Positions 1 to 64,000 of a stretch of 64,000 bases of DNA are shown here, one piece after another. The stretch's first letter is position 1; each line of letters begins with the position of its first letter. The stretch spans positions 17,998,803-18,062,802 of the forward strand of contig CM028339.1 of assembly GCA_016647705.1 (NCBI GenBank). The letters are read 5' to 3'. Below the pieces are notes generated by a model. That model was given only the letters and a program-made list of their open reading frames with translations, was not told where the DNA came from and ran no database searches. The DNA is from Eucommia ulmoides (lineage: Eukaryota > Streptophyta > Magnoliopsida > Garryales > Eucommiaceae). The position numbers and the translations under genes are program-made.

Positions 1-1170
1 TAATTAAGTAACTAACATTTTTTTTTAAAAAATAATCTATTATAATTTCAGTTTCAGTTTTTATTTTTCCACACGTGTAATTTATCAATTTTGACGGGCC
101 AAAGTGCATTTTTTAAAATCAAACAACTAAATTAAAAATTTAAACTAATTCACTAAATAATAATTTTTTTAAAAATAATATATTATAATTTATATTTTTC
201 TCATACATGTATAATTTATTCAAATTTTGAGGGCCCAAAGTGCATAATTTTCAATTAAACAACTAAATTAACAAATTAAACTAACAAACTAATTAAGAAA
301 TTAAACAACTAAACTAACAAATTAAATTAACCAATTAATTAACAAATAAAATAAAATAAAATAAATAAACTAACTAACAAACATATTAACTAAATAATTA
401 AACAAGTAAAAAATATAGTAATTAAACTAAGAAATAAATTAAACTTACTAACAATTTATTTTAAATTTATATTTTCTAATTTTCAAAATTTCAGAGGCGA
501 AAGTATATATTTTTAATTAAATAGCTAAATTAAAAAATTAAACTAACATACATTTTTTTTTAAAATAATATATTGATTTATATTTTCCTACACATGTGAA
601 AATGGGCCAAAATATAATTTTTAATTTAACAACTAAATTAACAAATTAAACAAATATATTTTAAATTAAATAACTAAATTAAAAAATAAAACTAACTAAC
701 AATTTACTTTAAAACAATAGGTTGAAAATTTTATATTTTTCTAATTGTCAAAATTTCAGGACCAAAGTGTATATTTTTAATGAAATAACTAAATTAGAAA
801 ATTAAATTAACTAACATACATCTTTTTTAAATAATATATTTATATTTTCCTACGCATGTGAAAGGGGCCAAAGTGTAATTTTTAATTTAAAAACTTAATT
901 AACAAATTAAACTAACTAATTAATTAACAAATTAAACAACTAAACCAACAAATTAAATTAACAAAACAAACAAACAAACTAATAAATTCGTTGAATAACA
1001 AATTAAAATTAAACTATCTTCTAATATTTAAAAAAAAAAATTAACAAGTAAATTAATTAACTAACTAATTATTTCTTTAAACAGTATATTATAATGTGTA
1101 AAAAATAAGTAATCAATCAAACTAACAAACATGTAAATTAATCAAACTAACAAATAATAAGTAAAAAATA
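1..1170. repeat. AT-rich irregular tandem repeat region
   Basis: Extremely AT-rich sequence built from variants of a unit that combines a run like 'aactaaattaacaaattaaac' style A/T words with a short anchor resembling 'gggccaaagtg' followed by a T-rich stretch. The anchor recurs near positions 97, 231, 494, 604, 759 and 865, with irregular spacing of about 105 to 265 bases. No coding signal is visible on either strand. It looks like a decayed minisatellite or the remains of an AT-rich transposon interior; I cannot assign a family. Confidence 0.55.
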
Positions 1171-1489
1171 TACTAATCAACTAATAAATAAATTAAACAA
1201 TTTTGTTTTTACCTTTGTAGTAGAAGGGACGAGTTGTGAAATTATAAATTTGTTAAATTTTGATGAAGAAAATTGCTCAAATAAATAATGAACACTCTGA
1301 TTAAAATGAAACAAAAAAATTGAATAAGAAAGAAAATGAGGAAGAGGGAAGCAATTTGATAGATAATGAGCAAAATTGGAATGAAATGGAATATACTTAT
1401 AGACCCGAGAGTCCAGCTGCCTGCCTGCCAAAGGAATCGGCCTTTTTCAAATTGGTAAAAAAATATACTGACATTTGACCGGCCAAAGA

Positions 1490-1700
1490 ATCGGCCTTCT
1501 TAAAAAATTAAAGAAGGTTGCAAAAAAGACTGCCTTTTTCAGCCTTTGGCCGATCAAACGTGACCGACCAAAGCAAACGGCGATGGTCGCCATTTGCATT
1601 AAAAAAAATAATAAAGTTTGATCCCGGCCTTCACAAGGCCGGGATCAACGGGATCAAACAAAACAAAAAAAAATTGCCAATGATCCCGGCGTTCCAAACG
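1490..1700. other. Cluster of short GC-rich palindromes
   Basis: Several inverted repeats sit close together in an otherwise AT-rich region. Positions 1618-1648 are a perfect 14-bp inverted repeat with a 3-base loop (arm TTGATCCCGGCCTT). Positions 1575-1597 pair around GGCGA/TCGCC with one mismatch. A weaker pair (ccttctt/aagaagg) lies at about 1493-1516. The words CGGCC and CCGGC recur through the stretch. No ORF of note covers it. It may be a foldback or MITE remnant, or a hairpin-forming spacer. The structure is seen directly; the origin is unknown. Confidence 0.5.
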
Positions 1701-1865
1701 CCAACATGCATCCCTCCCGTAAATAAGTTCAAACATGAACTCTTTTAGTAATTTGTTTTTTTAAATATTTATTACGTAAACAACTCTCCCCAACCCAACC
1801 ATACACACACGCCGGCCACTCCCAATATCCACACTGCAATCGTACTAGTTGATGTTTCTTCTCCG

Positions 1866-2428
1866 GTTGCCATGTTCAGACACTACCCCGGCTACTGTAC
1901 CCAGTTTAAGCCCTCGTTGAAGCTGATTATCAATGTTTCCTGGCGAGTTTGAACATGAGGTCGAGTCGATTATTTTGGGTATGGCGGCGATGGTTAGGCA
2001 AGTTTGCCGCACATATCGATATTTTCGGCGAAAGATTCTTTTTTCTGATGCCGCAAGGCTACCGATGGTGGGATTGGTCCGGTGAGGTTATTGAATGAGA
2101 GATCGACTGAAGCATTCACCTGAAATCCCAATGACCTGAGCGATGGTTCTCTGGTAGGACAACACCCAGAGGTCGAGCTTGGAGAGGAAGCCAATGAGAT
2201 TAGAGAAGGGTTTAGGGTTTGTATTGGTTTTGATGTCGTCGGAGAAGGTTTTGACCCAGAGATTGGAAATGATTTGGATAGTGAGGAAGATTGAGATGGG
2301 GTGGGGATGGCGATGGAGATCGGTGAGAGCAAGGGTGAGAGAGCGATCGAGTGAGAGTGAGAGAAAGATTGTAGAGAGAGAGAAGCCACTGTTCCAAGCA
2401 GGAAGAAGATGAAATGAATAAAATACAC
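1866..2428 (-). pseudogene. Relic of an LRR receptor-like kinase ectodomain
   Basis: On the minus strand one frame reads VDLSFNNLTGPIPPSV, followed by a segment ending ESFAENIDMCGK. This is the last leucine-rich repeat and its capping motif as found in the LRR receptor-like kinases related to Arabidopsis At4g34220 and At4g37250. Further downstream on the same strand, in shifted frames, come pieces resembling the linker (IAAIPKIIDST, then LQRGLKLGTVAGVV). The usual transmembrane segment and kinase domain are absent, and the upstream LRRs are reduced to a serine-rich stretch. Family assignment rests on the LRR and cap motifs; the broken frames show that it is a relic. Confidence 0.6.
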
Positions 2429-4023
2429 ATTATCCCCTTAAGTTTTTGAATATATAAAAATTTCTTTACAAAAATATTTTAAGGGTATAAATGTCATTTC
2501 ATTCTATTTAACGGATTTCAGTTGACTTCCGTCCGTTGACTGTTAGAGTTAACGGAAAACGTAACCATTGCACATTAGTCCAAGACCACATGGAGGGTAA
2601 GTGCCAAAAAAATTATAGGAGGGTAAATGCAAATCGATCAAACCACAAAGGGATAAAATGCTATTAACCCTATTATTTATTTAACCGATAGACGAAGAAA
2701 TATAGAAAAAGGAAGAAAGAAACTAGTATTCAATGATTATATAAAGGTGATTTAGGGACATGCATGAATTTATAGTTATTAGTGTTCGAACCATAGAAGG
2801 TCATACTTGTGTCTTCCCAAGTAATTAGAGTTGCATCAAGGGTCGTTTTTAAGCCCTTTTCTTTTTGTTTTGGTGATGGATGAACTCACTAAGCATAATC
2901 AAGATGCAATACCATAGAATATGTTGTTTGTATACGACGCAGTATTAATTGATGAAAGTAAAAAAAGATCTTAATATTTAGACGGGATTTTCAATTTTGA
3001 AAATATTTGGAGAGATGATATGGTAAACTTGGATTGATAATTTTAGATACTTATGTTTTATACTACAGAAGAATGTGGAAATCGAGGAAGGTATTACACA
3101 ACGAATTAAGACAAGATGGTTAAAGTGGAGAAATGCAATTTAGCTGATTTGTGATTGTAGGATACACATTGAAATTGGAATGAACATTTTCTACAACAAT
3201 AATAAGACTGACAATTCTCTGTGATTCAAAATTTTGGACAATAAAAAATAAGCATTTTTCAAAAAGTAAATATAGTAGAGATGAGACTATTAAAGGGGAT
3301 GAGTAATAAGATAAAGATGGATAAAGTTGGAACGAGAGGAATTGCACCCATTGTTAATAAATTGAGAGAAAATCTTTTTGGATAATATCATTTACACCCC
3401 TATATGTTTTTTAAAAATTCCACTGACATCCACTTATATATTGAAATTACTATGGGAACCCCCTGCCGGTAAAAAAAATTAGTAAATGACTCTTTTGTCC
3501 TTAATTTTACTTGAATTATTAATTTTTTTAAATGAAAGGTCATTTACATCTATATCCTTCAGAAAGAGCCTAAACTACATCTATATTTTCTTTATTTTTT
3601 TTCTTAGTTCTATTGTTTTTTTGTGTTTCTGTGGCAAGTCACTTATTTTATACTTAATTTTAAAAAAGTCCCATACGCAATTAGAATTTGTGTTTTAGTC
3701 CCACGCATTAAAAAAAAAAAAAAGGAAAGTCCAATACATGCGCTGCACTCTCACATAGTTAGGAACGATTAGGAAAATGTGAGATGAGACAATTAGAAAC
3801 AAACTTATCGGTTTGAGATTAACAACGGGATTGACTCTTAAACAATTTGTATGGCGAACAAGATTTTAAGCGGGACAACGGTATTGTTGTTCTATGAGTT
3901 GGGTAATGTAGATCTTTGGGCTGATATTTAAAGAAGTATAATGGTCTTCAAAATCCAACATCCAGGATGGATTAATTTGGGCCATTTTATTTTTGTATTA
4001 TATAATTTTTCTACATGTAAAAA

Positions 4024-4054
<31 letters not shown>

Positions 4055-5485
4055 GCCGTTACTTGTTATTCTCTTATTTTTCAGAATTCGCATGTCGACT
4101 TGTTGTCCCAGTCATGTTTGTGTCTGTGCTTCATAGGTCCTCCCCCGCTCTCCAAAAAAAATGGTGATTTTCTACCTCCTATCTGCTGCATTTTTCATTA
4201 GTGTAATATTCAACCCTGTTTTATTATGTATGCAGTTGTGATATTTGAAAATGTTAAATAAATAAATAATTAGTTGCACTCATGGTTAAATTTGGTTCTT
4301 CAAGGGAAATTTCTGTTCAAACAATTGGCACCCGTACATGGAAGGGAAAATTTCAAGGTCTACATGGACGCGTGGACTTTGAAATTTATCAAATTGCACA
4401 TTTGATCCCTCAAGTTTCACATCTCAGCAAAATTGAGAATGTTGTTAATGATTTTAGATGAAAAATGGATTGTGTTCAACACCTAACCTTCTAATGGAGA
4501 TATTTTTATTATTTTATTGTTCCATTAAATTTAAAATATTTTTTTGCCGTTCAAAATGGGAGAGAAGCCAAAAAGGTATGCATTTACTTTGATCCGACTT
4601 TGATCATTAATCCAAAGACTTCAAAAAACACTTTCTTTTCCGTGCAATTTCTGGTGAATGGGACAATATATATAATTCTAGGTTATATTAAAGGAGACTT
4701 ACCTCTATTTTTGTCTTTAGAAATGAGAAAGTTGGGAAACTTCCCTTGCGCATATAAATTTTAAAAATATGGATACGGATACGCGTATTATATCCAATCT
4801 AGAAATACAACAAATTTTAAAAAATAAGAATACCAATACGATAACAAAAACTGATTTTATCTTTCTACTCACAAGGCTAGGTCTTCCCCCAAACCACCTT
4901 CTCCTACCCATATTGAATAAAACACATAGAGCCAATTCTTCTTCATGTAAAACCTACTTGATTTATATCGGGAAAATCGTACAGTTTTATAAAATCGTGT
5001 AGTAGTCGTTGCTTCTTGTGTATTCTTTATCCTCTTAAAAAAAATTTATATTTTTTACCCACTATATTTTTGAAATACTAAATATTGCCCCGTTATATCC
5101 CTTAACGTATTCAGACAAGTCCGGATGTATCCCAGACATATCCAACTTAAAATATATATATTTTTTCTTCTCAATGACATTCCGATATGTGTCTCGTACG
5201 TATCTATATCCGATACGTACACAATGATCTTTGAAAAAATATATGTGCTTCTTAGTATATAAAGAGAATAATACACGTGAGACGTGAACTGTATGGCGCT
5301 AGTATTGGATTGTTGTCCATGACAGTTAAATATAATTTTTTTTCAACTCACCATCCGTCACCATATTATAGTGAAAAGTTGAAACTTAAATTTTACAGCT
5401 TACATGACGAGAATCAATTCAATTTTTAGTATCTGTCAATGTTAAAAATGCCAATTTTAGATTCATAGAGAATTTCTTAAAAATG
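2429..5485. other. Intergenic, no gene recognised
   Basis: No convincing coding region on either strand. The first 250 bases (to about 2680) resemble dispersed noncoding repeat sequence seen in many plant genomes, with phrases about 'gggtaaatgcaaatcgatc', but I could not define ends. Positions 3370-3600 contain two loosely similar copies of a 'tttacacccctatat / tttacatctatatcc' segment. The rest is AT-rich without structure I can name. Confidence 0.4.
4025..4054. repeat. (GT)n(TA)n microsatellite
   Basis: A short compound dinucleotide tract: five GT units run directly into about ten TA units. It lies in intergenic sequence and has no associated gene. Confidence 0.9.
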
Positions 5486-5488
5486 AAG

Positions 5489-5672
5489 GGAAGCCTTGTC
5501 GCAATTGTAAAATTTGTTGCTGTGTGACATGGAGATCACGAGTTTGTTTCTTGGAAACAGTCTCTTACAAAATAAGATAAGATTGCGTACAATAAATCTA
5601 AGTAATCCGACCCGTTCCCAAACCCCGCACATAGCGAGAGCTCCATACCGCCAGATTTTTTATTTTTTTTTA
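5489..5672 (+). mobile_element. Au-type SINE upstream of the lectin kinase pseudogene
   Basis: A tRNA-derived head with degraded box A (around aagccttgtcgcaattg) and box B (around gagatcacgagtttg) is followed by the family signature 'ttggaaacagtctctt', then 'aagattgcgtacaataaa' and 'ccaaaccccgcacatagcg'. These blocks in this order are the hallmark of the Au SINE family of flowering plants. The expected final 'gggctgccc' box is eroded before the T-rich end. It lies 0.3 kb upstream of the kinase start codon, in what was probably its promoter. Confidence 0.75.
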
Positions 5673-5961
5673 GAGAAATTCTGAAAAATCTCCTGAATTG
5701 CAAAAAATGGACCAAATCTGAGCAAAAGTCAAGTGATTTCCGTACAATATAGACATGAGTGCTTTCACTTTTTGACCATTTTGGTAGAGACATCCAAGCC
5801 ATGGACACTCCCCATTGCCTATTATCCCCGTGTGAACCGTTGACTTCAGACTCCATTTGAAGCTACACTGAAACTAAGCACAATAAGACCCATCTCCTTC
5901 TCCCATCCTATAATTTTTGCTCATATTCTTAGCAAGAAAAAATAACATCAAAAGACTCCAA

Positions 5962-8324
5962 ATGGCATCAAAGCTTATCCCACCCTTGTTCTTCCTTTGT
6001 ACAATGCTTTCACCCACAAATTCTCAGACCCCACAATCCAACATAAGCCTAAACTCCATCCTCTACACAAACTCCTCCCCCAACTTCTGGCCTTCTCTTT
6101 CCGGCCATTACGCCTTTGGGTTTTACCAAACCGACGATGGTTTCAGGGTCGGGATTTGGATGACAAGAACTCCCCAAAACACCATTCTATGGACCTCACA
6201 CCAGAACGACCCTGTTCTTCCCCCCGGCTCAACTTTATCACTATTGCCTGACGGCCTTCACCTCACCTCACCGGACGGAGGGAGCAAGCTAGTAGCCCAA
6301 CCGGAGCAAAGGGTCTCCTCCGCCTCCATGCACGAATCCGGCAACTTTGTTCTTTACAACTCTACGATGGAGGAGGTCATATGGGCTACCTTTGACTATC
6401 CCACCGACACGCTTTTGGTTGGACAAATTTTCTTTGAGAACAAAAATATGTACAGTTCCTCCAGCAACCACTCCACCGGAAATTTTAAGCTCGCAATGCA
6501 ACCCGACGGAAACCTGAATGCTGTTCCAGTGAAAAATATGCCAGACGGCGGGTACGTGTACTGGTCCTCCGACACATCAGGTTCGAGAAACGCATCTCTG
6601 AATCTTGCACTGGACGGCAGGTTGCACATTCAGAATTCCACTGGATTCAGCTTCAAGAATCTGACCGCAGATGGGCTTCCGGTGAGCGTTGATGAATATT
6701 TCTACAGATTAATGTTCGATGTCGACGGAATCCCAAGGCTTTACCAGCATCGAATCACAAGAAATCTAAACAGTTCAATTAATTCCACGATGATTTTGTG
6801 GTCTGCTATGGAAGGAGAGGATCGTTGCTTGGTTAAAGGTGTCTGCGGGCTGAACAACTACTGCACTGTGATCAACAGAAACGTCATGTGTCTCCGTCCT
6901 CCTGGTTTTGAATTAATCGATCCAAAACAACCCAACGGTGGATGCAAATCAACCTATGTACCATCTGAACATGAATGCTTCTCCAAGGACAACAACAATG
7001 TTGGTGTTGGTTCAAACTACTGCATCTCCGTTTTGGAGAACACTGTTTGGGAACGTGATGAGTATGATATTGTTTCCCCAGTCAGTGAAGAAGAGTGTTC
7101 TAAGGCTTGTTTGGCTGATTGCAGTTGCGTTGCCACCACAATTTGGGGGCAGAGCCAAATTTGCTACAAGCAGAAGCTCCCCCTGAGATTCAGCGCGAAA
7201 ATCAGCACTGTTCCTTGCAGGACATTGATCAAATACAGAATTGGAAACTTAAATAACAGACCCGGAACATTTAACAACAGCACCAAGAAGATCGGAATTC
7301 AAATAGTAATTGTGGGTGTTGTTCTAATCGCCATCTCTTTAATCATCTTCATCTCTTTGGGCTGTAGCCGGCTACTATGGAGATACAAGAGGATTCCAGA
7401 CGGTGGAAATAGGAATCAATTCGTTGTTGACGAAATCAATTTCCAATCGTTTAGCTACCGAGAACTAGATGAAGCGACCGGCGATTTCAGAGAAGAGAAC
7501 GGTAGGGGAGGGTTTACAAAGGAAACTTGGGATCGGGCAGAGAAATAGCAGCGAAGAAGCTCGAGTGATTGGCGGAAGACGGAGAACGCGAGTTTCAGAA
7601 TGAGATGAAGATAATCAGAAGAAGCCACCACAAGAATTTAATCAACTTAATCGGGTTCTGCAGTGAGGGAGCAAATCGGCTACTCGTGTATGAGTACATG
7701 AAGAACGGGTCGTTGGGGGACCTTCTATTTCGGGGTAGGCCAGGAAGCCGGCCCAATTAGAACAACAGGAGGAGGATTTCGGTCGAGATCACAAGAGGGA
7801 TTCAATACCTTCACAAGGAGTGCGAGACTCGGATCATCCACTGTGACATCAAACCGCACAACGTGCTCATGGACGGGTCTTGGTCAGCCAAGGTCTCTGA
7901 TTTTGGGCTTTCGAAGCTGTTGACGCCCGATCAGACTAAGACTTACACGGGCCTGCAGGGAACGAGTGGTTATTGGGCACCAGAATGGCACAAGAACAAT
8001 ACCCCGATCACGGTGAAAGCCAATGTATACAGCTTTGGGATTATGTTGTTGGAGATCATTACTTGTAGGAAGAATGTAGAGTTGTCACGGCCAGAGGAAG
8101 AAGTTGTTCTGGTGGATTGGGTTCAGGGTTGTTAAGAGGTGGAGAAAGTGGTGGGTGAAGAAGTGGTGAATAAGGAAGAATTGGAGAAGATGGTGAAGGT
8201 CGGGCTTTGGTGTGTTCAAGATAATATGTGTTTGAGGCCCGAGATGAAATCGGTGGTTTTGATGCTAGAAGGGACGATTATCACACCGTCTCCTCCGTTA
8301 TATTCAGCGGTTGTTCCTGTTTGA
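5962..8324 (+). pseudogene. G-type lectin S-receptor-like Ser/Thr kinase (LECRK type), broken
   Basis: Intronless gene of the plant membrane receptor kinase family with a bulb-lectin ectodomain. I place the start at 5962 (MASKLIPPLFFLC), which begins a signal peptide; an in-frame ATG at 5917 lies upstream. In order: signal peptide (residues 1-22), B-lectin domain (about 25-150), a cysteine-rich EGF/PAN-like region (about 285-410), one membrane span (about 450-475, VIVGVVLIAISLIIF) and a kinase. Four lesions are visible. About 10 bases are missing inside the glycine-rich loop near 7513, shifting the frame. TGA at 7566 follows the AAKKLE segment. TAG at 7758 stands where family members usually have Trp. 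TAA lies at 8133. Reading through them, the catalytic HCDIKPHN and DFG motifs and the APE-like motif are intact, so decay is recent or the sequence has errors. Intact relatives are about 800 residues. Confidence 0.9.
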
Positions 8325-10343
8325 GGCTGGGGTACTCGAACTCAACTTGTTAACAGTTCATTCCTAGACATAAGCTTATTGACTAAGGTATGCCAATAAA
8401 CTCCATTCCCTGGAAGACTCTATAATCATGGGGCCAGATGCAAATTTTTTGTAGTTTCCATTCCATCTGGTTCCCTGAATTTCTCTGTTTTTGTAATTTT
8501 TTTCTGTTTTAATTTTTTTTTTATTATTATATTTTAATTATAAACTATAAATTACAAATTAATAAATAATAACTATAATATTAATATATCATATTCATAT
8601 ATAATAATTTATTGATGAATTTATATATATTCTTCATGATTCATATATATCTTTTTAAAATTATTTTTTGGATATTTTTTAATTATATATAATATATTTA
8701 AAATATTTAAATTTATGTATTGCGGGGCTTACGCTCTACACCCCGTCCCGAATTGACCAAAAACTCCCACCTTTTACAACATTGGTTCTAATGAAATCCG
8801 ATTCACGAGTTTTTTTCTGGTTGAACTCTATGTTATTGTATAGTTTTAATAATTCATATATTTGAAATTTTTAGTACATTATTAATGTTTTTATTTTATT
8901 GTTTTATTCTGTCTCTCTCTATATATATCTTTTTTTTTTTTCAAGAATAGTTATGTAAATTAAACAATTTTCAACATTTAAATTTTGTACTTATCAATCA
9001 AACAAACAAAAAAAATCAACACTTAAATTTTCAGTACTTAAAATTTTAATTTTATCAATCAACCTTCTAATATTTTTTAGCACTTAAAATTTAGTACTTA
9101 AATTTTCAGCACTTAAAAATTAAATGGTTATCAAAGTAAATAACATCATTCTTTATTATTTTGTCTAATTACAACCAAACTAATGTAATGGTCAATCTCA
9201 ACTTCTAATTACATTATTATTCTTTATTATGTCAATATTTCTTTTAAGGTTAATAATTTATTTATTATTCACTGGCACACATAAAATTATGTCTTCAAAA
9301 GTATTAAAAGTAAAACCCATTTATTCACTTACAATTAATTAAAGAATAAGGTTTATTTCTTTTAATTGAAAAAGAAGCAAAATGTTAATCATAATTTTTT
9401 AAAGATAAAATAGCTGAATAATATATATACACACACATATATACCAAACAACTTTTAAAATTAATTTATTTGTTTCTATATGCAAATAAATAGATTATTC
9501 TTCATAAATCACACTTACAATTATTGGCACGTCTCTGTCTTATTTCCTAAAAGACCAAAACAAAAATAAAAATATAATTAAAAAATAAATAAAAATTGGT
9601 GATTATTCCTAAATAGCAAGTGTAATATGTTATTAGTCTCATTTAAAACATAAGTTTTAATTTAGTCTTTTAAATTGACTTTTACTTGCATATTTGTCTG
9701 GCATGTGCTCACACCAGTGTAATATTAGTTACATATATCTGCGCAATATTAATTACAAGTTATAAATTACATGCAACTATATTACATGTATTTGTGTAAT
9801 ATTTGTTACATCTAACAAATATTTTACTCACAAATTAGATACATATAACGGCGAGAGCACAACGCGTGTATTGGGCTTTTCGCCTTTTTTTAATGTGCAG
9901 GACTAAAACACAGGTTGTAATTACATATGAGACTTACTTGAAATTAAAGGTAAAATAAGGAACTTACCACATAAACACTCCAAAAAATATCACCGAATAG
10001 GACGTCCGGACCTATTTCCATGCACTTTAACTAATCACCTCCTTGGACAATCTTAAGGACACACACTCCAATATCAGTCCTAGTCGACAAGGAAATGGAC
10101 ACCTTTCCCTTCTCAACCCAACTAACACCTCTGTAAACACTAGGTTAAAGATCCTATTCCAATTCGAATATTAACAAAAATAAACGAACAAAAATTGAAC
10201 GGATAATGGATGGTAGGACACATGAACAAGTTCGATGTCCATTCTTAGGTAAAATAAACAAGTCTGCAGTTTAATCCATAATCATCCATGAGAAAAACGA
10301 AAAAGAAAAGCATAGGTTCAAAGTACTGGAAATGGCAAACTCA
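8325..10343. other. Intergenic AT-rich spacer between convergent genes
   Basis: The sequence lies between the 3' ends of the kinase pseudogene (+) and the PDS5-like gene (-). It holds long A/T runs, a few repeats of 'cacttaaattttcagtactta' style phrases around 8970-9120, and a (TA)(CA) tract near 9421-9443. No ORF with recognisable homology and no clear transposon ends were seen. Confidence 0.5.
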
Positions 10344-10407
10344 CCGGAGTCCAATGAAATGTTTCACCAGAAGCTTTAGAGGTTTTAGGGTTCAAATTAG
10401 GATTAAG

Positions 10408-11041
10408 CTAGGAAAGCTCATCTAGAGCAGAAACTCCGACATTCTCTTCTGCTTTCAACTCCGATATTTCATCCTCTATTTTGTCGCTCACAAATTCCAG
10501 AGCTTCCACGCACCGATGTGCTTCATCAAAGCGTTGTTGTGCTTTCTCCAACTCCATCTTCCTCTGCCTCCTGTCCTTTCTGGCCGCTTTTATCACCAAC
10601 GCGGTGGTGATTTTTGCCTCCCCAAGGAGCGACAACCTCTGACAAACCCCCGCTGATTTCCGGAACTCTGCCAAGACATCACGCATCCATGACACCTGGA
10701 GATTTGCGTCCTCCGCATCCGCGACCTCGTTCTCGATAGCATTGATCTCAGAAACCACGGCTTTGACGTCGTCGTTCTGGAGCCTCTGAACGACATCGCA
10801 GATGACCTCGAGAAGCGAAGATCTGACGGCGACAGATTTGTAGCGACAGTCAGCGGCGATGTCTCCATACTTGGTGAAAATAGCCTGAAGCGTCAGCTTA
10901 GCACTCGCCTTCACTTTGTAGCCATGGACCTCCTCAATCTCTGGACGGGGCATTTTCTGATCTTCAGAATCCTCCGAACTCCAAGAGTTGGAGCGACTGC
11001 ATGAACCAGTCTGACACAGAGTAGGAGCATGCTCCACAATC
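10408..11041 (-). CDS. PDS5-like gene, exon 20: PEARLI-4-like C-terminal domain
   Basis: The last exon (634 nt to the TAG) begins at an acceptor 'ggtgaag' and completes a split Ala codon. It encodes about 210 residues containing [32 protein letters not shown] and [17 protein letters not shown], then a long helical, charged stretch with [16 protein letters not shown] and [16 protein letters not shown] that reads as coiled coil. This fits the plant PEARLI-4 ('phospholipase-like') family, whose biochemical role is not established. In the plants I know, such domains occur as separate proteins, so the join to a PDS5/Tudor protein is notable. A separate gene starting inside this exon remains possible. 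Confidence 0.65.
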
Positions 11042-14000
11042 CTTCACCAAAAATTAGTTAAATTTCAATAAGCTTCAGCAATACGAAATCATTGAATTCT
11101 CCGATAACTGCGAATGTGTTCAGTTCAATCGCTTACGCTTTGGAGGCATTATCAGGAAGGACCTCATTTGGCTGGGATTTGATTTTGCGAATCTTGTGGG
11201 GTTTCTGACTCGGTTCACTACCACTATCACTATTGCTAGAGACCTGTATACAGAATGTCATACACTATGATTAGTAGTAATTGCAATGGGCCGGGCCGGG
11301 CCGAGTTCCATGAAAAATCCAAATCCAAATCCGCTGTGATCGCCTTGCCCAAGGGCCGACCTTGCCTTCGGCATGTTTGGTAACACTCTTTAAGTGGGGC
11401 TCTTGCTCCATTGATATCTTATAACAAAAAAGGGCAGCCCAGCGCCAAGCCTCCTGCCTCCAGTAGGATCTGGAGAGGGTCAGATACACGCAACTTTACC
11501 CCTGTTGTATACAGAGAGGCTGTTTCCAAAATTTGGACCAGGGACCTCCAAGTCACAATGGAACAATCTTACTATTGATCTCTCTCAAAAAAAAAAAAAA
11601 AAAAAAAACACTACCTTTTGCTTTCGAAAAGAAAAAAATTACTTAAAGAAACGTGTTACCAAACCCAAATTTCTGTTCCAGTATCAAAAGAAAAACCTGA
11701 AACAGAAATCTGAGAATGGAAGTACTAAACAAAACGGAGCCTTGCGTTCGGAAGCACAAAATTGAAACCATAAAATTGGAATTGAAAATAAATGCATACA
11801 AACTTAATTTCCAAATTCCAGAGCTCCAATTCCATGCAGCCAAACGCAACCTTAGGCAAATACGAAATCTACATAGAGCATGCATCAGGATCAAGAGAAA
11901 AGGAAATCAATCACCTGATATGACTTTGATTTGCTTCTTCCATCATTAACAGACTGCATGCAAAAATATAAAAGTCAAATAAGGCTAAAAGCATCATTAA
12001 TCTCTTCCAAACCAATGAAAAAAGAAACCACCTTATGCTTCTTCTTGCTAGCACCACCAGCAAAATCATGGACATCATTACTAGACCTGCATGACACAGA
12101 ATTTTTTCCGAAAGAGGGGGAAAGATCAAATTCCGTTAAGGCAACGCTTGGTAATATATTTTAAGCATTTTTCAAAAAAAAAAAAAAAAAAATGAATGAC
12201 AAAAAAGTACTTTTACTTAGAATTAGAAGCATGTTTGATCGGGTAAAGGGGATAGCTTAAAGCGCAAATCGATATTACTTTTTAAGTTTGCGCAAATAAA
12301 TACAAAAAAAAATGTTTCCAAACAATGCTTCAATGAAAATCCATATAAGCTCATGACGTGCTCACTTATGATCTGAATCTGAAGTATTCAGAGCTTGAAT
12401 GGCGCCGCGCCCCTGTACGTACATGTACCCAACCATCAAGAAGAATTTAAAGAAAAACAGGGGGAGAAAAATAAAGTAGGAAGTTAAAGATTGAGTCATG
12501 ACACTCACTTGATCTGGTGCAACATCATCTTGAACTAGTTGCCACTTTTGCCTTCGAAGATCCAATAGTTCTTCATCGCCATCATCATAAAGTACCTATG
12601 CAAGAAAACATGGAACAAACACACAATATTGTACAACTCACAGATTCACAAAGCAACTACCTAATTACTTCAAGCAGTCTCTACATGTTCACAGGCGACA
12701 ATATATACATATATCTATGTAGCCAGAATTATAAAGAGGGTCTAGAGTCATCCGACCTGGTGCTTCGTTTTCGAATGGTCAAATGAAGTAACAACTCCGT
12801 CGTAAAACCTGCACAGCATGAATTAGCTTTATTACAAATGTCCAATAGGTGAAGTATATGAGACCAGAAACATATCGTATTTTCAAGAAAATTTCAAGTC
12901 ATAAATATACAAGCTGAAGGTCGGTCAGCATCAATTCGAGACACATTTTCAAGAGATTTTTCATTTGTTCTATAGTATTTAAAATCCAATTATTCTAGGA
13001 GTACGGTTTGCATGGCAAATCTTCACTTTGCTTGAGTCAAAAAATTCCCTACAAGGTAAACAAATCTTCACCTTGTTTGAGTGAAAAATATTCATATATT
13101 TCTATTTTGATGATCCAATTGGCCTAACTCACGCCTTGTAAGAGGAGGATTGTCCTAAACTTTATCTATAACTCAGGATCAGGTAACACAAGCGATGTGG
13201 GATTCAACTTGCTCCCTCACGCACAAGGTGAATTTTGACAAACCACTGCGAACGGATATCGGGGGGGAGGGGGGGGGCAACATTAACGTGGGATTCAACA
13301 AATGCATATAAAATTCCAAAAATATGGCTTTCTATTTCATTGTCCACCTCTCATTCTTCATCAGAAGCAACCAAAAGTAACAGTTTTCACTTAAAGGAAA
13401 CAATTATGATGCCCAATATGAATCTATTAGCAATATAGGCGACAATGGCATTGTAGCAAGCATGAGCTAATTTGCTAACACCAATTATGGATTTTCAAAT
13501 GTACTCTTAGAATAATCATATTGATTGTCGAGCATGCCAATTAGTTAAGTAACCATCCTTATCATTTGCCACGACATGTTACCACGGGAGTTCCAAAATA
13601 TTGTCATTTTTTACGATAGTTATTCTAATCGATCTGACTTATTGCAAAATTATTCTGAATTTTCTTCTATGATTCAGACCCAATTCTCTAGACAAGTCAA
13701 AGTCTGTTGTTCCAAGAAAACAATGGAATACAAAGACAATGCATTTCACACCCTTCTTTAAGAAAATAGTACACCGATCATGTCCTGATGCCTCTAACAA
13801 AATGGTTGTATTGAACAAAAATATAGACACATCGATACTGTTTGCCATCCGTATCTCTTTATGTATACGTTTTTGGGACAAAGCCGCCCTTACTGTGTCT
13901 ACTCCATTGATCATATTCCATCACCCACTATAGAAAATCATTTACCGTATCAACAACTACATGGTATTCCTCTAATTTACAATTTGCTCAAAGCTTTTCA

Positions 14001-17000
14001 TTAGCATGTTTCTTTTGCCTTTAACCTCATGAAGACAAGCCTCGTTTCCAATTGTGTTGTTTCCTTGCTTAGGAAATTGGTGTTGGGATTCAATATTGAA
14101 TCGTACTTGTATTTCACGCGATGCCTTTTTCTAGGAAGATAAAATGCCCTCTTCCATGTCCAAAGTTTACTAATCCATCACAAAGCACACATTTTTCATT
14201 AAACCTACTGCAGAGTTACTTCCCATATATATTGAACTCATTAAAAGTGCTCTAGTTACCCAAATCATCTTCAGATCCGGCACGTGTACTTCTACTCCTC
14301 CACATATAGCTCCTAATTATGACAAATTGCCAAAGGAGTAGTCTGATCTGTCGGAAATAAGAGATTTTTCTTCTATTATTTCCTTCCTTAGAAAGTCTGT
14401 TTTGGGGTCTAGTTAATCAATCTATTATTCTGATTTTGTTCCCTATTATTAGGTTCATTGTGTTTCCTTCTTTGGTTGGTAGTTAGGGCTATATATACTA
14501 GGGAATTTACATGAATGATAAATGAAAAACATTCCCACATATTCAATTTGGTATCTAGAGCAAGACCAACCAGCCACGGCACTCTGCCACTTCCATAATT
14601 GATTGGCAATCAAACCTCAAATCTCTAGCTGCGACCCTTGAACCGTTCTTTCAGCAATGATAGATGCCGTCCGCCATGCTCCCCATGTTCCATAATTCAA
14701 ATTCATGGCTATAGGACAGGAAGTAGATACTACTACTCGTTCGACTACCATGACTCCTCTGCTTTCTCGCCCAGATCTCTTTTTTTTTCCCATCCCACAC
14801 CGGCTCATTGTGCCACGAGCATATTATTGATAGAAAGAATCTTCATATTTGGTCTTGCTATTTTTGTCTCTGTTAAAAAGAGAAATGAATACAAAAAGAA
14901 TAATAAGGCTGAACAATTGTGTTAACTTCTCCCTCTATTTATAATAGTAATTAAGGAACAGTACAAAAAACTCTAAGCAATATAGGAATCTCTAAACATT
15001 ACAGGAAAAACATAATTACCCCTTTGACATTCCCCCTCAAACTGGAGCATATATTGTATGTTACTAACTTATTACAAATATACTTTATCTTTAAGCCCAC
15101 TAACAGTTTAATAAATAAATCAGCTAACTGATCAATTGACTTTACATATTTAGTCAGAATCTGCTTCTACAATACTTTTTCTCGAATAAGTGGCAATCAA
15201 CTTCAATGTGTTTTGTTCTTGTAAAAGAGTATTCAGGTCTTTTCTGTATTACTTAGGTTTTCCCGTAAGGTTTAGATTTTACTGTATGGTTTCCTAATTC
15301 TTATTATAAATAGTGGAAGAGACTAACACAATAGTTAAGTTAAGTCTTTTCATTCTTTTCATATCACCTTTTCAACTTCAACTTGGTATCCAGAGCAGGT
15401 TATGGGAAATTGATTCCATAAATTTGTTCAAACCAAATTTTTTTTTCTTTTCTTTTCCCCAGATATTGTTCATCCCGAAAAAAAAAAAAAAAAAAACTTG
15501 AAACCCTAGCAACCCTTGCCCCCGTGCCGCCGCCCATCAAACACTCAAACTCACCGCCATCTTCCAAGTCGTTCTTACCCTCCACCACCCATCGTCGTCC
15601 CCAAAAAATCGAGTTGTACCTTCCTCGCGACCATCATCGCGAACCAGATCCCACTCGCTATCTACCATCAACGTCGTCCACGTCGCCGTCATCTCCTCTG
15701 ACGTCGCCGACAATTGCCGACCATCACCGACGCCTCGCCAGTCGTCGTTTGCCTGAAATCAACCTTTACGGCTTTCTGTTTGCCAGCAAAAAAACGTGTT
15801 GTTCGCCTTCTGTTCTGTTCGCCGGCCTTCTGGGTCTTGTTCGCAAGTAATGGTTGTTCGATTGCTCCTTGTACCATATCTAATCAAGTATTGTTCGCAA
15901 ATACTGGTTGTTCGATTGTCCAGCTTTGAGACATTATTCTGGCTCAGATCTAATGTCCCGAATGTTCGTGAGTACTATTCTGCTTATAATGTTCTTCATT
16001 TAAGCCCTACAGTTGTTTGTATTGTTGGTTTGTTTCCCTTGTGCAAGTTGTTTGTTAGTTGTTGTATTGGAGGATACTAATGTCAATGGCTACACCTCAA
16101 CCGTTAACAACCCGTAAGTTAAACGGAACTAATTATTTAAATTGGTCTAAGGCTGTGAAAATAGCCCTCACTGGACAAGGGAAACATCGTCACCTCACGG
16201 AATCCGCCCTGGCAACAGATGATAAAAAGTATGACGACTGGATTCAAGCTGATGCGCAGATTGTAGCATCGTTGTGGAATTCGATGGAGCCTCAAGTTGT
16301 TGATCTCTGTACTCATCTAGATACGTGCAAACATATATGGGAGTATCTTCGTGTGTTATATTCCAGTAATCTCACCAGAATGTATGATTTATCGGTAGAG
16401 TACTTCCAACTTCAGCAAGGCACGCAATCCGTTATAGATTATTTTGCCACATTCAACAGCCTCTATGAGAAGATGAATACTATCCCACTGATGACTATCG
16501 ATCTGAAAGAAATGCAAAAACAGCGTGAGCAGATGGCTGTCATGAAGTTCTTAGCTGGATTACGCCCAGAATTTGAACCAATCCGATCTCAAATCCTTTC
16601 CAGTGCTACTTTTCCTACGATCACAGAAATGTATTCTCGCGTCTCGCGTAGCACTACCAAAGACAATGTGTCTGGCTTGAGTTCGTCTGCGTCATCTGAG
16701 CATTCGGCACTTGTTACTCAGATTCCTACACGAGATTGTGGTGGTTTTTCTCGTGGTGGTGGCCCTCGGTCATGGTCGTGGCTCACATCGACAATGCTCT
16801 TTTTGCGGAAAGGATAATCATACTAGAGAAACATGTTGGGATTTAGTTGGCCGTTGTTAGGATCCCACATCGACTAAGTATGGAATTGGTTGGTGGGTTA
16901 TAAGCCCCTAGGCACCCTCCCCTTGTAAGTCGGTTTTCAAGGGTGAGTTCTACCTAGTGGGTTTGTAACCATTGGTTCGTACCAAGTATGCTCAATTCCT

Positions 17001-20000
17001 TCAGTATAAGGCATCTCTTCCCATTGCTTCTCTAGCTCAACGAGGTACTTCTTCTACTTGTCTTTCCATTCACCCTTCCCACACCCTGGGTCATAGATTC
17101 TACTGTCACTGATCACATGTCAGGTACATCTTCCTTATTTACGCATATCCAGTCATCTTTTTCATTATTTCCTGTTACAGTTGCTGAGGTTCCACTGTCC
17201 CTATCCGTGGCATTGGTACAGTGGAACCCCCATCCTCCTTATCTCTCTCCTCTGTCTTGTATATTTCTTCGTTTTCTTTTAATTTGATGTCAGTTAGTAA
17301 GCATACCAAACATCTTAATTGTTCTGTCTCATTTTTTCCTGATTCTGTCATTCTCCAAGATTTGAGAATGCGGAAGACGATTGGCACAGGGGCGTGAGGA
17401 AAATGGCCATTATTACCTTGATCATGACGAGAGTACTGCTAAACCCCCTACTGCATGCCCTGCTGTTACATCCGCTCACCAGATCCATTGTCGTCATCCC
17501 TGCCTTGGCAACCTCAAGTAACTTGTTCCTCATTTAAGTCATTTGTTTTCATTAGAGAGTGAGTCTTATTAATTGGGTAAGCATCATCGTATTTCATTTG
17601 CTTCCCTAGCTCATATTCAAGCATCGAGCCCTTTTAGTTTAGTTCATTCAGATATTTGGGGTCTTTCTCGTGTTATTTCTACATCAGGTTTTCATTAATT
17701 TGTCACATTTATAGATGATTTTTCAAGAGTTGCTTGGCTTTATTTAATTAAAGATCGTTCAAAATTATTCTTTATTTTTCGTGCATTTTGTGCTGAAATT
17801 AAAACTCAATTTAATGTACCAGTGCGTATTCTTCCTAGTGATAATGCTCGAGAATACTTTTCTCAGCCATTTACTTCATTTATGTCGCACTCTGGTATCT
17901 TGCATCAATCTTCTTGTCCTTACACACCACAGCAAAATGGAGTTGCTGAGCGCAAGAATCGACATCTTCTAGAAGTAGCTCGTACTCTTCTTTTTGAAAT
18001 GAACATTCCCAAACACTTCTGGGGCGATGCGGTTCTTACAGCTTGCTTCCTAATCAACCAGATGCCGTCCTCTACCCTACATGGCAAGGTTCCCCATTCC
18101 ATTCTTTTTCTCCGTTCACCCTTGTTTAGTTTACCTCCTCAAATATTTGGGTATGTTTGTTTTGTTCATCAGTTGACTCCCATGGTATGAGCCATGGCCC
18201 TATATTCCGATTCTGCACTTGACCGCGCCATAACTGCCTGCTTTTTACTCTTCCAAGAAACGAGATTACCTCCAACAAACACACAATACCTTATAGTAGA
18301 CTCCTATCTGAGGGAGATCTGGCCTAATCTGTATCTGTATATCCCTTAATTTGAGTGTGACCGAAGTTCTGATACAACAAACTACATCCTGGACAACCTT
18401 TCAGATATCGAAGGATACAAATCACTGCATCCCAGTGATAAGTTGTGGGACGATCCAAGAAATGACTGATAACACTCACGGCAAAGGAAATATCTAGTCT
18501 AATAACCGTTAAGTAGTTCAGCTTACCAACTAACCGTCTATATTACGTTGAATCTGTCAATGGTACACCTTGATCTGCTAATAGTTTGTTGTTAGGATCC
18601 ATAGGTGAATCAATCGGTTTAGCTCCTAGCATTCCTGTTTCACTTAACAGATCAAGAGCATATTTCCTCTGACACAGGTAAATATATTGGCTTGATCGAG
18701 CAACTTCAATCCCCACGAAATACTTAAATTGACCCAAGTCTTTGGTTTGAAACTTGTTATGCAAAAACGTCTTGAGTTCCTGAATAACCTGGTAGTCGTC
18801 CCCGGTAATCACGATGTCATCCACAAACACAATTAACAATATTCTCCCGATTTTACTGTACCTGTAGAATACAGAATGATCGACTCCACAATGTCGAAGA
18901 CTAAATTCAATGACCACTTCACTGAATCTTCCAAACCATACTCGAGGAGACTGCTTGAGATCATAAATGGATTTCCTCAGGCGACATACCAAACCAGACT
19001 CCCCCTAAGCAACAAACCCAGGAGGTTGCTCTATGTACACTTCCTCAGTCAAATCGCCATTTAAGAACACATTCAGGATATCAAGTTGATGTAACGGCCA
19101 ACAAAAGGTGACAACCAAAGATATGAACAAGCGAACAGAAGCGATTTTGGCAACGGGAGAAAAAGTCTCAGAATAATCAAGACCATATAACTGAGTGTAA
19201 CCTTTGGCAACTAAACAAGCCTTGAGTCGATCAATGGTGCCATTCGGATGAACTTTGATTGTATACACCCATTTACATCCAACTATTGTTTTGTCAGGCA
19301 AAAGCGAGACAAGATTCCAAGTACCATTCTGATGTAAAGCTAGCATTTCCTCTTTCATTGCGGTCATCCAACCAAGGTGAGTGAGAGCCTCTATGATAGA
19401 CTTAGGAATAGAAACAGATGATAGAGAAACAACAAAAGAGGAATATGAAAGAGACAGGTGTGCATACGAGATAAAATTAGAAATAGGATGTTGAATACAT
19501 ATACGCTTACCCTTTCAAACAGCAATGGGTATGTCCAAGTCAGACACGGATGGATGAACTGGAGAAAAATCTGAAGACACAGAGACGATGAGCTTGATGG
19601 CGGAAGCTACCTTCTGGCGACGATAGTATACCTGCAAAGGTGGTGAACGACAACTAGGCGGGACAGGTTCTGGAGTGGAAGGAGATGATGTCGGGTCGGG
19701 GAGGCTTGGTAAAGGAAGGGTGATATCCACATCGTCCCAAAGGGATAGGGCAACAAAGTAAGCGGTGGACTCAAAGAAGGTGACATCTGCACAAATGAAA
19801 AAGTGACGTAAAGAAAGACTATAACATCGATAACCTTTTTGCGTGCGAGAATAACCAAGGAAGACACATTTTATGGCACGAGGATCTAACTTATCCTTGT
19901 CGGGAGTCAACTCGTGGACGAAACAGACACATCCAAAGATACAAGGAGGCAAAGCAAATCAGGGTGATCGGAAAAAAAGAATAGAATGAGGAACTCTGCC

Positions 20001-23000
20001 ATTTAGGGTAGAAGATGACATTCTATTGATTAAGAAACAAGCTGTAAGAACTGCATCTGCCCAGAAGTATTTGGAAACATTCATCTCAAACATCAGAGTT
20101 CGAGTCAATCCTAGGAAATGTCGATTCTTACGCTCAGCGACTCTGTTTTGTAGGGATGTGTGAGGAAAAAGAAAACTGATGCAGTATACCAGTCTGTGAC
20201 ATGAATGAAGTAAAGGGGTTGAGAAAAATATTATCGAGCATTATCCCTACAAAGTATACGCACGGGCACATTAAATTAAGTTTTAATTTCAGCACAAAAG
20301 ACAGAGAAAATGGAGAACAATTCAGAATGATCTTTCATTAAATAAAGCCATGTAACTCTGGAGAAGTCATCAACAAACGTGACAAAATAATGAAAGCCGA
20401 ATGTAGAGGTAATACGAGAAATACCCCAAACGTCTGAATGAACTAAATTGAAAGGACTCGATACTCAAAACTAAGCCGAAAAAGTAAATGCAATACGATG
20501 ATATTTACCCAACTGACAAGGTTCATAATCTAAAGAGGACAAATGATGTAAACTAGGAACAAGTAAAGTACCTTTATATTGGCAAGACAGTGATGACTTG
20601 GGCGACAATGAATTTGGTGGGCAGATGCAACGGTAGGACAAGCAGTGGGTGGGATAACAAGTGTCTCGTCGTGATTGTTGAAGTAACAAAGGTCATTTTT
20701 CTCACGCTCTACGCCAATCGTCTTTGGTGTTTTCAAATCCGAGATAATGACAGAATCAGGAAAGAAGTAAACAAAACAATGAAGTTGTTGAGTAAACTTA
20801 CTAACTGATATCAAATTAAAAGCAAAAGAGGAAATATACAACACAGAGAATAAAGAGAAAGATGGTGAAAGTTCCACAGTGCCAATACCACGAACAGGAA
20901 CGGTGGAACCATCGGCAACAGTAACAGGGGACAATGAGGGAGATAATTGAATATGCGTAAATAGAGAATAGGTACCTGACATGTGATCGGTGGCAGCTGA
21001 GTCTATGATCCAAGGAATAGAAGTGGAAGGATGAAAAGAAAGACATGCAGTAGGGTTACCTCATTGAGCTAGTAAAGTAACTGGGGTAGATGTCTGCTTG
21101 GACGCCTTAAACTGGAGGAACTGAACATACTCATCATCATAAATTGCCTTGGGAATTGAAGAGCTGGATGCTGAAACGGGAGTAACTTGATTAGAAGTTG
21201 CCACATGAACATACTTAGGAGAACGACCAACTCTGTACCAACAAGTATCTTGGGTATGGTTTTCCTTGCCACAAAATGAGCACCGACGATGTTGACTGCG
21301 ACAATGGCCACCACAGCCACCTTAAAATTCATTACTACGACTTCTTCGGTCACCTCGTTTCCCTTGATCGGTAACAACTTGTACAACTTTGGATCATTGT
21401 AAGTAATCGGTCTCATTCAACTTGCGGGTTGTTAACGGTTCGGGGGTAGCCGTCGACATTAGTTCCCGTCGGTAACAACTTGTACAACTTTGGACCATTG
21501 TAAGTAATTGGTCTTATTCAACTTGCGAGTTGTTAACGGTTGGGGGGTAGTCGTCGACATTAGTTCCCGTCAATACAACAACAAATACAAAACAACTTGA
21601 TGAGGGAAACAAACTAACAACACAAACAACTGTAGGGCTTAAATGAAGAATATTATAAGCGGAACAATACTCACGAACATCCGGGACATTAGATCTGGTC
21701 CAGAATACTTTTGCAAATCTGGATAATCGAACCAACAGTACTCACGAACAATACTTTCTCAGATCTGGTCCAGAATACTCTCAAATCTGGACAATTTGAA
21801 CAACACTCACGAACAAAACCCTTGTGTAACCATCGGATCCGAACAAAGAAGGCAGCGGCAAAGGCCGTGAGTCTCGCAAGGCACCGGTAATGGTCGGCGA
21901 AGGTCGGCGACATCAGAGGAGACAGCGGCGACGTGGACGTCGATGGTGGACAGCGACAACGTGGGCGACGTCGATGGTGGACAATGAGTAGACGATCTGG
22001 TTCGCGGAGATGGTTGGGCTTTGTTTTAGGGACAACGATGGGTGGTAGAGGCTCGGAATGGCTTGGACAACGGCGGAGCTGAGTGTTTGGTAGGCGGCTC
22101 TGGAGTCTGCGAGGGTTTGTGGACTGCTAGGGTTTCAAAATTAATTTTTTTTTTTTTTCGTACGAACAGTGGGGGGTGGAGGAGAGTGGTTTGAACAGAT
22201 CTATGGAATCAATCTCCCATAACCTGCTCTTGATACCATGTTAAAATAAAAAAGTGATATGAAAAGAATGAGAAGGCTTAACAATTGTGTTAGCCTCTCT
22301 CTTTATTTATAATAGTAATTAGGGAACAATACAAGAAACTCTAAACAATATGGGAAACCCTAATCAGTACTGGAAAGACATAATTGCCCTTCTAACAGAC
22401 ATTATGTCTATACGGTGTCTCTTACGTGTAATGAGTTTCTAAATAATTTTAGCACATGGCAACCATGTTTACAGCTGCATGCCTCATAAATCAAACCACT
22501 AATAGTGTCCTACAAGACAAAGCACCCGTACACATTCTCCAGGGTTACCCATTTTGTCCCAAATCTTACCACGAGATTTCGAGTGTACCTATTTTGTCCA
22601 AAATCATAGTCCTACCCTTACCAAACTAGATTATTAGGCTATTCAGTGTGTGTTTTTAGGGTACTCTTCCATGTCTGACGGATATTGGAGCTATAATTTT
22701 GTTGCTCGTCACTTCTACCAATCTGTGGGTGTCACCTTCCTAGAAACGATCCCCTTCTTTTAAGACACTTATCCTTCCTTGGTCAGACCTGTTGAGGAAT
22801 TTTCCACAGAGGATTTTTTCACGTGGCATCCTCCTTTGCTTCCGCGGAAAGTCCCTATACTTGACACATTTACGCCAACCACTAACCCCTTCTCTAGCGA
22901 GTCCATGCCTCATGCCTTTCCTTTTGCCCCGTTACAGGTCTACACCCATCGTCAAATCCCTTGTCAGAAACTTCTCTGGACTTAGGAATATCACCATCTC

Positions 23001-23929
23001 ACATTATCTTTGATCCCACTCAAACGTCCCCTCCCTTCCCGATATCTTCCTTTTAATAGTACTAATCATCCTATTGCCAAGTATATGTTTTTCAGAGTCT
23101 CTAAGCGCACTACAAATCTTTCCTTGGTCAAAGTTAATTCAGTCGCACTTCTTCGATTAGTTCACGAGTCTCTCCAAAATCTAATGTGGGTGGCCGCTAT
23201 GAAAGCGGAAATGGATGTTCTTTAGCAAATCAAACTTGGTACCTGGTTGACCTACCTACTAGTAAGCGACTAGCTAATTTTAAGTGGGTTATCAGTATGT
23301 AATATTTGTCAATAGCTCCATTAACCCATACAAAGCCCGACTCGTTGTAAAGGGTTCACCTCAAAAAATGAGAACTTCGGTGCAACCTTTATCCTTGTTG
23401 CAGAGTTGACCACAATTTGCCTCCTCGTCTCCTTGGCCGCTACATGGATCCTCCACCAAGTTTTCAGGCTCTGGGAAGTATTTAGGGAACACGTGTTGCC
23501 TTCGATTAAGCAATTCTCGCGGGCTTGGTTCAATCGTTTTAGCAATGTTATCCTTACCATAGGATTTACCCAATGTCACTCAGATCACAAATGCTTCATA
23601 CATCATCATTCTCAGGATCAGTGGATCATTATCTAAGTATATGTGGATAAAATTATCATTACTAGGGATGGCGTGCTAGGTATTGTTCGGGTAAAGAGTG
23701 ATATTGGGAATTTTCGACATTAAAGATTTGGGTCCACTTCGATACTTTCTTGGGATTGAGATTGCTCAATCTTGCCAAGGTATATCACTATCTCATAGGG
23801 TTGGTCATGGGCTCAGGGGTCGGCATAGCCCGGTACCCTTTTTTTAGGGCTTAGGCTTCAAGGCCCGACCAAATTTAGGGTCAGCCTTGGGTAAGACCAA
23901 ATTCTTTTATGGTCGAGTCGGCCCGGTCA

Positions 23930-23972
<43 letters not shown>

Positions 23973-26900
23973 TATATATATATATATAAAATAATTCAGC
24001 TCATTTACATTCACAACCGTTAGATGTCTCTGGATATTCGTAGCCATTGAATTACTTTTATATACAACATCTATATACAATATATGATCAACACTTACCA
24101 TCAACTGACTTGCCTTACTTTTTAACACTTACCATCAACAGTGACAGTGTCCTCTGTGCCTTCATTTACTTCTTAGACTCCCTTTTGAGACTTACCATCT
24201 TCTTCTCCGCCGACTTCGTCACCCCCAATCCACGGGTTCTTCTTCTTCTTCGTCGCCTCCATAATCTTCGCAGAGTTCAAGGAATCCCTTGTTGTACAAT
24301 TGTTCATTGCCGTCATCTCCCTCACTGTACAATCGTGCCTTGCCGTCATCTCTCTCATCAATCGTGCCCTAATCCATGCCTATCAGTCGTGCGCTAATCG
24401 AAGCCCTAAGGGAATCCCTCCATCTCGCATCTATAAGACCCTCACTTCAGATTTCTGTTTGGTTCGTCGCAACAACACTAATTTGGTTCTTCGCTTCAGA
24501 CGATCGTTCCTCGCAACAACAATCGTTCCTCGCAAGGTAGCATTTGGTTCTGTTTCTGTTTATGTTTATGTATTATGTTCCCAGATTTCTGTTTGTGTAT
24601 GTATTATGTTCAACCCCTTTAAACTAAAAATTGGAGATGCTCTGAACTAAAAAATTTCTAAACTAAAATTGGTTCCCAAATTTCTGAACTAAAAATTGGA
24701 GATGCTCAGGTAGCATTTGGTTAGCAAAACTTGGATTTTTAGCAAAGAATCATTAACCATATATAAACATTTTCTTCATTCTTTACCTGTAGCAGAACTT
24801 GGATTTTTAGCAAAGAATCATTAACCATATATAAACAACAATCGTTATCAATACACTCCTTTACCTCACTAAAAATCAAGTTTAGTGAGGCCATCTTTCA
24901 CCTTCAATTCTAAGCCTATGTTGCCCTCTCAGTTTTATATCATTTCATTGTCAATCCTAATGACTTACAATTAATATAATGTGAAGCAGGTTGTTATTGT
25001 CTCCCTATCACCTCAGTCAAGGGCTTCACTTGCGTCTCATTTTGGCCTCTCCACTTCAAGCAAGTTAATAATACTTTAATTTTTTATATTTAACATAGTC
25101 CCACTCAAGTCCAGTTAGGATTTGTTGGTTTGCAATTGCAAAACTGTGATTTTTAGCAAAACTTTGTAGCTTATTGATAATTTTGTAAAAGATGTTGGCA
25201 GAATAGAAACAAAAACTTCTGTTTGGCGTTTCTGTTTATGTATTATGTTCCCAGATTTCTGTTTATGTTTATGTATTATGTTCCCAGATTTCCGTTTATG
25301 TTAATGTATTATGTTCAACCCCTTTAAAAGGGAGAATAAGGACCTAAAATGGCAGAATAGAAAACTTTAGGGCTAAGTGTTTAATAGAGCTAAAAAATCA
25401 TCTGCAAGTGGTTTGATTTTTGTACAAAATGAAGGGGGGGGGGGGGGGTTAGTAACTGTGTTTTTTATTTCTTTAAAGAGTAGTAAAAGTGCTTATGGAT
25501 TTATTTCTTTTTAGTAACAGTAACTGTTTTTTCCCTGTTTCTGTTTCCGTTTCTGTTTCTGTTTCTGTTCCCTGTTTCGATTTCTGTTCCTGTTTCTAAA
25601 TAATGATTTGTTTTTACATATTTTGTTGCATTAAAGGATTTTACTATTTTACCTGAGTGTTTTTGTTTACTATTTTTGTTCCAAGATAGAATTTGGTTCC
25701 CAGATTTCAGTTTATGTTCCAACACTAATTTGGTTTCAACCCTTTTAATCATGCGTTTGTGTATATTGGTTCCCAGATTTCTATTTCCGTTCCTGTTTCT
25801 ATTCCTGTTTCTGTTCTGTTACCCGTTTCCGTTCTTGTTCCCTGTTTCTGTTTCCGAATCTGTTTCGATTCCTGTTTCTGTTCCCTGTTTATGTATATAT
25901 TGTGTTGAGCTCCTTTAATCAAGTTTAATCATGCAATCTCAAGAACATATTGGTCGACTGCCATATATAGTATGTTAGCATGTGGTTCCCAGATTTGGTT
26001 TAATGTCGTTTTGGCTATACGAAAATTAATTTCTGATTTTTTAGAACAAATTCCCTGGAATTTCTGAGTTTTTATTATGTTGATTGGAATAGTTGAAGCT
26101 TATTTATTACCTGAGTGTTTTTGTTTAGTGTTTCTGTTCCAAGAGAGCATTTGATTCTCAGATTTCTATTTATGTTCCAACACTAATTTGGTTTCAACCC
26201 CTTTAATCATGCGTTTGTGTATATTAGTTCCCAGATTTCTGTTTCCGTTCCTGTTTCTATTCTTGTTTCTGTTTTGTTCCCTGTTTCTGTTTCCATTCCC
26301 GTTTCTGTTCCCTGTTTATGTATATATTGTGTTGAGTTTAAATTTTTTTTTCCAAGCCTATTTGTTTAGTTACAAATTATACTGAATTTTGTCCATGGGA
26401 TCTGTTTTTTCGGTTACAATTTTTTTTTCCTGTTCAGATTTCTTCCTCAGTCTCAGATAGAGAGTCTATTACATTTTCTTTATTAAATTTAGAAAAATTA
26501 ATTGGATTTCAATTTAGAGATTCAAATAAATTTGTTTTGCCTTATGTGTTGTTTATGCCCTTCAATCTCAGACAATATGATGTGACCCGCTATTGTATTG
26601 AAAACAAATACTAGGCTAAAGTTGCGTAAGGAAAAACAATTATTTTACGAGAAGCCTTATTTACAAAGTTGTCCCGTTAGAGAATATGGGATGAATAAAA
26701 TTTCAAGTGCTAGACATTTGCAGAATTATAGGTACAAAATAAGTGAGAGAGACATAATGAATCAAATTGTTGATGGTTTACCATCAAATTGGGATGTTGC
26801 GACAAAGAACATATTTGAAAATCATCGGCCTCTTACTGCCTTTGAATTTGTACAATTTTTAGAAGAGGCTGAACGGGATGTACATCCATTGTAGAGAGAA

Positions 26901-29900
26901 TTTGAAAGAGGAAAAATGAATGAAAAAGAGAGTGTTAGAATGCATATACTTAGAAAAGAGCACATGTACCATCACCTAAGACGTAAGAGGTTTCAACCAA
27001 ACTGGGCAAGTGTTGATGTATGTAATAGTGCGTACTCTACCGAAATTTTGGCCTAGAGTTAGAGTTTATAGAGCCTTAAAGAAAGAACTCCTAGACCTAA
27101 AAGCATTAGGAACTTTGTTAGAGAGCATCGAGGACGACTAGATCGGCTTAAAGGCACTCGAGGAATACGAGGTTCGGCTACAAATTGGCAGCCAAAGTAA
27201 TGAAGTTATGCCCTAAACTGTTTTTTAAGGTATAAATAATTTTTAATGTATTTTGTATTCATGATATACATTTTGTATATTTTATGTCTAATATATTTTT
27301 TTCTTTTTTTTCCTTTTGCAAGGTTACCACGTCAAGTCTGTTTCTTCTCTTCGATTGTTGAACATATATTTTGAATGTATTTTGTATTCATGATATACAT
27401 TTTGTATTTTGTAATGTGATTGATTGTTTTACTGTCATATTCAACAGAAGTTGTCTTAATGCAATAGATTTAATATTATATATGCTTCTGTCTTTATTGT
27501 TCTCTTACTTTTGTTAATCGTTAATTAATATGTCAATCTTACAATTTATTTTTTAAGCTCAAATAATATAATTTTAGTTTATCATTTATGTTACATTGAA
27601 TATTTTTTAAAAGATATTTTTATTTTTAATTTTTTTCAAGGAAAAATATTTGGCAATGGAAAAACAGAAGGCGAATGATAACAAGTCGAATGAAAATTCT
27701 ACTTCAAATAGTAGAGGAAAGAGAAAGTGTGCTTTACCTCAAATGTTGCGGAAAGCGAAAAGGAGAACATCAATAGTAACGTGGTACGTGTCTAATTACT
27801 AAGGTTAATTATTTTTTAGTTTTAATTATCACTGTTTTATCATTCAACAATAATCACATATTTAATCTAGTAAACATATTAAATAATAATAACTATTTGT
27901 GTCCATGTTAGGTTTATACATAAATTTTGAAAAAATCTTAACTTGAAAGTAAACATGACAAGAACATATTTAGCTGTGATTTCAAATGTATAGTTATTTA
28001 TCTAATATGGCTTTGTATTTATACCCTTACCTTTGTGGTGATATTAAATTATCCGTATTCTTATTTATACCGTAGCTTATTACATGCTATTTGTGGTTTC
28101 ATTTAGTACCAATTTTAGTTCATACTTTGTCGCACTGTCCTTTTTCATTTATTCGATCTAAAAAATTGAAGATTCAACCTCATATTATCTCTAGGCATTC
28201 AATGATAATGTCATATCAAAATCTGCTCTAGCCCAACGAATGCAAAGGGAACGAGAGAGGTTTAGCCGTCCGATTCTAGAATGTCAAGAAGGTGGAAGAT
28301 ACCGCACAGGTAACATTGCCAAAACATCTAGCACAAACGATGTGTCAAGACGTTCTCTGGCTCAACTAGAACGAAGAGAACGGGAAAGAGCTCATCAGAG
28401 TCTACGCCAAAACGAAGAATGGTTACACAAGTCTCTATGTCATCAACAAGCTCAAATCGATATACCTCTATAATTCTCAGTGATCAAGCTTCTTCTCCAG
28501 TAATGGAAAACGAAATGGATTCCACTTTTGAGGTCAATTTGACGTCCCCACCAAGTCTTACTGAAGCGTTTGTGTCCACAACACCCAACAGTCGCTCAAC
28601 GGGGGTTGAGCAAACAATTATACCTTCTGAATATATAACATCCAACAAGAACGATGTATCGAAACAGGTTCTAGCTCAATGAGAACGAAGAGAACGGGAA
28701 AGAGTTGATTGGGAGCGGTGTGATCGCTTCAATAAAGATAATCGTGAATGCCTAGAAGGAGGTCAGCCATTTTTGGGAGAATCATCAGAGCCTACGCCGA
28801 AACGAAGAATGGTTACAACAGTCTCTGTGTCATCATCAAGCACAAGTCGATATACCCCTATAATTCTCAGTGATCAAGTTTCTTCTCCAGTATTGGAAAA
28901 CAAAATGGATTCCACTTTTGAGGCCAATTTGACGTCCCCACCAAATCTTACTGAAACGTTTGTGTCCACAACACCCAACAGTCGCTCAACGTTGGACGTT
29001 GAGTAAACAATTACATTTCCTGAATGTATAGCACCCAACAACAACGGCATATCGAAACGTGTTCTAGCTCAACAAGCACAAAGAGAACGAGAGAGATCCG
29101 GTCAACAAAATATTCAGAATAATCAACATTTAGAAAGGAATAGAAGACTACTTGAAGAATCATCTCAGCCTCTACTACAACAGAAAATGATTGTACAATC
29201 ATGTGGGTCATCAGTGATTACGAGTCCATATACCCCTGAAATTGTGGACCTCCTTAGGGATCGCACTACTCCATCGTCCATGGCTAATGAAATGAATTCT
29301 ATTGTTAAACCAAATTTGCCTTCTCCTCGTAATCTTACTGAAACATTTGTAACCGTGACTCTGAATGAATGCTCAACGCCTGAAGTTAAGGAATCAATTG
29401 TATTGTCTGGTATAAGGTATTATACTAATCCATTGTTTATGTTATTAAGTGTTAAATGTTTAAAAGTGTTCGATGTGTAAAATTTAATATTTGCTAACTA
29501 TAGATCAGCTTCAACAAATCAACACCTTACCGAGAATCAAGATACTGAACGTGCAGGAAATTCATCTGTTGACGATGGGATGGTTACATATTTGATTCCT
29601 CATTCTCTTGGTATAATTGACGATGCATGCCCTTCTCGGTGCGGTAACCAAGAGCCTTTTGTTTCCATGAACCTTAATAAAAGCTCAACCGTAGCAATTG
29701 AAGAAACAATTCTACCTTCTGGGAGTAGATGGTGAGTTTCTTTTTCATCTTATTCATCTAATTAAATACGGCATTCACAAATATGTTGTTAGAATCTAAT
29801 AACTTCGTTATTTATCAAATGTAGGCCGCCAAATACTACCAATGATGAGTTTTACGATAATCAAGTGACGAGTTGAACAATCCATCAGCTGACTGTGATG

Positions 29901-32900
29901 CTCATACAAGTGAAAATTGACAATCACTTGGTAGAATGAATGTCATGTGCCCTCATTGTTCTGCGTTACACTGGATGGATAAGAGATTAGCAAGATCATC
30001 CGAACATCCTCTCTTCGGTACATGTTGCTTACAAGGGAAAGTTAGGCTTCCATTACTTCTCACACCTTCTCCGCAAATTAAAGCGTTATACGATGGTAAT
30101 GATGATAGATCAAAATCATTCCGACGTTATGCTAGAGAGTACAATGCAAGCAATGCTTTTACAAGTCTTGTTGCCAACTTGGATACAAGGCTGCTTTCCG
30201 AAATAGACCCAACAACGTTTACTATACATGGAGAGTTAAGTCATCAGACAGGAGCATTAATCCCAGAACCGGGACAAGATGCCATTTATTCTCAATTGTA
30301 CATCTACGATCCTGATTTCGCTTTTGGCGTGAGAAGCCGTAGAAATCCTCATTTGAGAACGGATGTTTTGCAAACTATTCAAGATATATTGTTGCAACAT
30401 AAAGCATTCGTAGATAAATTTCGTCAAGCGCTTGCGATTTTAAATCAATTAGATTTGGAACAACAAACGTTGCCTGCTTTTTTTCACTACACAACATCTA
30501 CCGATCGTCGGCGATATAATTTGCCGACAACTGATGACGTGGCCGTCATATTACCGGTTGGAACTGAAGCCAGCGCGATGAGAGATATTGTTCTACATTT
30601 AAGGGGGGGAATGAACTAATGAAAATCAATGAATGTCATCCTACTTATCTACCATTGCATTACGTTTTGTTGTTCCCTTTTGATGAGCTTAGATGGGAGC
30701 CTGAATTTAAACAGTGAGATGTAATTTACGGTCGACACACAAACGCTTGACTAACTCAAATGCAATTTTATAGCTACCGTATGTTTGAAAGGTCGACAGA
30801 GTATTCGACAATTCAAGGGGAGGAAAATTATTTCAAGAGTTCTTGGTAGATGCTTAGGCTGCGACTGAGCAAAATAGGTTGATTTACTTTAGGCAACATC
30901 AACCAAACCTTCATAGTGAACTCTATCAAAGTCTTACTGATGTGGCATTAGATGGGATGGAACCTAATCAAATAGGTCAACAAATGATTTTTCCATCATC
31001 TTTTATTGGTAGTCCAAGACATATGTTTGAAATCTTCCAAGATTCAATGGCTATAACCCGGTACCACCATCACCCTGATGTGTTTCTTACCATGACTGCG
31101 AATCCAACTTGGACAGAAATCACTGAAGCTTTATTGCCTCATCAACAACCAACTGACCGTCCAGACTTAACTACCCCCGTTTTCGAGTTAAAAAGAATTG
31201 CTCTAATGAAAGAGATTGAAAACACTCGAGTATTTGGAAAAAAAGTTGCCCATGTTTTTACAATTGAGTACCAGAAAAGAGATTTTTCGCACATGCACTT
31301 ACTTATATTTCTTGATAATCCAGACAAAATTCGAACGTGTAACCAAGTAGACAGAATAGTTTGTGCTGAATTTCCAGATCCAAATGAAGAGCAAGAACTT
31401 TTTGAGACTGTAAAAAATGCATGGTTCACGGACTATGTAGAGCTCGAAATCCTCAAGCCCCGTGCATGGAAAACGGCAGATGCACTTAGAGGTATCCACG
31501 AGATTTCGCGGAGTATACAACGATGGATCCAGATGGATATCCCATTTACCGTCGTCGTGATAATGACAAAATTTATACCGTGAGGGGGCAACAAGTTGAT
31601 AATAGAGACCTCGTCCCATACAATCCGTACCTTTTCAAGATGTTCGACTGTCATATTAACGTTGAAGTATGCGCTGAGATTAGGTGCGTCAAATATATCC
31701 ACAAGTATATCTATAAAGGAGGTGATATGATGACATTGATTTTGAGAATGATGGATGAGATCAAGCAATATCTTGATGCAAGATATATTGGACCGTCTGA
31801 GACAGCCTGGCGATTGTTGAGTTTTTCTTTGCACGATGAAAATCCAACAGTTGTTCGATTGGCGCTCCATTTGCCTAGATTGCATCAAGTTGTCTTCAAT
31901 CCTACTGAAACAATGGAGTCTATCATTTCTCGAGCTCAGTTACAGAAGTCGACTCTGACAGAATTTTTTTCATATTGTGATGCACCTGCTTCTACACGTA
32001 CGTATACTTATCAAGAGTTTCCCCAACATTTTGTTTGGAATAAAACTAAAAAATTTTGGAAACCACGACAGAGGGGATTTGCCATCGACAAAATGTATTT
32101 TGCGCCTCCCAATTCGGGCGAACGATTTTATCTACGTCTACTATTGACTATAGTCAAAGGGCCGCAATCGTTTAGGTGTCTACGCATTGTTAACAATGTT
32201 GAACATGCGATGTTCAAAGCCGCATGTGTAGCAAGAGGGCTATTGGAAGATGATAGTGAATGGATACAATGTCTTCAAGAGGCGTCTATTATGAGTACTG
32301 GATATCAACTGAGAAGATTATTTTGCGTCATTCTTACACAATGCTCCCCTGTAAATTTTAGATGCATATATGTGATGATTTCTCACATAAAAGTCGCACG
32401 TTGTTTTTGATACCCGTCCCACGCGAGGCACAGATTAAAGACTACGGTTTGTACCTTTTGAATCAATTACTTCAAGAATCGGGCAAGAGCTTAGTAGATT
32501 TTCCTTCGATTCCAGAACCTATCCAGAATTGAAATATGGTAGTTGAAAATAGATTGATATGGGAACATCATCAAATGCAAAGTGAAGCACAACAAAGGAA
32601 TGTGCAGTGTAATATTGATCGTCTCAATGAAGACCAACGTGTTGCATACGAATCAATCACTTCATCAGTGTTCAAAAATTTAGGAAAAATGTTCTTTTTG
32701 AATGGTGGTGCCGATACAGGAAAAACGTTTCTATATAATACAATAGCAGCAAAATGTCGTAGTAATAGTCATATTATCATTACTATGGCATCGTCCGGTA
32801 TTGCATCGCTACTACTTGAAGAAGGTCGAACTGCACATTTCTACGTTTCGCATTCCTCTGAACATTCTTGATAATTCAATTTGTCATTTCAGTAAACAAT

Positions 32901-35900
32901 CGTTGCATGTTGAATTATTTAGAGAGACAAGTTAATTATTTGGGATGAAGTTCCGATACAACATAAATACTGTGTTGAGTCCGTGGATCGCACGCTACGA
33001 GATATTTGCGGTAATCCAAATCCATTCGGGGGTATCACGGTCGTTCTTGGAGGAGACTTTCGGCAAATTCTACCTGTCATACCTAAAAGTGTCCATCAAC
33101 AAATTGTGGCAGCGTCGTTGAGACGTTCGTTCCTTTGGAATGATATACATGTCTTGATTTTGAATTTAAACATGCGCCTAAATAGTAGCAACATTGAAAA
33201 TATAGAGTTTTCAAGATATTTACTTCAGGTAATTTCATTTAAACATCTTTTAGCATTCTTTCGTTTGCAATAGATTACTTATATATGCATTAAGATTAAA
33301 TTATTCATTTACATTTGTTTTTTTTAAATAGATTGGCAGTGATCCGCGTGAAATCGTACAACTATCATCAACCATACACAAGTGTCGTAATGTGGATAAA
33401 CTAATATCGTCAATTTATCCATATCTAGGTACACCCGATGTTGCTACCCTTGCATTTCTAACAGAACGTTCCATTCTTTTTGCAAGAAATGACGATGTCA
33501 GTGTTATTAATTCGGTCGCTTTAAATATTTTTCTCGGAGAAACGATCACATATCTGGCTGCGGACAAAATGTCTGAAGATGATGGAATCGATCGTCAAAT
33601 TACAAATCGTTATCCTAATGAGTACTTGAATTCCTTAGATCTTTCAGGATTACCTCCGTTTAAGTTAGATTTGAAAATTAGATGTCCAGTTATGTTATTG
33701 AGAAATATCGCACCAAATTATGAATTTTGTAATGGCACACGATTAATGGTTGTTAGGTGTTCTTCACATATAATAGAAGCTCGAATATTAACAAGAGATA
33801 AAGCAGGAAATTTGGCATTTATTCCGAGAATATCCTTAACGTTGTCGTCTTCTGAATTTCCTTTTCAAATGACAAGGCGTCAGTTTCCAATTCGTTTGGC
33901 GTATGCTATGACGATAAATAAATCATAAGGACAATCAGTGAAATTTGTTGGGGTTGATTTGACTACATCAGTTTTTAGTCACGGTCAATTATACGTGGCC
34001 CTATCAAGGTGCATATCATTTGATCGATTAAGTGTGCTTCTCCCCGAATATGGATCTCTATCCATGACAAATATTGTTTATCCAGAAGTATTATTGTAAC
34101 TATAATTGTCTCAATTGTTTATAGAGTAGTTGTCTATTTTTTGTTTGACGTTTAGAACGTCATATTCTAGCAATGTCGTGGGTGACTTTTGTTGTAAGAT
34201 TTAAATGTTATTAGATTATATTGATGTTCCATTGTTAAATGAAATAAGAGCAAAATAGTTGTCTTGATTATTAATTATTATAGATGTTATGACGAAATAG
34301 ATGCAGTATGTTTTACACCCGTGCCTGAAGGCACTGGTTATACACTAGTATATATATATAAGATAAAAACAAACCCTAGTATATAAGATAGCTATAAAAA
34401 ACAAACCTTAATTCATTTCATTTTCATTGCTGACCTCCTCCATAGTCCCTACCTCTTCATTCCCGAAATGGTGAAAGCTCTCTCCCTCTCTCACTCTCTC
34501 CCTGCCAATGTTATATGAATAAAGTTTTGTTGATTTCTTGGACACTGAAAATTATCCATGTGAATGGCCACTGTTTGATTTTTTGGATATTGGTTCTCCT
34601 CGATTAGAAACATGAGTTCTCTTTTCATGTGAAATGGTTAATATGGAAATATGGATGAATGTTTTTATTTTTAGTGTGGAATGTGGATGAACGTATTTTA
34701 TAAATTTTATACGTTATTTTTCTGTTTATATTTTAAATTAAAAGAAAAAAAAAATATAGGGGCGAGCCTAGACATGATTTTTTTTTGTAGAGCCGGGCTT
34801 GGACATGAAAGTAGGGCCCGATAATAGGGCCGAGCCGAGCTAGGACCTATATTTTTTTATAATACCCTAGGTAAAGCCCAGCCCCAGCCCCAACCCGACC
34901 TATGACCACACCTACTATCTCAGCAAATTGCTATGAAAGAGGTTTGTGATGAGAAACGCTCAATTTTTCGCACTATCGGTATGGTTAAATGATCCTCTTT
35001 GGATAATTTGTCACATCCAATGATAGCTATAATGTCCTAAGTTCTTTCTAATGTCATGAGGTTTGCTTAGCATGTTGCACAGTGTTACAAATTACAATGT
35101 TCCTGCCTAATGATCATTGCTCACGATTTACTTCAGGACACAGGCATTGCTTGGATGCAGCCTAGCCTCTACCCCAATGGACCCGAACCTCAAGTTGACC
35201 GCAGAATCAGGACAACCATTACTAGAGCCACTATACTAGAGACTTGTGGACAATCTCATCTACTTAACCAACACTAGACCGGAACTTGCATATGCCATAT
35301 TGTTGTAAGTCAGTTTATGCCTTCAACTCACACTTCTCATCTGGAGACAGTCTACCACATCCTCAGGTACCTCAAAACTTGTCTCAGTTTCTGTCTCTTC
35401 TATGTGAAGGAAAGACTCTCCTGCTTTACAAATGTCGATTGTACAGGGTGAAAGAGTAATAGACGTTCTTAGGTCAAAGCACATTCTGTGATAGTTATTT
35501 CATTTCGTGGAAAAGCAAGAAACAAGTGGTCATCTCCCAATCTTCGGAAAAGCAAGAAACAAGCAGTCATCTCCCAATCTTCCGTTATGGCTCAGTGGAC
35601 GTGTGAACTACTTTGGATTTGTTTTATTCTTATTGAGTTGGGATTTTCTATGACAGACTTATCTATGCTATTTTACGATAGTAAATCCGCCATCATGCTA
35701 TCTTCTAACTCGGTCCTTCACGAGATAACGAAACACATCAAGGTGAATATCCACTTTAATCGAGAGAAAGTTTGCTCGGGAGTTGCTTTGTATCATCCTC
35801 CAAGCAAACTATCGATCTGTTTACCAAATCAGTTGGTCCATCTCTTCTTTAGTCAGCTCTTGTTAAACTGGGGCTCTAAAACATCATTGCCTCAACCTGA

Positions 35901-38900
35901 AGGGGATCGTTAAAATATTTACTTTTAATATGTTATTTAGTATTTTACGTCATGTTGACTAATATAGTAGTTACTTTTATTCTTTTATTACCCCCATTTA
36001 TTCGGGGCGAGTTACTTCCTTGTTTGGTCTACTTTTATGATTATATAATCAAAGCAGTATACTCAATGTAATATACAAAATTAATATTTGGGGAGTGTAG
36101 CCTCAATGTACTATACAAATTACAATATTATTCTTTCTCCTATATTTTTTTTTTGGTCATTAGAGTTTCAAGAGCTCGAGTTCCATTATGTTCTTGTCAA
36201 ATAGACCTATAACAATAAATATGATCATATTGTCTCTGTATCAATACGGCCTAACAAAACATTATAACTATTGCTCGAGGATGATATCAGTCAACTGGAA
36301 AATTCTTGTCAGATTAATAATTGCAACCTTTAATTATCTTCCTTCTATGAGGGTGGCTTATTGTACTCCTAGATTCCCTCTTTATATTGAGACCTCATAA
36401 GTGCAACAGTACAGTGCAATATAATTCGGCCCTCTAATTCAAGGCTAGGGAATAAAGTGAACACATCTATTAGTTCCCCCAAACCCATTCCAGAAAATCT
36501 GGCAAAACATTGGTTTCCACTGCATAGATTTATGAAATTAAGAAGCGAGACATCTATGAATGGAATGCAGTAGCAGAATAATTTCAATTAACATGTTCGA
36601 CAACTCACATCTTGTCCTTTGGCCACCAAACCTTTATCTTGGACCCAACCAATTTCTCGCCTTTGACAGAACCGGTAATTTTGGAAGCCTGAATAGGAAA
36701 ATAAAAAGTATAACCAATCCAGAGATTTGCAAAAATAAAAGAAATATTCAATCTGAATGCATGCACACGGAGAGAGTAAATTAAGCATAATTCCCATGGA
36801 ATTCATCAAGAACATGCCCGCAAAATTAATGGCAAAAAAATGGAGATTGACAGGTCAAATGCAACATACTAGATTCTTGTTTGTTCAGCAACATAAATAT
36901 CTTAATAGTTCTCAATTCTACGAATATTGGTATTTAGTACAGAAGATTATTTATCTGCTACGGTGTATTGGTATTGAATACCGTAGATTCTATATTTGCC
37001 AAAATAGCAAAATAAACATCGAAAAAAACGTAAATGAGCATTAAGCAATTAAAGCATAAGTAATAATGAAACTACTTGGGAAGCATCTTACGCATACCAA
37101 TACATTTGAACTTTCCAATTTAAGGTGTCAATAACCGCTGCCTTTGCAGGTTTGCATTAAGAAATCACTCCTTGAATGATTTTCCTTTACCCTTTTAAGC
37201 TGAGTTTTCATGACATTTCAATAAATTTGATGGTCTCTGAAAATGTTTGAGATTGACATACAATTAAATTAAAATATCACAATAATTTTATAAATACTCA
37301 AATTCTGATTCGATTATATTAAGCCACTGCTTCCTCTACAAAAACCATTACGATGCACAAATAACAGCAACATTAATACATGTGCAGCAACAATTAAGGA
37401 GCAACGTAGGCCCTTCTATACTCCATTATTTTAGAAGCAAGCGGCTTAGCAATTAAAACATGATACATTGCTACACATAATGCAAACCCTATCGAAAGGA
37501 CACCTTAATCCTTAGATCAAAATCATTAAAAATAAGGATGGGTTATTTAAGGTAGTGAAATCCCAGTCCACATAGAAAGTACCACCTATCTCTATTAGAG
37601 CTAAAATCATACCTCATCCATATGTGGATTGTGGCTCCTCTTGTGTTTTGCCTTGGATGCTTTATCAACCTTGCTTTCGTCTCTCCTTAATGATTTGGTT
37701 GTAGAATGAGAAGCCATACGCTACACAGCGCAAACAAATAAATAAGCAAAAGCAATAGAAATAAAGTATCAAAATGCATGAGTTATGAGAAACTTGGATC
37801 GGTGCAATTCATAAAGAATTTTTTTCAAGATCAATGTAGTCAAAGAAGATTTACCAAATCTGTTCAATGAATACCTGGCCACCAGCTTCTTTCTTCATGG
37901 GAACAGTGCTCGCCCCACTCAGTTTCCCATAATCTGTTGACCGGACAGCAGAAACAACTTTCCCTTGAGGACAGTTGTGGACCCCATCGGTCTTGATGGC
38001 AGTATTATTTCCCGTTAAGGCCCTCTCACTTTTCGGTTTCTCATCTCCCTTACAATGCAAAATTCATACTAGTTCAGTTGCACGTGCAAGACACGTGGTG
38101 CAAGCATGTGGTGCAAGACACGTGCTACAGTCTAGCGAACCATTTGACAAGGCTTTTACAAATATTTTTAACAATCCAAAAATAAACAAATAAATATATG
38201 ATTAATAACCATGAGGATAATTATCCCAAATTCATGATTAAGAGATTTTTTATGTCCTACTTTTATTCTCCATTTCTTTGAAAAAAACTATATTTTCAAA
38301 AACAATTTTGATTCTTTTTTTATTTTTTCCTTTTCTCAAAACCCTAAAAGAATATTTTGAATTAAAAAAATGTGTCACCAACAGTGGCTAATTTCTTTGA
38401 AAGTTGAAATTTTGCTTTTGTCAAAAGACTATATCAGAGTACCATAAATAGTGATTTTTTATCGTCTAATTTTTCAGGTAACTTTTCCCTTCTTGTTCAA
38501 TCAGTCATCGAGTTTGAAATGGTTCCAAATAGTTTCAAAATCAAGCCGAAAGAGTGCTGACATTTTAGTTGTGCAGCTGTGCTTTAGATGGAAAGAGGAT
38601 AAAAAATTATTAGGAAAGCAAAAGCCTTTATATAGGAACAAGGACGGATATATAAATTGGCATGGAAATGATTGGTATCATAACTAATGCTTCTTTAAAA
38701 ATGCACTTTTTTGGCAACTTTTTCCCTTATTTGATCAATAAATTACAGGACTTCAAAATGAATCTAAATAGTTTCAAAATCAAACAAAAAAAGATGCTGA
38801 CATTTTAGTTGTGCTGTTGTGCTTTAGACAGGAAGAACAATAAGAATTATTAAGAAAGAAAGAGCCTTTATAACGGGGCAAGGATGGTAATATGAAATAG

Positions 38901-41900
38901 ACATGGGGAAAAAATGATATCATACGGTGAACGGTGCAATTTTCATTCAAGAAACCCTATCTTTTATAACAGAAAAATAACAATGATTTAGGAGCAACAT
39001 AAAGCCCCCCATATCCTCCATCATTTTAAAAGGTAGGAGATTAGCAATAACCTGCAATACAATGCTACATTACTGCAAAGCTATAGAGAAGACAATGATC
39101 TATAGAAATTCTTACCTCTTCCCTCTGTGACTTAGGCTTCCTCTTGCGTTTTGCCTTGGATGCTTTACCAGAATTATTTTCATCTCTACTTTTTGGATTG
39201 GTTTTAGAGTGAGATGCCACATTCTACATAACCCAAACAAATGTATAACCAATGCAGTAAAAATCAAGCATGGAGAATGAGAACACTTGGACAGGTACAA
39301 CTATGTAAGAGAAATTCTTAGTTTCTTCAATTGTCGAAGAAGAATTATTCGGCCGGTTCAACTTATACCTGATCACCGGTCTCTTCAACGACATCCCCAA
39401 AGGTCATGGTGGCAATAATATACTCTCTAAGGGGCATCCCACGTTTGGATTTTACATCTCCCTTACAATGCAAAGTTCATATTAGGATAGTATTCATGTA
39501 ATTTCGATAACAACAATTTAGCAGTAACATAACCCCTTCAAATACACATTATTTTTAAGGAAGCATCTTGGAAACCATCCCATGACACATTGCCACATAT
39601 AACGGGAAACATATGGAGAGGAAACCTTTTTATAAAAAATGGTTAGGTCACTTTAAGACATCAAATCGGATGTCCAAGCTACTTTGCATACCTCTTCCGT
39701 CGGATTACACTTCCTCTTGCGCTTTTCTTTGGACAATTTATCAATTTGTTTTCCATCTCCAGTTAAGGATTTGGTTGTAGAGTGAGAAACCACATCCTAC
39801 ATAGCCCAAACAAATACATAAGCAAAAGTGGTAAGAATCAATTATGTAAAGTTTGACAAACACTTAGATCGTTGCCATTAATAAAGATAATATTTAGCTC
39901 AAGATCAGAGCAACTATTAAAGAAGAAATATTTAGTTCAGGATTGGAACTGATTCTTGACCCGTCACAGAAACAACTCTTCGCCCACTTTGTTCCTTCAC
40001 ATGTCCCTTCTAATGCAAAATTAAGAAGGAAAAATTAACAGCATTCATGTATATTTTAGCAACAACAGTTTAGGAGCAATATAACCCCTTCAATGATATA
40101 TTACATTTAAGTAAAGCATATGGCGAGGAAAGTTAGGTTTCTTGTAGCCTTGACGTCCCATATAGAATGTACTAGCTAACTTGCAAAGAGCCAAGGTCAT
40201 ACCTCTTCCATCTTTGGATTACGCTTCCGCTTGCGCTTTCCCTTGGACGCTTTATAAAGTTTTTTGCCATCTACAGTTACAGAATGAGAAGCCATATCCT
40301 GCATAGACCAAACAAATACATAAGCAAAAGTGGTAATAATCAAGTATGTAAAGTTTGACAAACACTTAGATTGGTGCAATTCATAAAGAATAATTTGTTT
40401 CTAGATCAGAGCATCTATTAAACAAGGCTCAAGATTGGAGCAATTATCAAAGAGAAGTTATTTAATCAGTTCAATTAATACCTGGTCACCATATTCTTCA
40501 TCCTTCATGGAATCAGTTCTTGACCCACTCTGTTTCTTAGCATCTTTCAGCTGGACAGGCGACTTATGGACCCCATTGGTTTTGGTTGCAGTTATATTTC
40601 CCGTTACTTTCCTCCCACATTTTGCTTTTGCATTGCCCTTACCTTTGGATTCCTTTTTCAATTTGACAGATGTACACTCTGAATCTTTCTTCTCAACTAG
40701 AGTCAGCAACTCTCCCTTCGAAGCTGATAAATCCAAATCCGGATGCTTTTCCACAATTGGGACCAATTTCCGAACCTTATCACGTTTGGAATGGACCCCG
40801 TCAGGAAAACTGTCATTTTTAGATGAGCAAGCACGTAAATCTCCATTAAGCAATGATTTTGGTGAACAAACGGGAGACTGAGTCTCCTTTTCAGACCCTG
40901 ATGGTAAAATTTTCTTCTTTCGGGGTATCTTGGTGTGATTAGATGGTCGAAGATATTTTTTCGTCATAGTTAACCAAGAATAATCATATCCCTCCTCCGG
41001 TTTCATCAAAGTATTAGGCTTTCTATCCCGTTTCTTTCGAATTGCCACTGACTCTAATTCTTGTTCCTCCACCGATTTGGAGCCATCGGAATTTCCAGAT
41101 TGCTCGTTTCTTACATCAGTGCTGGTCTCATGAGAACGCTCTAATGTCTTATGCGATTTTCGATCATCAGAGGTGTTATCATTGCTTGATTGAGCTGGGC
41201 CATTGTTTATCACTAATATGGTCTTTCCATCATCATCATCTACTGCAAGCTCTTTAAACTCCTGAAAAGAAATTTGAACACACTTCCAATGGTGAATTTA
41301 TCAGGGGAAAAATGAGACAAGACGATCTAAAGGCTTCATATCACCCTTGTAATGATGAGATTTCTCATACGGCCAAGATGGCCTGATTTTTTTCCCAACA
41401 TCCCCCCCACCCCCTCCCCAAAAAAACAATTACTCATCTTTTAGAGCATGACAAGCAATGGGCTCTATGGTTGAATTCACAAATCTAATTTTGAGTCTTG
41501 GAATGGCGACAACTGAACCAATGCAGCCGGGCATATACCATGCACTTATTGAGAAATGATAATTACACTGTGCCACTTTTTAATAGTAATTGTAGTCAGA
41601 TTAGTTACTACAAAGAAGATAAACATCTAAGGTCATATTTGGTACATGGGATTCATCTTGGGATTGGAATGAAGTTGGGAATGACCATTCCATTCCTACA
41701 TTTGGTTGATGGGATTGGTTTTCATTCCCATTCCCAAATAATGACTAATCCCACAACTCATGGAATTAGTCAATTCCAAATAAAATGAGGTATTAGGTAA
41801 TCCTAGAATTACCTAGTCCCAAATGAAATGAGGTATTATGTAAGAAGAAGGATCTATACTTCTGTTTCCGTATTTTTCACAACAGAAAATAAAATTCTGG

Positions 41901-44900
41901 GAACAGAAACAAAAATATAGTGGTGTTGCTTTCATATTTCTGTTCCCAAAAAACATGGAACGGAAACAAAAATATGGGAACAAAATCTGGGAACAAAAAC
42001 AAAAACAGAAATCTGGGAACAAAAACAGAAATCTGGGAACAAAAATATAAATCTGGAAACAAAACAAAAACAGAAATATGGGAACAAAAACAGAAATCTA
42101 GGAACAAAAACAAAAACAGAAATTTGGGAACATATTTATGTTTTTGTTCCCAGATTTCTATGTTTGTTCCCATATTTCTGTTTGTGTTCCCAATTTTCTA
42201 TTTTTGTTCCAAGAAAACCTGGAATATAGATATAAAACTCGGAATAAACAACTTTTCCTCCATATGTTTATTTGTATTCCCAATTTTATGAGAACATAAA
42301 CACTAAACAAGTGAGGCATAAGTGGGATTTGATATTTCTATATCTTAAGTCCGTTGATAAAATAATTGGAACAGAATCAGTAAAATTGGGAAAAATCTGT
42401 TTTGTTCTGTTCTCAGATTTTTACAACAAAATCCTGGAATCAAAATATAAGCAAATCATTTTTTTATTTTTATTTTTCAATTATAAATTTTTTTGCGAAC
42501 AGAAAAAAGGGAAACAAAAACACGAAAGTACTTCCAAACCCTTTAATTTGTCGGGTTAAAGGATAACCTAGGTGACATTTGTTTAGTGCCTTTAAATAAT
42601 TCTGTTATGTTCACAAAATTTTGTTCTAAAATTTCCGAATATTTAAGAATATTGTTTCATTTTTATTTATTGGTCATTCCAATACTATGTTTAATGTATT
42701 TTGTAACCAAATATAGGAATGGTAATGGTCATTCCAATACTATATTTAATACCGTTTATCACCAAACATAGGAATGGTAATGGTTATTCTATTTCAACAC
42801 CATATTCATTCCAATACCACACTCATTCAATTCCATTTTATTCCATTCCAGCGTACCAAACATAGCGTAACTGTCAGTCTTAGACATCGAAATCATTAAA
42901 ACGTTCCTTTCAAACTAATTAATTTTACTTTCTTCCCTCTCTTTTAAACTAGTCACGCTCTACTCGTGCCCTTCCAATGCAATTGATTATCATATATTCA
43001 CCAAAACATATAGCTGGCAATTGAATATATTTGTTCGTTTTAATCTACAACAACGAATTACCGAAAGCAAAGGGAAATGCAACTAGGATGCATAGATTCA
43101 CAAGTAGGAGAAACGAACCAGATTTTCCTTTCCAGATGTATCCTGACATATTGAAGTGACTACATCAGCATAGTCATCTAAAGCAAGGCCCGTGGCCCTC
43201 ACTGCTTCCGGGAGATATGGTTTGAGTTTGGTAGCACAATTTTCTAACACTTTCTTCCCCAGCATCCATGAAATAGGTGAAATAAACTGGGAAAGAAATT
43301 ATTAAACCTGATTAAAAATTCATACAGAACTATGGGAATGTCTAAAATGGAAGAAAAAGCCAAGAAGAGGGCAAAACCTGATTTTCGTTTTTTACGCTAG
43401 TTAGAAGGAGAATCAAAAGCTCAGATGCCACATCTTCACTTTGCTGCACGACCAAAGTCATGATTTTCTCCATGTTTGCAAAAACATCTGGGGGGTGCTC
43501 AGGCCTTGTGGTGCAGGAAAAAAAAATCCATAGTATTAATTAATCAGAAGAAAATGCAACTATAGAACCCAAAAAAAATTCTTCATTTAACCATACATGC
43601 ACATATAAAAGCCTATACGCCTTCCAAGCGAAAACTACTATATACCCTCCGTGGCTAATCACCGGTAAAGAAAAACATCACCATCACACTCTGCCTAAAT
43701 AAGGAAAAATACCTAAAAGAAAATTCAGACATTTACCATTCCTAGGGAAACGATACATGTTAAACATGTATAACAGTTGGATGTAAATAAATGTTTTTCT
43801 ATGCTGCCTTCCAATATATACACTAAATATATCCTGGGAGTAAAATAATGCCTTATTTCCAAAGTAAGAACCATGTAATACCTTATGCATAAAAAGAGTA
43901 CATGAATGCATAAGCACTAAGCGGCTGCTTCATATGAGTAGCAACTTTCAGATTTATTCTATTTCCAATTCTAGATCAGTTCCAATCTTAGAACGACTTG
44001 ACACGTGTGCAACTATCTGCAACAGCAGCGGATCTAGAAAATTGTTTTTTTTTTTTGGGGGGGGGGGGGGGGGGGGAATAAATCTTTCGGGGGGAGTTTA
44101 TTAAACACTTCTATAAATTAGAGGGGGGCTTATGTAAATTTTTAATGGGTTCTGATTGATTTTTCCTAAAACAAATATAGGGTTAATAGTGAAGAGTTGA
44201 GAGGGCGTGGGACTTCAAGCCCTCCTGGGCCCTTGATAGATCCGCCGTTGATTATCTACTATTAAAATTTTTAAGTAGTGGAAACATGTCTTAAATTGAA
44301 AACATATCTAAGGATTTTATCAATAAATTCTATATTACAGGATTAACAAGCATAATCAACAACTAAACAAGTGCGTACAAGAAAAATAATAAGTAACTGC
44401 CCAGTATTACGTTATTAACTTGGAAAGCATTCAAAATTAGAACTATTAAGACATTTATAACACCCGCAAGAAGGTTGATGATTTAGAAAATAGAAGCTAG
44501 TCGGTCTTTGTCTCACCTAGACTTTCCTATTTCATGTTGCCATTCTATTCAAATTTTACCTAAAAATAACAAAGATGGCACTGTTGGATCCATATATCAT
44601 GCGGCGACCAAATGTGTGCCACCAAGCCCGGCAAGTCCAAAAGAGTATTTATTATTAAATAAAAAAATCTACTCATAGTAACCGGAAACACCCTTAAAAC
44701 AGGAAGTGAATCCAAATCCAATAGATGTCGGACTTGGATACATAGCGAAAATTGTTAAATTGCAAGCAGCCAGCCTCCATCTCAAGGAAAAAGTGATTTG
44801 ATTTTATAGGTGTAAATTCAAGAAGGTAGACAATGAGTTCTCAGATATGATTTGAATCGTAATCAATCATCGCAGTCCAGCTTGTTCCAAAAAGGAAATT

Positions 44901-47900
44901 CTGAAAAAAGTTGTTGTAGGAGATGCCAAATAAAGAATAAATTAAGATTTTAACCTTTTATGTACGGAAACGGTTTGTTAAAAATATGTAGTCGCTACCT
45001 AGTAATATTGAAGATATGGTAGGTCACCCCATTCAGAAAGTATGGACTCACTCAAAACCAAAACCTTCTATTTTGGCCACTCGATCCTAATTCTCGAATA
45101 GCGAAGAGGAGGGGAATTCAAGTCTCAATCACAACACCAGCTACATGGATGCCAAATCATATAATTTCCTTATTTACCAAACTTACAACAATGTTCAACT
45201 TTTATTCTAAGGTCAATATTACCTCATCCGTAATTATTCTCTTACTCCGAATTTTTCTTTAAAGACGGTAGGGGCTTCAAAGCAAAGACGAAAAAAATTC
45301 GGCATAGCATTACTCGGTATCCTTTTAGCGACATAAAAAAGAGTTCGCATCTAGGCCCTAATCAAGCATACAAACTTTTGTCCCACCTAAGTATGGCCTA
45401 CTACATGAATTTTGCTTGCAACCATAAATCATTTTGGGATCATCCCCTCCATTGAGTTCAAACCATCAAATTATTCGTAATTGTCTTTTCCCAAATTATT
45501 TTAACTATATCTCTCCTTTTTGTAGCACTTTCCACTGGAAATAAGTCACATTTATATTGGGTGCTTTTATAGGTTTTCTATGCACATGCTCAAACGATCA
45601 TATAAATATTTCTATGATCTTATCTTCAAAGGATGTCATTACTAGCCTTTCTTTAACAACTTCATTCTTAATCTTATTCAATCTTGTCTTACTAGTCATC
45701 TACCTTAACATACTCATCTCCACAACACTTTTTAAACGTATTTTTTGTTTACCTTCCAAAATTCCAAACCGGCGATCTTATTGCACTCTTGCATAATTTT
45801 CCTTTTAATTTCAGTGATATCCTACAATCACTATGATCAAATATCACCCCAACTATACTTCTTCACTTTAACAATTATCCGTGCAACATCCTCAATTTCC
45901 CCATTGTGCTTAATTATAGAAATAACTAAAAAATCAACCGCAGTGACCACTTGATCTCCAACTTTTATCATATCATCATAGCTCATAATATTACGAAGAT
46001 TGTATAAAACAGAGGTAAAGTATTAATCAAATGGAATTTAAATTGTAAAGAGTATTCTGTCGAGATTGAACTATTTCACCCTTTAAAAAATTGGAACTTC
46101 AAACAAGAGAACTTCATAACAAAAGTCACCTCTGCCAGGGCAAGACCCCTCAATTTCTGAAAATGTCACTAATGCCCAATATAGAAATTATGTCCATTGG
46201 CTACTAATTTTAACTTCCAATAATATTAGAATATTTAATTCAACCCTGAAAATATTAGTACTTTCATTGTGCAGGGGTGGGGGGGTTCAAATTGACTTAT
46301 GTAATGCAAGTACTGTAACTCATTTTTTCCCCTCTTCCATTTATCAAAGTCTCACCTTTCCTCCCTTCCTCCCTCATGAGCCGTGATGAAAGTTAGCACA
46401 CAATTACTGTAAAGTTCTAAATTGAAATTTGCAAATAGTTATCGACAAAATTCCAAGTGGAAATCAATTGTATATAAAAAGGATATTATTATTTGTAAAA
46501 AAGGAATTACCATTATGCCACCACTACAAAGAATTTTGGTTCCATCACTAAACCTATGCATCAAGGCCTTAGGTGACCAATTCTAGACGATAATCCAGTC
46601 ATCATGAATAAAGGGTGCACTTAATAGCAAAGGGCAATGCCGAGGAATAATTGATTTTCACTTACCAAATAGCATCACTTTCCTTTCAAGAAAAATGCAT
46701 GTTTCCTAAACGACATAATTAGTCAAACTTGAAATGAGAGGAAAATGAAAAGATAACAACATTCACCTATCATAAATAAAGGGTGCAATTGAAAGCAAAG
46801 GAAATATCGAGAGAGAGAAAGGGAAATTGATTTTCATTAGAAAATGCATACCTTATAAAGACATAACTTGAATTGTGTTTGCAAATGCTATAGTAAAAAA
46901 GCATTGTTGCCACAGACGCGCCTGGGCATCCGCCTAGGCACTAGAAGCAGCGAGGCGCAGCCTTTGCGCCTCACCCAGGGTTAGGCGCATGCCTTGCATT
47001 AGGAGTGCACCTGGGCGCAAGGTGCACCTTGCGCGAGAGGTTGACCTAGCCCTCTTTTAATTAAAAAAGCCCAAAACAAATCAGCCTCCTTCCCATTCGC
47101 AACATCCTCCCTCCACTACTACACTCTTCGCAGAGCATCGCAGATCTTCCGTTGATCTAATTTCGGTAAGTCCTACTCCTTTTTCTTCTTCTAATCTTCT
47201 TCTTTCTCTTCCTCAAATCTTCTTCTTCCCATGTTCTTCTCCTTCTTCCCATGTTCTTCTCCTTCTTCTTTGTTGTACGTTGCCGCCCTATTATTCTATA
47301 CTGCCTTTTCTTCTTCTTCCCCTATTCTTCTACTATTGTTGCCATGTTTTTTTTCTTCTTCTATGTTGCTACCTCATTGTTGTTGTTGTTTTTTTTTCCC
47401 TTTTTTCTGTTATTGTCTCTTCTCTACTGCCTTTTCTTCTTCTTCCCCTGTTCTGCTATTGTTGCCATGTTCCGTTGTTGTGGCCTTGGGTACAATGGTA
47501 AGGTTTCCTCATTGTAACCTAGAGATCCATCTCTGTATACAGGAGTAAAATTGCGTACATCTAACCCTCCCCAAACCCCGCAATGACGAGAACCTTCGTG
47601 CACTGGACTGCCCTTTTTTTTGTTTAATTGTTTATTTAATTTAGTTGTTCATTTTCTAAATTTTGTGAATACAACAACAACAACTAAGTCTTTATCCCAC
47701 TTAAGTAGGGTCGGCTGCATGAATCCATTTACTCCATAATGAACGATCAAGGGTCATCCGCTCATTCAGGTTCAATGTCATCAACAATTCTAATAGTCTC
47801 GTCCCAAGTCTTCTTAAGCCTACATCTCCCTCTAGTAGCCCTCCGCACTTGAACTAAACCGCATTTTCTCACTGGTACTTCTATGGGTCTTCTATGCACA

Positions 47901-50900
47901 TATCCAAACCACCGTAAACGATTTTCTCTCATCTTCTCTTCAATGAGTGTTATTCCTAAATTCTCTTTAATAGTTACATTCTTAATTTTATCCATTCTCG
48001 TCTTCTCACTCATCCACCGTAACATCCTAATTTTTGTTATACTAATTTTTTGGACATGCTTTGTTTTTACTGCCCAACATTCTAAATACAAATCGCCAAA
48101 ATTTTAATCTTAATAAAATCAACTAGCATTAATTATTTTTATTTATTGGCTCACATGCGAGTGTGTTTTATATTTTATAATTGAAATTTAGTTTAATTGT
48201 TTTACTTCTTGATCCTAAATTTGCAATATATCAATGTTATAAATTATTCTTTATTTTTTTTTAATGTCGTGAACTTGGCTTCGCTCAAGCTAACGCCTCA
48301 CCTTGTGCCTAGGCACTAGGGGACTTTGTGCGCCTCAGTGCTTCTAGAGCCTTTATGACTATGGTAAAAAGGGTGTATGAAAAGAAAGTGATGGCTTGAC
48401 TATTATATCAGCCTCTCCATCTACTTATAATAAAAATAAGAAAATAACACAAAACCCTAAATAATACAGGAATGACAAAAATACTCTTTAACACTGGCAA
48501 TCAAATTCAATGTGCTTCGTTCTCTCATGGACGATCGGATTGAATGCAATGTGAAGTACTTCTTGATTATCGCATCCTAGATCCATTAATTAAGAACGAT
48601 CTAACTCAAGTTCCTCCAACAAATATTTCAACCAAGTTAGATCACAAGTGGTAGAGCCATGATCCTGTATCTTCATTGTGCACTTGATCGAACCACTACA
48701 GTTTGCTTCTTACTTTTCCATGAGACTAGATTACCTCCAACAAATACACAATAACCCATAGTAAATTTTCTATTGAAAGATGATCCAGCCCGATCTGCAT
48801 TTGTATATCCCATTATTTTAGCGCGATTGTACTAATACAGTAGGCCACAACCGAGAGCACTTTTCAAATATATGAGAATATGAACTGTTGCTTCCTAGTG
48901 ACGTATTGTGGAACGATCCAAGAACTAGCTAATAAAACTAATAGCACATAAGATATGAGGTCTGGTAACATTCAAATAGTTTAACTTCCCAACTAACTAT
49001 CTCATCTAATTATATCAGTAATTCTCCCGAATCTGCCTGCATTTTCGTGTTTAGATCCATAGGGGAGTCAATCAGTTTACCTCCTAACATTCATGTTTTC
49101 ATTCAATAGAACAAGGACATATTTTCTCCGAGAAAGATAAATTCTTGCCTAGATCGAGCAACATCAATCCTCAAAAAGTACTTCAATTGGCCCAAATGTT
49201 TCGTATAAAACTTATTATGCAAGGGCAATCTGAGAGATTAAATCCCATTATAGTCATCCCTTGTGATCATACGATATCATTCACATACACAATCAACAAT
49301 ATTTTATTTGCTAGAATATTTCTGTAAAACACTAAGTGATTAACGCCACATCTCTGAAGACCAAACTCGGTAATCACATCACTAAATTTCTCAAACCATG
49401 CTCGAGGAGATTGTTTGAGGTCATATATGAATTTCTTTAAATGACACACCAACGCAGACTCATCCTGAGCAACGAACCCCGAAGGTTACTCCACATAAGT
49501 CTCCGTTCAATAAGGCATTCTTGATATCAAAAAAGTCTCAGAGTAGTCAAAGTTATATATCTAAGTATATCCTTTACCAACTAAGCGAGCCTTGAGTCAA
49601 TCAATTGTATTATCTGGATCAACTTTAACTGTATAAACCTATTTACAACCAATAATTGCCTCAGTGGAAGAGGAACAAGATCCCAAATACCATTCTAGTG
49701 TAGCAAGCATTTCATCTCCCATTGGAGTCTTCCACCCAGAGCGAGAAAGGACCACTAATACAATGTTACGAAGAGAAAAAGAAACCAAAGAAGTAACAAA
49801 GGAGGAATAGTAGACACAATTTGAGATACGATATGCAATACAAGAGCATTTACCCATCTTAACATCAATAGGCATGTCCAATTCAACTAAATTAGATGGT
49901 GGAAAAACAGACGGAGAAGGATATGAGAAGACTGAGACAATAGGCGCAGCAACGGAGGTAGGAGGGGTGGCCTTTGACAGTGGGCTTACAGTTGCAAAGG
50001 AGGACCAGAGGAACAACTGGAGGAATTAAAGTCAAATGTGGAAGAAGGTAGGCTTGGTAAGGGAAGGATAATATCCATATCATCGAGTGAGATAGGGTTA
50101 GATAAATAAGGAGCGGACTCAAAAAAGGTAACATCGGCACGTACAAACGCACAACCTAAAGATGGACTGTAACAGTGATACTTCTTTTGAGTACATGAAT
50201 ATCCAAGGAAAATACATTTTAAGGCCTGAGGGAGCAACTTGCCCGACCAAGAGTAAGTTCATGAATACGAGAAGGGAACACGAGGGCCCTAGACCGATTG
50301 AAACACACTAGGGCAGCAAATTAATATAAAAGTCCACAAGGAAGGAAGGAGTCTATGTGCCTAATGTCTACGATAAAGCAAGAGGGAACAAACAAATCAC
50401 GGGCTAAAAGTAACCATAGATAAAGGACCAAAAAAAAAAAATTGAGCAAACAACTTGCCCTGCGGCCCCAACAAAAGTTGATCACAACATGCAAGGAAGT
50501 TCCTAATATATGGACACGGCACACAAGGATAGCAAAAACAGGTTAAATTCTAAGATATCCATTTCTTTGGCAGATTTAGCTTAACGTTGGAGGAGTTCAA
50601 AAACTCCAAAGGTTTTTCACTCTTTCAAATTACATCTTCTAAGCCTCCTGCTGTAAAATGTCCAGCTTTTTTTTAACTTGAAACTTTCGAATGCACGCTC
50701 AGTATCCTCATGTCCTGCGAAGACATGCAAGGTGAGATGAGAAATATCAATGCTAAGATTAGAAAGGAAATAGAGAATATGGTGATCTTAGAGTTGAGAT
50801 TAAAAAATGGCAGTACAGTGCACGAACACTTGTGCCATTATGAGGTACAAGAAATTTCTAATTTTTGTTTTTCAAATTTTGGGTTATGAGGTGCAGAAAA

Positions 50901-53471
50901 TGTAGCAAGGGAGAGTCAAGTGAAGCAATAAAATTTCAACGTCGAGCCAAACTGCAATAGCTCTGAAAATGGACTTGGTTTCTACAACCAGTCAAAACCG
51001 TCCAACAATCAAGATAGTGAAACAATGAAAGACGTCTCTACAAGCTAACTTGGGGGGGGGGGGGGGGGCTACTATAGAGCTCTTACCGAATTGTTTTCAG
51101 AAACTGTTGAAACATTTTTTCAATTAATGCATCCAACTCAAGATCCAACATCACTACGCATAACCTGAATGTTGCAAAAGCTTTAAGAATAGAAACTGCT
51201 CTAGAATAACAGCGACCAGTCATAGGAAATAACTTCTCAAATGCCACGACAGTCAGCTGAAAGAAATTCTGTGCAATGCAATAACCAAAGAAAAAGTTAT
51301 GAATAGTTAATAATCAAAACAGGCATACAAATTGAAGTTTATACTATGAAAGAATAAAAGAAAAAAAAATTAAGTTCCTTACACCTTTATTTGTTCATCA
51401 TTGTAAGGAGCATCGGGCGCCATTACTCTTGTAATCTCACTTATGCAAGATGCTACTGAAACTTTCACATTTATGTCCTCGTGCCTCACTAGTTCATCAG
51501 CAACCAAGGCCTTCGCTACAGGTAGAACTGCCTCCTCCATTGAGCTGGATGGATCTTGCCGCACCTTTGATAAAAGATTCTCCACTTTCTAAAAGTGGAA
51601 ATGAAACCAAAGAAACAAATTTCAGAACTCAGAGGAACATGAGGTGTAACATACAAAATAATTGGTTGCAGGATTACTCTTGAGCAAAAAGGGAAAAACT
51701 CATAGACAGCAAAAAAAAAAAAAAAAAGTGCAGGGATAAGCTTGTATAGACCATTGAAAGAACGGATGGATAATCTAGATCTCAGGGGTAAGGTTGCGTA
51801 CATTTTACCCTCTCCAAACCCCGCAATGGCAGGAGCCTTCGTGCACTAGGCTACCCTTATTTATACAAAATCAGTTAATAAAAGCTTTTGAAGCCCAAAT
51901 CATCAATGCTTGAAGGCCCTCCTTCATGAATCACTCCTCTCGCTGACAATGGAATTCTCATTTTTATCCCATATACCTCTCCAAAAATTTATTGCATCGT
52001 CTCTATAAACCATGTGAAGGTTACAAATCCCGCTTTGAGGAAATTTCTCATTAAGAATTAGCACTTTCAGCCATGAGTGATGATATTATGCAGAGTAATC
52101 ATGCAAAATATATGCTAAATGTCCCCCCAATGCCTTATAAAGGCCCCATTCTTAAGATGACCCCTTGTACATTTTCTTCCAACCCGCCAAAAGTAAATTA
52201 ATATAAATGATTAGTCATAACAAAATTGAAGAATTAGGTTAGAGAAGAAGAGGCAGGAAGTAGGAGACTGACATAAAGACATCAAATTAAGGTTGCCTAG
52301 TGAATAAATAGGTCGTTGAATCACCATTTAATGCACGGAATAATTAGCATAACATTGGTTTCTGATTGTTTCACTATCCCTTATTACATTATTATCTTCA
52401 ATAATATAAATAGTATTTCAAATTGGATATAAGACTTAATCTCTCAACACCTTTCATTTATTTATTTTTTCCTGTCTTCTTTTCACCAAATTAACTGTAA
52501 CCGGACAATGCCGTTGGACCCATCCATGTATAATAAAAACCTCAAACAACCCACATCGGCAACCCAACGGTGAGGGTATGACTCCATGTGTATACATTGT
52601 GGGTGCACAAAGGTTATACCAGATTTTCAGTACAACCTCCATTCGATCATTGCCATGTGGATTGAGAAACACATCACAAACATTAAAAATAAAACTACTT
52701 CCACATGGAAAATTTTGAATGGAAGATGTACAAAAAAATCTGAATCAACCTTCCTACCAGATTTTTTCCCATGCACAGAGCCTAAATTACTGTACTTATA
52801 TAGGCATAATACCTAAAACTCAACACGAAAATTGTGACGCTCATCAAGTAATCACAAATCCATTTGTGGGCTCGTGGCGAATTTTACTAGGTTTGAGTTA
52901 TTAGACATAGAAATCCAAGAGCTAAACACCCTAATATAAGAATGCTTATATCAGTAACCTAACAATCAATAATTAATCGTCCATCTTAATCTGTAAACCC
53001 AACAGCAATCGCTAATTACCCTGCCATTGCTTCAACTTAAATTCACCAAACCCCTGTTGAACTACTCAATTTCCAAAGCTGATCAAAAGGGAGTGTATCA
53101 GCAACCTATAAACACATTGATGCAACGACTAACCATTTGAAAAATCAAAGTACCTACCCTTGATTCTAACGTCTAAACACAGATATCTCCCTGATTGAAT
53201 TCACGAGAAGTAAAAACGTGAAAAGGGAAAAATCAATGCGCGTTGTTTTTGACACTGATTCAAAAACCCTAACTAAGAAAACTCGAATTTCTCTTTGCGA
53301 GTGTATTTGCATTCGAGATACATCAAACAAGTAAAATCAAGTGGGTCTTACGTCAAGCAGACACAGAAGCGCCTGCTTGGATGATGGTGGCGCGATAAGA
53401 TGATTCCCGGCGTCAAAGAGCTGTGCTCGAAGCTCATCCTCTGAAATAGAAGATGAACGAGAAGGGGCCAT
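10408..53471 (-). CDS. PDS5-like cohesin cofactor with Tudor and PEARLI-4-like domains, 20 coding exons
   Basis: Joined by eye from GT-AG sites with consistent phase; about 1,117 codons. Exons in gene order: 53352-53471, 51385-51588, 51087-51256, 43378-43504, 43119-43286, 40482-41261, 40203-40298, 39692-39796, 39369-39461, 39116-39223, 37875-38048, 37613-37720, 36609-36688, 12757-12808, 12509-12595, 12366-12412, 12032-12086, 11915-11953, 11137-11243, 10408-11041. PDS5 proteins bind cohesin on chromatin and act in cohesion and repair; the plant PDS5C-E types are shorter and end in a Tudor domain. Here the N-terminal HEAT-like part, basic linker and Tudor domain match that type, but the last exon adds a PEARLI-4-like domain. 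The start [15 protein letters not shown] fits the family. No internal stop was found in the chosen exons. Exon borders come from inspection, not transcripts, and alternative splicing is likely in the repeated small exons. Confidence 0.8.
11137..12412 (-). CDS. PDS5-like gene, exons 16-19: short linker exons
   Basis: Four small exons with matching phases: 12366-12412 ([15 protein letters not shown]), 12032-12086 ([18 protein letters not shown]), 11915-11953 ([13 protein letters not shown]) and 11137-11243 ([20 protein letters not shown] then [14 protein letters not shown]). The encoded segment is polar, rich in Ser and Lys, and probably disordered. It joins the Tudor domain to the last exon. 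Its phase-correct connection to that exon is the key evidence that the PEARLI-4-like part belongs to the same transcript. Confidence 0.7.
11424..11582 (-). mobile_element. Au-type SINE in intron 18
   Basis: On the minus strand the order is a box A-like 'tagtaagattgttcc', a box B-like segment around 'ggaggtccctggtcc', then 'ttttggaaacagcctctc', 'gtaaagttgcgtgtatctg', and the terminal 'gcgctgggctgcccttttt'. This is the typical Au SINE structure, nearly full length, in the same orientation as the host gene. A poly-A run of about 22 lies just beyond its 5' side on the plus strand (11588-11609). Confidence 0.8.
12509..36688 (-). CDS. PDS5-like gene, exons 13-15: Tudor domain split by a 23.8 kb intron
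   Basis: Exon 13 (36609-36688) encodes [17 protein letters not shown] plus the first two bases of a Met codon. Exon 14 (12757-12808) supplies the third base and [17 protein letters not shown]. Exon 15 (12509-12595) encodes [18 protein letters not shown]. Together they form a complete Tudor-like beta barrel of the PDS5C type, with the WWP and YDDGDEE motifs that mark this group; Tudor domains commonly bind methylated histone tails. The split Met codon is completed exactly across 23.8 kb of intron (12809-36608), which supports the junction despite the distance. Confidence 0.9.
12813..13535. other. Start of intron 13, no gene recognised
   Basis: Unique-looking AT-rich intron sequence with short repeated phrases ('caaatcttcac.ttg') around 13015-13080 and a G-rich run (G7-A-G9) at 13261-13277. 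No coding signal. Confidence 0.4.
13540..14335 (+). mobile_element. Ty1/copia integrase relic
   Basis: Broken plus-strand frames resemble a copia integrase core: a region resembling [16 protein letters not shown], then [10 protein letters not shown], then [20 protein letters not shown], followed in other frames by pieces resembling the region after the integrase core. The expected glutamate region (normally 'QNG..ERKNRHI') is degraded to [13 protein letters not shown]. No LTRs belonging to it were found. It lies in intron 13 of the PDS5-like gene, antisense to that gene. Confidence 0.6.
14349..14870 (+). mobile_element. LTR and primer binding site of a truncated retroelement
   Basis: A candidate 5' LTR (14349-14545, TGTCGG...ATTCA) with a TATA-like 'tatatatac' is followed at 14548 by 'ttggtatctagagc', the initiator Met tRNA primer binding site typical of plant copia elements. 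About 320 bases of leader-like sequence follow before the next element begins at 14871. No matching 3' LTR was found in the window, so it is truncated or was disrupted by later insertions. Confidence 0.55.
15220..18181 (+). mobile_element. Truncated copia element inserted in the opposite orientation
   Basis: A related LTR (15220-15383) with primer site ttggtatccagagc is followed by leader, gag (from the ATG at 16081; [20 protein letters not shown]), a frameshifted zinc knuckle ([14 protein letters not shown], near 16792-16833), a protease remnant with an altered active site (DSTV in place of the usual DSGA), and integrase with [22 protein letters not shown] and [14 protein letters not shown]. 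It stops abruptly at 18181, just after integrase, with no RT, RNase H or 3' LTR of its own. On either side lie the two halves of the RNase H of the surrounding minus-strand element, with about 120 bases lost at the junction. Confidence 0.8.
16855..16969. mobile_element. Small LTR-like (TRIM-like) insertion within the copia gag region
   Basis: Between the zinc knuckle and the rest of gag-pol of the plus-strand copia copy sits a foreign segment TGTTAGGATCCCACATCG... ending ...gggtttgtaacc, with internal phrases 'cctaggcaccctccccttg' and 'gggtgagttctacctag'. This resembles solo LTRs of small nonautonomous (TRIM) retroelements common in plants. Imperfect flanking words cgttg and cattg could be the target duplication. 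Family assignment is from memory of the motif and is tentative. Confidence 0.45.
21370..21571 (-). repeat. 101-bp tandem duplication of the gag start in the copia element
   Basis: Two successive copies (21370-21470 and 21471-21571) differ at a handful of sites. On the minus strand each encodes the start of the gag protein (an Met-Ser-Thr start followed by PLTTRKLN). The second copy ends the frame and leads directly into the zinc-knuckle region, so the gag core of some 200 codons is missing. Confidence 0.8.
23934..23990. repeat. (TA)n/(CA)n microsatellite near the hAT left end
   Basis: A run of TA units, a few CA units, then TA units again. It lies in the subterminal region of the hAT-like element. 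Confidence 0.9.
25200..26310. repeat. TTTCTG / TTCCC minisatellite-like filler inside the hAT element
   Basis: Many imperfect repeats of words such as 'gttcccagatttctgttt', 'gttcctgtttct' and 'gttccctgtttctg', together with a direct duplication of a longer segment: 'acctgagtgtttttgtt' to 'atgcgtttgtgtatatt' occurs at about 25652-25766 and again at 26110-26224. Open frames across this region (25676-25918 and 26188-26385) are by-products of the repeat. Confidence 0.7.
26596..26893 (+). pseudogene. gag-like fragment (UBN2-like), uncertain
   Basis: A 98-codon open frame with [20 protein letters not shown] and [18 protein letters not shown]. The phrase '..I.DGLPS.W' and the helical pattern recall the gag regions of plant copia-type elements, but similarity is weak and no zinc knuckle follows. 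It may be a fragment captured in the hAT element. Frames just downstream carry basic, arginine-rich words but soon hit stops. Confidence 0.35.
27656..34099 (+). pseudogene. Helitron RepHel gene (HUH rolling-circle endonuclease plus PIF1-like helicase), broken
   Basis: Exons by eye: 27656-27783 ([11 protein letters not shown] start), 28195-29417, a piece from 29503, one from 29825, then Rep from 29936 ([18 protein letters not shown]). Rep carries the HUH motif HMH at 31290-31298 and the two-tyrosine motif [10 protein letters not shown] at about 31690-31719. The helicase from 32536 has the Walker A motif GGADTGKT near 32704-32727, then [18 protein letters not shown] and [10 protein letters not shown], an intron (about 33230-33331), and the C-terminal motifs ending LYVALSRC. 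Frames break near 28681, 29005, 30619-30880, 31480-31520, 32410-32535, 32871-32940 and 33928, so no functional protein is expected. Enzymes of this type nick and replicate Helitrons by a rolling-circle route. Confidence 0.8.
28393..29006 (+). repeat. 390-bp tandem duplication in the N-terminal part of the Helitron gene
   Basis: The segment starting catcagag(t/c)ctacgcc at 28393 recurs at 28783. The first ~220 bases of the two copies are very similar and both encode serine- and threonine-rich sequence with ILSDQ and NSRST. A more diverged third copy follows at about 29155-29390 and perhaps a fourth at 29500-29720. Between them lie basic stretches of the form RRERERxxxQ. The N-terminal region of plant RepHel proteins is poorly conserved, so expansion by repeats is plausible. 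Confidence 0.7.
35909..36150 (+). repeat. Putative 3' LTR of the split copia element
   Basis: Directly after a purine-rich tract (cctgaaggggatc) the sequence GTTAAAATATTTAC begins, consistent with an LTR whose first T is lost or shared. It is AT-rich, with two similar phrases 'cctcaatgtactatacaaa' and 'actcaatgtaatatacaaa' about 55 bases apart. The right end is unclear; I put it before the poly-T near 36150. Confidence 0.45.
36151..36608. other. End of intron 13 (gene-sense start), no feature recognised
   Basis: Ordinary AT-rich intron sequence between the copia relic and exon 13 of the PDS5-like gene. No repeat ends or coding signal seen. Confidence 0.4.
37613..40298 (-). CDS. PDS5-like gene, exons 7-12: tandemly repeated small exons
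   Basis: Six small exons, all of length divisible by three and all bounded by phase 0 introns, belong to two related types. Type B exons (40203-40298, 39692-39796, 39116-39223, 37613-37720) share an MASHS or VVSHS start, a KASK-like middle and a basic cluster such as [11 protein letters not shown] or [10 protein letters not shown], ending in a Glu. Type A exons (39369-39461 and 37875-38048, plus the tail of exon 6) begin GDVKSKR or GDEKPKSER and end near GDQ or GGQ. Order is A-B-(broken A)-B-A-B-A-B. Introns between them also resemble each other, so genomic segments were duplicated, not only exons. The basic clusters suggest nuclear targeting or nucleic acid contact; this is inference. Confidence 0.8.
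38084..38124. repeat. Short tandem repeat with CACGTG words in intron 10
   Basis: Three tandem units of 13-14 bases of the form gtgcaagacacgtg (the middle one reads gtgcaagcatgtg). The palindrome CACGTG, a core G-box bound by plant bZIP and bHLH factors, occurs at 38081, 38092 and 38119. It lies 36 bases upstream, in gene sense, of exon 11. Regulatory use is unproven; it may simply be a repeat. Confidence 0.6.
38446..38926. repeat. Tandem duplication of about 240 bp in intron 10
   Basis: 38446-38687 and 38698-38926 are two diverged copies sharing blocks such as 'aatagtttcaaaatcaa', 'gctgacattttagttgtgc' and 'gtgctttaga', in the same order and spacing. They lie in the intron between two module exons of the PDS5-like gene. 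No ORF is conserved between the copies, so this is intron sequence duplicated in place. Confidence 0.75.
39955..40013 (-). pseudogene. Degenerate copy of the type A module exon
   Basis: Between exons 7 and 8, the minus strand has the acceptor-like context 'gcattagaag' followed by GGACATGTGAAGG, encoding [17 protein letters not shown]. This matches the start of the type A exons (acceptor context 'gcattgtaag', GDVKSKR). The position of the expected donor reads GGTCAAGAATCAG instead of ATCAGgt, so the donor is lost. I left it out of the gene model. It could be a skipped exon relic or be spliced to another nearby GT. Confidence 0.55.
40482..41261 (-). CDS. PDS5-like gene, exon 6: long basic disordered region
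   Basis: A single 260-codon exon, rich in Lys, Ser, Asp and Glu, with low hydrophobicity. It begins [17 protein letters not shown] and contains [20 protein letters not shown], a conserved stretch of plant PDS5C-like proteins, followed by many short Lys/Arg clusters that could act as nuclear localisation signals. Its last 50 or so codons (from about [17 protein letters not shown] to DEEYGDQ) are the first copy of the 'A' module that is repeated in the exons downstream. The region probably links the HEAT part to the Tudor domain. Confidence 0.85.
41631..42867. mobile_element. Harbinger-like nonautonomous element in intron 5
   Basis: The ends are GGTCATATTTGGTACATGGG (left) and, reverse complemented from the right, CGCTATGTTTGGTACGCTGG: imperfect terminal inverted repeats sharing TTTGGTAC. 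They are flanked by TAA on both sides (41628-41630 and 42868-42870), the 3-bp target duplication typical of PIF/Harbinger elements. Subterminal sequence is full of 'ggaatgg/ccattcc' words, a known trait of such MITE-like elements. No transposase. The interior is a repetitive array with an inversion in the middle. Confidence 0.65.
41860..42240. repeat. Inverted array of 'aacagaaatctgggaac' repeats
   Basis: From about 41880 to 42135 the plus strand repeats words like 'aacagaaatctgggaac'. From about 42137 onward the complementary orientation appears ('gttcccagatttct', 'gttcccatatttctgtt'). The switch lies near 'acatatttatgt' at about 42130-42141, itself palindromic. The array could fold into a long hairpin. 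Confidence 0.7.
42871..43118. other. Intron 5 beside exon 5, no feature
   Basis: AT-rich intron sequence between the Harbinger-like element and exon 5. Nothing recognised. Confidence 0.4.
43119..43504 (-). CDS. PDS5-like gene, exons 4-5: end of the HEAT-like region
   Basis: Exon 4 (43378-43504, 127 nt) completes the split Arg codon from exon 3 and reads [19 protein letters not shown] then a run ending [11 protein letters not shown]. Exon 5 (43119-43286, 168 nt) reads [20 protein letters not shown] then [10 protein letters not shown] and [14 protein letters not shown]. The phrase [13 protein letters not shown] is conserved among plant PDS5C-type proteins. A short intron of 91 bases separates the two exons. 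The 7.6 kb intron upstream contains an entire nest of mobile elements. Confidence 0.9.
43505..45330. other. Intron 3, gene-distal part, with long G tract
   Basis: No coding signal. The main feature is a T12 run followed by 20 consecutive G (44057-44076). The rest is AT-rich intron sequence without clear repeat ends. Confidence 0.4.
45340..45790 (-). mobile_element. LINE-like relic (3' region), uncertain
   Basis: The plus strand carries words matching the reverse complement of LINE open reading frame 2 ends: 'cccacctaagtatggcctactacatgaat' style text at 45380-45415, then 'ttttctatgcacatgctcaaac' at 45573-45595 and 'ttcattcttaatcttattca' at 45660-45680, in the same order as in the clearer LINE tail at 47665-48110. 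No intact protein remains. Assigned by comparison with that copy. Confidence 0.5.
47477..47623 (+). mobile_element. Au-type SINE with internal deletion
   Basis: Box A-like 'gggtacaatggtaaggtt', a box B start 'ctagagatcc', then the conserved right part 'aaattgcgtacatct', 'ccaaaccccgcaatgacg', 'ccttcgtgcactggactgcccttttttt'. The middle part between box B and 'tctgtatac' is missing compared with the copy at 11424-11582. Confidence 0.8.
47665..48110 (-). mobile_element. LINE (L1-type) 3' end with the C-terminus of its reverse transcriptase
   Basis: A 109-codon minus-strand frame (47762-48091) reads [36 protein letters not shown] and [16 protein letters not shown], which is the C-terminal end of plant LINE polyproteins. 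After its stop the minus strand continues into a short 3' UTR and ends in a TTG-rich tail (47672-47685, plus-strand caacaacaacaac). Severe 5' truncation is typical of LINE insertion. Confidence 0.85.
48364..50260 (-). mobile_element. Ty1/copia relic in intron 3, related to the 14871-22397 element
   Basis: An LTR (48364-48493, ending tttaaca on the plus strand) has the same block order as the LTRs at 14871 and 22239. Minus-strand relics follow: RNase H (joined straight to the LTR at 'tggcaatcaaattcaatgtg', so the polypurine tract region is deleted), RT (49267-49452: [16 protein letters not shown], with YVNDIV where YVDDIV is usual) and the segment after integrase (49986-50237: [23 protein letters not shown]). 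No 5' LTR. Frames are broken throughout. Confidence 0.8.
50261..51051. other. Intron 3, gene-proximal part
   Basis: No recognisable coding sequence; weakly repetitive text, possibly the decayed remainder of the copia element up to about 50570. Nothing else could be supported. Confidence 0.35.
51052..51068 (-). other. 17-base C tract (G on plus) just after the exon 3 donor
   Basis: Seventeen consecutive G on the plus strand, so C17 in the pre-mRNA, starting 18 bases into intron 3 (donor at 51086). Homopolymers of this length are unstable and could affect splice-site recognition or be a sequencing artefact. Confidence 0.7.
51087..53471 (-). CDS. PDS5-like gene, exons 1-3: N-terminal HEAT-like region
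   Basis: Exon 1 (53352-53471, 40 codons) encodes the start and [18 protein letters not shown], ending in CLLD. Exon 2 (51385-51588, 68 codons) continues with [20 protein letters not shown] and the strongly conserved [17 protein letters not shown] followed by APDAPYND. Exon 3 (51087-51256, 170 nt) carries [20 protein letters not shown] and [20 protein letters not shown]. These are the signature helices of plant PDS5 proteins that pack as HEAT repeats and contact cohesin. Phases are 0, 0, then 2. Intron 1 is 1.8 kb and intron 3 is 7.6 kb, both enlarged by repeats. Confidence 0.9.
51783..51858 (+). mobile_element. Au-type SINE, 3' part only
   Basis: Contains 'ggggtaaggttgcgtacat', 'ctccaaaccccgcaatggc', 'ccttcgtgcactaggctaccc', the right half of the Au SINE. 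The tRNA-like head is absent. It lies in intron 1 of the PDS5-like gene, opposite to its orientation. Confidence 0.75.
51859..53351. other. Intron 1, no gene recognised
   Basis: AT-rich sequence with no convincing ORF and no repeat ends. A few short phrases resemble degraded LTR sequence, but nothing can be assigned. Confidence 0.4.
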
Positions 53472-54180
53472 TTGATTACGCCTCAGACCCAGAACCTAGA
53501 AACACACACTCTCTCACTCGCTCTTTCTCCTTCGCTTTCTCTCTCTGGTTTCAACACGAACTCGAAGGCAGAGCACCGAATAGCGAGAACTCGAAGTGCA
53601 GAAACACCCAAATGCCGGTGACGCACGTAAGCCAAAAAGGGCGTAGGAAAATCGTGTGCTTGTGAAAAATGGAAGGCATGCAAAGCCCCTCTGGCATTGC
53701 CTCCTCCTCCACGTGGCTAAGCGAAGCCATAGCCGTTTCAAATTTGTTGCTTTTTGGAGGGTGAAGGGAGGGACTTGAATGCGTGGGTGTGGACTCCGCG
53801 GTGTCAATCAGTGTGAGATTACTGATTTGCCCAATCACTGTTTGAAATCAGAGAAGAGAAGGTTCGAGTGGGATTGTCCTAACGTGGAAGACTGCAATAT
53901 GTCCAGGTATGTGGCGCGCTAATCTGATATTACTGTAATCTTTTCAAAATTCGAGCTTTTTTTTATTATTTTTTTTACACATATTTTTTATGGTTATGCT
54001 TATGTAAGAGATTTCGTGAGAAAACAAAAAAACAGTAACAAATATTTTATTTGGGTATTGAGTAGAAAAATTTGTAAAGTACTTTCAAGTGTTAAATAGT
54101 GGTGAAAGAGATAATTTGGAAATCTTTATGAAATAGGTGTAATTTCACAAATCCACCTAAAAGAGGATTTCATCAATCTT
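53472..54180 (-). promoter_or_regulatory. Upstream region of the PDS5-like gene
   Basis: The 5' flank relative to the start codon at 53471. The first 100 bases contain gagagag/ctctctc-rich sequence, common in plant 5' UTRs. A 'ccacgtgg' palindrome (CACGTG core) lies near 53709-53716. I cannot place a TATA box or start site with confidence. Open frames on both strands here (53453-53838) have no recognisable protein content. Confidence 0.4.
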
Positions 54181-54474
54181 CCTTCTTCTTCGCGATTGCG
54201 TCTTTGCTCTTGTTCATCAATCTTTGCCTCCATCTTCGGCCATCTTCGTCGCCGTCTTCATCCATCTTCATCATTGTTGTCCATCGTTGTCATCTTCTTC
54301 GTCGTTGCCGTCGTCCATTGTTCTTCTTCGTCGCCGTCGCCGTCAATGTCTTCTTCGCTCCTAACTCCCAACTGTCGTGCTTGTCTCCATTTTCGCCAAC
54401 GTCTTCATCGATCTTCGTCGCCTTCTTCTTCGTTATTCAAGTTCGCCTTCTTTTTCGTTATTCAAGTTTGACCG
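54181..54474. repeat. CTT/CGT-rich trinucleotide-like stretch
   Basis: Imperfect repeats of 'cttcttcgtcgcc' and 'catcttcg' words, including the duplicate 'ttcgttattcaagtt' at 54432 and 54457. Frames through it are serine- or leucine-rich artefacts. Confidence 0.6.
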
Positions 54475-55699
54475 CCCTCCATAGTATGCGCCGGGAACCT
54501 AGGCAAACCGTCAATAGTTTCCTATGCCAGATGATTGCCGTGTGGGATCAGTTGGTTATCACTAGACCAACCTGGGAATGCACAAAAGACGCCACTATTC
54601 ATGCCAAATACCGAACAAACACTACAAGAAAAACAGAATTCAGCTAAGAATTTTTTTGGCGACGACACAATAATCATCTCCAAATGTGTCTATTGGCTAC
54701 AAAATGAACAATCGTAGCCAAATATGACCTCATTTGGCGACAAAGTGCAATTTTGTAGTCGTAGGTTGTTAATAGGCAACGAAATTTTAGAATCCGTCGC
54801 TATTGTTCCGATCAATTCTTGGCGTCAAACAAAAAAGAAGGAAATTTTTCCTGCTAGCGTTTTGGCGACGGAAATATTTCGTCGCCAATGTAGCACGAGA
54901 TTTTTTTTTATTTGGCAACGAACCACTTTCGTTGCGATTAATTACCCCCTACTAAATCTGCGACGAAAGTGGTTTATCGCCAAAGTGGTTGCCTATATTT
55001 GACATTGGGTTACGAATGAGTTTCGTCGCCAATTGTTTTCCCTCCCTACCATGATTTTGGCGCCCCGACTTTCCCGCTATTACATTAGCTGAAATTTATT
55101 TATTTTTCTCTTTTTGTCTCCTGATAAACCCTTTTGTTCTCTCATCCCTCTCTCTCGATCTCATCCCTCATTATCGAACCAAATGACCTGAACCAAATCA
55201 CCGTTGCCTCTCGATCTCATCCCTCTCTCTCATCGACAACCTGAACCAAATTGTCGATGCCTCTCGATCTCATCCCTCTCTCTCATCGACGACCTAAACC
55301 AGACGACCTGAACCAAATCACCACTGCCTCTCGATCTCATCCATCTCTCTCATCGATGACCTGAACCAAATCGCCACTGCCTAAACAACCTAGAAATTGA
55401 ATCGGCGGTGGAGGAAGCCCTAATCGCAATGACGACGAAGGCGACGGTTGGAAAATCTCGGAGTTTCTCTCTCTCTCTCCGTTACGGTAACTTTCGACTT
55501 CATTTATGATTATTTGTTGTTTTGATTTCTAATTTTATTCATGAACATCAAGAATCTGTGGACATGCCAGTAGATGAAGTTGGTTTTCAATTACAGTTAT
55601 CTAATTTGTGTTTTGGTTTCCAAACATCCAGATGCTGCTCTACCTGCCCAGGTTGCCAAGTAAATTGCTCCATAGTGACATAATCTGGTATATAGATTG

Positions 55700-55920
55700 C
55701 TTGCTCCTTCCCTCACAACGTTTCTATTCCGTTTCTGTTTCTGTTCTATTTCTGTTCTGTTTAGGTTTTTGTTCTGTTTTGTTTAGGTTTCTGTTCAATT
55801 TTACTGTTCTATTTCTGTTTTGTTCCGTTTCTGTTTCTGTAATGGCCATTTCGTAACATGTTTCTGTTATGTTATGTTCCGTTTCTGTTTCTGTAATGGC
55901 CGTTTCTGTTGCTATTGTTA
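55700..55920. repeat. TTTCTG-type simple repeat in the CACTA element
   Basis: Imperfect repeats of 'gtttctgttctg' and 'gttccgtttctg', including the duplicate 'gttccgtttctgtttctgtaatggcc' type segment at 55824 and 55876. Similar tracts recur at 59525-59620 and 60360-60580. Confidence 0.7.
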
Positions 55921-56698
55921 GATTGATTCAGATTATTTTAACTATTGTTGTTAGTATCTATGTTTGGATTTGTTGTCTTTGTGCATTTTGTTGTATTTGA
56001 TTGCCATATTCTCTATTTGTTTGAGGACGTTGTTTCCTTAAAAAAATAACATCTTCATTTTCTGGAATTTATTAGCCATGACAAGCATTTTCTTTACCTA
56101 TTATGTGTTTATTTGAAAATTTTCACTTGCGTGTTCTTTTTGTTTCTTCTAACTTTTACATCTTGATTCTCCCCCTGCCCAAGAGGACTAAAGGTTGGGG
56201 CCCATTTTGTTGTTTTTAATTTGCAAATTGTGTTATTTCTGATGTTGCTGCTGTTTCGACGGTATTGAGTCATTGGTGATGATGATTTACGCTCCCTTGA
56301 GCAGATCTGAGCTATTGTTTGCCTTCATAGGTAACATTTTCTCTCAATTTTCTTATGTTTCTGTTGTTGCTGTTGTTTCGATGGCATTGAGTTGTTGGTG
56401 ATGATGATTCACGCTCCTTTGAGCAGATTTGAGCCATTGTTTGCCCTCACAGACAAATTTGGTTTATGTTTCTGTTTCTATTTTGGTTTCTGTTTTTGTT
56501 GTTGCTGCTATTTCGACAGTATTGAGTCGTTGGTGATGATGATTCACGCTCCCTTGAGCAGATCTGAGCCATTGTTTGCCCTCACAGGTAACATTGTTCA
56601 CCCCAATTCCTTTTGTGTTTGCTGCCTGAGCGAAAACACTCAGAACTCTGTGGTTTGTTTCAAATTGATATTTTTTATTTCATTTTTGAGTTTATATT

Positions 56699-59222
56699 TG
56701 TCACATCCCACCCCGGACACCCATCACCGTGGGGCCAGCGTGACGTCAACACGACCTCATCTTAACCTCAATCCCACTAATAAATGACAAGGCGCATACA
56801 AAAATATAAGACCACAATATTTTAATCAAATACAACATCTCTGACTGGGGACACACTCATCCCTGAATTATAATAACAAGTAAAGTATAACAACAATGAA
56901 GCTCTCACAGGTTCGCCTCAGACAGTTTCTCCTAAAATATTCTCACACTACACCATCGTTGGACTCTACCTAGTGCCAGTAAGGGACCGACTCCTAGCTG
57001 TTGTACCTGCGAGTGTACTGCCTTCTTAGTAAAACATTTTTAAAATATTAATACATTCTAAATATTACCACAATTAAATATGGATCAAGTATAAGTATAT
57101 AAGTAATGAAGATAGAGCGATATAAATAAGCTCCATCCAAATCCATCTAGTATAAAATCATACCAATTACCATAATAAATAATAAATAATAAATCACCCA
57201 ACATAAGTAAAACACCACATCTCAAACACACATCACAAACCACCATTCCACCACCACACACACACTAGCTAGCCATAGTAATCGTTTTAACCTCACGATC
57301 GGGAATTGCAACGGTACCGTAACATCCGTATGAATGCCTTCCTACGAAATATCCACACCCCTTTTTGGGGAGAAATATAATCCACACCCCTTACGGGGAG
57401 AAACATAATCCACACCCTTTTTTGGGGAGAAACAGAATCCACACTTTTTACGGGGAGAACAACTATGGCATCGTTAAAATCAAATACAGTATCATCGAAT
57501 CACAACTCAATAAATATCGTCTACTCAACATCATCAAATTACCACGTCTATCTCCTTTCCTCAATACCAACATTTAAATCCAAAAATCATATTTCATACC
57601 TTCTTTTAAAGAAAACGTCTAATTTTATCAAAATTACTTTTCCACCCTTTTATTTATAGAAAACCCGGTATTTTTAGAAAAATAGATATTTTTTATTCTC
57701 CTTTAGAAAAACACCGTCTGATTTCACCGAATCCAACAAAAAATTATTTTCAACTTCTTTTCGAAAACCATCGAAATCTTCCGAAAAAAAATCCAGTTTA
57801 CCAACTCACTCAAATACTGCTTGATCCATATCATTTATAAATTCATACAATTTAAATAAACACACATTTCATCATATATATACATAGAAAAATAGTTTGG
57901 TAAGAAGACAGTACACTCACCTTGTTATCTGCTTTCCCAAACCTTCCCTAACCATACTCTATCGGGACACTGATATCTGCAAACCTAATAGTAACAGAGC
58001 CTAAATTAATATCTTCTCTAAAACATCCTGATCGTGCAATGCAGACTCTATATTTCGAATTGTTACTATTTTATGCACCACGTAATTAAAAGTAATTAAT
58101 CGTTACGAAATTATTAAAATTTTAGGATTTGTAACGCTAGATAAAATTTAATTTCATGAAAATTATTCATCGATTGAAATTTCACCTGTTTCCAAGTTGT
58201 TTGGCGATCACGTGATCGGTTTTAGATTTTCCTGGGGTGGTTTCTGCAAATTCCCCTTTCTTTTTTTCTTTTTTTTTTTTTTTTTTTTTTTCCCCGTTTC
58301 TTGTGTCTGCTTCCCGTTTCTGTTTGTTGTTCCCTGTACCGCCGGCGTCTTCCAATCCTTCCAACCACCGTCCGCCGGCCAACCCACAACCGACCACCCG
58401 CCTACACTCACAACAGCACACACACTGCCCTCATACCGAGACAACCACACCCCCCCACACACATACCCACTTCCTCTTTCTCTAACTCTCCGGTGACAAC
58501 TCCGGCGATCTACACACACCGCCGAACGGCAACACCACCGGACCAAACACACCCTCTCACGTACAGCACACAAGACAATTGCAAATCACACCCAAACACA
58601 CACAAACACGAACGCCCGAAACACACACACACACACACTCGTTTGGACAAAATCGCACCTCCGACCGAATCAAACCAACGAACCCCTCCCAACGTTGATG
58701 ATCTCCGTCAAATGATCAGAAAACGCACACACCCACGCCGGAACAGCGCCGTCGCTCCGAACCCATCACCGCCGACCAACCTTTCTTTCTCTCTCTCTCT
58801 CTAGAATTTGGTCTTTTTTTTTCTTCTGATTTTCCTCATTTTTGAGGTTTTCTTCTTGTCCAGATCATAGTTTAGATGTATGAATTGGGTGGATCCATTT
58901 AATCTCAGCTCGCCACGTTGATCGGCTCTCGATCCTTCTTCCTCCCTTTTTCTTGTTTTTTTTTTCTCTGTTTCCATTTGATCACAGATGATGTATGTAT
59001 ATATATATATATATAATTCTTTTCTCTAATTACATTATCCTCCCCCCAGATTTCCTTTACATTATGAATTAAACCTCAAATTTAAATTTTGATCTATATA
59101 TATATTTTAAATTATGAATTGACCCCTTTAGTATTTTAAATCAAATAATAAATTACCCCATCTACCCCGTTATTTTCGAAATGTTATGAAATATGACTTA
59201 AATCAAGAATCAGGGTTTTATA
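56699..59222. mobile_element. LTR-like insertion (probable solo LTR), 2.5 kb
   Basis: Starts TGTCACATCCCACCCCGG and ends GGGTTTTATA, flanked by ATATT on both sides (56694-56698 and 59223-59227). The uninterrupted target (gagtttatattgctatatc) survives in the tandem duplicate at about 60050. LTR ends of the form ...GGGATGTGACA (the reverse complement here) are common in plant retroelements, so this is probably a minus-strand solo LTR with an altered first dinucleotide. No coding domains inside. It contains four tandem copies of a ~35-bp unit (57351-57459), a T21 run near 58270 and CA-rich sequence at 58430-58640. Confidence 0.6.
57351..57459. repeat. Minisatellite, about 35 bp x 3-4
   Basis: Units of the form 'atccacacccctt...ggggagaaa.ataa' repeated with small changes (tttttgggg alternating with ttacgggg). 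It lies inside the LTR-like insertion. Confidence 0.85.
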
Positions 59223-61665
59223 ATATTGCTATATCTTGTCAGTCTCTCTCTCTCATTCACTTTGTGTGGCTTCATTGTGTGTCCTCCTTTCAGTGTATTG
59301 ATTTTTTTGCTGTGATATTTATCTAACCACTGAACCATATTTAAGGCCCATGGAAGCAAAAAAAATTGACAAGAGTATGGAATTGTCACTCAATGCATTA
59401 CCCCTCAAAGGGTTAATGATCAATATCTGACAAATGTGCTTCTCAAAATCAATGCTAAGGTATAATCCTGATAGTGTAATATGGTTTGTTGTGATTATGA
59501 ATAATTGAATACCGTCCATTTTGTTGCTGTTGCTGCTTCTATTTATGTTTCCTGTTACTGTTTCTGTTTGCTATTTTTATTTCTGTTTCTGTTTGATGTT
59601 TCTGTTTTTGTTTCTGTTTCGATGGTATTGAGTCGTTGGTGATGATGATTCACGCTCTCTTGAGTAGATCTGAGCTATTGTTTGCCCTCACAGGTAACAT
59701 TTTATCTCAATTTTCTTGTGTTTTTGTTGCTGCTGTTGTTTCGATGGTATTGAGTCGTTGGTGATGATGATTCACACTCCCTTGAGCAAATATGAGCCAT
59801 TGTTTGCCCTCACAGGTAAATTTGGTTTCTGTTTCTATTTCTATTTTGGTTTATGTTTTGGTTGCTGCTGCTGTTTCGACGGTATTGAGTCGTTGGTGAT
59901 GATGATTCACGCTCCCTTGAGCAGATCTGAGTCATTGTTTGCCCTCACAGGTAACATTGTTCACCCCAGTTCCTTTTGTGTTTGTTGCCTGAGCGAAAAA
60001 ACTCAGAACTCTATGGTTTGTTTCAAACTGATATTTTTTATTTCATTTTTGAGTTTATATTGCTATATCTTGTTAGTCTCTCTCTCTCATTCACTTTGTG
60101 TGGCTTCATTGTGTGTCCTCCCTTCAGTGTATCGATTTTTTTGCTGTGATATTTATCTAACCATTGAACCATATTTAAGGCCCATAGAAGCAAAAAAAAT
60201 TAACAGAGTATGGAATTGTCACTCAATGCATTACCCCTCAAAGGGTTAATGATCAATATCTGACAAATGTGCTTCTCAAAATCAATGCTAAGGTATGATC
60301 CTAATAGTGTAATGTGGTTTGTTGTGATTATGAATAATTGAATATCGTCCATTTTGTTGCTACTGCTGTTGTTGTTTCCGTTTCTGTTGCTGCTTCTATT
60401 TATGTTTGTTGTTATTGTTTCTGTTTCTATTTGCTATTTTTATTTTTGTTTCTGTTTGATGTTTTTGTTTCTATTTGCTGTTTCTGTTTCTATTTATGTT
60501 TGTTGTTTCTGTTTCTGTTTCTATTTGTTGTTTCTATTTTTTGTTTATTGTTTGTTGTTTCTGTTTCTGTTTTCGTTACTGTCTCATCTCAGTTGGTTCA
60601 TCTGCAGGCTAGGAGGTGGAGCTTCTTCGGCGTAGGGCGATTTTCGGTCGATGGCGTCGTCCAGGATTAGATCTGAGTTTTCGGATCTTGTCCTCCTCGA
60701 TCTTAACGTCAGGTTGGTTTTGATTTGTTCTCGTTTTTCAGTAATTGATTTGGTGTTAGTTGGTTTGTTGGCTGGTTCCAGGTCGTCAATTGGGGGGGGG
60801 GGTTCGTTAGGGCCCGTTTGCTTGTTGACGTTGTACACAGATTTTGCTTGGTTTTTTGTTTTTTTTTGTTTTTCTCAAAACTACTTGAAACATATAAAAC
60901 AAACAAAAGAATTTTGCAGTTGCAAAAACAGAGAGTTTTGGTATATTTTTGCTACAATATATAAAGGATACAAGTTTATAATGAGTTAAGGCAGCGTTTG
61001 TTGATCATCTATGCTCCCAGGGAGCAAGTGGCAACGTTTGTTAATCATCTCTGAGTTTTGGTACATTTTTAAGTTGCTGATTTTTTAAGTTTCTATTTCT
61101 TTGTTTTTATTTTTATTTCTATGTTTTGGTTTTTGTTTCTCTGTTTGTGTTGACAGATTCATGTTTTGGGCTCAAGGTCATTCGCCACAACATTTCGAAA
61201 AATGGTAAGTCTGTTATTCTAATTCAATTTATACCTTGATGGTCAATTATTGTATGTGATATAGATGAAAATTCAATAATTGCAGGCTCGGGGTAGGATT
61301 GATCTATATTGAATCACACATCAGATAGCAAGTGGGCAATGGATATTGTTTATCATCTATAACTTGTTTCTTAGTTATTTTGTAATGATATTTCGTAAGA
61401 CATTTTGTTTTTTTGGTCATATTAATGTTTAAGAATATTGGTGTATTTTGACTATTTGATTTTTAATATAATTGTATAGTTTTAGTTACTTTTTGTTGAT
61501 TGGTTGATGGCTATAAATTGACATTCATAGCTTTAAGTAGAGTAATTTACTACAAATTTTATTTTTCTAGCCAATTTATTTCTTGAAAAAAATTATTTTT
61601 TGGCTACAAAAATAATTTCGTCGCCAAAAGAATTCCCGCCATTTTAATTATTTTTTGGCGACGAA

Positions 61666-61897
61666 AATTTTCGTCGCCAAAAAATTATCCCCGTGATTTT
61701 TAATTACTCTTTGGCTACGAAATGAATTTATTAGTTACGAATTTAACTACGAAATGATTTGTCGCGAAATAGTAGTCTTGCAATTTTCGTCGCCAAAAAA
61801 TTATCCCCGTGATTTTTAATTACTCTTTGGCTACGAAATGAATTTATTAGTTACGAATTTAACTACGAAATGATTTGTCGCGAAATAGTAGTCTTGC
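61666..61897. repeat. Perfect 116-bp tandem duplication at the CACTA right end
   Basis: 61666-61781 and 61782-61897 are identical by eye. Each contains 'ttttcgtcgccaaaaaatta', 'tttggctacgaaatgaattt' and 'gatttgtcgcgaaatagtag', several of the subterminal repeat words. Identity implies a recent duplication or gene conversion. Confidence 0.9.
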
Positions 61898-62770
61898 ACG
61901 ACGAATTAATAATTCGTCGCCAAAAACCTTCTGCTATGGCACATAGGCTACGAAATTGGAACAATAATTTTTTCATTACTAAAATATTTTCGCTACGAAA
62001 TTAGGGCTTTAGCTACAAAAAAAATTTGTAGCCAAAACCCATTTTTCTTATAGTGAAAGACATACATTATGCAATTCCTAATGGGTTTGACGGAAGAATT
62101 TGAGCCTGTACGAGCTTCAATCCTTCATCGGGGCACACTTGCTTTTCTAAATAATGTCCTTTTTCTGATTTACTCAGTGAGGAAACACGTCTAGCGACAC
62201 TACAAAGCTCACATACAGATGCTGCCCTAGCAGCGCCAGTTACTCCTGCAGCACCAGTTACTCTTGCAGCACCAGGAGGGAAGCCAAACCCATCCCAAGA
62301 GCCCTTATACTATAGGTATTGTTATTCACAAGGGCATGAATTGCTCAAATGTCCTTCTCATCTGTGTAAGGTCGGCAGAGAACCAAGCCACTATCTTGCA
62401 GACTGCCCTAAACTTCCATCTGAAAATCAGCCAAATGGGAACCAATATCGCTCTTGAGGCTCTCACAATCGGTCATATTTCAAGCCAAAGAATGTTGCTG
62501 CTATAGCCACTGATGTTACACCAACTTCATCCAACTCTCCACCTGATTAGAGTGGTTTTTGCATCACGCTTACCGAGACTCTAAATAAAACTAGTAAAAA
62601 TGTAGTCATGTCAGCTGCGCTAGGTATATCTCGAGGGTATTTTGATTCTGCATGTTGCAATCACATGACATCTGATTCCTCTATTTTTTCTTCTAAAACC
62701 CGTGATGAGTATGCACCTACTATTCACACTGCTAATGGATCAGATATGTTGGTCAGTTTTATATTGCTTT

Positions 62771-63488
62771 TGTAGTTCTAGACATTAACTCTTCAAAAAT
62801 TTGCTATTTATTATTGATTTTTTGTTGTTGGGTTGAGTTTATTCTCGTATCTAGAGCTTTTATTGTGATTTTAAATTTGTACTATTGATCTATATGTAAT
62901 TTAGGGTTCACTTTCATTCTCAAATTTGGAAATATAGATCTACTTACTTGTCGTGTTTTTCTACAATTATGAAGTTGATTTTTGTTGTATTTTTAATAGT
63001 TCAAAAATTGTTATTTAATTTGTACCAAATGTTTGATATGTGAATTATTGTCATTTTTCTGAAGTTATGAAGTTTTTTGTTGTGTTTTTAAATTGTTCAA
63101 AAAATTGTTGTTACTTAATTTGAACCAAATTTCAATTATGTGATTTTCTGTGATCTTTTTGCAATTAGGAAGTTGATATATGTTGTGTTTTTCAATTTGT
63201 TCAAAAAGTTGTTATTTAGTTTGCACCCCATTTTTTCTTCATAATTTATTGTGATTTTGCTATAAATTTTATACATTGTAATTCGGCTGTGGTTGCGACA
63301 ACAATGGGTTTTGGTGGTGATTGTAGTGGCAATGGTTTTTTGTGGTAGCGAACATACGTTGTGTTAATGATATTTACTATAGCAAGAACAAATTAAAAGT
63401 ATTTTTAACAGAAAACATTATCTAAAAATAAATTAAATTTTTAATTAAAAAAAACAAAAGGGTGAAGATACCTTCAACTACCCTACTG
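62771..63488. other. AT-rich sequence with imperfect repeats, no gene
   Basis: Between 62890 and 63270 a phrase of about 115 bases ('gaagttgattttgttgtgtttt ... tgttcaaaa.ttgttatttaatttg.acc') recurs about three times with divergence. No coding signal. Confidence 0.5.
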
Positions 63489-63916
63489 CTACATTTGGTA
63501 TACGGAATTTGAGACAAGATTGGAATGATCACAAGAATGGTCATTCCAATCTAATGTTTAGTACATGAGATTAAATTTTATTTTCATTATTAAAGATTTT
63601 TTAATCTTACAAAATATAAAATTAATTAATATCAAGATAAACTTGATATTAGTTGATTCCAATTACATGCGATTAACTTTTAATTATTCATCGCCTACAT
63701 ATCAAATACTAACAAAATATTTGAACTATTATACCGTTTGAAATTTTAATTAAAATATTATTTTATCATTTGATGTGATTCTAATATCAAGTACAATTAT
63801 TTTTGCCATCAAATATAAGAATAATAATAAATATTTTATTCTACTATTATACTAATTTCGATGCTATTATTGCATTTGGACTTCAGGCAATGAGATCTCT
63901 TTACAACCAAATGTAG
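63489..63916. mobile_element. MITE-like element, uncertain
   Basis: An 11-bp perfect inverted repeat CTACATTTGGT / ACCAAATGTAG bounds 428 bp of AT-rich sequence containing 'ggaatgatcacaagaatgg' and 'cattccaat' words, similar in style to the Harbinger-like element at 41631. No clear target duplication was found. Confidence 0.4.
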
Positions 63917-64000
63917 TGAGATTTTTAAGCTCACGTCCCAGCCCAAGCCCAAGCTATCCATCTTACTGAGTGTTTCGATTCAATTTCTTCGTCGCCGTTT

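Follow-up and report, generated by a model that had tools for sequence, protein, structure and literature searches.

The best explanation of the sequence, to which a probability of about 0.7 is given, is that a single gene of Eucommia ulmoides encodes a PDS5C/RDM15-type protein with a C-terminal PEARLI-4 module. The gene is located in the minus strand, from 53471 to 10408 of the analyzed window, a stretch of 64,000 nucleotides (G000:C15:17998803-18062802) of a genome of 946.7 Mb in 391 contigs. RDM15 and PDS5C are taken here to be two names of one Arabidopsis gene. The twenty exons with consistent phases described in the earlier note were rebuilt, all with GT-AG borders and with phases that agree throughout, and the joined exons comprise 3,366 coding bases including the stop codon, which correspond to a single open frame of 1,121 amino acids.

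The following exons (all in the minus strand) were defined by the rebuilt gene model. The start codon at 53471 is located in exon 1 (53352..53471), and the PDS5 HEAT region, also delimited by a profile match, includes exon 2 (51385..51588), exon 3 (51087..51268) and exon 4 (43378..43504) and ends in exon 5 (43119..43286). A basic, Ser/Lys-rich linker begins in exon 6 (40482..41261) and continues up to exon 12. A repeat comparison has assigned exon 7 (40203..40298), exon 8 (39692..39796), exon 10 (39116..39223) and exon 12 (37613..37720) to a repeat type A, and exon 9 (39369..39461) and exon 11 (37875..38048) to a type B. The Tudor domain starts in exon 13 (36609..36688), continues in exon 14 (12757..12808) and ends in exon 15 (12509..12595), all three supported by a match to the PDB entry 7DE9. 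A short Ser/Lys-rich tail is formed by exon 16 (12366..12412), exon 17 (12032..12086), exon 18 (11915..11953) and exon 19 (11137..11243), the latter with a phase 2 end. Intron 19 (11042..11136), defined by splice-site analysis and sequence, separates the tail from the last exon, exon 20 (10408..11041), which includes the PEARLI-4 domain, identified by profile match, and the stop codon.

Exons 7, 8, 10 and 12 are mutually alike, and the same applies to exons 9 and 11 and part of exon 6, with 64-89% identity for the repeats that touch these exons (window 37613-41261, minus strand). The basic linker has expanded through tandem duplications that involved pairs of exons. Intron 13 contains mobile elements at 17699-18187 (plus strand), 19008-19514 (minus strand) and 30858-33925 (plus strand), in which the retroelement domains rve and RVT_2 and the Helitron domains Helitron_like_N, PIF1 and Pif1_2B_dom were detected. 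A B-lectin receptor-kinase-like gene is present at 5914-8132 (plus strand) with the lectin and kinase parts in separate open frames, and it could be either broken or spliced.

A Pfam profile search with the full model has confirmed the PDS5C-type HEAT region that had been proposed, with a match to PF20168 (PDS5) of 148.7 bits at residues 34-236, encoded by exons 1-5. The Tudor domain matched 7DE9, its sole solved-structure match at E up to 0.01, with 79.9 bits and an E-value of 7.2e-22 in a full-length alignment; the description of this domain as complete was upheld, although the score for the Pfam Tudor family PF21743 (24.5 bits) was under its own cut-off of 27.2. In the source paper, 7DE9 is described as the Arabidopsis RDM15 Tudor domain with an H3K4me1 peptide, in which W616, Y623 and Y641 form the aromatic cage, D643 and D645 contact the methylammonium protons and E647 and Q654 contact H3R2 (PMC8184781). 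When these H3R2/H3K4me1 ligand residues were counted by hand in the 7DE9 alignment, all were kept in the window protein (7/7). Because of the 7DE9 match and the seven conserved contact residues, the Tudor domain of the window protein is likely to be an H3K4me1 reader. RDM15 functions in RNA-directed DNA methylation (PMC8184781), TAD-like domains are held in check by the PDS5 proteins of Arabidopsis (PMC11519323), and mismatch repair is tied to H3K4me1 readers including PDS5C (PMC13361950).

The profile search of exon 20 has revealed the predicted PEARLI-4 domain, with 80 bits and an E-value of 2.6e-22 against PF05278 (cut-off 29.9) for residues 38-181 of the exon (10498..10929, minus strand), and 79 bits in the full 1,121-residue model, so that the absence of a match that had been named as evidence against the fusion did not occur. 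As the earlier note had stated, exon 19 ends in phase 2 (AAAGC|gtaagc), the first base of exon 20 completes an Ala codon (GCG) and 210 further codons remain open after it. When that kilobase was shuffled 2,000 times by base, with dinucleotides not preserved, a frame of at least 210 codons never appeared (0/2,000). A single-sequence structure model of exon 20 had a mean pLDDT of 58.1; the last 60 residues were predicted as a confident helix (block means of 82-97) and the remainder was low, which made the model too poor for a fold comparison. Only 4 of the 177,635 PDB sequences had an E-value of 1 or lower against a five-sequence PEARLI-4 profile; none of them was convincing, and the best, Cas10 at 0.025, was attributed to chance. 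To our knowledge, no role has been assigned to PEARLI-4, a plant domain with a phospholipase-like label. PEARLI 4 genes appear among lipid biosynthesis genes in one report (PMC10949617).

The third-position GC content was 0.58 in exon 20 and 0.39 in exons 1-19, compared with 0.45 in the PEARLI-4 frame of contig C8 and 0.57 in those of contig C2. This contrast points to a separate history of exon 20 and does not contradict the fusion as such. Exon 20 shares only 23-25% identity with the other four PEARLI-4 frames found in this genome, located in C8 and C2, and hence is not a recent copy of them; both a lost donor gene and an old fusion fit its origin.

At the junction between the last two exons, exon 19 ends in AAAGC|GTAAGC, and exon 20 starts at 11041, preceded by TTTTTGGTGAAG. 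The intron has 95 nt and 66% A+T. The open frame of exon 20 begins right at the acceptor, where it is preceded by a TGA codon. The donor of exon 19 (AGC|GTAAGC) scored 0.65 on a matrix built from the other 18 donors of the gene, which scored from 3.7 to 11.3 on this matrix, that is, on its own training set; it is thus the lowest of the 19 donors, and 40% of all GTs in the window score at least as high. The acceptor at 11041 scored 6.3 (4.2 to 15.7 for the others of the gene), a value reached by 3.5% of the AGs of the window, and an acceptor at 10996, in the same phase and therefore also suitable for a phase 2 donor, has a higher score (9.85). In a list of 11 GTs for the interval from 11243 to 11047, only the donor used is in phase 2 (1/11). 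The acceptor-like AGs at the start of exon 20 (scores of 5.66-9.85) occur in each of the three phases and would suit a donor of any phase, so that the phase match, although real as originally claimed, says less than was attributed to it and has been dropped as strong proof of the join. The join of exons 19 and 20 is plausible. In the fusion proposed by the earlier note, the domain identities and the continuous frame stand, but the join itself depends on a weak donor (0.65).

If intron 19 is retained, the frame stops immediately (GCG TAA). According to the strongest of the alternatives, the PDS5C gene would end at this GCG TAA, immediately downstream of exon 19, with the PEARLI-4 frame as an untranslated 3' fragment that has not yet decayed. 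This alternative, which is considered improbable, agrees with the in-frame stop located directly at the supposed donor, with the position of this donor as the poorest of the gene, with the C14 paralogue described below, which likewise finishes in a basic tail without PEARLI-4, and with the mobility of exon 20 pieces, which evidently move about because they have been copied to three other places in a repeated element. The intact frame of 210 codons is against it.

These copies were found when the window DNA at 10300-11300 was compared with the genome, which yielded, in addition to the self match, six pieces at three loci (C2:2.245 Mb, L015; C13:10.353 Mb, L016; C16:32.797 Mb, L017) that belong to a repetitive element roughly 1 kb in length. 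Two pieces of exon 20 are present in the element, from window 10945-10767 and 10662-10553, and all copies have lost the same internal part (3/3). The copies are 85-91% identical to exon 20 and 85-88% identical among themselves. The dispersed copies were also considered as a second exon 19/20 junction and rejected, as they are exon 20 fragments in a repeated element; a 13-nt match upstream of the fragment was rare in one copy (1/200 shuffles) and not in the other two (169/200 each). The source of the exon 20 piece in the element may be either the fused gene or a solo gene that has been lost. In an alignment of 173 bases, the 26 changes found in a single copy were distributed among codon positions 1/2/3 as 10/10/6, and the 7 changes that separate exon 20 from all three copies as 3/0/4; the latter set is small, and some of its changes belong to the stem shared by the copies. 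The absence of second-position changes on the exon side (0/7, versus 10/26 in the loose copies) argues, with small numbers, against an untranslated fragment, and the pattern is only suggestive of constraint on the exon 20 frame.

A family search of the genome, in which 12 PEARLI-4 candidates were scored, gave at least 8 matches, and these same 8 places, with 10 matches, were recovered when exon 20 was used as a protein query. They are the window, C8:75.08 Mb, a cluster of three at C2 (5.26-5.30 Mb) and the fragment copies at the three loci described above. The protein search with the PDS5 HEAT region gave 29 matches, which correspond to 12 loci when grouped by location; several of these are weak or contain stops. 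The window is the only overlap in this genome between the 8 PEARLI-4 places and the 12 PDS5-like loci, most of which were judged solely from the lack of PEARLI-4 matches there; the only other locus followed to its 3' end was C14:35.0 Mb. This PDS5C-like paralogue (L056) aligns with the window gene in the HEAT exons, part of the linker and the Tudor domain, but after the Tudor domain it has a basic tail and a stop codon, whereas the window gene continues into PEARLI-4; the profile search of its tail region revealed the Tudor match and no PEARLI-4 match. A partial duplicate of exons 2-3, with a protein identity of 80-87%, is located at C15:10.698 Mb (L057), on the same chromosome as the window gene and about 7 Mb apart, and no exon other than these two was matched in the 8 kb around that locus.

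The PEARLI-4 exon at C8:75.08 Mb (L009) is the highest-scoring of the genome (102.1 bits). As in the window gene, the domain is contained in one exon, but no PDS5 or Tudor match was found in the 30 kb that surround it, unlike in the window gene. An open exon is located upstream of this PEARLI-4 exon (the pair at L009 8556-8283 and 5848-5070, minus strand); it contains the AT-hook-like stretch RGRGRPPG, and its donor phase fits. If this putative join is correct, the C8:75.08 Mb gene would encode a further PEARLI-4 protein that includes a DNA-binding-like region.

A second and quite unlikely alternative is that PEARLI-4 constitutes a separate or nested gene, with its promoter inside the introns near the 3' end of the PDS5 gene and its start at the first Met of exon 20. 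This Met is residue 30, eight residues ahead of the PEARLI-4 profile match, and the model has no Met from the start of exon 14 up to this residue; in addition, the other PEARLI-4 frames of the genome are unlinked to PDS5-like loci. However, the gap between exons 19 and 20 is only 95 nt, and a promoter would have to be located in introns or exons of the PDS5 gene. The fusion is favored because both exons are on one strand and the short distance leaves little room for a separate promoter. A division by intron 13 (23,800 nt, with copia-type and Helitron pieces) into two present-day transcripts, one with the HEAT 5' part and the other with the Tudor tail and the PEARLI-4 3' part, can practically be dismissed, since exons 13 and 14 agree in phase where they meet inside the Tudor domain, and the match of this joined domain to 7DE9 is full-length.

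Concerning the function of the single fused gene, the HEAT part would bind cohesin and the Tudor domain would dock on H3K4me1 chromatin, and the PEARLI-4 helices and coiled coil would provide an added arm for dimerisation or partner docking that brings a further factor there. Because the stop codon TAA sits within the donor GTAAGC, splicing of intron 19 would decide whether the fusion form or a PDS5C form that terminates in SKA* is produced. A more specific and rather doubtful proposal is that a lineage-specific, H3K4me1-reading cohesin cofactor gained PEARLI-4 when its own TAA became part of the new donor GC|GTAAGC, and that splicing or retention of intron 19 switches between the old PDS5C form and the PEARLI-4-tipped form. 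If this stop-to-donor switch is true, it would give PEARLI-4 its first defined molecular setting. The natural occurrence of PEARLI-4 in one protein with a cohesin cofactor that reads H3K4me1 would suggest a testable chromatin-linked, partner-binding role for this domain. If the fusion is confined to Eucommia ulmoides, its value would be mainly that of an example of exon gain.

No paper that joins PEARLI-4 with Tudor or cohesin was found among the matches listed in the open-access literature, and the combination PDS5-Tudor-PEARLI-4, judged from this one genome and these papers, is plausibly a new one. Compared with the PEARLI-4 family (PF05278), exon 20 is well above the curated cut-off, yet it is linked to a PDS5-Tudor protein. 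The layout reported for RDM15 has the ARM repeat at the N-terminus and the Tudor domain at the C-terminus (PMC8184781). Both RDM15/PDS5C of Arabidopsis and the window protein have a PDS5/ARM-HEAT N-terminus and a single Tudor domain with identical H3R2/H3K4me1 contact residues, and they differ after this domain, where the description of RDM15 ends and the window gene has the PEARLI-4 exon.
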